Shown piece by piece: positions 1-64,000 of a stretch of DNA of 64,000 nucleotides (its first letter is position 1; every line of letters begins with the position of its first letter). The notes beneath the pieces are model-generated. The model had not been told where the DNA came from and made no database searches. It saw only the letters and a program-made list of their open reading frames with translations. Origin of the DNA: Cephalotus follicularis. Lineage: Eukaryota > Streptophyta > Magnoliopsida > Oxalidales > Cephalotaceae. The translations under genes were made by a program, and so were the position numbers. The stretch covers positions 224,842 to 288,841 of the forward strand of contig BDDD01001959.1 in the NCBI GenBank assembly GCA_001972305.1, in the 5' to 3' direction.

Positions 1-350
1 ATTATGAGGCTTAATGAATTATTGATGAACCACTGTTAGAATAACAATTCTAGTTGGATAATCTAGTTAAACCTACTAATTAAGTGACTGGACCTTCATA
101 AATGCATGATATATATTGATTCTGTTGGAATTGAAGGATTGGTTGGTGAAAAGCTTGGAAACTCGAAGAGAGAAAGATCAATCACAATTGATCTTGGGAT
201 AGCAATTGAGGTAGGGGTAATGACATATTTTCAAAGATATGAGTATGCATGTCATGTATGTTTATTTTCTGCTTGGTTGCATGCACTGATTGAATTGTAT
301 TAGACATTGGAATATACAAACCTACTACTGCCTGCATTTCTGGGCAGAAG

Positions 351-462
351 CAGTCGACTGTTCTTCATCATTGTCGACTACTCAACTATCCAGTCGACTG
401 TTAAGACAAAACAGTCGACTACTCAATTAAAACAGCCGACTGTTCTTGAGAACAGCCGACTG
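351..462. repeat. Palindromic box array, CAGTCGACTG type (6 boxes)
   Basis: Box starts are at 351, 371, 391, 412, 433 and 453, giving intervals of 20, 20, 21, 21 and 20 bp. Boxes are CAGTCGACTG or one- to two-base variants (TTGTCGACTA, CAGCCGACTG). Spacers of about 10 bp are not conserved. The matching array in the other A LTR (10849-10921) has only four boxes. Confidence 0.9.
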
Positions 463-827
463 TCCTGGGCTAAAGTTCTGATATATGTCCTGTTCAGACC
501 TTAATTTGAATTGCTATTGTCTTGCCACTGTTTCTGTATATGCTACTGTTAATTAGTATATACTAATGATTGTTATAAACCCTATTGTTCCATATTTCCA
601 AAGATTGAACAAACTATGTGCTATATGCACAATTTATGATATCAACTCTCATTTTCAAATGAAGGATTTTTGCTAAAAAGAACTACTGATTTTCCTCCTA
701 TGAGGGGTACCTACTGTTTTGTTTCCAAATTGGGAACTACTACTGTATTGATATCATTTTCCTCTTATGAGATGTACGATCACTGAATTGTTATATGTTT
801 CTAAAGAAAACACTTTGATATTGCATA

Positions 828-828
828 T

Positions 829-865
<37 letters not shown>
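828..865. repeat. Compound (TA)n(TG)n microsatellite
   Basis: An uninterrupted TA run passes directly into a TG run inside the LTR A fragment. The other A LTR has only a short 'atattataaatatat' at the matching place, so the expansion is specific to this copy. Confidence 0.9.
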
Positions 866-1872
866 AATATTATTATTGAACTGAAATGATTGAATTGATT
901 GTCTTTGTTATTGCCGATTAGTCGAGTGATGGCAGATGTCACTGGCTAACGGAGGTGGACTTATGTGCCAGGAGTTGGCTAGAGTACACACCCAAACTGT
1001 CTGCATTGCAGATCTTATTTGTTAAACTACCCGCTAACGCTGGTCGTGAATGTTACCTGATCTATCATCTTCAGAGTGTAGGGTGATAGATAGGTGGTGC
1101 GCAGTTTGTGCTAGGAGTTAGCGACATGTGACACCCAAACCACAGTATGAATTGATTGTACCCTTGTGCGGTATTCTTGCATTTGTATTGTCTATGGCCA
1201 CTTAGCATGATTGCTCATATATTGGAATACTTAAATGTTATTTTAATATAAATTGTCATACATGTTGCATGTGTAACGCCGCCAACTCCTGGCCCCACGT
1301 TACACTCCCACTTCGGTCCCTTCTCCAGGCAACCAAGCAAGACAACAGTACAGTGCATTGAGTTACCCAGCCAACTCCGGGCTCCTAGGTCAACCCTGCC
1401 ACTAGACGGCGCTGGCAGTCTCCGCCATGCGACTAGTGGCTCAAGTACAACCACATAAGATTCACAAGGCAAATAGTGAATAGTTACAGTAAACAATACA
1501 GTAATGATCGTTAGATCAACAACATGAAGTTTATTTCAAATTATTTTTGAAAGTCATAAACATTTGAAATATGTATATTCAGTAGTGGAAAATACTTTTA
1601 AACAGTTCAGTAGGTGGAAATTGCTTCCCCAGTTGTTCAAAAATATGTTATTATCAAATATCTATTTTGTACTCAAAATAGTCATTTTCAGTTTCACATA
1701 TGCATTTCTAAATTAACATAGTAATCTAGAAATCATAAACAGTTTATAATCAGTCAATAAACAGGCAGTAAACAGTACATATGCAATGCATACATATGTC
1801 CTAATGCATCCACATAAGAGTTGGGATCATCGTATATCGTTTTAAGCAAGAGAGGCCCAATCAGCAGCTTGG

Positions 1873-2059
1873 CAGTCGGCTGGATTCTTCACCAGTCGGC
1901 TGTTCTGGGTAATCAGTACATAAGTAGTCAGCTGGTTCCTTCTACCCGTCGACTTGTTCATTAGGAAGTTGGCTGTTATCCTTCAATAGTCGACTGTTTC
2001 GATTGAGCAGTCGGCTGTCTTCCTTTGACAGTCGACGGTTCTGGGAAACCAGTTACGTG
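1873..2059. repeat. Palindromic box array in LTR B (distal array)
   Basis: Boxes start at 1873, 1893, 1925, 1946, 1966, 1987, 2008 and 2029, with a degenerate one at 2050. Intervals are 20, 32, 21, 20, 21, 21, 21 and 21 bp. Sequence is CAGTCGGCTG or CAGTCGACTG-like. It lies about 1.1 kb from the LTR start, downstream of the TATA-like site at 2618-2628 on the minus strand, so it is probably transcribed. Confidence 0.9.
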
Positions 2060-2617
2060 CAATCCAATATATATCACTTAAACTGGTCATGACAAGCATC
2101 CATATATATTCTTAAGACATAATATCATTAATCAGTCCTCAAAAGGTTCATAGAACGCAACAGTAAACATGCATTTCATCCAGCAATTTAATACCAAGAT
2201 GAAACTCAACATGCATGTACATGAACTCAAATGATTCTCAACAGTAAGCATGGCATGCGAAAAACCAGTAGTAACCATGGCATATCAACTGAACATCATA
2301 GCTCATACAAGCAGACAACCAATCGCAGAACATTCAGTAAACTTGAGCTCAAAATACAAACATAAATTCCCTTACCTTTGATTCCAAGTTAGGAATCTGT
2401 AAGTCCACCTCTTTGTGTTCAAACAGTGACGTTTTGAGCTCCCCAGACGCTTCAACTCTGACCCAGTAGCTCCAACCTGTCACGTCCAAACTCCTCTTGG
2501 TTCAACAACTTGAGAATATCTCTCTCTTTCTCTCACGATTCCTCACTGTTTTTCTTTGTGATTTATCACTGGTTTCTTTCCTTGCACGCACTGGGCGAGA
2601 GAGGCGAAGAGGAGAGT

Positions 2618-2628
2618 GTTTTATACAG
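2618..2628 (-). promoter_or_regulatory. TATA-like element of LTR B
   Basis: On the minus strand this reads CTGTATAAAAC, followed by a purine/pyrimidine-biased leader. It lies about 235 bp downstream (minus strand) of the proximal box array at 2863-3012. LTR B' has the matching CATAAAACACC at 43824-43834. The promoter role is inferred from motif and position only. Confidence 0.5.
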
Positions 2629-2862
2629 GTGGTTCTCTCTCTCTTTTCTCCAACCCGTTTCCCATGGTACTAAATGTCATATCCTCTCATATCTGCATGC
2701 ACACACACACAAGACTGATTCTCCCTATCCCATGACCTGCATGGTGCCCAGGTGTTCACTCTTCCCTCTGCATTGACCGCATGACGCACAAATGGCACAC
2801 CCTTCCTCTTTGTCAGTCGTTGCATGTGATTTCGTCACATGGAAATAAAACAGAGCATAATC

Positions 2863-3012
2863 CAGTCGGTTGTTCTTCCCCAACAGTCGGTTGTCCTCTT
2901 GGCAGTGGTTGCCAGGTGGCTCGACAGCCCTCCAGTCGGCTGGTTCGTCCCACCAGTCGACTGTGCCATTAAACGGTCCACCATTCGGCTGGTCTATTAC
3001 ACCAGTCGACTG
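2863..3012. repeat. Palindromic box array in LTR B (promoter-proximal array)
   Basis: Clear boxes start at 2863, 2884, 2933, 2954, 2982 and 3003, with degenerate ones near 2903 and 2974. Typical interval is 21 bp; one interval is 28. All are CAGTCGGCTG/CAGTCGACTG type. The array lies 156-305 bp inside the LTR start on the minus strand, in the U3 region. Confidence 0.85.
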
Positions 3013-3168
3013 TCCCCGTCAATATTTCAACAATCATACTTCTAAGTGTTTTGATTTGATTTCTGAATCAAAATATCAGCCGGGAAATTTATCTTTCTCA
3101 TTAATTTAATAACAAGATTACATTTGGAATTCAAATATTACAACGTGCGAAAATCCCGGGCGTTACAG

Positions 3169-3829
3169 GCAGAATCCTCCGATTTTCAATGGTTAGTTGG
3201 ATGCTACAATGGAAGAGCAGTGGTTAGAGACCAGGAGAAAATATTTGCTGCCTTGGAGTGTACTAATGAGCAGAAACTCAATTTTGCTATATACCACTTA
3301 TGGGGTGAAGCTACCTATTGGTGGGAGATGATTGAAGCAAAGTGGGAATCTCGTGGACTTGACAGGACTTGGGACAGATTTCAGTCTGAGTTCTTTGCAG
3401 CTTATGTTCCACAGATGGAACGTGCCTGGAGGGAGACTGAGCTAATGGAGTTGCGTCAAGGGGATATGACGGTAGCTCAGTACCAGACTAGATTTGTGGA
3501 GTTGGCAAGGCATACACCCTATCTAGTGGAGGGTGAATCAAGGAAGATCTGAAGGTTTCTAAAAGGCCTTCGACCTGACATCAGATCTAAACTGTTAATG
3601 CTGCAACTAACTTCTTTTGTAGATATTGCTGAAAGGGCAAGGATTCTGGAGGCTGATGCAAATGATAGGAGGATGGAACGGTCTCGTGCTAATCAATCGA
3701 GGCCTGCACAATCACAAGGGTAAGGAAGTAATAATCCTGCTAAATCGTCAAAGTCTGGTAACAGGGATCAAGGAGGTTCTCAACGCAATGACTCTCGATC
3801 AAGAACTCCTAATTGGAGAGAAGAATGTT
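3169..3829 (+). pseudogene. Gypsy gag, 5'-truncated and frameshifted (element A)
   Basis: The sequence opens with the gypsy gag block 'NPPIFNG' and, after a frameshift near 3240, gives a long gag core with 'FAALECTNEQKLNFAIYHL', 'GEATYWWE' and 'LRQGDMTVAQYQTRFVELA', typical of plant Ty3/gypsy capsid. An in-frame stop follows 'EGESRKI' near 3550 and another lies near 3721. The N-terminus is lost at the LTR B junction, and no CCHC knuckle or protease follows. The reading ends at 'NWREECL', where solo LTR C is inserted. Gag would form the virus-like particle. This copy cannot make a full protein. Confidence 0.85.
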
Positions 3830-6774
3830 TGTAATAACCCGTTTGTTCATATGCATATTTTCGGATTTTTGTTTGATTTTATGTTGGTGTGTTATATTAT
3901 TTTGTCCTATTTTATAATTTTTGGGCTTTTATGTCTTAGGCTAAATAATACCATCTTGGGCTTTTGATAAATTAATGGAATAAGGATTATGGGAAAAATA
4001 AAAATTAATTGTTTTGTATTTTAAATCAGTTTTTAAATTATTAATATGGCAAAAGTGTTTTAAATTGGAAATGAATTAATGTATTATGGCAAATTAGAGT
4101 ATTTTGGGAAATAAATCCCTTTTACTATTTTAAATCCTAATTTTTTCTACTTATTCTCTCCCTCACCCATATGTCCCTCTTCCTCTTCTATTCTCATCAC
4201 GTTTCTTTCTCTCTTTCTCCCTATCTCTACCGAATCTCTGCCCTATTTCTTTATCAAATAAGATGGTGATTGCTTCTTTCCATATCCAGCCGATTTTGCC
4301 TATTAAATTTTCTGTTATGTATGCCTATTGCCATTGTAATATGACATCATTGTTTTCTTGAGTCTGTTAGCCGAATTTACAAGGATTAGGAGCCTGTTTT
4401 GTTCTTCCTTGCTTCATTGAATCAAGTTTGATATCCTCTACTGTTAAGGATTAGCATTGAACTTTGGTTTTAATGATATCAAAATCGTTTGTATATAGGC
4501 TGCTAGTGTGTTTTGTTTTTAATCCCTGCCATGTATGTTTGGTTAATGTTTCTGAGATTGTTAGAAAGTCATGAAGTGTCTGGTAATGATAGAAAACAGG
4601 TTCTGAATATAATAATTGGTGTTTGACAAAAATTTGGTAATGGAATTAAGTATGCAATGAATTGAAATTGCCTCTCTTAAAAGCATGATCACTAATGGCA
4701 TAAATTTCTTGTTTCTTTATGCTTCAAATACAACGGATATATCACATAAGTCCTATCAATATAGCTATGATCATCTGGTATTGTAATATTGGAAGTTTGA
4801 CAGAAAAATTGCATTGAAACTGCTGTGTTTTGCTGTTCTGTCGAGCAGAACAGTCGGCTGTTTCGCCTTGTGTAGTCGTCTGTCTTAAGAAACAGTCGGC
4901 TGGTTGCCTTGCACAGTCGACTGGACCCCTGTCACAGTCAACTGGATTCAACCCAGTTTGAGTAGTCGGCTGCCTATGCAATACAGTCGACTGCCACCAT
5001 TGAACAGTCGACTGGATTTTGATACGGTCGGCTGGTTCTGTCCAGTAAATTTTCTGGTTTCAAGTTTTGTTATCCGTTTGGATTTGTAATAATTTGGAGT
5101 ATGTTTTTGACACTGCTAAATTACTGTTTGATGTTTGGAAGTGCTTTTTGAATCCTTATATGAATGATATTGTATCTTTTAGATTTTTGTGCTTCGAGGG
5201 ACTTTTAAAATTGTCGATCGATTCGTCTATCTTTGTTGTGATCACTTAAGGTACGGATGTTTCGTTCCTTGATACCCTCCTATCGGTTTTACTGTAGTAA
5301 ATAAAAGATAATTTTAGTTTTTCAATAATGTACGGATTTTCTGCTCTTTGGCTATCCGATTTTATTGGAACTATCCCGTTTCACTTTTTATGATTAAAGT
5401 ACGTTCCTCGATACCCTCCTACTGTTTTTATAGTAAAAAGATAGTTTTACTTTATGGATAACGTACCGATTCTTTGTTCTTGGTCTCTTCCTACGGTTTT
5501 AACGAAATGAATTCAAATGTGATTCCTTATGTTTTATGAACTTGGCTATGTTTTATGATTCGATACGATTTTGAAAATAAAAGTCAGTTGACATTTTGCG
5601 AATTTAATGTTCTTAACTTTACGCTATGACATGTTAATAAATATGATACGATCATCTCTTTACAGTGGAAAATAAATGAGTTGATGCTATGTAATGATAT
5701 TGCTATGTCCAGAAAATGTTTAGAAAATGTGTTTACGTTTTTAAATTGTTTTTAGAAATAAAGCAATGTTTTTGAAAAAAAGGATATACATAGAGATATT
5801 TCCTACCTATGGAGGTACCATAGGCATGTCGTAGGCCTGGCACAGGGACATGACACTTCCGTAGCGGTGTGATTTGACTATGGTGTCTCTCTATGTTATG
5901 AATAAGTCCCATGAGGTGGACTTATGTATCCGATATGTGTGATAGAGGCGTATGGGTCGACTCTAGTTATATGTTATGTTAAGGATATGGATTCTGGGGA
6001 TTGATTGTGTAGTGCCGTACACGTCCTTCCGTTTGGCATGTGGGCCTTGCAAACCCCTTGCAATTACGCATATGTGTATGCGCTTTGGATCTCTGAGATG
6101 AGATTATGGAATCGGATAAGTCTCGGTTTGTTTTTCTTTTTTAATATGTTTTGGGATTTTGGACTTGGATTATGTTTTGAAATTGAATAACGCTTTGAAA
6201 ATTGGATATTCGTTTTTGAATTGATTGTATGACTACTTACCTTCGCTTTTGAAAATAATGTTAAATTATTTTATGCATAAGGTATATGATTTTTAAATAT
6301 TCAGGTATTTTCTATCTTTTAAATTATCGTTTTATGTTTTATGATTCTATATCCGTACTGAGGTTTGCTCAGCCGCATTTTTTTTCATGCGGCAGGTATT
6401 CTGGGACAGCATTCGGGAATTGTGTGATGAGCGAGATGTCACCTATGATAAGGACCACTTAGGAGATGGAACCGTTTATGCTTAGTTATTTTATGGTCAT
6501 GTTAGAACCCCTGTTTGAACAATATTATGCCTTTCAGTTTATGACTTTGGATTATGTTTCAGTTTTGGTTTATGTTTAAGTTTTCAGTTTATGAATAAAG
6601 TTTTCAGATTACGTCTTAGATTATAAATGTTATGTTATGACCATCACGTAAATTGAATAAAAGATGAGTTAACATTTTGATAAAAAGAATAAAATTGAGC
6701 CATGTTACATGATAGGTTATGTTTTGTTTCGGACTATGAATCGGTAAGGACTCCCGCCGTTCGGGGGTGTTACA
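3830..6774 (+). mobile_element. Solo LTR, gypsy family C, with TSD ATGTT
   Basis: It starts TGTAATAACCCG and ends GGGGGTGTTACA, and is flanked by ATGTT at 3825-3829 and 6775-6779. No internal region or second LTR is present, so it is a solo LTR of 2945 bp. It shares the 'ggtaccataggcatg' and 'gcctggcac' blocks near 5813-5840 with LTR C' (23060-23095) and element C'' (about 52545-52585, opposite strand). It separates the gag and pol remnants of element A. Confidence 0.92.
4851..5034. repeat. Palindromic box array in solo LTR C (9 boxes)
   Basis: Starts are at 4851, 4873, 4893, 4914, 4935, 4963, 4984, 5005 and 5025, giving intervals 22, 20, 21, 21, 28, 21, 21 and 20. Boxes are CAGTCGACTG/CAGTCGGCTG with variants CAGTCAACTG and TAGTCGTCTG. 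The single 28-bp interval recurs as 29 bp in the LTR of element C''. Confidence 0.92.
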
Positions 6775-9774
6775 ATGTTTCTGCTCCAATCATTTCGTAT
6801 ACTCGAGCACAGAAGTATCTCAAGCAAGGATGCGAAGGCTATTTGGCGTATGTGATTGACCATATGAAAGGTACGCCTAGTATTGAGCAAGTTCCTATTG
6901 TATGTGATTTTCCTGACGTATTTCTGGATGATCTTACTTCATTGCTGCCGGAGAGAGATGTAAAGTTCAGTATTGAACTAGTGCCTGGGACTACATCTAT
7001 ATCCAAAGCTCCGTACCGAATGGCTCCTACTGAATTGAAGGAGTTGAAGACTCAATTGCAGGATTATCTTGATAAGGGCTTCATCAGACTGAGTGTGTCA
7101 CCATGGGGAGCACCGGTCCTGTTTGTGAAAAAGAAGGATGGATCGATGCGGCTATGCATCGATTACATGCTGCTGAATCAGGTAACTGTGAAGAACAACT
7201 ATCGTCTGCCACATATTGAGGAGTTGTTTGACCAATTTTAAGGCTTAACTGTATTCTCCAAACTTGACATGAGGACAGGTTATCATCAGTTGAGGATCCG
7301 GGAAGGTGATGTGGAGAAGACTGCATTTCAAACCAGATATGGGCACTACGAATTTTTTATACTGTCGTTTGGTTTGGCGAATGCTCCTGCAGCCTTTATG
7401 TGTTTGATGAACAGAGTATTCTAGCCCTATCTTGACCAGTTTTTCATTATATTCTTAGACGACGTCCTGATTTATTCGAGGAGTATTGAGGAGCACATGC
7501 AGCATTTAAGGATTGTGTTGTAGACATTGCGGAAGGAACAGTTATTCACCAAATTCAACAAGTGTGAGTTTTGGCTGGATCATGTGACTTTCCTAGGTCA
7601 CATTGTGTCGAGCGAAGGATTGTCGGTGGATCCTTTGAAGATTGAGAGTATTGTTGATTGGACCCAACCAAGGGGCGTTACTGAGGTTCGTACCTTCTTT
7701 GGATTGGCTGGCTATTATAGAAGGTTCATCAAAGGGTTTTCGAAGCTTGCTACACCATTGACACGGTTGACTAATAAGAAGTCAAGTTTTGTGTGGGATG
7801 ATTCATGTGAAACAAGTTTCCAGGAGTTGAAGAGTCGGTTGATTTCGGCTCCAGTGTTGACATTACCTAAAGGTAATGAGGGTTTTACTGTTTACACTGA
7901 TGCTTATGGGAAGGGCTTGGGATGCGTCCTTATGCAACATGGTAGAGTGATTGCATACGCATCGAGGAAGTTGAAGCCATACGAAGAAAATTATCCTGTA
8001 CACGATCTTGAGTTGGCAGCCATAGTGTTCGCTTTTCAGAAATGGAGACACTATCTCTATGGTGCTCAATTTGAGATCTTCACGGACCACAAGAGTCTGA
8101 AATATCTATTTTCCCAGAAGGAGCTAAACATGAGACAGAGAAGGTGGGTGGAGTTCTTTAACGATTATAGCTGTAACATTCAATACCACCCAGGTAAGGA
8201 GAATGTAGTGGCGGATGTGCTGAGTCGCAAGGCGATGATTGCTGGTGCAATGGTTTCACAGTGGAAACTATTGGAGGAATTTTAGAGATGGAATCCGTTC
8301 ATGGTTTCCTAAGGAGTTATTGTGGCGAATCTTAGAGCACATCCGGAACTTCGAGATCGTATTCTGACTTCTCAGTTTAGTGACACCGAGTTATAGAGTA
8401 TTCGTGAGAATCTAGACACTGATTCTGAATTCTTCATTCACACTGATGGTAAATTGAGGTTCCGAGGAAGGTTATGTGTTCCGGATGATGAGAGCATCAG
8501 AGGTCAGCTATTGCAGCAAGCTCATAAGTCAAATTACAGTGTTCATCCGGGAAGTTCTAAGATGTGGCATGACCTAAAAAGGAACTACTTGTGGAGTGGT
8601 ATGAAAAGAGAGATTGCCGAATATGTAGCCAGATGTTTGACCTGTCAGAGAGTGAAGGCTGAACATCAAAAACCTGCGGGACTGCTACAATTGTTACCAG
8701 TGGTTCAGTGGAAATGGGAGCATGTGACCATGGACTTCGTATCGGTATTACCGAGGTTACGAAATCAGCATGAAGCAGTGTGGGTTGTAGTGGACAGACT
8801 CACCAAGTCTGCGCACTTTCTTCCGATGAACATGACCTATTCCATCGAGAAGTTGGCTCGATTATATATCCGGGAGATAGTGAGGTTGCATGGAGTGGCG
8901 GTCAGTATTGTTTGTGACCGTGAGGCGAGATTCACTTCAAGGTTCTGGAAGAGGTTCCAAGTAGCGATGGGAATAAGCTTGAACTTCAGCACTGCGTTTC
9001 ACCCACAGACTGTCGGACAGTCCGAGCGTACCATTCAGACTCTTGAAGATATGCTTTGGGCTTGTATGATTGATTTCGCTGGGAGTTAGGGAACATCATC
9101 TATCACTGATTGAGTTCTCTTACAACAACAGCTATCATGCCAGCATTGGGATGGCTCCTTATGAAGCCTTGTATGGGAGGAAGTGCAGATCTCCTATTTT
9201 CTGAGATGAAGTGGGTGAGAAACAAGTGATGGGACCAGACATGGTGAAAGAGACTACAGATAAAGTGGAAGTGATCAAGAAGAGGTTACTAGCTGCACAA
9301 AGACGGCAAAAGAGTTACGCCGACATAAAGAGGAGGAAGTTAGAATTCAAGAAGGGAGATCATGTTTTTCTGAAGATCTTGCCTTTGAAAGGGTTACACC
9401 GTTTTGGCCTCAAGGGGAAGTTGGCTCCAAGGTACATTGGACCTTATGAGATACTAGAGAGAGTGGGGGAAGTGGCATATCAGATTGCACTACCGCCCAA
9501 CTTGTCAAATGTGCATAACGTATTTTATGTTTCCATGCTATGGAAATACGTACCCGACCCATCTCACATTTTGAGCTATGACCTTTGATTCGTCAGTGAT
9601 AACTTATCTTATGAAGAGAGCCCGACGTGGATTGTTGATCGGATGGAGAAGGTACTGAGGAATAAGACTATTCCTATGGTAAAGGTATTGTGGCGGTTTC
9701 TCGGGGTCAAAGAAGCAACCTGGGAACATGAAGCTGAGATGATTGAAACCTTTCCTTCCTTGCTTGACCAGTAA
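6775..9774 (+). pseudogene. Gypsy pol: RT, RNase H, integrase, chromodomain (element A)
   Basis: Domains are in the gypsy order. The RT palm starts near 6900 ('[14 protein letters not shown]' about 7100) and keeps the catalytic 'FLDDVLIYS' near 7450-7480. RNase H has '[14 protein letters not shown]' near 7890 and '[13 protein letters not shown]' near 8070. Integrase has the HHCC zinc domain (about 8520-8650), the D,D,E core ('MDFVSVLP', 'CDREARFTS') and '[19 protein letters not shown]' near 9125. A C-terminal chromodomain ('VLRNKTIPMVKVLWR') ends at a stop at 9772-9774. Stops interrupt it at about 7239, 7422, 7521, 8283, 8393, 9087 and 9201. The protease is missing. The chromodomain places it among chromoviruses. 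Confidence 0.92.
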
Positions 9775-9801
9775 AGCTAAATATGAGGACGAATTTTTCT
9801 T

Positions 9802-9814
9802 AAGGAGGGGGGAA
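9802..9814 (+). other. Polypurine tract of element A
   Basis: AAGGAGGGGGGAA lies directly against the LTR start TGTAATAACCGC. It is the expected plus-strand primer site and fixes the LTR boundary. Confidence 0.9.
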
Positions 9815-10016
9815 TGTAATAACCGCAATTTTCAATTAATGTATATTGTGCCATTGATGAATAAAATATACATTACATTGAGATTTTGTTCCATTTGTCA
9901 TGTGTATGGTTACTTTAAATTGTTGAAGGTTGAATTGGATGTATAAGTTAAGGGTTAAATTGAATTAAGTTGCAAGTTGGAGGAGTAAAGAGTAAAGGAT
10001 CAAGAAATTGGCATTA

Positions 10017-10146
10017 CAGTCGACGGGTCTGCCATAAGTGGACAGTTGACTGCCGGTTAAAGACAGTCGACGGGTAGAGCTAAGAAAGGTATCTGTACAT
10101 GGCGTATGAGACAGACCAGTGGCACCAAAGCCTTGGCAGTTGACGA
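10017..10146. repeat. Palindromic boxes in LTR A (promoter-proximal array)
   Basis: Boxes start at 10017, 10043, 10064 and 10137 (CAGTCGACGG, CAGTTGACTG, CAGTCGACGG, CAGTTGACGA). This is the same LTR offset (about 200-330 bp) as the proximal arrays of LTRs B and B'. Confidence 0.8.
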
Positions 10147-10848
10147 CAAGTGTCCTAAACGTGTCATGCAGGGCTGATGTGTGTCACTAGTTATGATAAC
10201 ATGAAGGGTGGTGTCTTGCATGTTCTCTATTCCACCTGCAACATGCAACCTGCAAAAATTCAGAGTAGACAAACCTGTGAAAAGTAAAGAGGAAGGAAAC
10301 ATGCATAAGGGAGACATAAAGGAAAATGTTGGGGATTGAAGTTAATGGAATCTGACGAATTCCTGAGCATTTAAACCTCCTATATCAGCTATTGAGAGCT
10401 TGAACTGAGTACTAGAAACACTGAGAAGAGAGATATTGTGCTGGAGGAATTGTTGGAGCTTGCATGTTGAAGTTGGAGGGTTCAAAGTGTGGTTGAAGCT
10501 TGATTTTTCGTGGTAAGCTTCCCATTATGGATTATTGTTGATGTATAGTTAAACAGTAGTATATAGCCATTGATTTCATTCTATATACCTACTGTCAACA
10601 TGCCTCTATAGCTTAATTTCTGGATTATTGGTGTTGAGTTGAAGTAGGAACATAAAGAAAGGAATCAATCCAATTTGATTCTGGGATAGCGATTGAGGTA
10701 GCGGTTTTGGCATGTTTTTGAAAATATAATATGTATAGCATGTCTGGATATTTCTATATGATTGCATGCTGTTAATTGGGTTGAATTGGACATTGAGCAT
10801 GCATACCCTGTTTCTGTTCATTTCTGCCTACTGATTTTCTGGCCACAA

Positions 10849-10921
10849 CAGTCGACTGTTAAAGACAAACAGTCACCTACTCAATGTATCCAGTCGGCTA
10901 TTCTAAGGGAATAGTCGACTG
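10849..10921. repeat. Palindromic box array in LTR A (distal array, 4 boxes)
   Basis: Starts at 10849, 10870, 10891 and 10912, every interval exactly 21 bp. Boxes are CAGTCGACTG, CAGTCACCTA, CAGTCGGCTA and TAGTCGACTG. Spacers match the last four units of the array at 351-462. Confidence 0.9.
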
Positions 10922-12238
10922 TCAAAGGACATTTTGCTCCTGGAAGGTATTGTTTACGCTTAAATTGTATGTAATTACCCTGGCCTCTACATGGGATGAT
11001 TCTAACATTCAATCCTGTCCATATGTAGTTACATTTCGGAAATTAAACGACTTATGCATTCCTTGTGTGAATTGTGTAAGAATGACTATGGTTATGCTAA
11101 TGATCCTTGTTTGAATCCTTGAACTGCTACTGTCCTTGTTGTTATGCTGCTGTTATAGATATTATATATCTATTAAGTGTTCATAAACACTATTGTTTCA
11201 CTTAATTTCAAGGATTGAACCAACTAAGTGCTATATACACAAATAAGGATTTTAACTATGATTTTCAAAATGGAGACTTACTATCAATGATTTACTGTTT
11301 CCTCAGATGAGAGGTACCACTACTGTTTTGTTCTCCAACCTAGAACCACTATTGTATTGATACCGTTTCCTCCAAAAGAGAGGTACGGTCGTGGAATTGT
11401 TAAATGTTTCTAAAAGAAAACTACTACTATATTGCATATTATAAATATATCCAATATTGTTATTGAATTGATTGTCTATGCTTATTGTCATTAGCCGAGT
11501 GATAGGAGACATCACTGGCTACGGGGGTGGTCCTATGTGCCAGGAGTTGGCTAGAGCTTCCACCAAACTTATCTGTAATACAGATCTTGATTGTTACCTA
11601 CCTGCTAAATGTCGGGAGAATTGTTACCTGATCTATCATCTTCGGAGTGTAGGTGATAGTTAGCTGGTGCGCAGTTGGTGCTAAGAGTTAGCGACATGTG
11701 ACACCCAACCATTGTATTGATTGATTTTTCCCTTGTGCGGTATTCTTGAATTGTACTGTTTATGGCCACCTGGCATGATTGATCGTATATATTGGAATAC
11801 TTAAATATATATGTTATTTTCAAAATAAACTGTCATGCATGTTTACATTTATATATTCTTTCTCATGCATTGTTCCTACTTAGCCAAGTGAGGACAAAGG
11901 CTAACCTCCTACAATTTCAGATTGACGAAGGTAATTGGGCAGGTGCTGCTCAAGCTTCTTGAAGAGAGCTTCTATTTTGATTAAGGATGTTACTTTATGA
12001 TGTCAAGTTGTATTGTAATAAATCATACTCCGTTCATTATGTTTACATCTCAGACATGTAATTTATAACATTGTGTGTTACTTAAAGCACGTAGTATGGG
12101 CTATGTGCGGATAATTTTAATAATCCAGTATTGGAATGCTTCCGCTTTTGTTTAATGGATCTCGGTTAATTGTTGAATGCTGGATTATTATAACTGATAT
12201 CTTTATATATTTTGTTATCTGAAAAACGGGGTTTAACA

Positions 12239-14380
12239 CCGAGTGTATGAGAGAATTCGAGGAAATGGAAGCTACCCAAAAGGAAATGTTAATGTGGCTG
12301 GAAAATAAGATCAATGAGCCAACCTCGGGTAGTGAATTGGATCATCTATCCCATTACACTCATAAAATTCCCAAGCCGGACCAAACGTATTTTGACGACA
12401 ATTTCGATGGAGACTTCATGGAATGTGTAAAGGAATTCAATGAATTAGAGGTCACGCAAAAGGAAGTTTGACGTTGGTTGGACTATGGGATCCTTGATTC
12501 CACTTTGGAAAGTCAATGGGACGATCTATCCCATCTCACGCACACGCTTAGCACGTCGTCCCACCCTCACACCACCCTCAAAAAGATTTTTTTCTTTACT
12601 AAAGATCCAATAGGATGGAGAGTGTGGAGTATCAATGATCAATTGTTTGACTAGTTGTTTGGCTACGATTATTCTTGTTTTCTTGATCGATTTTACTGAA
12701 GGCATATTTTTCAAAATGTTTTCTCACATGGTGCATTTGAAATTTGTAAGCTAGGTTCTCATGATGAAGTTGATGGATTTTATTGGTGGAGATCCTCTTG
12801 GGATAATGTTTATATTGTTAAAATTTTGCTTTCATATGGTGTGTTTGAATTTTCTAAAACAGTTATTGGAGACGTGTTATGTGGATGGAATTACTGATGG
12901 ATAGATCATCGAGTTTATTGACTTGATTGATCCTATCTACACCACTCTTTGTATCCACACCAGCTGCGTCTAGCTGAAGACGTTAAGCCTAGCGCTTAGT
13001 GGGACGCAACCCACTATTTTATTTATCTACCTAGTTCCTTTTATGTTTTTATTTTTCATTGTTTTTGTAGGTAAAGTTAGTACGGATTGATAGTCTTCAG
13101 AATTTTTTGCTACACCAATAAAGAAGGACATGGACTTACATGCACCTCTTTATTTCGAGTTCCACGATCATATCCGGTAAACCCTACCCCATTGTTCTTT
13201 TTTTTTATTTGCATTGTTTCGTCTATCTTAGCTCATTTATTGTTATACTTATAGATGTGTTTCATTGCATTTAGGACAATGCAACGTTTAAGCATGGGGG
13301 GGTTAGTACAAAAGTTCATCTTGATTTTGAAAATAGGAATAAATGTAGATATATTTAGAAATAATAGAAAACCCCATAGGATAAATAATAAAAATTTTGT
13401 TTTCAAGGAAAAGAAAAGGAATATATCTCAAAGTAGGAGTTTGTGCAAAAAAGAAAACAATGAATGAATAAAAAGACTAATCTTGTATGTTTTCAAAGTT
13501 TCATTGATCTTTAGTGAGAAGAAGGACAATGAATGGATGTTCTTGCATATATATGTATAAAGAAAGAAAGAAAAAGAATAAGGCATATTTTACCTCTTTG
13601 AATTCAGTCTTGGTTTGTAGCCTATTTAATTCGAGTAATTAAGCCTTATGGGTGTTTAACACCTAATTCCTTAAAGCCAACTGGTTTGAGAGTAACTGGT
13701 CGAAAACTCGCTACATGGATCTTATAGAAAGCTTAAGAGATCAAGACATTGCACGAATTTAAGCTGGTAAAATTTTCATTGACCTCATGTGCGAATTGCA
13801 AATTCTTAAGCTATTTAGTACTTTGGGTGTCTGGTCTTTGCTCCATCCATGACAATTCATATGGAAAAGAGTGGAGGAATGAGTTCAATGAAAAGAGAAA
13901 AAAAGAAAAGAAAAAGAGAAAATAAAATGTGTAAGTGCTAAAGTTCTTTGTCCAAATCTGAACTAGGATTTTATGTTACTAAGAATGCATATCTTGATTG
14001 GTAAATTGTGTGAAATAATAGAAAATTTTAGTTAAGCTCCTTAATTGAGATGTGTTTTGATTCTAGAACTTGGAAAGAGATAACAAAATTCAAGTATGGG
14101 GGTGTTCTATAGATTTTTAAGTAGAGATACATTTTACCTATTGTCAAAGTTTTGATGAACTTAATTTTGTATGTTTATTCGTTGGAAAACACTCACGAGA
14201 CAAAACTCATCCACTAGGGACAGCTAGGGGTAAAAAAAGCTTGTTGCATGTGCTAATTGCAATCGTGATTCCTACAAAAGTGAGTTAGGTTTTTGCTTGT
14301 TGTTTCTGTTTTTGTGTTTGTGTTCTTATCTTTCCATTTTGTTTGCTTGAGGACAAGCAAAGTGCAAGTACGGGGGTATT
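12239..14380 (+). mobile_element. Athila-like gypsy 3' internal region, degenerate
   Basis: Two features resemble the 3' part of Athila/Tat elements. One is 'agcgcttagtgggacgcaac' near 12991-13010, like the 'GCGCTTG.TGGGAGGCAACCC' signature known from that group. The other is a purine-rich 'GAGGACAAGCAAAGTGCAAG' tract at 14350-14369, followed by a G run and a probable LTR start at 14381. A short open frame at 12247-12471 has two related acidic stretches with 'ATQKEM.MWL' and 'VTQKEV'; I do not recognise it. The rest is AT-rich with no recognisable coding sequence. Assignment rests on signatures recalled from known elements. Confidence 0.5.
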
Positions 14381-14588
14381 TGAGAAGCATAAAAATGTAT
14401 TCGTTTTAATGAGTTAATTATTGTATTTTTAAGCTTGGAACATATTACTTTGGTTGTGTTTAATTGACTTTCAAGTAAGAGGCCAAAGTGATCAAAATAC
14501 AGAAACATGAGTTAAATTGGCGTAAATTGAGAGCAAGACGATCAAAGTGTGAAGAATAGCAAAAATTCTGCAGAAAATAGAGGAAGAC

Positions 14589-14995
14589 ATCAACACCTAT
14601 ATTTAAGCGTCGACGCCTAACCTTTAAGCGCTGACGGTATCAGGTTAAGCATCGACGCTTTGCAACTCGACTGGAACAAATCTATAGAATTATGATTTTT
14701 GTCAACACCAATCAGTTTGGCGTCAACATGCTGGGAATCCAATATTTAGACGTCAATGCCATCATTTGGACGTCAACGCCAAAAGTGAACAAATTGGACA
14801 GTAGCTTACGCGTTAACGCGCAAAGAGGAAGATGTCGTCGCCATCTTTCTTCACAACTTAAGCGTCAACGCCTTACTTAAACGTCGACGCTTAACGCTCA
14901 AGTGTGCCACATAACCCAAGAATATCGTCGACGCCTAGCACATTCAGAGTAGTAAAGCGTCGATGCCAAAGACTTAAGCGTCGACACTTATGACG
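14589..14995. repeat. Palindromic box array, AGCGTCGACGC type, Athila-like LTR
   Basis: Core starts are at 14589, 14609, 14630, 14651, 14701, 14722, 14752, 14772, 14812, 14834, 14864, 14883, 14937, 14969 and 14990. Most intervals are 19-22, 30-32 or 40 bp. The boxes are variants of AGCGTCGACGCT, with the core often GTCAAC or GTTAAC. Spacers are unrelated. The last box ends about 90 bp upstream of the TATA-like site. Confidence 0.88.
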
Positions 14996-15084
14996 TATCA
15001 GGCGCCAAATTTGGAAAGTTTTTACAGTTTTATTTAGTTTGTAATAGGTTAGATTTTATTTCCATTTTTCTGCATTAGTTTGAG

Positions 15085-15093
15085 TATAAAAAG
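15085..15093 (+). promoter_or_regulatory. TATA-like element of Athila-like LTR
   Basis: TATAAAAAG lies about 90 bp downstream of the last box of the array. It would place the transcription start near 15120. This is inferred from motif and position. Confidence 0.55.
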
Positions 15094-15938
15094 AAAGAGA
15101 TGTCAGGTCAAGAGAGAGTCGGATTTTTGGAGAAAGAGCGGCTACTTGAATGAACAATTCTTTGAAGATTATTGTTGCTACCATCGTCATGACCGGCTAA
15201 GTTTCTTAATCCTTGGATGTAGATGAACCCATGTTTTATATATATTTCAATTCTAGTTTTCTGGTTTAATAGTGTGTTTGTAAGACAATATTTTCTTGTT
15301 AATGTATATGGAACATTGATGAGAAGGGATTTTAATGATATAAAATTTGTTTCCTTTACATCATGTGTTGCTTCTTGATTTCTTTATGTGATTGAACCAA
15401 AGACATCCTTTAACCAATCAACCTTTCGAGAGTATCAAGGTTTGACAGGATAGGCTGTACCTAAGCTAAATCATTATTTTCAGTTATATCTGTGATATTA
15501 CAATTAAACCAGAATTTATCCCATGAATTTGAATATATATATATCCATGCGGGGATTATCACATCTAAAGGATTTCATTCTCACATTAATTTCCTATTTA
15601 TATTTTCATATTGGATTAGATATTGAAATTGAATTGTTTAATTTCTCATTGTCGTAGTCAAATCTAAATCAATCCTCTTTTGCAGTTATTTTATTTAGCG
15701 TTTATTATTTCTGTTTAATTGCATACTAGTTTCGTTTTTATAGCATATCACCACATCTCTTCGTGGGAACGATCCCTACTTTCCATTTTCTAATTGTTAG
15801 ATTAGGGTAATTTTGAATCGGTTCAACGACACGAACAACCGTTTTTCCCTTGCATATTTTATTTAGCTTTATTTACTGCTTTGATAATTCATAGTTTTCT
15901 TGTTTTCAATTCTGTTATTTTTTTCAGTGCTTTTAACA

Positions 15939-16034
15939 GTCGACGCCTACCCTTTAAGCATCGACGCTTTCCTACTTTACATTTATTTACGTCGTCGTCT
16001 TGACAAAGCGTTGACTCCTTGACAAAGCGTCAAC
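15939..16034. repeat. Second box group in Athila-like LTR
   Basis: Cores at 15939 (GTCGAC), 15960 (ATCGAC), 15991 (GTCGTC), 16010 (GTTGAC) and 16029 (GTCAAC), mostly 19-21 bp apart. It lies far downstream of the TATA-like site. Confidence 0.75.
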
Positions 16035-16204
16035 GCCTTCGGCTACTGTTTTGATGAATTAGTTTAGTTTTGCATGTTTAGGAGTAGTTTTCATAATTGG
16101 ACTTGAATTTTGCATGCTATGCCTAGGTTGAACAGATTAAAATTAATTTACCTTGATTTCCTAGTGTTCGACCCATTACTGTACAACCGTGCACTTGCGG
16201 TATA

Positions 16205-16444
16205 AATTTAAAACATTCAAAACACGTGAACAAACTGGGAGTATGATCGAGGGAGAGATGAAAGCACCATGTCAATGTAGAAATCATTGTCCATGGTGAG
16301 ATATTGTTGAGCCAGCTGCTCAATAAGATCAGTTATCTTCAATCCATGTGCGTGGATTGAAGATCCCTTGGCCATCGTCATGCAGAAGAGCTAACGGGAC
16401 AAGTTAAGCCTCTCGGTCCTCGATCGAGATCCATACAACTCTTG
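16205..16444 (-). pseudogene. Copia gag fragment (element L, left of Sirevirus H)
   Basis: Read on the minus strand this gives 'LQELYGSRSRTERLNL', then 'GSSIHAHGLKITDLIEQL' and 'MDNDFYIDMVLSSLPRSYSQ', the usual plant copia gag layout. The first part matches 'LEELYGTQSRTVKVDF' of the gag remnants in elements D and E. It continues the gag sequence found at 27388-27690 on the other side of element H, so H was inserted into this gene. One in-frame stop is present near 16395. Sequence left of it is Athila-like, so the rest of L is lost. Confidence 0.75.
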
Positions 16445-16811
16445 AAGACTGAATAAACTACTTGAGTTTCCACTAGTCTCCGAATACAATTCCGGGTGCT
16501 ATTCGGTACACCTTTGTGATTGACCTCAATCACTTACAATTCTCTTGAGTTCACTCCCCAATTTCACTAGGGTTCACTCCCCTATTACAATCAAAGTAAA
16601 AAGAGTAATGTTGGAATCTAAACCTCTCACAAGGTTGGATTTTACAAGATAGATTCGCTCAAAATCAGTGAGAACAAGAATGGCTTAGAATGTAAGATAA
16701 AACTTTTAGATAAGCCTTTTTTATTTGAATGCTTAGAGTATGATTTCTTTGAATGATCTTTGTATTGTGTATTTCTTGTGTTGTTCTCCTTATTTTTCTT
16801 CCAAACATTCG

Positions 16812-16823
16812 TGTATATATATC
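16812..16823 (-). promoter_or_regulatory. TATA-like element of Sirevirus H LTR
   Basis: The minus strand reads GATATATATACA, about 85-90 bp downstream of the nearest box. The same site is at 26793-26804 in the 5' LTR. The spacing is nearly the same as in the Athila-like LTR and LTR L. Confidence 0.55.
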
Positions 16824-16907
16824 TTGTTGCCTCATAGATCCGTTGGGAGTTGTTGGGATTGATTCCATAATGAAATGTCCACTAAAACTCTGTCAGAAAA
16901 TGTTCCA

Positions 16908-17279
16908 GCCGACCAAAGCGTCGACTGTCACCTTTAAAGCGCCGATGCTTATGTGACCGTTAGGGATCTCAAATTCAATTTGTCAGCTCAAAGCGCAGGC
17001 GTTCAAAGCGTTGGGGTCGACCGGCAGCTCAAAGCGCTGACGCTTAGTCTTGGGCGTCGACGGTTTGGACAGTTTTAATTCCAATTGGCTTCACTGGTTT
17101 AGACGGCAGACGCTTTGCACAAAGAGCAGGCGCTTAGTGCCCAAAGTGCAGACGCTTTGAATCTGGGCATCGACGGTTTGAGTGTTACTTCCACTTTTCC
17201 AAACGTTCCACCGGTAGACGCTTAGGCCCTTGTCTCGACTGCCTCCTAAAGCGCTGACGCTTTAACCTTGGGCGTCGAT
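16908..17279. repeat. Palindromic box array, AAAGCGTCGACGCTTT type, Sirevirus H 3' LTR
   Basis: About 16 boxes. Core starts include 16920, 16941, 16995, 17016, 17036, 17056, 17106, 17126, 17148, 17169, 17214, 17234, 17253 and 17274. Adjacent intervals are 19-22 bp apart from gaps of about 45-54. The extended palindrome with AAAG and CTTT arms is clearest at 17032-17043 and 17248-17263. Confidence 0.9.
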
Positions 17280-17406
17280 GGTCTGACCTATATCTGTAGA
17301 ATTCTTGCTGTTTTGATCACTTCATGGCTTTCTTGCACATCAAGAAACTTTGTTAAATACAAATATGTTATCATCAAAACATAGGATTGAGACATAAATG
17401 TCAACA

Positions 17407-17650
17407 ATCTCCCCCTTTTTGATGATGACAAAATTTGTTTCATTTTAAGCATAATAGTCGTTAAGTTAAAAAACATTAACACATAAAGTACAAAAGTAAA
17501 ATTTGGGTGCTCCCCCTGATTTTATTACCTCCCCCTTAGTCACATAAGGGGTATTTTTCTTTGTCAATTAATTCCCTTAATGTGCTATTATGCTATCTCT
17601 TTCAATTTTCTCCCAATCTTACAAATCTCACAGTTTTCTCCCCCTTTTTG
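17407..17650 (-). other. Multiple polypurine tracts of Sirevirus H
   Basis: On the minus strand a purine tract (AAAAAGGGGGAGAT, 17407-17420) touches the LTR start. Further GGGGGAG tracts lie at about 17510-17516, 17528-17536 and 17637-17649. Repeated PPTs upstream of the 3' LTR are a described Sirevirus trait. Confidence 0.8.
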
Positions 17651-18215
17651 TTATCATCTCAAAAAAGGATTAAAATGCTATATCCAAACTTATAAATAAT
17701 GTCATTTGAGCATACAATCCATGCTCCAATTTTAACTTTTCAACAAATAGTGTTACCATTGTGAGCAAGCTACAAAACCAAACATTTCAAACATGTTTTA
17801 CACATTGAGCTTAAAACCCAACATTGTCACTTCCCATTAAAAATGGTAAACATGCTGCAAAAAAACAAACATCCATAATGTTTAAACCTGTGCATATTGA
17901 GATCAAAAAAATGCATAGTCCACAATTGAACAACCTACTAATTCAAACATACCAAAACCAAATATTTCAAAGCTAGAACACCAACACACAATCTGCATAT
18001 AGAATAATCTTTCGTCATTTCATATAACAAGCTGCAATGACAAATTTCAAGTCCAAGCATTCCAAATCCACAATGTTTAAACCAGTACACATTAAATTCA
18101 AAGACAATACATAATCTTGTCACACTACATAACAAGTAGCACTTCCAAGCTGCAAATTATAACAAGATGTTCATAGCAGAAACATAAAATGCAAATGAGA
18201 ATGAGATGCATATGC
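17651..18215. other. Non-coding 3' region of Sirevirus H
   Basis: AT-rich sequence between the extra ORF and the polypurine tracts. It has several loose repeats of 'aaccaaacatttcaaa' type but no coding signal that I recognise. Confidence 0.6.
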
Positions 18216-19466
18216 TCATTCGTCCATGTGGGTGCCCTCATCGTCACCACCGACCTCTCCCTCCATGTCGTCGGTTGCTGCATCATCCGGGGGATTGTCG
18301 TCGTGGCTAGAGGATGAAGAGATTAGTCCTGCATATTCGATAATGCCCGTGTCAGCAAACTTTTTGGCAATTCTCTTTTGACGCCTCTTCACGGACTGCA
18401 TATTCATCTTCATCTCCTCAACATTTTTTTGTAGCCCTTTGATAGCATCAAATATCTCATCTAGCCTATTCCTTAGAAGATGGACATCCGGGATTGGTTC
18501 AGCTTGAGGTTCGATTTGAAGTGGTATGTTTTTATCGTCTTCCCCTATCTCAGCTTCTCCTTCCTCTTCAACTACCCGATTAGAGTCCTCTTCCCTAGGA
18601 ATCCACGTACTGAGCCTCTTGTGCTTTTTGAACCCCATCCTCCCAAGGGTTCCTTTCCCAAGCTTGTCAGCACTTTGGAGATCATGGTGTACTTCTCCAG
18701 TAAGGTCGATATTGAAAAAGTGGAGAATCTTGGTTATAATATTGCTATAACCTAATCTCGCATTCTCTCGGTCGTGAATTGAATGCATATGATTGAGCAT
18801 CAGGAAGAGAACATTTATTCTTCAGCCAGTAATCAAATGATACATAGTGTAGGCTTCCATGTGGGTCACCTCATCGAACCCACCAGCTTTTGGTAGAATA
18901 TGCGTGCATACCGCACGGTGTTGGAATCTATAATCCAATGGGAGGTTCCTAGTATACATATGCTGAACATGATCAGCGTTTTCACCAAATAACACACGCA
19001 CACAGTCTTGTCGGTCAAAATCTGGACTAGTCACCCAAGACCTTTGATTCCAACCCATAGCACCACCGTTTGGCACATTCAAGATAGTGTTTAGTCTCCT
19101 TAAGTCTAAATCAATAGTCTTATTTTTAACCATAGTGGTTAAGCTATCCATTGAGCTACCTCGTATGTGTACATAGAATTCTTTCATGAGTTCGGGATAG
19201 CTAGGCAAATTTAGAGAGAAAAAAGGTTCTAAACCTTGAAACCTAATCCATTCAACAACAGGAAACCCTTCTCTAGAGCAAAAATCAAAATCTAATACTT
19301 TGCCTACAAGAATTTTTCTATTGAAATAAGCCTCAGGGTACCTAGGAAGAGATGGAATGGCCTCTGGTGTGGTAGATGGAGCAACAATCCCCTTGCCCTT
19401 TTTCCCAGCAGATTTCTTCTTTGCCTTGGAGCCTTGGCCTGCCTCAAAATTCTTGGTTCTAGTCAT
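18216..19466 (-). pseudogene. Extra 3' ORF of Sirevirus H (plant transposon-protein-like, coiled coil)
   Basis: It lies between RNase H and the 3' LTR, the place of the Sirevirus envelope-like ORF. The best start is the Met at 19466 ('MTRTKNFEAGQGSKAKKK'), because the related ORF in Sirevirus G starts at the matching place. Order: basic N-terminus; a globular part with 'ILVGKVLDFDFCSREGFP', 'FYVHIRGSSMDSLTTM' and 'LNTILNVPNGG', resembling the 'putative plant transposon protein' domain family (from memory, PF20167); a coiled coil ('LRNRLDEIFDAIKGLQKNV'); and an acidic tail. One in-frame TGA at 18819-18821 splits it. I see no obvious signal peptide or membrane span. The function is unknown. Confidence 0.7.
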
Positions 19467-19581
19467 GATTGATGTAGTACGAAGGTTAATCCTTGATTTT
19501 CGACAAGAATCACCCAGAAAATCGCCGGAGATGAAGTGTTTAGAAGTTAGGGTTTGTATTTGTGTGTGAAAAGGTGTGGCA

Positions 19582-19715
19582 GACGGCGCTTTTTGTCTTA
19601 AAATACGATTAAAGCGTCGACAGTTTGGGGTTAAGCGTCGGCGCTTAGACCAATTTCCCAATTTCGAACCCTAATTTTGCTTTAAAGCGTTGATGCTTTA
19701 AAAGCAACAGTCGGC
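19582..19715. repeat. Internal box array upstream of the extra ORF (Sirevirus H)
   Basis: Cores at 19582 (GACGGC, weak), 19616 (GTCGAC), 19637 (GTCGGC), 19689 (GTTGAT) and 19710 (GTCGGC). Intervals from 19616 are 21, 52 and 21. It lies 115-250 bp upstream of the likely ORF start on the minus strand. A weak AT-rich TATTTTAAG sits at 19598-19606. Confidence 0.75.
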
Positions 19716-19840
19716 GCTTTGCTCTGTTTTTCTGCAGTTTTTCCGTAAATGCACGAGAATGAATGCAAATGATGCATAAAAGAGAAAACAATCATTTTGA
19801 GCAAGCATACATATTCACAACAATCATAGAAATATGTTAA

Positions 19841-20949
19841 TCACTCAATTTCACACAAACCTAATTCCAATCTAAATTTCGAAAAGGTTTGTTCCTCTAA
19901 TGGTTTGGTGAATATGTCCGCAGCTTGTTCTTGGGTCGGGACGAAAACTAATTCGACATCACCCTTTTCTATGTGATCTTTTATAAAGTGATATCTAATG
20001 TCAATGTGGTTAGTTCTAGAGTGATGAACTAGGTTTTTCCCTAAGCATATTGCACTAGTGTTATCACACCTAATTGGCACTTTCATAAAGTTAAACCCAT
20101 AGTCAAGGAGTTGTTGCTTCATCCACATGATTTGAGCGCAACAACTGCCTGCGGCAATATATTCGGCTTTGATAGTCGAAAGTGCTACCGAATTTTGTTT
20201 CTTGCTAAACCAAGAAATGAGCATATTGCCTAAGAATTGACATGTTCCACTTGTGCTCTTTCTATCCACTTTAAATCCTCCGAAATCGGCATCGGAGTAA
20301 GTGTGTAGGTCAAAGGATGATTTCCTAGGATACCATAATCCTAAGGATGGTGTAAATGCTAAATATTTAAAGATGCGTTTTACAGCATGCAAATGAGATT
20401 CTTTTGGACATGCTTGAAATCTAGCACACAAGCATACACTAAACAAGATATCCGGCCTACTTGTCGTTAAGTAAAGCAAAGATCCTATCATACTTCTATA
20501 CAATTTTTGATCGATGGACTTACCTTGCTCATCCTTATCAAGCTTTGTAGTTGTGCTCATGGGTGTCTTGCTCTTTTGGGCATTCTCCATCCCGAATCTT
20601 TTAAGTAAGTCATTGACATACTTTGATTGGTTGATGAATATACCTTCCTCCAATTATTTGACTTGAAGTCCAAGGATGTAGTTGAGCTCACCCATCATGC
20701 TCATTTCGAATTCTACCTGCATAATCTTAGCAAAACTCTTGCACAAGTTCTTGTTAGTAGAACCGAAAATGATATCATCTACATATACTTGAACAGTTAA
20801 AATTTCTTCATTGACAGTTTTTGTAAAGAGGGTAATATCAATAGTCCCTCTCTTAAAACCATTTTCAAGTAGATAAGCACTTAGCTTTTCATACCAAGCT
20901 CTTGGAGCTTGTTTCAATCCATATAGAGTCTTTGAAAGCTTAAAAACAT
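19841..20949 (-). pseudogene. Copia RT (C-terminal part) and RNase H (Sirevirus H)
   Basis: On the minus strand it resumes in 'LYGLKQAPRAWYEKL' and keeps the RT active-site motif 'YVDDIIFGSTN' near 20770. A TAA stop (CAA to TAA) at about 20652-20654 separates it from the connection and RNase H domain: 'SMIGSLLYLTTSRPDI', 'TYSDADFGG', 'STIKAEYIAAGSC', 'HIDIRYHFIKDHI' and 'QAADIFTKPL'. It ends at 'GLCEIE'. The upstream RT half lies beyond the LTR at 20950-23165. It would copy element RNA into DNA, but the gene is broken. Confidence 0.92.
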
Positions 20950-23165
20950 TGTAATATCCCGTTTTTCCGTATAGAATTTTTGGGCTTTTCGGTATGTTTC
21001 GTATGGGTTGCCTATTTTTTTTTCGGTTTGTTTTGCTTTTGGCTTGGCTAAGTGGGTTTTAGTCTTAGCCAGTGGGTTTTGATATTATGTCTATGAATAA
21101 ATAAAATATTTTTGGCTTTTTACTTATGTGTTAAAAAAAAACCCCCATTTTCAGCATTTTTACAAAAAGAAAGCCTAATTTTGTGTTAAAACTTGTTTCT
21201 CTCCCACACATCTCTCTCTCTCTCTCCCTCTCTCTCCCGTCCATCTCTCTATCTCTCCCGTTCTCTCTCCTCCTATCACCTGCTGCCGTCACCGTCAGTG
21301 TCGCTATGGCATCGGCGAAGACACCGGTCGAACCCCCGTGACGCCCTGAGTCCACCGCACCCAACCCCTGCACCGGCCGACGTCTCCACCGGCGTGCGCG
21401 ATGACTTCTCTCTCCCAGACCTGTTTGGCATCGTTTCTCCCGTTCTGGTGATCGTTACGACAAGGCAACCACATATTTGGCATCCTGGCGACGAGAGGAA
21501 GCGAACCCTACCGACATCGACCCCTGACGACGTCGGAAAAGCAGATCGGCGACATGTCAAGCAGCGGTCAAAGGCGTTTATTCCGGCCACACGCGGCGGT
21601 TTCATGGCAAACGCGCCCCAGATATGGTTTCAACGGCCTCAAACGGTCCAGATCGATCACTTTTGGTGACTGACCGGCGACGCGTGACAGACATGCGCCG
21701 GCCAGCGGCGGCGCGAGAGCCCACGCGTCGGCGACCCTCTGACGAGAATTTTTTTTGGACAGTTTCCGACTCCGCTCTTCGCATAGGTGTGATCCGCTCG
21801 AGTTCCGCGATGTGCTTATGGCTCTGTGCGCTGTTTCGACTGCTTTCGGTAAACTCTGAACCCTACTCCGTTACATTCTGTTTTCAGTTGGATTATGTAT
21901 TTATGTAATCGTTTTAAGATATTATGAGCTGAACTAGTGTTATGATTTGAAATTGGATGAATTGGACAAATTGGACTTACCTTAGTGAATCCGAAAATAT
22001 GTTTAGATGTGGTTTCTACGAATTGGACGTATTAAACCTATTGTTGAGTTTAGGTATGATTTTATTTCAAGTCCTTATGAGAACGATTTTATTTTTGTTA
22101 GATGTTTGCAACAACCGAGGAGTGGTCTAGAGAAGTCTCGATATATATTCTTGAGGTTGTTTTGGTGACTGCATGAGGTACGAATCTTCGTTTCTTTGAT
22201 ACCCTCCTACTGTTTTTATAGTAAAAAGATAGTTTTACTTTATGGATAACGTACGGATTTCTATCGTTCCTTGGCTATCTGATGATTGAACTAAAATCAG
22301 TTTTATGCTATGTTCTCGTTTTATAGACTTCGTTATGTTTTGTGATATGTTTCAGAAATAAAGTACGGATGTTTTCGTTCTTTGGCTATCTTTCTGATTT
22401 GATCGTAATAAATTCAGTTTCTGTTTTGGAAGTACGAATTTTATCGTTCTTGGGCTATCCAATTTATTTGAAATAAACCCAGTTTTATAAGTATGTTCCT
22501 TTGGATTTTATGAACTCTATCATGTTTCGGGTTTTGACACGTTCTGGAACTAAAGTCGGTTTTGAAATTTTTACGAAATTAAATGTTCTGCCTTTATATA
22601 TGCTCATTTATGATTTGTTTATGAAATGCTATACGATCATCTCTTTTATGGTGAATTGAAATGAGTTGATTTCTGATTGTGAAAACGTTCGGATTTCTTC
22701 GTTTTTGGGTCATTACCCTCCGATTTTATTGAAATGAATTCAGATATGTTTTCTGTATGGATTCTTCATTTTGACTATTATGTTTCGATATGATTCGAAT
22801 AAAATCCGTTTTATTACTTTGTGAATATAGTAAAAATTACTGGTTTTATTTTTGGACATGAGCATGACTTTCACTATCGAGAGTATGTTAAATGGGCATG
22901 ACTTTCCCTATCGAAAGTATGCTGATTTTATGAAATGATATGTATATGTTTTGAATTGGTTTTGGAGTAAACCAATATATGAAATGATTTTGATAAATCA
23001 TTATTTTGGAAATACTAAGTTTTTGATATGGTGATATACTGAGTTTTTATAACCACCTATGGGGGTACCATAGGCATGCTGTGAGCCTGGCACGGGGGCA
23101 TGACACTTTCCGTAACGGTGTGATTTGTTTACGGCGTCTCTCTGTGATATCCGTAGATCGGATTG
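20950..23165 (+). mobile_element. Truncated LTR of gypsy family C (C') inside Sirevirus H
   Basis: It starts TGTAATATCCCG, close to TGTAATAACCCG of solo LTR C, and shares the 'ggtaccataggcatg' and 'cctggcac' blocks near 23065-23092. It stops near 23165 in sequence that continues in C and C'', so its 3' part is gone. Copia sequence resumes at once, with about 35-45 codons of RT missing. It has no box array. Instead 21190-21790 holds a CT-rich stretch and a GC-rich block with spurious open frames on both strands. Confidence 0.82.
21208..21270. repeat. CT-rich low-complexity tract in LTR C'
   Basis: Repeated TCTCTC and CTCCC units. It resembles the pyrimidine-rich leader often found just after the transcription start of plant LTRs. 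Confidence 0.85.
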
Positions 23166-24414
23166 AAGCATATGCAAGCAACATGCCTATAGATTCTAAT
23201 CTAGCTACGGGTGCATATGACTCATCAAAGTCGATTCCCTCTTCTTGGGAATATCCCTTAGCAACTAGTCTAGCTTTGTTTCTAATTACTATACCTTGGT
23301 CATCTACCTTGTTCCTATAAACCCATTTTGTGCCTATTATGTTTTGGATACTAGGTCTAGGTACTAGGTTCCATACTTTACTCCTTTCAAATTGATTCAA
23401 TTCCTCTTGCATGGCATTAATCCAATTTTCAACTTTTTCGGCCTCATTTATATTTTTAGGCTCAATTTGAGATAAGAAAGCAATGTAATTGTGATTAATG
23501 CTAGATCTAGTAGAAACACCTACTCTAGGGTTACCTATAATAGCTTCATGAGGATGTCCTCTTACCACCTTCAGGGTTTTGTCATGAAGAGACTCTTGAT
23601 AGCTTTCTTGAGGGGTCTCTCCTTCGGTAGACTCCTCCCTTTTTGCTTCATCTAGATTAATCTTGCTAACACCATTTTCAATGAAATCTACACAATCATC
23701 AACAATAACTTCTTTTGGAAGTTTAGGGTTAGATTCATCAAAAACAACATGCATTGATTCTTCAACAAGTAAAGTTCTTTTGTTGAAGCATTTATAGGCC
23801 CTACTATGAGAAGAATAACCAAGAAATATGCCTTCGTCGACTTTGGAGTCGAATTTTCCAAGATGCTCTTTCCCATTATTGTGGATAAAGCACTTGCATC
23901 CGAAGGTATGAAAGTAACTAATGTTAGGCTTTCTACCCCTCCATAACTCATATGGAGTCTTTTTGAGAATAGGCCTAATTGATATGCGATTAAGGATATA
24001 ACATGAAGTATTTATTGCTTCGGCCCAAAAATACTTTGGTAAATTATTTTCATTTAAAAGTGTTCTACACATCTCTTTTAGAGTTCTATTCTTCCTTTCA
24101 ACAACCCCATTTTGTTGAGGTGTTCTAGGAGTGGAGAACTCATGTATAAAACCATTTTCATTACAAAAGTTTTCAAACAAATGATTTTCAAATTCTTTTC
24201 CATAATCACTTCAAATTTTAGAAATTGAAGTGTCTTTTTCATTTTGAACGGTTTTGCAAAAATTTAAAAATTCTTTAAAAGATTCACTTTTGTGGGCTAG
24301 GAAAATAGTCCATGTATATCTTGAATAATCGTCTACAATGACCATGGCATAAGATTTTCCTCCTAGGCTTCTAAAATCTATTGGTCCAAATAAGTCTAGA
24401 TGTAAAAGTTGCAA
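23166..24414 (-). pseudogene. Copia integrase core and RT N-terminal part (Sirevirus H)
   Basis: It begins at 'MQLLHLDLFGP' with the integrase core ('VDDYSRYTW', first Asp; '[14 protein letters not shown]', Glu). A stop near 24209 breaks it. Then come the '[19 protein letters not shown]' block, the '[13 protein letters not shown]' region and RT start '[11 protein letters not shown]' and '[17 protein letters not shown]', to '[11 protein letters not shown]'. The RT segment with the first catalytic Asp (normally just after LLAYA) is absent at the LTR C' junction. The HHCC zinc domain is also missing upstream. Confidence 0.9.
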
Positions 24415-24418
24415 AGTC

Positions 24419-24682
24419 CTAGTTGTAGATACAATGTTCTTGGCTTATGCTCAAGAGATTGTGCTTAAGTCCATCAACAAACAACACATTATGAATGGAA
24501 GTTTTAATATTACCTATGGAGCCAACACCTTTGATCTTTCCTTTTGCATTGTCTCCAAATGTTACTTCTCCTCCTTCCTTTGATTCATAATTGATGAATA
24601 GACTCTTGTCGCCCGTCATATGCTTGGAGCATCCACTATCCAAGTACCATTGTGTCTTCTTGGATAATTCCTTCAAGCACAC
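24419..24682 (-). pseudogene. Copia aspartic protease (Sirevirus H)
   Basis: 'WYLDSGCSKHMTG' contains the copia protease active-site motif DSG, followed by 'GNIKTSIHNVLFVDGLKHN' and 'LLSIS'. Reading then breaks off and joins integrase core sequence. The GAG-pre-integrase HHCC region of roughly 100 residues is deleted. It would process the Gag-Pol polyprotein. Confidence 0.85.
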
Positions 24683-24697
24683 CTACAAACATCAATT

Positions 24698-25330
24698 TCA
24701 AATTTTCGTTTTAGGTACCCAACAAACCTTGGGTCCTTTGGGGTTAGTCAAAATGCTTCCTTTGGGAACCCAACTCCTTTTAATCCTAAAGAAGTTCAAG
24801 TTATTCAATACATTTTGTTTATAAAAGCATGATGTAGAAGTGTGTCCATTATTACCATAAATATTGCAAGACACAACTACATTTCTTTTATGCACATTAT
24901 TTCTTCTATAAAAACAAGATGAAAATACATGACCATATTTACCACAATGTGTACACAAGATATTCATTCTTTTCTTATTAATGGCATTCTTCCTATGATA
25001 ACATTGTGAGGGTGTGTGTCCATGTTTACCACAAAAATTACATGATTTAATCAAATTCTTCCTAAACATGGCATTCTTTTTATGAAAACAAGTAAAAGAT
25101 GTGTGTCCAATTTTACCACAATAAACACACATGGTTTTCTTTTTAATTTTAGCCTTTTCAACCTTTTCTTTTTCTATTTTCTCCTTCCTATCAAAGAATG
25201 TTTGATAAATCTTAACATTGTTCATTTCCTCATATCCTATGTCGGCTTTATCAAAAACACATCTTTGCATCCCAAGGAGATTTTCAAGCTTCTCACTACT
25301 ATTAGAAAACTTTGAGAAGGTTTTCTTTAA
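24698..25330 (-). pseudogene. Gag C-terminal region with four tandem CCHC knuckles (Sirevirus H)
   Basis: On the minus strand there are four units of C-x2-C-x4-H-x4-C spaced about 29-36 residues apart: 'CVYCGKIGHTSFTC', 'CNFCGKHGHTPSQC', 'CTHCGKYGHVFSSC' and 'CNIYGNNGHTSTSC'. The fourth has lost its second Cys (Tyr instead). Basic linkers separate them. 'RSWVPKGSILTNPKGP' follows, a usual lead-in to Sirevirus protease. The array would bind nucleic acid. Confidence 0.85.
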
Positions 25331-25333
25331 GGC

Positions 25334-26260
25334 TTATATTTCCTCCTTGAGATTTTTGTTCTCCTTAACAAGATATGATATTTCATTTTCTAAGATGTCT
25401 ACCTCAATTTCATTTGAGGTTTCTTCCTTGGCCAATTTAAGTTCATCATTCTCATTTGCCAAAGACTTAACCTTTTTCTTTAATGATGCAATTATAGAAC
25501 TACACTTTTCTACTACTAGAACAAGTTTGTCATATGTTACCTCATCGCTTTCTTCTTCTTCTTCTTCCTCTAAAGCCATCAAGGCTATTTGAGCCACCTC
25601 TTCATTTGAGTCTTCATTCGAGCTAGACTCGTCACTATCGTCCCATGTTGCGATCATGGCTTTCTTCTTCTTCTTGTATAGGTCCTTCTTTTTGAGGTGA
25701 GGGCAATCACTTTTGTAGTGCCCCGGTTTATTGCACTCAAAGCAAATGATTTCTTCAAGCTTGCTTGATTCTCCTTTTTGGTGGAATTTCTTATTTGGAT
25801 TTCCACCAAATTTGTTCTTGCTAGCAAGGTACTTTTTGAACCTCCGGGTGATGAATGCTAGATCTTCATCATCATCATCATCATCCTCGGAATCTTCGGT
25901 TTGGGATGATTTTAAGGCAACTATCTTCTTCTTCTTCTTCTCCTTTTCTTCATCATCATCCTTCTTTTGCATAGATAGTTCATGAGTCATCAATGACCCA
26001 AGGAGATCTTCCAATGCAAGGACATTGAGGTTCTTTACTTCCTCAATTGCGGTGACCTTTTGGCATCCATGATCTTGGCAAGCACCTAGGAATTTTCCTC
26101 ACCATTTCACTGTTAGAATACGTTTTATCAAGAGCTTGTAATGCATTAATGATGTTTGTGAATCTAGAGAACATAGATTTTATATCTTCGTTCTCATTCA
26201 TGGTGAACATTTCATACTCATGAACAAGCATGCTAACTTTGGCTTCCTTAACTTGATTAG
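25334..26260 (-). pseudogene. Gag, N-terminally deleted (Sirevirus H)
   Basis: Reading starts inside the capsid ('MLVHEYEMFTMNENEDIKSM') next to a deletion junction at about 26260. It shifts frame near 26080 and continues with 'ALEDLLGSLMTHELSM'-type sequence. It has a Lys/Asp-rich segment, a CCHC knuckle 'CFECNKPGHYKSDC', the Sirevirus block 'MIATWDDSDESSSNE', a Glu run, and a long coiled coil. The first ~120-130 residues, seen intact in Sirevirus G, are missing. Confidence 0.88.
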
Positions 26261-27387
26261 GGGGTGAATTGTAGTTTCTAAAAATTATCTAAACTTTTCG
26301 CAAATTAAAACAATGAACAAAAATATCAAGCAATAGCAATTTAAACAACAATCTAAAGAGATAGAGTTTGAGAGATTGCGAACACTATTTTAGAGTGGTT
26401 CGGTGAAACTCTTGCCAACGTACACTTTTCCCAAGGATCTCCTTGAGTTTCCACTAGTCTCCGAATACAATTCCGGGTGCTATTCGGTACACCTTTGTGA
26501 TTGACCTCAATCACTTACAATTCTCTTGGGTTCACTCCCCAATTTCACTAGGGTTCACTCCCCTATTACAATCAAAGTAAAAAGAGTAATGTTGGAATCT
26601 AAACCTCTCACAAGGTTGGATTTTACAAGATAGATTCGCTCAAAATCAGTGAGAACAAGAATGGCTTAGAATGTAAGATAAAACTTTTAGATAAGCCTTT
26701 TTTATTTGAATGCTTGGAGTATGATTTCTGTGAATGATCTTTGTATTGTGTATTGCTTGTGTTGTTCTCCTTCTTTTTCTTCCAAACATTCGTGTATATA
26801 TATCTTGTTGCCTCATAGATCCGTTGGGAGTTGTTGGGATTGATTCCATAATGGAATGTCCACTAAAACTCTGTCAGAAACTGTTCCAGCCGACCAAAGC
26901 GTCGAATGTCACCTTTAAAGCTCCGACACTTATGTGACCGTTAGGGATCTCAAATTCAAATTGTCAGCTCAAAGCGCATGCGTTCAAAGTATTGGGGTCG
27001 ACCAGCAGCTCAAAGCGTTGACGCTTAGTCTTGGGCGTCGACGGTTTGGACAGTTTTAATTCCAATTGGCTTCACTGGTTTAGACGGCAGGCGCTTTGTA
27101 CAAAGAGCGGGCACTTAGTGCCCAAAGCGCAGACGCTTTGAATCTGGGCATCGACGGTTTGAGTGTTACTTCCACTTTTCCAAACGTTCCACCGGTAGAT
27201 GCTTAGGCCCTTGTCTCAACTGCCTCCTAAAGCGCTGACGCTTTAACCTTGGGCGTAGATGATCTGACCTGTATCTGCAGAATTCTTGTTGTTTTGCTCA
27301 CTTCATGGCTTTCTTGCACATCAAGAAACTTTGTTAAATACAAATATGTTATCATCAAAACATAGGATTGAGACATAAATGTCAACA
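26261..27387 (-). mobile_element. 5' LTR of Sirevirus H (U5 end and PBS deleted)
   Basis: On the minus strand it starts TGTTGACATT at 27387 and is nearly identical to 16460-17406. At 26260/26261 LTR sequence ('ggggtgaattg') joins gag directly, so the LTR end, the primer site and the gag start were deleted together. A TATA-like site is at 26793-26804. Confidence 0.85.
26889..27260. repeat. Palindromic box array in Sirevirus H 5' LTR
   Basis: Same layout as 16908-17279. A few boxes have changed since insertion, for example GTCGAC to GTCGAA at 26901 and GTCGAT to GTAGAT at 27255. This allows direct comparison of box decay between two LTRs of one insertion. Confidence 0.88.
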
Positions 27388-29057
27388 AAGACTAAGAAGT
27401 ATATCTCCAAGGGTATCAAGCTTCTCGTGCTGTCTTTGCAATTCCAGGACCATACCCGAAATTGCTAGGCAACGAGCTTGCTTGTCCTCATCTAAACATT
27501 TGGCCCTCTTGGCCTTTTGCTCTTCCGACGGTTCCCAGTTTAAGGGCACTCTCAGTCATGACATGAGCAAGCTTCTTGCTTGTGAGTGCTAAGCGCAGGT
27601 TGCGCTGCTAATCCAAGAAATTTGGACCCGTGAGCTTGTTCGTTTCCAAAACTCTCGATAGTGTTGTGCCAACTGACATGATCGCAGAATATGTCAATAA
27701 CTAGCAACCTATAAAAGAGGAAACAAGAGAAAGATTAATTAGCAAATCATTCCATTTATATTATTACCATAATACTTGGTCTTTTGTAATTATGGCTCCT
27801 CCCACTATTCTAATCGTATCCCATACCCCCATGTGGAATTCGGGAAGCCTCTCTCTTCCTAGTGGGGATCGGAATATATCCAGCATACTATAGTCTCGAC
27901 TTTCGCCGTGCAAACCATAATACCTAAATCGGTAGGTATGCATATAAATTTACATTAGGACCTCTCGCCCAAAATGTAAGATCTGACACAAGATTCGGCC
28001 TCTAGGCCCATATGGTCCCAACTTTCGCTATGCAAACCATATGATACTGGTATAAGTCAAACACATAATCCTCAAAGAAATTAACTTGTTTTGAAACATC
28101 CACGCGAATCGATGTCCTGATGCCAAAACAAAGTCATTTCCTTCCAGTGTACCTTAAACTGAAATTGAACAAAAATGGTCATACGGGGGACCTCTTATTT
28201 TAAAGTGCCATCCCCAATATGTCCATACCATTCAACAAAGATTGTGGAAGGCCAACGACAGGGTAGGCATATGCCCCACCGCTTATGGACTTATTACTTG
28301 CAAGTTGGAGGGATTTGGTCTCATCTATTTTTATCAAAATTACCAAGCCGTTTTAGATTAATTTTAATCTTACAATCCATTTGGATGGCTTAACATGCTT
28401 GGACGTGTTAGGATTGTTAAAGGAAAACAGCCATCTCATGCACCCTAAAAATGGCCTGACTTGGGACATAAGCTATAAGTAATCACGTGAGCCAACGTGA
28501 TCACTTGGTCTTCATAGGTGTACTAATTTAATTTCACTCTATTACAATTGCTACCACGCATACATGACCTTCAACTGGTCTTGTAATCTTCTTGATATTC
28601 TATTCAATCTCCATTGATCTCCTTTCTTCAACTTACAGCCATATTTACACAATTAAAGAAAAACAAATACAATTGGAAGAGAAGAGAATTCTACTCTAAG
28701 AATAAAAGAACAAGAATAAATACGGCGCACGCAAGCAGCCTTATTTGAGACTGATTGAATTCCATAAATGTAATAAAGTAATTAAACCATCCACATAAGA
28801 AAACACAAAGCTAGGCCGAGTCCCAACCCTACCAGCATGCATAAGAAATTCAAAAATATAACTGATATATAATTGAATAAACACGTAACAATCTGGTGTT
28901 CAATGCTTCGTCGATTTCATTAGTGTGACCAACAAAGATGCAACTCCCTCTAAACGTAGGGCTACATAGTTTTGGCCAAAGCACATATGCAATCTCCAAT
29001 CCACTAAACATCAATTTGAGGTCTAATTGAATTAAATTAGGTGTCTTTGATACCAAT
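27388..29057 (-). mobile_element. Internal region of copia element L (leader and gag remnant)
   Basis: On the minus strand, 28140-28400 and 27760-27900 match 61040-61310 and 61560-61680 of copia E, so L belongs to the D/E family. The leader runs 27700-29044. Gag sequence reads leftward from about 27690 to the H insertion and continues at 16205-16444. A primer binding site lies at 29045-29055. No intact reading frame exists. Confidence 0.75.
29045..29055 (-). other. Primer binding site of element L
   Basis: The minus strand reads TGGTATCAAAG, one base off the initiator-Met tRNA site TGGTATCAGAG, two bases after the LTR end. Confidence 0.75.
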
Positions 29058-29797
29058 TGTTAGGAACGGGGTCAAGCGCAGCGGTAAACGACAACCAATT
29101 CGGACATTAGGTTTATGGAGGATTAATTTTAAATTTCATCCAATTGATTAATCCCTAAGCAATGGGATGCCCTAATCTAAGTCCAAATTTTCCCAATGAG
29201 TGCCAAGGAAACCTAATTAAACAATCAATCAAACCGAGACACCAAAACCTAGCATAGGGTAAAACGGGGTAGAACAATAGGGTTGTCGTAAACCCTAGAA
29301 AATGCCTCCAAGAATGGCTCACAAGGAAACACACAAACCCTAGCCAAAAGTCCAATCAACCCGAACCCAAACATCCCTAACCCTAAGGGATGGCAAGGAA
29401 ACCACCATATGGACAAGGGGGTTCAACTAGGGCTCTCTAACCCAAGCTACAACCCGCTGCCACGGCCACAAGAACAAGAAGAGAAGAGATTCTTACCAAG
29501 GGTGAAGACTCCTTCCTTCAAGTCAATCTCCCTCAACCCTTTGAATCATTGAATGCCAATGTCCTCCTTAAGGCACGGATAAGGAAGATGCAAGCCAAGT
29601 GTTTAACCTACACTAAATCACTCTAGGTTAAGATAAGATGCAATGTGCAAGTTATCTCCACCTATCATGAACTTTGAGTGGTGAAAGGAGGGTTAAAAAT
29701 GGCTGCTTTTCGAACCAGGAGTTATAGGTGTCAACGCCTAGGCGTATGGCGTCAACGTGTGCGCTAGTAGTAGGAAGAAGAGAGACGGCAGGGAAAA

Positions 29798-29799
<2 letters not shown>

Positions 29800-29831
<32 letters not shown>
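29800..29831. repeat. (GA)n microsatellite
   Basis: About 16 uninterrupted GA units in LTR L, downstream (minus strand) of the TATA-like site. Confidence 0.95.
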
Positions 29832-29836
<5 letters not shown>

Positions 29837-29874
29837 TAAGTGTGTGTCGTAAGCTTTGACCTCTTTTCCTTTAG

Positions 29875-29884
29875 ATATTTATAG
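29875..29884 (-). promoter_or_regulatory. TATA-like element of LTR L
   Basis: The minus strand reads CTATAAATAT. The nearest upstream box starts at 29971, about 87 bp away. Confidence 0.55.
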
Positions 29885-30840
29885 TTTTTGACTTCTCTCT
29901 ACACTTCATCCCAAAAGCCACACCAACTTCTCTCAAGTTTGGTGAGATGCCGTGTGTCAGCCCTCTTCACGTCAACGCCACGCATCTCATCCTATCTTGG
30001 CGTCAACGCCAACGATAAGATGAAACAGGAGCGTAGACTCTTCCTATCTTAGCGTTGACGCATAAACATCATAGCGTCAACGCGTAAGTCACTGGAATAA
30101 CATGGTGTCAACGCATGCCCTTTCTGTTAACGCCCAGCGACTAAAGCTAGATATAGAGACAACACATGCTCTCCATGGCGTCAACGCGTAAGTCCCTATT
30201 TTAGATTGTGTCGACGCATGCTCTCCATGGCGTCGACGCCCAAGGGCTTAAGCTAGACATGGCATCAACGCATGCTCTCCATGGTGTTGACGCCTGAGAC
30301 AAGGATGAGACATTCTCTTCTATTTTAAAACCCTCTGCTTGGAATATTTCATCGTGGCACTACATGGACCTTTATCCAGCAAACGAAATACTCACTAGCA
30401 AAGCAACATCTTCCCTGATGTTTTCCTTTCACTAAATGATATGTGTCCCTCCACATATCAACTTGTTTAGAGCCAGGCAGGACCCAAAAGCCCGTCGTTC
30501 TTCAGTATGATGATAAATTCTCAAAACATCACGATTTCTGGTATGAGCATTCTAATAGTCAATGACTATCAAAACAGCCCCGGTGTGAGTATCAGTCACC
30601 CCCTGGATCTGTGTATTACCACGTCTATCTATCATGGTCTGAATAGCCAGTCACTTTATCCAGTCATCGGCATATGTGTCATGTTTCACTCGTCATACTT
30701 GGCTCCGATCACAGCCTAGGGTTTGGATGAATGTCACCCCTAGTTTTGCTACAATAACTATGAATCTATGATCGCACTGAGACTATCGGTAGACCTCCCA
30801 TGGAAACCTCTCGTTCCCAGTCCACCTATGCCTGATCACA

Positions 30841-30859
30841 TCCTTTCTCCCTTAAGGAA
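30841..30859 (-). other. Polypurine tract at the 3' end of element I
   Basis: The minus strand reads TTCCTTAAGGGAGAAAGGA and ends exactly where LTR L sequence starts. Confidence 0.65.
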
Positions 30860-30861
30860 TT

Positions 30862-32478
30862 TTGTACTCAAAATTCCAGCTCTGGTCCAAGGAACAAGTT
30901 CGGGTAACGTTCCCTCATCTGGTCCTCATGTTCCCAGGTAGCTTCCTCTGGTACATGGTTTCTCCACAAGATCTTCACCAAGGGAATAGTCTTATTCCTC
31001 AAAACATGTTCTCTTCGGTCTAAGATCTGCTCTGGGGCTTCCTCACAAGCCAACACTGGTAAAACTTCTTCGGCCAACACCACTGGCTCAGTCAACACAT
31101 GGGAAGGATCAGCAACGTATGTCCTCAGCACATATACATGAAACACGTCGTGTACCCTGGCCATTCCCTAAGGCAAGGCCAGACGATAACCCACTAGTCC
31201 GATCCTTTGTAAAACCTCAAAGGGACCCATGTACCTTGGGCTAAGCTTCCCACATCTGCCAAAACAAATAATCCCCGTGTAAGGTGATACCCTGAGGAAC
31301 ACCTTGTCACCTATAGAGAACTGCAAGTCCTTACGACGCTTGTCTGCATAGCTTTTCTACCTAATATGGGTTGCCCACAAACGGTCTCGGATCACCTTCA
31401 CCTTCTCTGCTGCGTACCTGACTAACTCTGGTCCTAGCAACTGGCGTTCTCCCACCTCATTCCAACACAAAGGAGTTCGGCAATGTCTACCGTACAAAGC
31501 CTCATAAGGAGCCATACCAATGCTCGCCTGATAGCTATTGTTGTAGGCAAACTTGATCAAAGTCAAATGGTCATCCCAACTTCCTCAGAAATCCATGACA
31601 CAGGCTCTCAACATGTCCTCAAGAATCTGGATAGCCCGCTCAGACTGCCCATCAGTCTTAGGATGGTACGTCGTACTGAGCCGTAACTCCGTACCCAACA
31701 TCCTCTGCAAGCTCCGCTAGAATCTTGACGTGAACCTCGGGTCTCTATCCAAAACTATGCTGCTAGGGATCCCATGTAACCTGACCACACCATCCACATA
31801 CAACCGAGCTAACTTGTCCAAACCAAAGTCCTTCCTTATAGGTATGAAGTGAGCAGACTTGGTCAAACGATCCACTATCACCCAGATAGCATCATGCTTA
31901 CTCTTTGTCTGAGGAAAACCAGTGACGAAGTCCATCAATATGTTGTCCCATTTCCACACTGGAATAGGAAGTGGTTGAAGAAGACCTGAAGGCTTCTGTC
32001 GCTTAGCCTTCACCTGCTAGCATGTGAAGCACCTTGCCACAAACCTGGCAATCTCACGCTTCATGCCCCGCCACCAAAAACATTTCCTTAGGTCACGATA
32101 CATCTTGGTACTTCCAGGATGCATTGACCAAGGAGAACGATGAGCTTCTTCTAGGATCTCCTGCTTGATCATCTTCACATGTGGCACACATATCCTTTCC
32201 CCAAACATCAGAGCACCATCACCCCTGGTGTGGAAGTCAGTCTGAGAACCTTCTCTGACTTGTGTCAACAACTTGGCCAACCGCCAATCCTTCTCTTGCA
32301 GTCCCCGGATCTGCTCTACCCAAACAGACCTTACTTGCAAAGAAGCTAACACTGCTCCACTGTCTCCGGTAGATAGCTCTTCTCTTAAAGACCTCAACTG
32401 TTCCAACATTGGCAAGTAAACTAACCGTACATGAGCCAAGGAAGCGGAGGACTTCCTGCTCAATGCATCAGCAACCAC
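30862..32478 (-). pseudogene. Gypsy integrase and chromodomain (element I)
   Basis: The zinc domain reads 'HPGSTKMYRDLRKC' to 'ARCFTC' near 32030-32110, then a TAG where Gln is usual. The core continues with 'DNILMDFVTGFPQ' (first Asp), 'VIVDRLTKSAHF' and 'VLDRDPRFTSRF' (second Asp), stops near 31715, and is picked up at '[20 protein letters not shown]' near 31540. The C-terminus has 'VHDVFHVYVLRTYV' and a chromodomain ('VLRNKTIPLVKILWRNH') ending 'YPNLF'. Several stops and shifts break it. A chromodomain would target integration to modified chromatin. Confidence 0.9.
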
Positions 32479-33830
32479 GTTGGCCTTACCAGGATGATAC
32501 TCGATAGTACAATCATAGTCCTTGATGAGTTCGATCCATATCCTCTACCACATGTTCAAATGCGGTTAAGAAGACAAATACTTCAAACTCTGGTGGTCGG
32601 TAAAGATCTGGAAGACCTCACCATACAGATAGTGACAACATATCTTCAAAGCAAACACCACCGCAGCCAACTCCAAGTCATGTGTAGGGTAACTGAGCTC
32701 ATGAACCTTCAACTGTTGAGAAGCATAGGCAATCACCTTGCTTTTTTGCATCAACACACAACCAAGACCATGCAAAGAAGCATCACTGTAAACCACAAAA
32801 CTAACCCCTGGAGAAGGAAGGGTCAACACCGGAGCTAATGTTAACTTATCCTTCAACGTCTGGAAGCTCATCTCATAGTCCTTTGACCAAACGAACTTCA
32901 CATCTTTCCTTGCCAACTTTGACAGAGGAGCTGCTATAGCTGAGAATCCCTCCATGAATCTTTGGTAATAGCCAGCAAGTCCAAGGAAACTACGCACTTC
33001 ATGCACGCTCTTTGGTCTTTCCCATGCCAACATAGCTCCAACCTTCCTCGGGTCCACTTCAACACCCTGGCCCGAGATCACATGGCCCAAAAACACAACA
33101 CTGTCCAGCCAAAACTCACACTTACTTGGCTTAGCATACAACTTATGGTCTCTCAAGGTCTGTAAAATGATCCTCAAGAGTTCCTCGTGCTCAGCCATAC
33201 TCCACGAGTATACCATCACGTCGTCTATGAACACTACAACAAAGGCGTCCAAGAAGGGTTGGAACACACGATTCATCAAATCCATGAAAACTACCGGTGC
33301 ATTGGTTAAACCAAAGGGCATAACTGAGAACTCATAGAAACCATAACGACATCTAAAGGTTGTCTTCGGTACATCCTCTTCCTTCACCTTCAACTGGTGA
33401 TATCCGGACCGAAGATCTATCTTAGAGAACACACAAGCATCTCGTAACTGATCAAACAAGTCATCGATCCTTGGCAATGGGTACTTGTTACGCACAGTAA
33501 CCTTGTTGAGATGCTGTAGTCGATACACAGATGCATAGCTCCATCCTTTTTCTTCACAAACAGAACCAGAGCACCCCATGAAAAACTACTAGGTCAAATA
33601 AATCCTTTATCCAACAAGTCTTCCAACTGTACCTTTAGCTCTTTCAACTCTACAGGTACCATACGATAAGGAGCAAGGGATATAGGAGCCGTACCAGGGA
33701 TCAACTCAATCTCATAGTCTATTTCCCTATCTAGAGGAAGACCTGGTAACTCTTCTGGGAAGATATCAGGAAACTCACAAACCACGGGTATGTCCCCTAC
33801 CACAGGCTTAGTCATCCGAGTATCCACCAC
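32479..33830 (-). pseudogene. Gypsy RT and RNase H (element I)
   Basis: It starts with '[20 protein letters not shown]', has a stop and a frameshift near 33580-33594, and then a long RT with '[15 protein letters not shown]', '[13 protein letters not shown]', '[15 protein letters not shown]' and the catalytic 'FIDDVMVYS' near 33200. RNase H has '[16 protein letters not shown]' and '[13 protein letters not shown]'. A stop near 32570 precedes the tether to integrase. Two frame changes and one stop make it non-functional. Domains are otherwise complete. Confidence 0.92.
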
Positions 33831-33844
33831 GTGAGCTAGGAATC

Positions 33845-34515
33845 CTTACGCACCTTTACCCAAAGCCTTATGTGTAACCATAGCCAAGATCAACTTCAGA
33901 GGTGCCGAGCGTTGCTCGCAAACTAGCTCCATATCTGACACGTCGGGCAAGCAAAAGGATAACCTTACGCAAACAATCGACTACTGCTCAGTGCCTTCCC
34001 AGCCAATCCATGCCTAAGATGGCATCAAAGTCCTCAATCTGGAAGGGAACTAGGTCAGCCAAAAAACTCTGTCCCTTGATCACAATATCACAACCCCTGT
34101 AGACTCGATCTACACGGTAACTCTGGCCCCTAGGAACAGATACAACAATCTCTTCATCCAAGGAACTCAACACTCCACATGCATGTATGCAAAATGCATG
34201 GGCAACAAAGGATAAAGAGGCTCCCGTGTCAAACAAAACCGTGGCATCTCTGACGAAGATAAGAGCCTTACCTATAGCCATGTCCGCGGATCCAAGAGCA
34301 TCTTCTCTGTTCAGAGCATAGACTCTAGCTATTGCCGTTGGTCTACCCCATTGACGACTTCCACCAGTCCTGGATGATCCCGCTTGCAAAGTCGTTGATC
34401 CAACTCTGGCTCCCGCAGGTTGTCTATTAGAAGCAACGGTTCCAGGTGTCATCGAGGTCTGCTGGATTTGTGGACAATTTCTGTTGAAGTGTCCAACCTG
34501 CCACACTGGAAGCAT
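33845..34515 (-). pseudogene. Gypsy nucleocapsid end and aspartic protease (element I)
   Basis: 'CWQVGHFNRNC'-type knuckle residues occur at the start, then a Gly/Ser/Thr-rich linker, then protease with 'VLFDTGASLSFV' (active-site DTGA) and 'AILGMDWLGRH'. The frame breaks just after this at about 33988, ahead of RT. Confidence 0.85.
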
Positions 34516-35578
34516 TCACGGGTGTCTAGCTTGCAGTTGCCAAAGTGGAAGCGACCACACTTCTGGCACTTGGGAGGCTGTTGAGAAACTGATGAACTAT
34601 GGTGCCTGCTCTGCTATGCACCACTAGCTGTAGGAGGATTCATCTACTGCGAAGGAAACATCCCCTGGCCATCAGTCCTGCCCTGTCCTCGGTTTCCACT
34701 CTCAACTTGCTGGTTGGAGTACCGTTTCCTTCGTTTCCCTTGTCCTTGGAAAAACCCTCCCCTTGAGTAGACTGTTGTCCATCTCTCTTCTGTCCCCATT
34801 CCTGGTGGTTCCTCTGTTCCATGATACTCTGCTCTACCCTCTTGGCAGATTCTACCATATCGCCAAAGACAATCCAGTTGGTTGCTGCCACAGTATGTCT
34901 TACCTCAGGATTCAACCCATCAGAGAATTTCTCACATCTCTCCTCTTGGTCTGCAACCAAAGATGGAGCAAAACGAGACAACTCCATAAAACGGTATTCA
35001 TACTGGGTCACGGTCATACTCCCCTGATGTAGATGTAGAAACTCTCTCCTTTTCCCCATCACGAAGGTAGCCAGAAAGAAGTAGTGACGAAACTCCCGCT
35101 TCAAAACATCCCACGTGATCACAGCAACATCAGTATGCCTAGCTTAGAGAGCTCCCCACCAACGACGAGCATTCTTCCTTACCAAAAAGGCAGCAAGTCC
35201 AACGCGTGAGTCATCAGAAACTCCCATCTATACAAAAAGCATCTCAAGATGATTCAGCCATGCCTCTGCATCTGCTGGGTCATCCGTTCCCTCAAAGGTT
35301 GTAGCACCTAAACGTTGCACACGTTCAACTGGTAAAGCTTGAGGTTGTGAACCACTCAAAGCTTGTGCTATCAACGTAGCAAACTGCATCCACTCTGCCT
35401 GACCACCTGTACCAATCAGAGGAGGTATCTGCCTTGCCGGGACCTCAACTGCCACAACTGGTCTAGTCTCTTGTTCAACCACTCCAGGGTTAGCCTGCAC
35501 ACCAGGTCCAATAGGAGGCAGTTCTTGATCCACATATGGTGGGGAGGTTACCCTTCCTCTACCCTGACCACCCCTCAT
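34516..35578 (-). pseudogene. Gypsy gag (element I)
   Basis: The start at 35578 opens a Gly/Arg-rich N-terminus ('MRGGQGRGRVTSPPY'), then 'FEGTDDPADAEAWL', a stop at about 35228-35230, 'ARRWWGAL' with a second stop near 35145, 'WDVLKREFRHYFF', 'LHLHQGSMTVTQYEYRFMEL' and 'CEKFSDGLNPEVR'. It ends in a knuckle region whose frame is lost. The order and motifs are those of chromovirus gag. Confidence 0.88.
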
Positions 35579-35731
35579 CCTCTACCCATGCCACTTCATC
35601 TAGTTTGACGCGGAGGCACCATCAACCTTCACATGCAAGGTTAGGACATTACTAACAAGTGTACTACATGAAATGCAATGCATGCATACCCCTAAAGTCT
35701 CCAAAGAAAAACAAGGAAACTAAATTGGTCT

Positions 35732-35742
35732 CTCTGATACCA
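35732..35742 (-). other. Primer binding site of element I
   Basis: The minus strand reads TGGTATCAGAG, seven bases after the LTR end at 35750. This fixes the 5' LTR edge and the orientation. Confidence 0.9.
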
Positions 35743-35917
35743 AGAAAGCTGACACGCCCCGTGCCCGAGCAACCCCGCCCAAGGACGGCCGTGCCAGGTG
35801 GAAGGATCCCTCACCTGGATCCCTAACCAAAATCCAACAAACACCAAGGCTAACGCTAAGGCCAGGGCAGGCGTTAAAACATGCTGCCGAGGAGAGCCGC
35901 ACTCCCCAGGCCGAACG

Positions 35918-36917
35918 TGTTAGATTAGGGTGTCCCTGCAAGCCACGAGAAGGCTACAGACATATGTTCTCAGCATATGACACACTCTTGAATCGTACAT
36001 TCTTAGTTCCATTCGTGTTCTATTGTGCATATTTCAGTAAAGATTGGCATTTTGCTATATGTATTATCCCATACCGTCTCTACGGATCAGTTGATCACCA
36101 TATCAACAGAATACACATATAGCGTCCTGTCCGTAAAGGGTTGGATCTCGTGCCTGAGAGGTTATGAGAATGAGATCCTTACTCCCTTGTGACAAAAGTT
36201 CCAAGTCATAGGTTCACTCTCTTAGGGCAATTGATGAACCGCAAAGACTTGCCGTGTTATGCTTGCTCCGAATGGTAAAGGAGGATGGATCATCTCATTG
36301 CCATTTGGGTTTTACCCTAAAGCAGATGCGGGGTGCGTGCAGAGGCACGACACTGAACCGACCCACCATAGGTTATCTATTTGGAGAGTCAACACCTCTG
36401 TCAATAGAGTTCCTATTATCGCGGTAGTGCTTAGTCAAAGGTGACTAGTAGATCATACGTGATTTACGTTGTATCGTTAGACCTGAGCGGCTGACATTTG
36501 TTGTGTAGTATCTGCTTGGCTTTGATTTCCGCCTTCCCAGCACTAGCCACTTGTTGGCAAAAGGGTTGTCTTTGGGCCTTGTGGGAGCTGCATTGAGATG
36601 TGTGGGCGAGTTCGCAAAATGGGATCGTCACACCCGTGTTGAGGGTTATAGGCTCTATAACATCTGTGACCGTTGAAGACTTAAAGTCCTGGCCAGGCAC
36701 TGGGAGATTGGGAACGAGAGGTTTTCGGGGATATCTCCCATAGTCTCAGTGCGTTCATAGAATTATAGTTATCGCGGTTTTACCTAGGGGTGACATTTAT
36801 CCAAACCCTAGTCCGCGGTCAGAGCCGAGATGATGAAGGATACGCGGCACGCAAACCGATGACATTGATAAAGTACAGGGGAACTGGTTAACGATTGATA
36901 GACGTGGTACGTTTTGA
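35918..36917 (+). mobile_element. Truncated 5' LTR of copia D
   Basis: It matches 38606-39605 nearly base for base, then breaks after 'gacgtggtacgtttt' and continues as internal leader. About 2 kb of LTR plus the primer site were removed in one deletion. Confidence 0.9.
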
Positions 36918-38593
36918 AACACCGTAGAGGTCCCCTGTATGACCATTTCTATTCAATTTCAGTGTGAGGTGCACTGGAAGGAAATAATCATGTTTTGAAA
37001 CTCTGACAAGCTCCCTTGTCGGTAACAAAATAGGTTCATTTCTTTGAGGATTGTGTGTTCGGACTTATACCGAGTCCATATTATTGGCACAACCCAACGC
37101 TGTGGATTATATGGGTCGTGAGGCCGGAACTTGTATCGGATCTTGTATTTTGGGCAAGAGGCCCTAATGCAAATATGATGCTTTAAACCTAACTATTCGC
37201 TATTATGGTTTGTCATGCCCACCGCTGAGACCATGATAGGGCGGGATAGATTCCGATCCCCACTAGGAAGCAAGAGGCTTCTCAAATTACACATAGAGGT
37301 GTGGGATACGATTAGAATAGTGGGAGGAGCCATAATTACAAAAGACCAAGGATTATGGTAATAACATAAATGGAATGATCTATTAATATTCTCTTTCTTT
37401 TTCCTCATATAGGTTGCTAGTTTTTACATACTTGAATATATACTCAAATTGGCAAACGACACAAGCCAACATCAAACACGTTTACCACTCCTAAACTTGA
37501 ACATCCGTATTTCATTGAATGAAACGCGTTTAACGCAACATTCTCACGAGCATGAGAGTCGCTCATGTCATGACTGAGATTACCCCGAGCTAGTGAACGA
37601 TGTATCCGACCATCACAAGGCCGGTTGGGCTAAATGGTGGAACGACGATTATCGAGCTCGTACCCTATCAATTGTTGGCATGTTGCCACAATTTTTCATG
37701 ATCGGGTTATGCACTCACAGACCTTGTGTGTCATGCTTACACAACTCGAGGAATTATATGGCACCAAGTCGAGAACTGTAAAGGTGGATTTTGACCAAGA
37801 GAGGTTAAGGTCGTCTGTGATGTCTCGATTTCCTACTTGAATAATCTCAATGGGAGATAAATCAAGTAGGCAACCTTATGCTTCGACAATAGGTACCATC
37901 ATGTTTATCATACTACGTACTGAGCCAGATTTCGATATGCCATAGGGTTTGACTAATCGATTTTAGTCCAGTCCCTCTAAGAAGCATTGGGACATAGTCA
38001 AAAGAATATAATGCCTATGAAAGACTCAGGATTATTTCTTGACACATGGAGAATATAATAAATTGAGACGTAAGAGTTGGGTTAACTCTAGTTTCAATAG
38101 TGATCCGGAAGATCACAAATTCTTTTCAGGATATGTGTTGATCCTGAATGGAAGTGCTGTATGAGTGGGAGGAGTTTGTGGCAGTCAAGGACTGCAGACT
38201 TCACCAGAGAATAAAAGTCTGTGCAACCTGTGATACCGGTTATGGTAGCTGGTTTGGTAGCGGAAGTTCATTGCGTAACTTTATGCGGTTCTATCTGTTG
38301 TTGTCCAGTTATGCAGCATAGGGACGACGATGGGGCTTTGCACAAAACTTGGAACCCGGGTCTCATTACCGCCCAAACATATACAACAACGGTATCATTT
38401 GATCGTGGAGATCATAGATGAATATAACGTTTTGAAAGAGATGTTATTGAGGAAATATAGGAGACATCATAAGAGTAGATGTCACCATAGAGAGAGTCGC
38501 GCGAGAAGCGAAATTAGCAGACCCACTGACCAAGGCCATGAGCAGTGCTAGAGTGCAATATGCTTAGGCTGGAGGTCTTCGTGGCTGGAGGGC
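36918..38593 (+). pseudogene. Internal remnant of copia D: leader, gag piece, RNase H piece
   Basis: 36918-37550 is leader, alignable to E. About 37560-37860 is gag, with 'MLTQLEELYGTKSRTVKVDF'. From about 37880 to 38560 the sequence is a degenerate copia RT/RNase H end: 'KHWDIVKRI', 'DYFLTHGEYNKL', 'FFSGYVLILNGSAV' and 'QQRYHLIVEIIDEYNV', followed by a weak 'ADPLTKAMS' match. Many stops and frame changes are present. Protease, integrase and most of RT are absent. Confidence 0.8.
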
Positions 38594-38605
38594 CAAGTGG
38601 GAGAT
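38594..38605 (+). other. Polypurine tract of copia D
   Basis: CAAGTGGGAGAT immediately precedes the LTR start TGTTAGATTAGGG, the usual copia arrangement. Confidence 0.9.
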
Positions 38606-40837
38606 TGTTAGATTAGGGTGTCCCTGCAAGCCACGAGAAGGTTGCAGACATATGTTCTCAGCATATGACACACTCTGGAATCGTACATTCTTAGTTCCAT
38701 TCGTGTTCTATTGTGCATATTTCAGTAAAGATTGGCATTTCTCTAAATGTATTATCCCATACCGTCTCTACGGATCAGTTGATCACCATATCAACAGAAT
38801 ACACATATAGCGTCATGTCCGTAAAGGGTTGGATCTCGTGCCTGAGAGGTTATGAGAATGAGATCCTTACTCCCTTGTGACAAAAGTTCCAAGTCATAGG
38901 TTCACTCTCTTAGGGCAATTGATGAACCGCAAAGACTTGCCGTGTTATGCTTGCTCCGAATGGTAAAGGAGGATGGATCATCTCATTGCCATTTGGGTTT
39001 TACCCTAAAGCGGATGCGGGGTGCGTGCAGAGGCACGACACTGAACCGACCCACCATAGGTTATCTATTTGGAGAGTCAATACCTCTGTCAATAGAGTTC
39101 CTATTATCGCGGTACTGCTTAGTCAAAGGTGACTAGTAGATCATACGTGATTTACGTTGTATCGTTAGACCTGAGCGGCTGACATATGTTGTGTAGTATC
39201 TGCTTGGCTTTGATTTCCGCCTTCCCCAGCACTAGCCACGTGTTGGCAAAAGGGTTGTCTTTGGGCCTTGTGGGAGCTGCATTGAGATGTGTGGGCGAGT
39301 TCACAAAATGGGATCGTCACACCCGTGTTGAGGGTTATAGGCTCTATAACATCTGTGACCGTTGAAGACTTAAAGTCCTGGCCAGGCACTGGGAGATTGG
39401 GAACGAGAGGTTTCCGAGGATATCTCCCATAGTCTCAGTGCGTTCATAGAATTATAGTTATCGCGTTTTTACCTAGGGGTGACATTTATCCAAACCCTAG
39501 TCCGCGGTCAGAGCCGAGATGACGAAGGATACGCGGCACGCAAACCGATGACATTGATAAAGTACTGGGGAACTGGTTAACGATTGATAGACGTGGTACG
39601 TTTTGGTCCGCGGATCCGGGGGTGATTATAAATCACACCGAGACTATTAGCTGGATAGTCGTACCAGAACTTCGGGATGTTCTGAGAAATTTATCATCGT
39701 ATCGAAAATCCACCGGGCTTTCGGGTCCCGCCTGATTATTGGAAAAGTGACGCATGCTGCACACATGCTCGCTTGGTGGTAAATCTAGTTTTTTCACTAG
39801 TATATATTATTTTGACATTAGTGGTTTATTTTTCGTTCTACTAATAGTCATCTTGATGTATAAGAGATTTTACAGCCGGAGCACGATTTAATTTTAATTA
39901 AATTAATTAAAGAGAGGGTCTTTAATTATTTAAAGTGAGAGACTTTAATTAAATCATTGAAGAGAGAAACATGTTTAATTAATTGAGAGAATTATTAAAC
40001 ATGTATGAGAAACAAAATTAAAATTGAAAGAGATTTTAATTAAAGGAGAAAGGAGAAACAAAATTAAAATTGAAAGAGATTTCAATTAAAGGAGAAAAAG
40101 AGAAATAAGGGAGAGAGAGAGACTTAATTTTTATTAAGTCAAAATGCATTTTAAAATATTTTTTAAAAATATCTCTCTCACTCTCTCTTCCACCAATCTC
40201 TCCCATCTCTCCCTTTTCTTCTTCTTACAACGCACGACTCGTGCGTTTTGGGCAGAAAGAGACATACATGGCGTCTGGCGCGCAGGGGCGCGATCTGGCC
40301 GGAGGAGAGACCGGCGCTTCGCGCCGGAGGCCGTGAGAAGGCGTGCGACCATTCCTGGTAAGCCTTCTCCCTTCTCTCTCCCGATTTCTCCCTTCTTCTC
40401 CCCCGTTTCTCCCTCTCGGACGTTTGCGCTTTTTGGCCAATTCTGGCTCCCGGCGTCTCTTCCACCGCCGTTGATCACAGTGGGTGGAGCCAATCAATGG
40501 CTCTATCCATTTTGATCTTTGTTTTGCGTTTCCCGGTCGTTTTCCGGCCGTTTTGCGTTTGGTGAGTCAACTGGGCGAGTTGACGCGTCGGGCTGCTGTG
40601 ACTTGGCGTTCTGCGCCGAGTCACGGCGAGTCTTGGGTTGGGGTGTGTTGGGCTGGTGTCGCTGAGCCGTTTGGTGGCTTGGCGGCCGCTGACGACGAAC
40701 GGCGAGTCAACCCCGTGACTTGCCGCCGGCCGTTTTCTGCATTCCTGGACGAGTCTTGCCGAGTCTAGGCCACCGGTGCGTTCGTCGTGGTGTTGGCGTC
40801 CATATATGTCAAGACCGGTCAATGGCGAGTTGACCGA

Positions 40838-40865
40838 GACTCACTGAGTCCGAACTCAGTGAGTC
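40838..40865. repeat. Perfect 12-bp-stem hairpin in copia D LTR
   Basis: GACTCACTGAGT and its exact inverse are separated by CCGA. The same structure with loop CTGA is at 41157-41184 and, in E (first stem base pair only partly conserved), at 59819-59846. Stems are conserved while the loop and flanks vary. Confidence 0.9.
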
Positions 40866-41156
40866 GCTGCCTTTGGCCGCCGTCTTCCGGCGCGGTTCCG
40901 AGCGTGGCTCCTCCAGATTCGGGTTGAGCAAATTTTTTGGAGTCCGTTGGTGTCAACATCGGACGAAACGTGGACTGTCGCTGAGCCGTTTGGTGGCTTG
41001 GCGGCCGCTGACGACGAACGGCGAGTCAACCCCGTGACTCGCCGCCGGCCGTTTTCTGCGTTCCTGGCCGAGTCTTGTCGAGTCTCGTCCACCGGTGCGT
41101 TCGTCGTGGTGTTGGCGTCCATATATGTCAAGACCGGTCAATGGCGAGTTGACCGA

Positions 41157-41184
41157 GACTCACTGAGTCTGAACTCAGTGAGTC
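41157..41184. repeat. Second copy of the hairpin in LTR D
   Basis: Identical 12-bp stem with loop CTGA, in the second unit of the 319-bp duplication. Confidence 0.9.
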
Positions 41185-41721
41185 GCCGCCTCTGGCCGCC
41201 TTGTTCCGGCGCGGTTCCGAGCGTGTCTCCTCTAGATTCGGGTTGAGCAGATTTTTTGGAGTCCGTTGGTGTCAACATCGGACGAAATGTGAACTGTCCA
41301 AAAACCGACGGTGTTACCGGTGATCGGCATTTGCTACTACAAGCGTGTAGCGGCAAAGTGGTGGAACCTCCAACGTTGGTATGATTGCTTCACTCTTACT
41401 TTTATGATTACCGACGTGTGTTCGGTTTATCTTTTTGTGCATGCTTGTTCTTGTTTTTAGTTCGCTTGTTAATTAAACAGAGATCCTAGGCTTTTCTATT
41501 TGGTATTAAGATGTAAGTGTGGACCATGACTTTCAGTCTTGGTGTTTTTGAAAAATTAAAATTATGCACACTTGCGTCCTAGGACCAAATCTACCGGGAA
41601 CCCTTGCCAAGTTTCCAACAGAACGCACCAAGAGCATAAAATGAGAAATGCCCGAGAAAGGAAAAGAAAAGAAGGAAGGGTAAACCGCAAAAGATCCCTT
41701 ACTTAAACTGTCCCCAAAGCT

Positions 41722-41883
41722 CACCGTTTAACTAAAAGAAATGCGCACAACACCCACATAACAAACGCACCGTTTAACAAAAGGGAACAAATGCAACACC
41801 CACTTAGCAAACGTACCATTTAACTAAAGGAAACGCGCACCACACCCACTACCCAAACTCACCGTTCCACTGAAGGGAACACG
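41722..41883. repeat. 46-bp minisatellite in LTR of element I
   Basis: Units start CACCGTTTAACT-like at 41722, 41768, 41814 and 41860, exactly 46 bp apart, about 3.5 copies with substitutions. Confidence 0.85.
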
Positions 41884-43429
41884 CCAGGGAAGGGAGTCAG
41901 GGCAGAGAACGCAACACTACGTTTTTCCTGGGGTCTCGGGCAAGGATGCTAACATAACACAACGTAACGCAAGCTAGCCCTGCGCCCCGTCCTAAGACGT
42001 GCCTTCCCAGGAGGAACCATCCTCGGGCAAGTCTTCATTGGATGACAACACTTAACAAAAGGCTAAGCCTCGGATCAACACAAGGGCCTAGGGGAAAATG
42101 CTAAGCGCATGGGACAACCACCCGAGGTCCCACCAACACTCAAACTACACTAAGGAGATTACATCTCACCCCGGCCAGGTACCCAGGGGATCCACCAAGG
42201 CTCACCCACCAAAACATCTCCAGGGACCAAGCTGGTCCGAGGTCGGGAGGTCGGGCAAATCTAAGGAAAACTCCTTACCTCCACATAACGCCTATGGCAT
42301 GCCCGAGGACAACGCCCGGGGACACCACCAGACCTCAGCTTTGGGTCAACCAACCCGAGCTGCAAAGTCAACCTAAAGGTTTGACCACCTTCCCCCGGCA
42401 TCTCAGCAGAGGTGCCACGCACGAAAGGCCCGAGGAGAGACACTGCATTTTCACCAAGGTCGGGGCTGGGAAGACCTGCTCCCCTGCCCAGGGTCCAACA
42501 ACCCCCGAACTTACACATCGTCCCTACACACCCAAACACTTAGTAAAAACAGCGCCAGGGCTGAAAGAACAACGCAAACAACAAGCATATAAAACAAGAA
42601 AAAAAGATTTTTATACACAGTACCGGGCAAACTGCCGAGGACATAGCATCCAAAACTTTAAACACAAGTTTACAAAGAAAGGTTTTACAAGGTATAGATA
42701 TCAATAAAACTATACAAAAACCCCATGAATGTCCCCAAATGCATGAAGGTGTCCAAGGCCTAGGAGCCATCCTAAGGTGCTGCGTCCGACGTCTACCTCT
42801 CTCTATAAGCAGTCCTTAGTGGATCTCAAGAACAATGCTGCCCCACTCCCTCTGCACACAAAACTGAGAGGGGATTAGTCCAACTGACTAGTGAGTAAGA
42901 CCAAAGAGTATCCTATGTGACCCACTTCCACCGGGGTGTAAAGAGTCAAGGAGAACGTGTCCTGCCCCAACTGGGCATAGAACAACCCATCTCCCCTGCT
43001 CAACAAAACAAGGCAGAGGTGAGAGTATACAAGTATATCAATAAAAAGAAAGTCCGAGGAGACATCAAAGCTACCAACTCAATGACTGACCTCAAGGAAA
43101 GAAGATAAACAACAGTTTATAAATTAGAACATGACAAGGATCCAAGGATCAACAAAAGATCAACTCTAAGGATCAACATTTCTCAAGAGGACTACTGGTA
43201 GTGTATCAATCATAAGCACATTCCACACACGCACATGCACAAACTGTAACGCCCGGGATTTTCATATGTTGTAATTTCACAATGTAAGTGTACCTTTATT
43301 GTGGGATTAATAAAGCGATTGACTTTGATGATGTTTTCCAAACTCTAGTAATTTTGATATGAGAACAATGCTAAAGAAATGTTAAGAGTGTAAGTTTAAA
43401 TCAAAACGACATAGTTTTGAGACTAAAGC

Positions 43430-43523
43430 GCCGACGCCTTGAGTGGAGCGTCGACACCTAAGTGATCAAAATGCGAGCTTAATTCAAACACATAAGCATC
43501 GATGCCTGAATGTAAACGTCAAC
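43430..43523. repeat. Palindromic boxes in LTR B' (promoter-proximal)
   Basis: Cores at 43430 (GCCGAC), 43450 (GTCGAC), 43498 (ATCGAT) and 43518 (GTCAAC), with 'AGCG...CGC' arms. It occupies the LTR offset (185-278) where LTR B has CAGTCGACTG boxes. Confidence 0.85.
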
Positions 43524-44310
43524 GCTTTGCATCGTGTTCTGCTTAATATAAACAGCAGAAAGACGTGGCGCACGAAGGAATGTTCAAGCCAGTCTTCAGG
43601 CGCCTCACATGCATTTTAAGACGTGTTAACAATACAGCAAGGCTTCAGGCATGCACCAAAACGTGTCCATAGCCTTTGACATGCAAATGGTTAGTGTCAC
43701 CTCCAACTGCAATGACAGAAAGTCAAGAAGAAAAGAACAAAACCTGGGAAAGGGGAAAAATGGGAAATGGAGCCTGGGAGGTGCATGCAACGAACCAGAG
43801 AAGGGTGAGAGATGTGTTACCAGCATAAAACACCTCCCACTTTGTCCTTTTTCTTGCTTTAACATCTGGGAAAGGAGAAAAGAGGGACACAGTGAGAATT
43901 CATAGAGAGAAAGCTCAAACTCCATTGTTGAGCAAGGGAGAACTTGGAGCTTGGACAACGACTGTGGAGCGGTCCAGGGAGCCTCCAAGTCGTACCTGGG
44001 GACTCAAAGTGACTGATTGGATACTAAAAGGGGTGGACTTTTGGCTTCTAACTTGAGGCCAGAGGTAGGGGAAGCCATAATTGTATTTTGTGTCCAATAA
44101 TTGATGTTTGTTCAGTAATGTTTTGCATAGATTGCATGTCTTGTTGAACTGTTTTTGGTCAATGAAATGTTGCTATGTTATACTGGATGTGTAATGTGAT
44201 AATGCATGCTAGTTTTATGGGATTTATACATGTTGGATTACATGTTACTGTTATGGGAATGTCACTGTTGGCTCATGTCGTGAGGTAGAAGACGACCGCT
44301 GCTTGAAACC

Positions 44311-44497
44311 GTCGACTCCTTGGGTAAGCATCGACGCTTAGTACTGTGAACTGCGTTTTATACGTTGAATGTGTTTTAAACGTCGACGTCTATGGGAGGA
44401 GATATCGACGCCCAGACACTGAAAGCGCTGACGCTATGGGATTGAACGTTGACGCTTAAGGGACATAAGCGTCGACGCCTAAGGAATAAACGCCGAT
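44311..44497. repeat. Palindromic box array in LTR B' (distal)
   Basis: Cores at 44311, 44330, 44364, 44382, 44404, 44427, 44448, 44471 and 44492. Intervals are 19, 34, 18, 22, 23, 21, 23 and 21. LTR offset 1066-1252, equivalent to 1873-2059 in LTR B. Confidence 0.88.
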
Positions 44498-45956
44498 GCT
44501 TTAGAGTCCTGTATGGACAGTTTTTACGGTTTTGACGCCCGATGATCCCGATTCCGCTTAGGATACATTAGAGACTTTGTATGCATTGCATATGTATTGT
44601 TTACTGCCTATCTATTGACTGATTATAAACTGTTGGTGATTTCTAGCTTACTACGATAATCTAGGAATGCATATGAAACTGAAAATAATTGTTTTGAGTA
44701 CGAAAATATATTTTCAAACATACTGGGAAAGCAATTTCCGCTTACTGAAACTGTTTAAAAGTATTTTCTACTACTGAAAATGTATATTTCAAATGTTTAT
44801 GACCTTTGAAAACATTTTGAAATGAACTGCCTGTTGTCGATCTAAACGATCACTACTGTACCGTTTACTGTACTGTTTACTGTGACTATTCACTGTTGCT
44901 CTGTGAATTTACTGTGGTTGTGCTTGAACCGTACTAGTTGCGTGGCGGGGACTACAAACAATGACTAGTGGTAGGGTTGACCTAGGGGCCAGGAGTTGGC
45001 TGGGTAACTCACTGTACTGTACTGTTGCCTTGCTTGGTTGCCTAGGGAAGGGACCGAAGTGGGAGTGTAATGTGGGGCCAGGAGATGGCGGCGTTACACA
45101 TACTGACTGCCTGTTTGTGGTCCCTTTGTGGACTTACTGTACTGCCTGTTGGTCCTTCTCGGACATCACTGTGCCTGTGATGTAGCCCTGGCCAGGTTAC
45201 TACTGTACTGTTGTTGCATACATATATTTTCATATACATGTCCTTACAGATATTTTACTGTACTGCTAAACATATATATATTTTCATATATATATAAACC
45301 GATACTCTACTGTACTGCATCATCTATGCATACATCACATGACATGCATGTAATTTTGGTCTCGAACTACTTTTATGACTTAGCCGAGTGAGGACAAAGG
45401 CTAACCCCCCTACATTACAGATTGATGCGGTGGACCGGTGTTGGACTAGTATGGACGAAGAACAAGCCTTATCTTAGTTGTTGGGGGGTTTTATGTTATT
45501 CCGTGTTGTAATAAGTTGTTTTGTTTTAAGGATACTGATGTATTGTACTGATGGTTATCCATTGTACTTTACTTTTGGGTTAATGTACTGTGATCACGCT
45601 CTGTTTTGTGGGCTTTTAACTATAATAGACTTGTACTGTGTAGCGTGTAGTGTGGGATGCACGTTACGAGTTTTCAGCTTATGAGTTTAATGCTTCCGCA
45701 ACTGATATATTGTTTAAAAGTTTAAATTTTATGATTTTTGCATGAGCTGAATAAAGATGTTAATTGCCTTTACCGCTTTAATGTTGTCTTCTTGGAAACC
45801 GGGGTGTGACACAAATGACTCACACACTTCCATAGCCGGAACCACCTCGGCAGCATACATAGCAACTTTGTTGACGTTTTATCAACGGGGTCATGGGCTA
45901 CAGGATTGGACACATCCCTCATATAGTCAATATAGATACCCACTTCCAGAGCACCG

Positions 45957-46220
45957 CATGAACATCGGTAGAAGGGCTACGCAAGCACTCCTCCCCTGGC
46001 AAATCATACGTTGGCGCACCTTACCACATGAACCTCGCACGAGGGGCTACGCAAGCCCTCCCCCGTCGGCAATCACAAGCTCGACACTACACTAGGTGAA
46101 CCTCGATCGAGAAGCTACCTCGTCGGCAATCACATAGTGTTAATATTGTACAAGGGGCCCGTGAATCACCGCTCAGCTCCACCCTTGACGAGATAACAGA
46201 GGAGAACCTCGGCTCAGAGG
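45957..46220. repeat. Degenerate ~69-bp tandem repeats in LTR of element I
   Basis: Units of the form 'tgaacctcg.acgagggctac...ggcaatcac' recur from about 45957, 46027 and 46095, with a weak further unit near 46200. Confidence 0.55.
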
Positions 46221-47099
46221 TAAGTGTATCACCACTTAGACCATCTCGTGCTGGCAATCTCATAACCAAGTAACCAGCATCCAGTAATCAGTATCCAAGG
46301 ACAACAACACATGATATAAAATAAAGCATGAATACTCAACAAGAAAGGGGAAACAACAAGTTCAACCCAGGCAAAGCAGTATTCACATGCAATATCAACA
46401 ATATGACAGTAGAAGAAATCCTAGTCAAGGTAATACCATGGAAGGGTAAGAAATCAATAAACTCTCAGTTATCAATTGATAGAAAGAAGAACATCCCACT
46501 CACTAGTATCAACAGCTTTCTCGGCTACCTTCCCTGCTGTGCGGACTCCATGCCTAGATCTTCCTCTGCAAGACCAACACACAACAACGCTTAGCTACCA
46601 AGAACAACATCTCTAAAGCTATGCAAGAACCACATACAACCATGAAAACCAAGGCGAACTCCTCCTCAGCCTCAAGATCGTGCCTGTACCAACCATGCGA
46701 CGCACCAAAACGTACTGAGGAGAACTCTTACCTGCTAAACGCGTAGACGGGTAAAGAAAGTTCCAACCTCAGACAGCGCTCAAAGCTTCAGAAGAAAGAC
46801 AAAGGAGAAAGATGAAAGATGAAGGCTCATTCTCCCAACTGCTTCTTCAGACGAGATAAATGGACACGATATCTGCCAAGTCAACTATTATGCTTCCTAA
46901 GTAAGCTTTGCACATATCCCAACACCATCTAACACTTCTCTTATCTCTTAACCCATCTTACCAGCATTGGGCCTCCGCCAAGCCCAAAGCCAACAACATT
47001 TAACCAAGAAGGAGAAGCCCAAACTAACACCACCAAGGAAAAAAAAAATTCCCCAAGCCCCAAACATCAATTTATCCAAAATTAATGCGGGTCGTTACA

Positions 47100-47302
47100 A
47101 ACTCTACACAATGAGGGGTATTGATGGTAAAATAATCTCTCTAACCTAGAGCTATAAACCACTGCTCTAGTTGAAAATTATCACCTGTAGTGAAGGAGAA
47201 ATCCACTACCCTTCCACATAGAACTTTTCTTGCTGTATACCTTCCCTTGTATCTTGCCCTAGCAGGAGTTTCGCCTCCATATGATGAGTGTTTCTTCGGC
47301 AT
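47100..47302 (-). pseudogene. Start of extra 3' ORF, Sirevirus G
   Basis: The Met at 47302 opens a basic N-terminus, then 'YTARKVLCGRVVDFSF' and 'EQWFIALG', matching 'FNRKILVGKVLDFDF' and 'VEWIRFQGL' of the extra ORF in H. A TAG at 47141-47143 sits where H has a Leu codon. Reading then continues in frame ('RDYFTINTPHCVEF') until the LTR of element I interrupts it. The shared start supports 19466 as the start in H. The function is unknown. Confidence 0.72.
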
Positions 47303-47404
47303 TGTAGATGGTTGAAGGTATCGATTTTGCAGAGAAAAAATTGAAAGAGGGAAAAACTTAGGTTAACGCCAAAATGAATTGGAGTCAACAAAAATGCCCA
47401 AAAC

Positions 47405-47414
47405 AATATATACC
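47405..47414 (-). promoter_or_regulatory. TATA-like site between internal box array and extra ORF (G)
   Basis: The minus strand reads GGTATATATTG, just downstream of the box at 47426 and about 105 bp upstream of the ORF start at 47302. It is a candidate internal promoter, inferred from layout. Confidence 0.45.
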
Positions 47415-47425
47415 AAGTGTTTAGG

Positions 47426-47688
47426 CGTCAACGTCTAACATACGCATTGACGTTAATCGTCCACATTCTTTGTACAAGGGATAATAACGTTAACGCCATT
47501 GTTGACGCAAAAACATAACATTAACGCTAATCTATAGCGTTAACACTAAAAGCATAGAAAGGGAAAAAATATATACGTTAACGATGATATAAAGGGAAAA
47601 AACATATCATTTCCGTTAACGCTTAAAAACAAAGGTTGTATATACGTTAACATGTATATTTACGTTGACGTAAATATATAGCGTTGAC
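47426..47688. repeat. Internal box array upstream of the extra ORF (Sirevirus G)
   Basis: Cores at 47426, 47446, 47489, 47501, 47520, 47539, 47577, 47615, 47646, 47664 and 47683, mostly GTTAAC or GTTGAC with CG arms. Intervals are mainly 18-20, 31, 38 or 43. There is no intact GTCGAC core. Confidence 0.82.
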
Positions 47689-47939
47689 GTGAAAACGCTT
47701 AAAAACATGAAAACTTTGATTTTTCAAATATTTTCAAAAACTCTTTCATTCAATAACTTTAACATATTAAAGCATTGAAAAATATGGCACATTCAAAAAC
47801 AGCAAACAAGATAATGCATACACAATCATTCATTGCATAATCAAACAATTCAATCAACAATCATGTAACACATGAATCATTTCAATCAATTAAAAGCATT
47901 AAACACTTACAATGTGTGTGCTTGGATCATCTTTTTGTC

Positions 47940-48156
47940 CAATTCTTTTTGAAGCACACCTACAAAACAAGAAATTCATCTTTTTGGTACCCAAAAGGTT
48001 TTGGATCCTTTAGAATTAGTAGGAGAAGTTCCTTTTCGAACCCATACCCTTTTGATTTGTGTATTTGTCCTTCTAAACCAACAATTAGAATAAACATGTC
48101 CAAACTTTCCACAATAATTATAATTTATCACATTTTTCTTTCTATCCAACAATTTA
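47940..48156 (-). pseudogene. Nucleocapsid remnant, Sirevirus G
   Basis: After the gag stop, the minus strand reads a knuckle-like 'NYCGKFGHVYSNCWFRR' followed by 'RVWVRKGTSPTNSKGSK', the counterpart of the region before protease in H. One knuckle is seen, versus four in H. Confidence 0.75.
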
Positions 48157-49422
48157 TTAAAATGTTGAGCCTAAACCGGTTTTGTCAAACACACAACATT
48201 GCATTCCTAGAAACTTATCCAGTTTATTCATATCAAGAATGTAATTATTCAATTCAACATTTTCTTTAGCTATATTGTTAGCTATTTTCTTTAACAATTG
48301 ATACTCTCTATTAAGATCATCTAATACATCTATCACTTCATTATATTCATTTTGAAGATCATTATAACTAAAGGATGAAGAACATACCTCATTGTCGTCT
48401 TCCATAGCCATAAAAGCAATGTTGGCAATTTCCTCGTTTTCATCCTCGTCCGAACTTGAATCATCGCTATCGCTCCATGTTGCGATCATAGCTTTCTTTT
48501 TGTCCTTTTTCTTCTTTAATTTAGGACAACCAGGCCTTAGGTGACCAGGTTTGTTGCATTCATAACATATTACCTCTTTTTCATCTTTATCACTTTTGCT
48601 CGAATCTCCTTTCGTTTGGAACTTCTTCAATTGCTTCTTTGAAAAATTCATTTTTTCAAGTAGGATTCTCCTAATATTTTTTGTAAGTAAAGCCATTTCA
48701 TCCTCATCGCTTTCCTCATCTTCTGATGCTTTCAAGGCGATTGTCTTTTTCTTTGGCTCATTCCTTGCTTGGTCACTCATTCTAAGCTCATGTGTCATCA
48801 AGGATCCCAGCAAGTCTTCCAATGGCACAGTTGATAAATCTTTCGCTTCCTCTATTGCCGTGACTTTTGGTTCCCATGATTTTGGTAGACACCTAAGAAT
48901 CTTGCTCACAAGTTCATGGTTAGTGTATAGCTTTCCAAGACCTTTTAGAGCATTAATAATATCATTAAATCTAGCATACATACTAGAGATATTTTCATTC
49001 TCAAGCATAGTAAATAGCTCATAATCATGCACTAATCGGTTTATCTTGGTGTCCTTTACCTGATTGGTTCCTTCGTAGGTAACCATTAACCTATCCCACA
49101 TTTCCTTTGCAAAATCATGGGATGAAACACGATGGAATTCACTAGGACTCAAAGCATAAAATATAACATGTTTTGCATTAACATTCAATTGAAGCAATTT
49201 ATAGTCAGGATCATTAAACTCGTTATTCATTTTCAGAATCCTTTGACAATCAACTAATTTAGTGGGAATTTCAGGACCATTTGTAATTATGTTCCACAAT
49301 TGATAATCCAAAGATTGAATGAAAATGGTCATACGAGTTTTCCAATAACTATAATTGTTTCCATAAAAACTAGGAGGCTTGTTGATAGATTGCCTCACAT
49401 TATCATTAAAGAAGGTTTCCAT
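48157..49422 (-). CDS. Sirevirus gag, longest open frame in the window (element G)
   Basis: The frame is open for 421 residues from 'METFFNDNVRQSINKPPSF' to a TAA. The N-terminus has 'GNNYSYWKTRMTIFIQSLD', typical of Sirevirus capsid. The middle has 'KVTAIEEAKDLSTVPLEDLL' and 'GSLMTHELRM'. A CCHC knuckle 'CYECNKPGHLRPGC' lies near residue 285. Then come the Sirevirus block 'AMIATWSDSDDSSSDE' and a C-terminal coiled coil. Full Sirevirus Gag extends further: the stop falls before the knuckle region at 47940-48156. It would form particles, but as the element lacks pol it could act only with help from another copy, if expressed at all. Confidence 0.88.
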   Translation of the reverse strand: METFFNDNVRQSINKPPSFYGNNYSYWKTRMTIFIQSLDYQLWNIITNGPEIPTKLVDCQRILKMNNEFNDPDYKLLQLNVNAKHVIFYALSPSEFHRVSSHDFAKEMWDRLMVTYEGTNQVKDTKINRLVHDYELFTMLENENISSMYARFNDIINALKGLGKLYTNHELVSKILRCLPKSWEPKVTAIEEAKDLSTVPLEDLLGSLMTHELRMSDQARNEPKKKTIALKASEDEESDEDEMALLTKNIRRILLEKMNFSKKQLKKFQTKGDSSKSDKDEKEVICYECNKPGHLRPGCPKLKKKKDKKKAMIATWSDSDDSSSDEDENEEIANIAFMAMEDDNEVCSSSFSYNDLQNEYNEVIDVLDDLNREYQLLKKIANNIAKENVELNNYILDMNKLDKFLGMQCCVFDKTGLGSTF

Positions 49423-49463
49423 AGGATCAAACTAATTTCAATTAAGATTAACAATTAGAACCA

Positions 49464-49474
49464 CTCTGATACCA
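49464..49474 (-). other. Primer binding site of Sirevirus G
   Basis: The minus strand reads TGGTATCAGAG, two bases from the LTR end at 49477. Confidence 0.92.
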
Positions 49475-50051
49475 ATTGAAGGGTCCACAAAGGCAACCAA
49501 GAGGGGGGGTGAATTGGTTATGCGAAAAACAACCACCCTTTTTAAACTTAACCAATGCAAACAAAAAATTATCCAAGATACTCTAAACAATTATAAACAA
49601 TAAAATATCTTGCAAATAATTAAAAGAGTAAGGGATAGAAAGTTGCAAACAAGTTTATAGTTGTTCAGCAAAATGTGCCTACGTCCACTCTCCCAAGCTG
49701 TGCTTGAGGTTCCACTACAATGTAATCCCCCGATCATAAACAGTAACTCTGGATTTTTACAAGTTCAATCCTAACTTGAATTTTTGCGAGCTAAATTCTA
49801 ACTCAGATTTTCAAAGCTAAATCCTAATTTTTTAGTAAGGTACTAACGACCTTGGGTTTACAACAAGATTTTCTGAGTGTTTGAAGTGTTTAAGAACCTC
49901 TCAAAAGGTTGGATAACTAAAACAATATTTGCTCAAGTGATCTCAGAAAAGAACTTTGTAAACTATAGCTCAAAAACTCTTCTTTCTTGCTCTAGAATAG
50001 CTTGGATATTGCTTGTGTGAATGATTGATGATTTCTTCATTGGTTGACCCT

Positions 50052-50061
50052 CTATTTATAG
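50052..50061 (-). promoter_or_regulatory. TATA-like element of Sirevirus G LTR
   Basis: The minus strand reads CTATAAATAG. The nearest upstream box starts at 50190, about 130 bp away. Confidence 0.6.
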
Positions 50062-50189
50062 CCTTCAGATGGATATAGTTGTTGCTAGAGTTCTGGGAAT
50101 CATCAAAGAGCCGTTGGAGATATTCAAGGAAAGGATCACCATTTTAGTACCTTCAAATTTTGCAGATTTTGTGTTAAGCTGTCATTAGC

Positions 50190-50640
50190 GTTAACGTGTA
50201 CGCACGGCGTTGACGTCTATCTCCTTATGCGTTGACTCCTATGGTTCTTTGCATTGATACTCCAAGCTTTTCTTCAGCTTCAACTCTATTCAAGTTGACG
50301 CACATCCATAGCGTTGACACTAATATCATTTGAGTTGACTCCATAATATCTTCACGTTAACGTCAAAACTCACTATCCCAAATGTGCATCATTTGCGTTG
50401 ACGTCTTGATATGACGTTCATGTCTTGATATGACATTAACTTATATAGTCAAGGTGTTGACTCCACTTGTTTTCTGGTTTGACGTTCAAGTCTCCATCAC
50501 CTTTTGACATTGACGTCTTCCTCAAGGTGTTTATGTAAATCATAAGTTTTCCAGCACGTTGACGAGAATCATCCTTCAAAGCCCAGAACATGTACTTATT
50601 CCCAGCACATTGACGCCTAAAGCATAGTCGTTGACGCCAA
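50190..50640. repeat. Palindromic box array in Sirevirus G LTR
   Basis: Cores include 50190, 50209, 50231, 50253, 50294, 50313, 50334, 50356, 50397, 50416, 50435, 50456 and 50509, continuing to about 50640. Intervals are 19-22 with gaps of 41. Cores are GTTGAC, GTTAAC or ATTGAC; none is GTCGAC. Outer CG dinucleotides often persist. Confidence 0.88.
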
Positions 50641-50771
50641 TAGTTCTGATATGCAAGTTTTAGCTTTCTTACAATGCAAGTTAACTTGGTTAAAGATTCC
50701 TTCACATCAAGCAAACACATTAGGTGTTTTGTAATCATCAAAATAAGGATTGTAACATATAAATGTCAACA

Positions 50772-50944
50772 CTTTTGATTTTTGAGATCATTGAAAGAGG
50801 AGATATTAAAGTAGAATGAGTACCAGGCGAAGACAACACAACAGACATTTTTACCAAAGGCTTATCGAATAGTGTCTTTGACAAACATCGTTCAGGGATG
50901 CGTGTGAGACACATGGGTAACTGGCTTTAGTACTAGTGAGAGAT
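50772..50944 (+). pseudogene. Copia RNase H end and polypurine tract (element F)
   Basis: It reads 'FEIIERGDIKVE', a stop, then 'VPGEDNTTDIFTKGL' and 'VRHMGNWL', the usual end of copia pol. A purine tract AGTGAGAGAT at 50935-50944 precedes the LTR start. The rest of F lies on the other side of Sirevirus G and is not found in this window. Confidence 0.82.
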
Positions 50945-51751
50945 TGTTAGGGATAAGTCCTGCAATCCAAGTTATCTTGTAATAACAATAGTTTGTAATA
51001 AACATTACAGTTCAATAAAGGCTGTTCTTCAATATAATATTCAATGGCAACAATTCATTAATATATGTTTATAAATATATGTATAATCAATGAATGTCCA
51101 TGGAAAAAAGTTTGATGAATAAGACCATGAGATCATGTTGTGAGACTTAGCACATCGGGAAGCTTTATTCTAGAACCATCCTAGTCATAGGATAACATAC
51201 TTGGACATATGTTATCTGGATAGACTAACGCATTGTATGCTAGCTCGTTGCAGAGGTTGACTTCTCTCACAAGTCATCATGTAGTGACTATATGGCATAC
51301 ACGTGGGTGCTAGTTATTTTATTAGTTCGTTGAAGTGGCTCGCTGTAAGAAGTTCTGTATGGAGTTTTACTTACATGTCAGACAGGCTTCTTGTATTACA
51401 GTAGTGTGAGTGGTCCTTAGACCTGAGCCACCACTAGATGTCTTGTGTATAAGATATTATGCTTTGATAATAATTAATTACATCTTCAAACCATGAGGAG
51501 TATACAGGTATTAGTTGGGTATGGTAGATTATGCATGGAGATATATGAGTGAGCAAGATGGAATCTACTGCTCCCAGTAAAGGGAATTTATGCTTAGGGT
51601 TATTAGCTATAAGATTTCTTGGTCATGATGAAAAGGTATTGGAATATTAATTCCAATATCAGAGATCAAAAAATTAGAAAGGGTTTCTAATTTGATCATG
51701 ATATCTAATTAACTGTAATACCCTTTTAATTAATGAACAATTAGGGCCTGA

Positions 51752-54495
51752 TGTAACACCCCCGATCTGTGGGAGTCGCCACAGTGCATAATACCAAAAC
51801 TAAGCAGATCATATCATATTAAAAGGTTCATCTTTATTAAAAACATGATGGTTTAAAGCATAACCATAACATATACAAACTGATCATAACTGAAACATAT
51901 CCAAAAATCCAAAAGTCATAAACTGAAATAACACATTGTTTTATTATCGCGTTCCACTATGACCACATAACATAAAAGGATCAGCTACTAGTCGATCCTC
52001 AGACATATGGGAGTCACTCTCATCACACATTGCCCCTTTGCTCCCGATAACCTGCCGCATGGAAACAAAAACGCGACTGAGCAAACCTCAGTACGGATGT
52101 AGAATATAAAACAGTAAATAATATTTTAAAGCAGGAAGATTTCCAAAAAGTACATTTAAAACTGAAATCTTAGCAATAAAATAATTTAAACATGTTTTAT
52201 AAATGCCCAAGGCAAAACATATAAACCATAAAGTGTACCTTTCCAAAACATAGGATCAATAAACTTTCAAAACGTAAAGCATATCTTTTCCAAAACATAG
52301 GTTCCATAAACTGAGCACCAAATCCCATAACATATCAGAAACACATAATAGCAAGGGGTTCGCGACACCCACATTGCCAAATAGAATTGCAGTGTACGGT
52401 ACTACACATACAATTCCCATATCATAACATATCCCAAAACATATAACTAGGATCGATCGATACGCCTCTATCACAAATCCAATCTACGGATATCACAGAG
52501 AGACTCCGTAAAAAAATCTCACCGTTACGGAAAGTGTCATGCCCCCGTGCCAGGCTCACAGTATGCCTATGGTACCCCCATAGGTGGTTATAAAAGCTCA
52601 GTATTTCACCATTTCCAAAAATATGATTTCATCAAATTATTTTAAAACAAAAATGTTTCCCAAACCATTACCATAAATCGTATTCAAACGATATAGTTTG
52701 ATATACTTTCATAATCAAATCATTTAATTTCACAATAAGGAGATGATTGCATATCATTTCGTAAACATATCGTAACTGATTTCATAAAGTAAGAATATTT
52801 ACTTCATAAAATATCAAATGACTTTATTTCCAAAAACACAAACATACAGAATTTATAAACCACAGTAAGCATATTCATAACCGAGTGATACTAAAACCAG
52901 AATCTGTATTATAATCTCAAACAGAACTGAAACAGTAAGAATTTGTCAAGGAACGAAGAATTTCGTACCTTATGCGCTTGTAAAGTACTTATGAATAGAC
53001 AATTTTAAACGGAATCCACTTGAAACTCAACAATCTATAAAGACATTCAAAATCATATGTATAAGAGTTTAAAACACATTAGAAGCCTTAAATAGACTCA
53101 CAAAAATGTTTGAAAAAGATTCGGATCGATTCGGGGGTCAAACGAATCAAAACGGGTGAAAACAGCACATTCCAGGGCATACCAGTCGCCTGGAACAGGG
53201 ATCCAGTCGACTGGAGAGTCTGGGAAGTCGACCGGATCATGTGACAGTCGACTACGCAACCCAAAAATGCAGGTAGTCGACTGTGTTCTTCAATCCAGTC
53301 GACTACCCAACCATTCCAGTCGACTGTCCACTCAGACAGTCGGCTGTTTTGGGCGACATAACATTTGGAAATCCGACGATTTGTTACTGAAAATGGTTCA
53401 AATGATTTTTAAATTAAACTAGAGACATATGGACATAAACATATGATTATATATGACTTGTAGGTGACTTATAAACACAAATTTGACAAAGAAACGACCA
53501 TTCAATTATTTAACTTGCAAGAGGAAGTTTGAGGACATTGCATGAACATGTCCAGATTTTGTGTTTTATCAAACACAGATGTTATAAACTTAGTTTGTGA
53601 CATATATAGGTGCATAAAACGTGCAGATAACATCACTAATACAATAGCAACATGTTTGGGCAAGAATCAAAGACTCCAAGATACCAAGAGCACAAAAACT
53701 CAAAGTAAGCCATTGAAACAAAACTATAATTAAAGGAGATGAATTTACTGACCTATAGTGATGTTAAGGAACCCAGAAAACAGTAGGAATAACACTACAA
53801 CGGTATCAAATTCGGCTGTATACAAAACAGGGACCAAAGAATGCAAAAATAAGAACATGCTAAGGCATGCACAACAAACTAAGTGAATTTAACCCAAAAG
53901 GAACAACTAAGGATTGAGATTACCTCTTGAACTTTGAAGAAACAATTACACAGCAGATTTTTGCACAATAATGGGGCAGATTCGGATGTGACATGAAAGG
54001 ATGTTGGAGGTATCATATAAAATGGCCATGACACTCAAAAATGGGGAAAGGGGGAGACAAGATTTGACAAAAGTGGGAAGGAATGCTAGCTTTTCTGGAT
54101 TATGTAATGAGAAAGGAGAGATTCTAGCATGTGGAATAGTTGGTATGATGAAGGAATCCTGGAAAGAAGAAGAAATGTAGGAAGAAAGTGGGAGAAAAAG
54201 ATTAAAATAGGAAAAGGAAATAAAAGAATTGATCATAAAAAGAATTAATAATAAAAAGAATTTGGAATTATAAAAATTAAAAGAATAATAATTGTTTTCA
54301 ATAAAATAAGTTTTTGATTAAAATAAGAATTTATAAAACCCAACATAGCATAACATACCCAAATATCGGACCGGTATCATACCGCACAATTCACATAAAC
54401 CCGATCATAGGGCAACCGGACTTTTAAAATTAAACAAAATTACAAGCCCGTAAACACATATAAAATCCGTAAAATATATTTACGAACCCGTAAAG
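51752..54495 (-). mobile_element. 3' LTR of C'' (long form, U3 edge missing at N)
   Basis: It holds 1188 bp (about 52172-53359) that the other LTR lacks, including the box array. It ends at the N, 29 bp short of the LTR edge seen at 57653. Confidence 0.9.
53183..53346. repeat. Palindromic box array in C'' LTR (8 boxes)
   Basis: Starts at 53183, 53204, 53225, 53245, 53274, 53296, 53317 and 53337, giving intervals 21, 21, 20, 29, 22, 21 and 20. Boxes are CAGTCGACTG type. The 29-bp step matches the 28-bp step in solo LTR C. Confidence 0.92.
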
Positions 54496-54496
54496 N
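54496..54496. other. Ambiguous base N at element junction
   Basis: This is the only non-ACGT character seen. It sits exactly between LTR and protease sequence, where about 3 kb of pol, a PPT and 29 bp of LTR are missing. It may be a collapsed gap or the trace of a real deletion. Confidence 0.95.
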
Positions 54497-54770
54497 GATC
54501 ATCAAAAATAATAGGACAAGCATAAAAACACTCAGATATCACAACAGATGTCCCCATAGGGGTAGAAAGAACCAAAGCTGGATCAAACAATTGCGAAGGC
54601 ATCCCAAGATGTCGAACAAAAGACCTCGCCACAACCGAGTGTGTCGATCCAGTATCATATAACACATAAGCTCTACGGTTACCAACAGAAATAAAACCTC
54701 AAACCGTACCTTGATCATTAGCTGCCTGATGAGCCGTAAATGCAAAGACTCGTCCTCCCATGTTGCCCTA
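54497..54770 (-). pseudogene. Gypsy protease fragment (element C'')
   Basis: The minus strand reads 'AYVLYDTGSTHSVVARSFV' with the active-site DTGS, then 'GTSVVISECFYACPIIFDD', where it stops at the N. A stop near 54698 and a frame change near 54770 separate it from gag. Confidence 0.85.
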
Positions 54771-55895
54771 TCCAGCATTTGTACCATTACCCTTCTTTTC
54801 CTTAGCACGAGGATCCTGACAATCCTTTGCGAAGTGTCCCATTTGTCCACATATAGAACAAGCCCCACTGGCTTTATAACAGGTACCGACCGGATGATAC
54901 CTACCACAAGCATCACACCTAGCAATCTGAACCTCGGGGTTACCCCCATCAGCTCCCTGTGCATTTTTCTGGCCATTTCCTTGCTGACGCTGTTGATTTC
55001 CATCTTTATACTGCTTGTGATCTTTCTTATGTTGTTTGCCTCCTCTGCCCCTATTCCATGAACTGCCTTGACCCTTGTTCTGATGTCCAGAACCTTGTTC
55101 ATTCCTATACCGCTTCTTATCTCCTTCCAGACGAGCTGCCTGAAAATCCAATCTCTCTAGCTCAATGTTTTTCGCAGCATTTGCAACCTCAGCTACATCC
55201 GCAAACCTAGAGTGGATCAGCTTTCCCCGAAACTGGTAATGCAGCTTCCACTTGAATTTTTTAGCTTGCTCAGATGCTAACCCAGCTGCGGATCCAGCAA
55301 ACCCAGCCAATCTAGTGAATCGGGCCAAGAACTCCGAAACTGTCTCTCCATCTTTCTGCCTGGTATTTACGAACTCTCTAGCATAGGCCTCCTTATCAGC
55401 AGTGGGGAAATACTGATGATAGAAGACATCCCGAAAACCAAACCAAGACAAAGCATCTGCATAACCTCAACCCTTAGCTGAATTCAGAGTATTCCACCAT
55501 TTCTGGGCGTCTCCTTCAAGTTTGTAAGTCGCCAATCTTACCTTCTGCTGATCATCACACCTCAGAACATTAAAGATCTTCTCCATATGTGCTATCCAAT
55601 GTTCAGCTTCCACCGGAGTCACAGCCGAACTGAAAGACTGCGGCCTCAGTTTCTGAAACCGCTCAAGCCAAACATGAGTAGGTGTGCAATGCCTATCCCC
55701 AGCTTCCACCCCCGCCTGAACCTCTGCCGGAGCATTCTGTTCAACAACTTGCTCTCGATTCTGTTGTTGCATAACACGATTCACTTCCTGAGCAACTGCC
55801 TGACGAACCAGCTCTTCCACAGAAGGCTCATTTCTGGCTTCATTTCGAGCCCCAGCTAGTACAGTTCTCTGAGGAGTGCTTCTTGTACGTACCAT
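54771..55895 (-). pseudogene. Gypsy gag (element C'')
   Basis: It opens 'MVRTRSTPQRTVLAGARNEA', has a Gln-rich segment, then 'WLERFQKLRPQSFSS', 'AEHWIAHMEKIFNVL' and 'YKLEGDAQKWWNTL'. One TGA near 55462 interrupts it. It resumes with 'ADKEAYAREFVNTRQKDGET', 'VSEFLARFTRLAGFAG', a basic linker, 'CDACGRYHPVGTC' and the knuckle 'CSICGQMGHFAKDC'. This order is typical of plant gypsy gag. The region is nearly intact, in keeping with a young insertion. Confidence 0.88.
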
Positions 55896-56052
55896 CTACG
55901 AAAGAAACCGAACACGTGATATCAAATCGAAACACAAAACCAAAATAGAAAACATATCAGAAAGACCGAAACATAACAGAACAGTCCTAACCCAAGTCTA
56001 TCCAATCTCATAGGTCAAACCTAGTTAGGTCTTCTAAGGAATAAAGCCTATT

Positions 56053-56063
56053 CTCTGATACCA
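56053..56063 (-). other. Primer binding site of C''
   Basis: The minus strand reads TGGTATCAGAG, five bases after the LTR end at 56069. Confidence 0.92.
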
Positions 56064-56068
56064 TAAAC

Positions 56069-57653
56069 TGTAACACCCCCGATCTGTGGGAGTCGCCACA
56101 GTGCATAATACCAAAACTAAACAGATCATATCATATTAAAAGGTTCATCTTTATTAAAAACGTGATGGTTTAAAACATAACCATAACATATAAAAACTGA
56201 TCATAAGTGAAACATATCCAAAAATCCAAAAGTCATAAACTGAAATAACACATTGTTTAATTATCGGGTTCCACTATGACCACATAACATAAAAGGATCA
56301 GCTACTAGACGATCCTCAGACATATGGGAGTCACTCTCATCACACATTGCCCCTTTGCTCCCGATAACCTGCCGTATGGAAACAAAAACGTGGCTGAGCA
56401 AACCTCAGTACGGATGTAGAATATAAAACAGTAAATAATATTTTAAAGCAGGAAGATTTCCAAAAAGTACATTTAAAACTGAAATCTTGAACATTTGGAA
56501 ATCCGACGATTTGTTACTGAAAATGGTTCAAATGATTTTTAAATTAAACTAGAGACATATGGACATAAACATATGATTATATATGACTTGTAGGTGACTT
56601 ATAAACACAAATTTGACAAAGAAACGACCATTCAATAATTTAACTTGCAAGAGGAAGTAAGAGGACATTGCATGAACATGTCCAGATTTTGTGTTTTATC
56701 AAACACAGATGTTATAAACTTAGTTTGTGACATATATAGGTGCATAAAACGTGCAGATAACATCACTAATACAATAGCAACATGTTTGGGCAAGAATCAA
56801 AGACTCCAAGATACCAAAAGCAAAAAAACTCAAAGTAAGCCATTGAAACAAAACTATAATTAAAGGAGATGAATTTACTGACCTATAGTGATGTTAAGGA
56901 ACCCAGAAAAAAATAGGAATAACACTACAACAGTATCAAATTCGGATGTATACAAAACAGGGACCAAAGAATGCAAAAATAAGAACATGCTAAGGCATGC
57001 ACAACAAACTAAGTGAATTTAACCCAAAAGGAACAACTAAGGATTGAGATTACCTCTTGAACTTTGAAGAAACAATTACACAGCAGATTTTTACACAATA
57101 ATGGGGCAGATTCGGATGTGACATGAAAGGATGTTGGAGGTATCATATAAAATGGCCATGACACTCAAAAATGGGGAAAGAGGGAGACAAGATTTGACAA
57201 AAGTGGGAAGGAATGCTAGCTTTTCTGGATTATGAAATGAGAAAAGAGAGATTCTAGCATGTGGAATAGTTGGTATGATGAAGGAATCCTGGAAAGAAGA
57301 AGAAAAGTAGGAAGAAAGTGGGAGAAAAAGATTAAAATAGGAAAAGGAAATAAAAAAATTGATAATAAAAAGAATTAATAATAAAAAGAATTTGGAATTA
57401 TAAAAATTAAAAGAATAATAATTGTTTTCAATAAAATAAGTTTTAGATTAAAAAAAGAATTTATAAAACCCAACATAGCATAACATACCCAAATATCGGA
57501 CCGGTATCATACCGCACAATTCACATAAACCCGATCATAGGGCAACCGGACTTTTAAAATTAAACAAAATTACAAACCCGTAAAAACATATAAAATCCGT
57601 AAAATATATTTACGAACCCGTAAAATACATTTACGAACGAACGGGGTATTACA
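56069..57653 (-). mobile_element. 5' LTR of C'' (short form without box array)
   Basis: 1585 bp. It matches the left LTR except for one 1188-bp deletion at about 56488, where 'gaaatctt' joins 'aacatttgg'. The missing segment is the one with the boxes. Confidence 0.92.
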
Positions 57654-57769
57654 CCTGAAATGTTCCTTGTCCTAGGTTTAATTTGAGTATTGTATGTAGA
57701 GGGACTATACGTGCATGTAACTATAGTTCGAGGCACAAGGTTATATTCATGTTACCCAGGGGTCAATAT

Positions 57770-60282
57770 TGTTGGAATTGGGTGTCCCTGCAAGCCACGA
57801 GAGGTTACATGTACACTCTAATTCAACGTTCTTAGTTCCAGTTATGTTCTATGTGCAAATTTATTTATGTTGGCAAGAATATATGGCTCATCCCAACCAA
57901 CCAAAAGGAATAGAATAATTATTCTTAATTAGCTATATGCCATATATTGTCCTGTCACATCAAAGAGTTGGATCTCTTGCCAGGGAGGCCATGACAATGA
58001 GATCCTTTTTCCCTGTGCCTAAACTTGTTCGAAATTATAGATTCACAATCTTTAGGCCATTGTAGAATCATGATAAAGACTTGCCATATTACGCTTGCTC
58101 CCAAGGAGGGAGGATGGATCATCTCATGGACCATTCGGTATTTATCCTAAAGCTAATGTGGGGTGCGTGCGTGGTTCCATGATGCTGAACAAACCCACCA
58201 ATAGGATCCCTATTTGGATAGTCTATACCCATGTCAATAGGGGTTCCTATGGTCTCGGTACTGTATAGTCTAAGGTGACTAGTAGGTCCACGCCTACGAT
58301 GTTCCTTTGACCTGAGCGGCTAGCATGCATTGTGTGGGATCTGCTTGACTTTGATTTCTGCCTTCCCCAGCACTAGCCATGTGCTGGCAAAATGGTTGTC
58401 TTTGGGTCTTGTGGAAGCTGCATTGAGATGTATGAGCGAGAGCGCAACGAGGAATCGTCACACCCGGGCAGGGGGTGACCAGCTCTATTTGATCTGTGTA
58501 CGTTGTAGACATTAAAGTCCTGATCAGGCAAAGGCGGACTGGAAACGAGAGGTTTCCGTGGGAGGTCTGCCGTTAGTCTCAATGCATTCACGGATTTTAT
58601 AGTATCACGGCTAAATCTAGGGGTGACATTACTCCAAACTCTAGACCGTTGATTGGAGCTAAGTATGATGAGGGAAACACTACACATATGCTGATGACTG
58701 GACAAAGCGACTGGCTATTCGGTCCCTGATTGATAGACGTGGTAATACACAAATCCAGGGGTGACTGGAAATCACACCGGGGCTATTCTAGTAGTCGGTG
58801 ACTACTAAAGTAGTCGTACCAGATGATAGGGTGCTCTGGAAATCTATCATCATACTGAAGATCGATCGTCTTTCAGGTCCCGCTCGATTATTGGAAAAGT
58901 GGGGCATGCTGCACACATGCTCGTTTAACTAGTATATATTAATTAGACATTTGTGATTTGTTCCTCTCTCCGTAATTTGACTTTTTAATATATAGAGCTT
59001 AAATGTCGGAGCATGATTTCATTTTATTAAATCAAATTAATTAAAGAGAGAGTCTTTAATTAATTGGGAGAGAAACAAATTAAATTGAAAGAGATTTAAA
59101 TAATAAAAGGAGAAAGGAGTTTTTTAGCATAATGAGAATTTTTTTCTTTTATGTTAATTTGGACTTAAAAGGAATTTTTGAATTCCTTTTGCCTAGGACA
59201 CGCCTAAACGCACGGTACATTTTTGGCCAGGGGAGTTCAACACGTTCAACGCGTTTTATGTGCAGGGAGCGCGCATGGCCGGGGAAGAAGACCGGCGCGT
59301 CGCGCCAGTGGCCGGGATGAAGCGTCCGTTGGTCCACGGTATACCTCATCCCTTCTCCTCCACACTTTCTCCCTCCTTCTCTTTTCTTTATCTCCCGAGC
59401 AACAGATGCGTTTTCTGCCGCCGCTTGCTCCCAGCGCCTCTTCCACCGCCGGTGATCACAGTGGGTGGAGTCCTTCCATGGATCTATCCATTTTGATCTT
59501 AGTTTAGCATTTTCCCGGTCCTTTTCTGGCTGGTTTCTATACGTTGAGTCAACCCTATTGACTCAGTGCACCTTGCGTCGTGACTTGGCGTTCTGGCTCG
59601 AGTCACGGCGAGTCTGGGGTGTAGGTGTGTCGGGCTAAAGGAGTTGAGGTGTTTGGTGGCTTGGCGACCGCTAATGGTGAACGGAGAGTCAACTCCGTGA
59701 CTCACCGTCGGCCGTTCTCAGCGTTCCAGGCTGAGTCTCAACGAGTCTCGGCCACCGGTGTGAAAATCGGGTGGTTAGCGTCCACTATGTGAAGGCCAGT
59801 CAATGGCGAGTTGACCAAGACTCACTGAGTCTGAACTCAGTGAGTCATTGCCACTGTTCATCGTGTTCCGGTGAGGTTCCCGACGTGTCTCCGCCAGCAA
59901 TGGGTAGAGCAGTTTTTTTTAGTCCGATGGTGTCAAGATCGAACCTAACGTCGACTGTCTGAAATTCGGCGATGTTACCGATGACTGGCTATTGCTACTG
60001 CAAGCGTGTAGCAGAAAAGTGGTGGAGCCTCCAACGTTGGTATGGTTGCTTCCCTTATGCTTTTATATTTACCGATATGGTTTCGGTTTGTTTTTTATAT
60101 GCATGCCTGTTTTCGTTTTTTGTTGGATTGAATATTAAACGGAGATCCTAGGCTTTTCTATTTGGTACTAAGATGTCAGTGTGAACCTTGACTTCCTGTC
60201 TTGGTGTTTTTGAAAAATTAAAATTATACACACTAGCGTCCTAGGACCAAATTGACCAGGAACCCTTGTCAGGTTTCCAACA
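57770..60282 (+). mobile_element. 5' LTR of copia E
   Basis: 2513 bp, TGTTGGAATT to GGTTTCCAACA. It has one copy of the hairpin (59819-59846) where D has two, and the same GC-rich block at 59270-59960. No box array. Confidence 0.9.
59819..59846. repeat. Hairpin in copia E LTR
   Basis: CTCACTGAGT, loop CTGA, and ACTCAGTGAG form a perfect stem, as at 40838 and 41157 in D. Confidence 0.88.
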
Positions 60283-60284
60283 AG

Positions 60285-60295
60285 TGGTATCAGAG
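60285..60295 (+). other. Primer binding site of copia E
   Basis: TGGTATCAGAG lies two bases after the LTR end at 60282. Confidence 0.93.
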
Positions 60296-61850
60296 TGATC
60301 CGTTTTAATTTCAATTGGACTTTAATTTTGGTTTTCGTGACTATTTTGGAATAATTGAAGTACATGAAATTCTAGTTTATTTCCCATCTCATGGTGGTTT
60401 TATAAAATAAAATATTATTTTTCGGGATACTAGGTTTTAAATAATATAGTGGGAGCTTTACTGGAATATCGGTGGACTTGTGGAAATATTTCGATTGGTC
60501 ATCGAAAATTGAAATTACTTGTGTTTATTTAAAGTCTATAGTGGATGTAGATTTTAAATGTCTTATGCATGATGGTAGGCTATGCGACTGGACCTAGCTT
60601 TTGATTTCCTTTGTGGATGGTTTAATTTGCTTTATTAACGTGTGCTTTATTTGGTCTGTAATATGGTTGCCTGCGTGCACCATTTATTCGTTATTGCTTT
60701 TATTCTCTCCCCCTCCATTTGTATTCTATTCTTTACTTTTAAAATGTATTTTGGTAATTTCATTTTTGTAAACAAAGAAGAGAAGAATCGCAAAGGAGCA
60801 AGAAGAGGAAGATCAAGGAATTTGCAAGACCAAGTGAAGGCCATGTATGCGTGGTGCATTTTGTAATAAAGTAGTTTTAAATAGTTCACCTAGGAGATCG
60901 AGTAATCACATTGGCTTGTGTGATTACTCATAGTTTTAGTCCCTGGTCAGACCATTTTTTTTCTAAGAGGGAAATAGGTTGCATGAGATGGATGTTTTCT
61001 TTTTGCAAACAAATCCAAACACGTCAAGCATGCTCAGCCATCCAAATGGATTGGAAGATAATTAAATTTATCTAAAATGGCTTTTGGTAAATATATAAAA
61101 TTTGATGAGACCAAATTCCTCCAACTTGTAAAATAATAAGTCCATAAGCGGTATGACATACGGCTGCCCCGTCGTTGGCCTTCCACAATCATCGTTGAAT
61201 GGTGTGGACATATTGGGGATGGCACTAGCTAAAGCTGAGGTCCCCCGTTTGACCATTTATATTCAATTTCAGTACAATGGTTGCATTGGAAGGAAGTAAC
61301 CATGTTTCGGTACCGATGGCACGTAAACGGGCGGGTATCAAAACGGGTTTATTTCTTTGAGGATTGTGGGTTTGACTTATACCGGGACCATATTGTTGGC
61401 GCACTGCAAGTGGGACTATATGGGCCGGCAGGCTAAATCTTGTATCGGATCTTGCATTTCAAGGGCAAGAGTCCCTAATGCAAATATGATGCTTTAAGCC
61501 TAACTATCAGGTATTATGGTTTGCGCAGCTAAAGCTGGGACCATGATATGGCGGGATAGATTCTGATACCCACTAGGAGGCATGGAGCTTCCGGAGTTCC
61601 ACATTGGAGGTGTGGGATACGATTAGAATAGTGGGAGGAACTATAATTACAAAAGACCAAGGATTATGGTAATAACATAAATGGAATGATTTGTTAATAT
61701 TCTCTCTCTCTTTCCTCTTATAGGTTGCTAGTTTTCACATACTCGATTTAATACTCAAATAGTAGACAGGACAAAAAATTCAAACACATTTGGAACTCCT
61801 AAACTTGAACATCCAATTTTCAATGAATGGAAATCCGTTTATCATAACAT
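60296..61850 (+). other. Long untranslated leader of copia E
   Basis: About 1.5 kb without a credible reading frame. Parts are shared with D (from 36918) and, inverted, with L (27760-28400), which shows the family relation. Confidence 0.7.
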
Positions 61851-62215
61851 TCTCACGAGCATGAGAGGTGATCATGTCATAACTGAGATAACCCCAAGCT
61901 AGGGAATGATGTATCCGACCATCACAAGGCCTTGGTGGTTAAGTGGTGGGATGACGATTATCAAGCTCGTAACCTTGCATTTGTTGGCACAGAGCCACTT
62001 TTTTTATGCATGTTATGCACTCACAGACCTTGTGTGTCATGCTTACACAACTTGAGGAGTTGTATGGTACCCAGTCGAGGACTGTAAAGGTAGATTTTGA
62101 CCAAGAGAGGTCAAGGTCGTCTGTGATGCCTCGATTTCCTACTTGAATAATCTCAAGGGGAGATAAATCAAGTGAATCTAAGTTCCAAGGGTGAAAACCC
62201 AAGGAAGAGGCAGCT
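61851..62215 (+). pseudogene. Gag remnant of copia E
   Basis: Decayed copia gag with 'MLTQLEELYGTQSRTVKVDF' near 62035-62100 and 'DQERSRSSVM' after it, the same block as in D. Stops and shifts are frequent. It ends near a basic 'ENPRKRQLVQ'-like segment. Confidence 0.7.
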
Positions 62216-64000
62216 GGTGCAAAGGGAATACTATTCTAGAAAAACGATTAAAAGTTTTATATGGAGTTTGCCTACTTCCATCGTGGGAACCTAAGACAAT
62301 TGGAAGGTATTGTAATATATTCCTATAGTCCATGGCTAGAGATGACTTGTGGTAAGGCACCTCCATATACTTTATCCAGCTTACGATGTAAGTTGAGCTT
62401 GAGTAAGGAACTCAGGTTATGACACTAACATTGGTATCCCTATGCAAGGAGCTAAGAGAAGTTAGACAGCAAGGAGCTGTTAAATTCACACCTTTGTATA
62501 GGCATAATGAATTGTTTAAATATTGTGAATGGATATATACTAAAACTGGATCCTTAAATATAAAGAATATTGTAAGAAACATTGTTTCGATTTGTATGAG
62601 ATAAGCAAGGAGCTTGAATTGTGGTAAATTCTTTATTCTCATCCATAGCAATATTCCAGTTAGAGCAAGAGGCACATGGATACAAAAGGATCCAAGTTTT
62701 AACCATTGTATTAACAATTCAATAAGGAACATATAATAAAAGATTACTGAGAGATAATGGGAATTTCTCTCTAAATGGACATCTCCGAGGAAAAACCATG
62801 TGGAAATGGAATATCCGTACAGAGTATATGGACTTTGTGGAAAGGATCTAGTCCATTAAATCTTTTGTACATCTTCTTATCTCCTTCTGGGTTATGCATT
62901 GCACAGGACAATACTTATCCTAATCCGGATTCCTTTGGAATTCGTCCCCTCCGACATCGAGAGGTTATCATATGATCAAGGAGATCATACATAGAGGAAA
63001 CCCTGCCTAAACCATCGGTTGGTTAAAGGATGTCCAACTTATATAAGAAGGAGGAAACCTTCTAAGCTGAAGGCACGATCGAGACGTTGCCGGTTTGTGG
63101 AATATTATAAGAAGTGCTTAGGATATTATTTCTACCATCCTAGAGAACTAATATGGTTATGTTTCACGTGCTGCAAAATTCCTATGGAAGGAATACCTGA
63201 TTGCAGGAAGCAGTGGGAGTATGGTATAACTAAGTAACTTATGACTAGGTGAAAACCCACAGGATGATAAGGAACTAGTGGTTTATTCCTCTTAAGACAT
63301 TATTGGGAAATGATCCCAAACTGAGATGGAATCTCAATTAGGCACTCCTCTAGCGAGGAGATCGAGCAAGGTTTTCGATAGCGCCTGAGAAATACGATTT
63401 TCTCAATAAAGGCACTGACGGACCTAACGTCAGCGAGATGACGAGCTTGTCAGCTATGAGGAAGCAGTGAAGAGCACTGATTCAAGGACATGGTAAGAGA
63501 TCATGAGATCCGAAAGGAACTCCATATACACCTATCAAGTATGGGACTTGGTATATGCACCCGAAGGCTTAAAACCCTATCATATGCTAAGTAAATCTTC
63601 ACGAGGAAGATTGGCGTTAATGGAAAAGGTCAAAAACCTTTAAAGCGCAATTGGTCGCGAAAGGGTATACACTAAATACAAGAGGTTTGTATATACCGAG
63701 AACTTTCTCTCCAGTCGCAAATGCTTGAGTCCATTCGGATTATGCTTGCAATTGCTGCTCATTGTGGTAATGAGCTATGGCAAATGAATGTCAGGATTAC
63801 CTTCCCAGAGGACTATCTTGAAGAGGACATTGACATGTTCCAAACCAAGGAGGTTTACATTCATGGAGACTTAGCACATGGAGTGCAAAGCTCAAAAGGT
63901 CTATGACCTTAAGCAAGCATGTCATAGCTGAAATATCAATTTTGATTTTATCAAATATATGGATAAGCCTAATGTCTACCAGAAACAGGATAACCCAGAA
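62216..64000 (+). pseudogene. Decayed pol of copia E
   Basis: 62216-63000 is hard to read. Recognisable after that: integrase C-terminal block 'GCPTYIRRRKPSKLKARSRR' with 'GYYFYHPRE' near 63025-63145; an RT lead-in ('WDLVYAPEGLKPY') near 63545; RT 'SIRIMLAIAAHCGNELWQMN' near 63730; 'VYDLKQACHS' with 'FDFIKYMDKPNVYQK' near 63895-63990. Frames change several times and the Asp of the usual QMDV motif is Asn. It was RT and integrase but cannot function. Confidence 0.75.

Follow-up and report, generated by a model that had tools for sequence, protein, structure and literature searches.

Why should the long terminal repeats (LTRs) of unrelated retrotransposons carry rows of one and the same short palindrome? 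The question is raised by a 64,000-nt stretch of the Cephalotus follicularis genome (hereafter, the window), for which about 17 arrays of boxes with a GTCGAC core had been predicted (Table 1). Palindrome arrays have so far been described as Sirevirus-specific and their use as unexplained, at least in the accessible text of PMC2829016. The word itself is strikingly abundant: GTCGAC occurs 42 times in the window against about 5.9–6.0 expected, the top z among all 6-mers, and none of 100 dinucleotide shuffles of the window reached that count, the largest holding 12. With LTR limits as drawn in the present analysis, 40 of the 42 copies lie inside LTRs and two outside, so that the cores are not equally dense in non-LTR sequence. 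The 17 intervals, with a summed length of 3,938 bp, contain 39 of the copies, and at least one copy is present in 15 of them; the predicted core is missing from the remaining two, 47426–47688 and 50190–50640. A motif-free scan for any clustered 6-mer returned 30 clusters, of which 13 coincide with 13 of the 17 arrays (10017–10146, 10849–10921, 15939–16034, and 43430–43523 being missed) and 17 consist of other words. The CpG observed/expected ratio is 1.21 in the arrays versus 0.68 across the window, partly because the box itself contains CpG.

Table 1. Palindrome arrays in the window, with strand and host element
Position	Strand	Feature	Remarks
351..462	+	boxes of LTR fragment A5, related to the gypsy A LTR	spacings 40, 21, 21, 20
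1873..2059	-	leader-side array, LTR fragment Bf	CAGTCGACTG / CAGCCGACTG type
2863..3012	-	U3-side array, LTR fragment Bf	LTR start TGTAACGCCCGGG at ~3168
4851..5034	+	LTR D array of nine boxes	spacings 22, 20, 21, 21, 28, 21, 21, 20
10017..10146	+	U3-side array, gypsy A 3' LTR	LTR ~9815-12235
10849..10921	+	leader-side array, gypsy A 3' LTR	place homologous to 351-462
14589..14995	+	array upstream of TATA-like site 15085, Athila-like LTR (~14383-16200)	GCGTCGACGC type
15939..16034	+	second Athila-like LTR array, downstream of TATA-like site 15085	
16908..17279	-	array upstream of TATA-like site 16815, 3' LTR of Sirevirus-like element Sire5	
19582..19715	-	Sire5 array beside env-like frame, outside LTR	ORF 18825-19670 with PF20167
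26889..27260	-	Sire5 5' LTR array, same as 3' LTR array	
29730..30291	-	array in copia-type LTR E6 (~29058-30840)	GCGTTGACGC type; spacings ~21 and ~31; two boxes downstream of TATA-like site 29877
43430..43523	+	U3-side array, LTR B2 (43246-45811)	GCGTCGACGC type
44311..44497	+	leader-side array, LTR B2	position corresponds to Bf array 1873-2059; box type differs
47426..47688	-	array directly 5' of Sire9 env-like reading frame, outside LTR	GTTAAC/GTCAAC cores, GTCGAC absent
50190..50640	-	array in Sire9 LTR (~49481-50772), upstream of TATA-like site 50054	GTCAAC/GTTAAC cores
53183..53346	-	eight-box array in gypsy G LTR (51754-54494)	in register with 8/9 boxes of D

The boxes are less uniform than the original prediction held. 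Exact copies of CAGTCGACTG number ten in the window and those of GCGTCGACGC three; the long arms proposed for the box survive as a consensus, AAAGCGTCGACGCTTT, but exact AGCGTCGACGCT occurs nowhere in the window, and the longest exact palindromes around GTCGAC measure 14 bp (at 10851 and 53206). Nor do all boxes surround GTCGAC. Besides the two arrays without it, where 15 of 22 boxes have GTCAAC or GTTAAC cores when scored with templates made for these arrays, 29730–30291 carries mainly GTTGAC in element sense (7 of its 13 boxes, with GTCGAC in 2). The commonest cores are GTCGAC and GTCAGC in Sire5, which has seven boxes in its 3' LTR and three at env, and GTCAAC and GTTAAC in Sire9, where GTYRAC templates find 17 boxes in the LTR and 11 at env, versus only 5 and 2 for GTCGAC templates; many boxes of both elements are imperfect palindromes. 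Even the homologous LTRs Bf and B2 are not alike in box type at the same places. The copia LTRs taken to be box-free bear clusters of a different word, GAGTC/GACTC. Single-base variants of the box resemble the DRE (RCCGAC), W-box (TTGAC), and TGACG cores, all too short for deciding the identity of a factor; the three box classes could reflect several factors rather than one. Decay from a GCCGGC box was considered as a source of GTCGAC and rejected, GCCGGC being only 1.3 times as frequent as expected versus 7.1 times for GTCGAC. Within 14 arrays, identity is 0.67–0.90 among boxes, which the template chose, and 0.19–0.34 among spacers, which it did not choose, with 0.26 expected at random; the spacers are near random in sequence.

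Five groups can be told apart among the array-bearing LTRs, and apart from the boxes these groups have little sequence in common. Gypsy A encodes gypsy pol domains (PF17917, PF17921, and PF24626 in Pfam) and gypsy G encodes gag and protease (PF03732 and PF08284); B2 and D are assigned by LTR homology, B2 to A and D to G, and the arrays of gypsies A, B, D, and G accordingly have hosts other than Sireviruses. Sire5 and Sire9 have copia pol and gag domains, and G-rich tracts resembling a PPT were seen by eye at the Sire5 LTR edge. The arrays 16908–17279 and 26889–27260 belong to the two LTRs (96.7% alike) of one element and are not independent. With boxes masked, 81 inter-lineage LTR comparisons gave a mean score of 16.3 versus 14.9 for shuffled sequence. 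The best of them, B2 with the Athila-like LTR, scored 30, whereas shuffled sequence reached at most 25. Under wider masking the shuffled maximum was 22, and only this pair (30) and Athila-like/Sire5 (25) exceeded it. The sharing of a box core by gypsy and copia LTRs with little or no other common sequence, at the sensitivity of these comparisons, is supported. Two of the arrays (19582–19715 and 47426–47688) lie beside env-like frames, outside the LTRs. Five LTR groups and near-random spacers also argue against a single insertion family having been copied around.

What the boxes share beyond their letters is their spacing. Among neighboring boxes up to 80 bp apart, 43 of 69 spacings measure 19–23 bp, a fraction that averaged 0.137 and reached at most 0.296 under 5,000 uniform placements. 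At a period of 10.5 bp the Rayleigh R reaches 0.706, the simulated maximum being 0.411, and box lags peak near 21, 31, 41–42, 62, and 83 bp. When gypsies A, B, D, and G are left out, the best period is 10.5 bp with R 0.66, compared with at most 0.466 in 3,000 null simulations. Counting against phasing are the off-pitch spacings (15, 26, 28, 28, 29, 48, 49, and 50 bp) and lag peaks at 48–50 and 70–71 bp that accompany 28-bp steps. Individual elements vary: in Sire9, scored with element-specific templates, 13 of the 26 spacings fall within 19–23 bp, many being 19 bp, and two measure 38 bp; the Athila-like LTR is weakly phased over all pairs (R 0.33; neighbors R 0.55, p 0.036); and B2 taken by itself shows no significant phasing (p 0.25). 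The LTRs of D and G, 40% different outside the boxes, hold eight boxes in register, with matching spacing series and identity at 67 of 80 box positions versus 37 of 82 spacer positions. Helical phasing, absent from the original prediction, favors a protein that reads DNA.

We consider it fairly probable, from the sequence of this one 64,000-nt window, that each array serves its plant LTR retrotransposon as a cis-regulatory platform at the DNA level, bound by a dimeric factor mostly on one helix face. Each palindromic site would suit one dimeric, sequence-specific protein, and with sites mostly two helical turns apart, and at times three, four, or five, most bound dimers would lie on the same face of the DNA and could cooperate. 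Our confidence is lowered because the D/G register contains a conserved step (28/29 bp) that is off the helical pitch. Arrays upstream of TATA (in the Sirevirus-like elements, the Athila-like LTR, copia E6, and the U3 side of gypsies A and B) may enhance the LTR promoter; those next to env-like frames may do so for a second promoter inside the element; and those in the downstream portion of LTRs A, B, D, and G may work as downstream enhancers or counteract silencing. The last upstream box lies about 85–135 bp before a TATA-like site in the Athila-like LTR, Sire5 (site 16815, about 100 bp past the last box), E6, and Sire9 (site 50054, about 130 bp past it); these promoter positions are guesses, because TATA-like matches number dozens per strand in the window. 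In both Sirevirus-like elements an array stands at the 5' side of the env-like frame, which in Sire9 is an ATG-opened frame read by eye, without a Pfam match, preceded by 47426–47688. Protein binding, the dimeric state, activation, the start of transcription, and the relatedness of the factors serving gypsy and copia elements are what we infer from this arrangement. More tentatively, and with more doubt than conviction, we propose that one host dimer, or a small family, reads phased GTCGAC-type arrays in Ty1/copia as well as Ty3/gypsy elements of this genome; unrelated elements would have converged on, or traded, a phased enhancer and would change box type jointly when the factor changes. If so, bursts of unrelated retrotransposons would be under a common control switch.

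The same arrays could instead record descent. A box stretch that arose in one element might have spread to others through template switching or gene conversion, followed by tandem duplication in steps of about 21 bp, the core being inherited and not selected by a shared factor. TRF detects tandem periods in seven arrays, of 21 bp in three of CAGTCGACTG type and of 19–22 bp in the other four, so the ~21-bp step may have begun as a duplication. Where boxes stand 19–23 bp apart, their spacers resemble one another slightly more than random sequence does (0.38 vs. 0.30). B2 and the Athila-like LTR have in common the 17-mer TAAGCGTCGACGCCTAA and, directly past their arrays, a non-box stretch of 20 bases with two differences; a pattern built from both matches just these two places in the window, and some box pairs with their spacer can be aligned over about 40–55 bp across lineages. 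However, spacer sequences and masked inter-lineage scores are near random levels, spacings of about 31 bp are no multiple of a 21-bp unit, and transfer alone leaves the retention of boxes and loss of spacers unexplained. We consider such an origin unlikely, albeit with some claim to attention.

A second alternative, which we find quite unlikely, is that a demethylating factor encoded by element or host reads the arrays, as VANC does on VANDAL transposons. This would explain motif density, CpG retention (the ratio of 1.21 in the arrays), and change of box type: VANC targets are likewise dense, element-specific, noncoding short motifs that vary between related elements (PMC5735166 and PMC10398659, in the text available), much as Bf and B2 differ in box type at the same places. 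Yet VANC motifs, as described in the available part of PMC5735166, are tandem repeats in one orientation with a known TE-encoded VANC, whereas the arrays here are palindromes with near-random spacers, despite the weak 19–22 bp periods that TRF shows in seven of them. No VANC-like gene was found by Pfam search among 28 distinct ORF pieces of the window.

The boxes might also work in transcripts, by pairing into hairpins that serve packaging or dimerization or that act as host-targeted small-RNA precursors, an idea put forward for the palindrome-rich LTRs of maize Sireviruses. The RNA of six of eight array pieces folds better than shuffles (z of -8.2 in G, -5.0 in A5, -4.5 in the Athila-like LTR, -4.4 in D, -3.6 in E6, and -2.3 in B2), and small-RNA hotspots at such palindromes are reported (PMC5311732 and PMC10760457, in the accessible portions). 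Sire5 (z -0.8) and Sire9 (z -1.4) are not significant, however, and good folding is expected anyway because palindromic boxes can pair among themselves whatever their function; helical phase, moreover, has no evident meaning in single-stranded pairing. An RNA-level signal is improbable on this evidence. Composition, whereby CpG-bearing words gather in GC-richer LTR parts, is refuted and retains next to no probability: the core is short and other words also cluster, but neither the count, unmatched by any shuffle, nor the spacing is compatible with random placement.

The nearest known relatives of these arrays are the RM boxes of Sireviruses, whose many palindromic copies occupy the upper LTR ahead of TATA and recur 5' of env, with CpG islands (Bousios et al., 2010; PMC2829016, in its accessible text). 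The same text calls RM Sirevirus-specific, with a CGG-CCG signature and one exception, Tnd-1, and lists for Vitis the RM CGGTCGACCG, whose GTCGAC core is that of the window arrays. Sire5 and Sire9 match this layout, with at least eight boxes per element, a cluster upstream of a TATA-like site, and boxes 5' of an env-like gene, but their boxes lack the CGG-CCG signature; unlike the published restriction, boxes in the window also occur in gypsy and Athila-like LTRs. The available text makes no statement on box spacing. In maize, palindrome clusters in the cis-regulatory part of Sirevirus LTRs have been linked to small RNAs (Genome Res. 2016, as related in the accessible parts of PMC5311732 and PMC10760457), and the same palindrome is likewise reported from structured regions of maize Helitrons; its core is CACCGGAC...GTCCGGTG and not GTCGAC, and those partial accounts make no mention of sharing with Ty3/gypsy or of phasing. 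Comparable arrays in the literature searched were confined to these three sources, in their available text, and to Sireviruses or maize; a search with the box letters gave no retrotransposon title among the matches listed. Sirevirus arrays of such layout, in Vitis with the same core, are already in print (PMC2829016, accessible text); the gypsy copies, the phasing, and the box switch may be new. A GTCGAC core in Ty3/gypsy, together with whole-turn spacing and a free spacer, turns the choice among enhancer, RNA hairpin, and silencing target into a phase test within one reporter series, and the arrays themselves are bait DNA for finding the factor.

Beyond the window, none of ten gypsy-like loci (L002–L011; 3.1–7.5 kb, which may lack LTRs) in GTDB assemblies filed as bacterial carries GTCGAC arrays. 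In viral_contigs, protein-based scans found no relative and a GCGTCGACGC pair query gave no match. No link to a retroelement was made for the one match of the paired CAGTCGACTG query there, a contig of 67% GC (L001) whose boxes stand 36 bp apart.

The window consists of nested plant LTR retrotransposons, in which the original prediction described 17 arrays of palindromic boxes with a GTCGAC core in unrelated lineages. Such arrays are borne out: 42 copies of the core are present, against 5.96 +/- 2.44 in dinucleotide shuffles of the whole window, the highest z among all 6-mers there. Forty of the 42 fall inside LTR intervals that cover 30.7 kb of the 64 kb, and whose borders, placed by eye using repeats, PBS-like sites and pairwise similarity, are approximate; of the remaining two, one is at 23836 and one at 19616, within an array adjacent to an env-like ORF. 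A motif-blind scan for 6-mer clusters returned 30, of which 13 coincide with 13 of the 17 arrays. A GTCGAC core in every array proved too broad a claim: the arrays at 47426-47688 and 50190-50640 contain none, and have GTCAAC or GTTAAC centres in 15 of 22 boxes (found with templates made for them), and that at 29730-30291 is mainly GTTGAC (7/13 boxes, element sense). The observed/expected CpG ratio is 1.21 in the arrays, partly because the box itself contains CpG, and 0.68 in the window.

The boxes are mostly phased near the helical pitch (see table). When a box was defined as any 10-mer with at least 8 positions in agreement with CAGTCGACTG or GCGTCGACGC, and spacing was ignored in the choice, 43 of the 69 neighbour spacings of up to 80 bp measured 19-23 bp, and 24 exactly 21 bp (16 arrays, the second LTR of the Sirevirus-like copia element Sire5 omitted); random placement with the same box numbers gave a mean share of 0.137 and a largest of 0.296 in 5,000 runs. 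Maxima of the lag profile stand at 21, 31, 41-42, 48-53, 62, 70-71, and 83 bp, with the 48-50 and 70-71 peaks accompanying off-pitch steps of 26, 28, 29, and 48-50 bp. The best period across all pairs is 10.3 bp, or 10.05 bp for gypsy A, B, D, and G alone; with these excluded it is 10.5 bp (R 0.66 vs. a null maximum of 0.466 of 3,000). The 26 spacings beyond 17-25 bp also favour 10.5-bp multiples (R 0.46, p 0.004), and phasing does not reach significance when gypsy LTR B2 is taken by itself (p 0.25), both p values assuming independent spacings, which those of related arrays are not. The Athila-like group is weakly phased (all pairs, R 0.33), and the second Sirevirus-like element, Sire9, has many 19-bp steps and two of 38.

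Box classes, neighbour spacings of 19-23 bp, and a shared stretch in the array-bearing elements
Element	Box class	19-23 bp spacings	Shared 20-base stretch, adjoining the array
Gypsy A, Bf, D, G	CAGTCGACTG	24/33	
Gypsy LTR B2	AAGCGTCGACGCYT	5/8	44514-44533
Athila-like LTR	AAGCGTCGACGCYT	4/11	15012-15031
Sire5	AAGCGTCGACGCYT	4/5	
E6 (copia-type LTR)	GCGTYRACGC	5/11	
Sire9	GCGTYRACGC	1/1 (standard templates); 13/26 (GTYRAC templates)	

Nine LTRs, aligned locally and compared with 5 shuffles for each pair, fall into five groups, namely, A, B2 and the LTR fragment Bf; D and G; Sire5 and Sire9; the Athila-like LTR; and E6. The sole cross-group score clearly above shuffles, Athila-like vs. Sire5 (36 against 25), equals that of a box-bearing stretch. 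Athila, the name first proposed, and Tekay/Del are provisional labels. Gypsy A has the pol domains PF17917, PF17921, and PF24626 and a 3′ LTR from about 9815, with a gypsy gag piece (PF03732) upstream; in G, gag and protease domains of the gypsy type are present. Among the relatives listed for two ORFs, at least 120 for each, identity is 49-73%, and nearly all of those with a named source come from flowering plants. Some contigs (L002-L008) of GTDB assemblies classed as bacterial encode a gypsy reverse transcriptase with 51-68% identity to that of this plant element, and are probably eukaryotic contamination.

Sire5 is a copia element (RVT_2, rve) and Sire9 has a copia gag (PF14223); both carry an LTR array upstream of a TATA-like site and a second array 5′ of an env-like frame, the Sirevirus layout described in PMC2829016. 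That paper presents 13 repeated Sirevirus motifs, every one palindromic and including CGGTCGACCG from Vitis, as absent from classic retrotransposons; we found no statement on box spacing in its text. In Sire9 (47300-49431), gag adjoins the env-side array and env-like frame almost directly, with no pol region between them, and a further LTR, read by eye, seems to start within the env-like frame, at about 47099.

Exchange of pieces between lineages is a live rival to a shared factor for the box class of B2, Athila-like and Sire5, since masking the boxes leaves similarity in B2/Athila-like and Athila-like/Sire5, the two exceptions among 81 inter-lineage pairs otherwise near shuffled. B2 and the Athila-like LTR have 20 bases in common, TGGACAGTTTTTACGGTTTT, directly after the B2 array and with 2 differences in the Athila-like copy; a pattern built from both found no third copy in the window.

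Within 14 arrays (Sire9 left out), identity is 0.67-0.90 between boxes, inflated by box selection, and 0.19-0.34 between spacers, which selection does not affect, vs. 0.26 at random. Spacers between boxes 19-23 bp apart reach 0.38 vs. 0.30 for random pieces (better of two anchorings), so a slight trace of duplication persists; in seven arrays, TRF detects periods of 19-22 bp. D and G, identical at 1,421 of 2,386 gap-free columns outside the array, align eight of D's nine boxes with all eight of G, at spacings of 20, 21, 21, 28, 21, 21, 20 and 20, 21, 22, 29, 20, 21, 21, respectively. Their boxes agree at 67/80 positions and their spacers at 37/82. The 28/29 step is retained though off pitch, so the spacing may reflect descent or a constraint beyond phase. 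Gap columns number 4/153 in the array and 534/2,920 elsewhere; gap openings are not rarer in the array (4 per 150 bp vs. 65 per 2,715 bp). In a comparison of 52172-53359 with 56069-57624, the two LTRs of G are 97-98% alike, but 1,188 bp including the array are absent from one; as the related LTR D retains the equivalent region, it was apparently lost from the 5′ LTR of G.

In their 3′ part, Bf and B2 share a block of 581 bp with 82% identity, and their 5′ parts align poorly, yet both have two arrays in corresponding positions; the leader-side arrays end at distances of 41 and 43 bp from that block. The boxes of Bf belong to the CAGTCGACTG class and those of B2 to the GCGTCGACGC class, through either concerted replacement of the boxes or rebuilding of the arrays.

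Palindromes on the helical pitch are as expected if selected by a dimeric DNA-binding protein that makes contacts with its neighbours. Reading the boxes as RNA hairpins, whose folding beats shuffles in 6 of 8 array pieces, offers no evident reason for keeping that pitch, and good folding is expected anyway because the boxes are mutually complementary. For such a protein, placement points to a putative role in transcription: in four LTRs the last upstream box precedes a TATA-like site, a common kind of match, by about 85-135 bp, and arrays stand 5′ of env-like frames in both Sirevirus-like elements. E6 has two boxes also downstream of its TATA-like site. That the arrays may be served by a common factor is an inference from the sequence of a single 64-kb window.

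Certain copia LTRs had been predicted to be box-free; those at 38606-41620 and 57941-60282, two copies of a copia-type LTR, indeed have no GTCGAC arrays (with 0 and 1 copies of the core), but both carry GAGTC/GACTC clusters. These occupy matching places (40501-41250 and 59476-59925), include several sites paired exactly 10 bp apart, and may represent a second family of phased boxes. In a copia-type LTR with the GAGTC cluster, 320 bp are duplicated in tandem at 40657-41298, the two units being 95% alike. ARAGORN calls a tRNA-Arg at 1946-2039, across a box array, most likely falsely owing to pairing of the palindromes.
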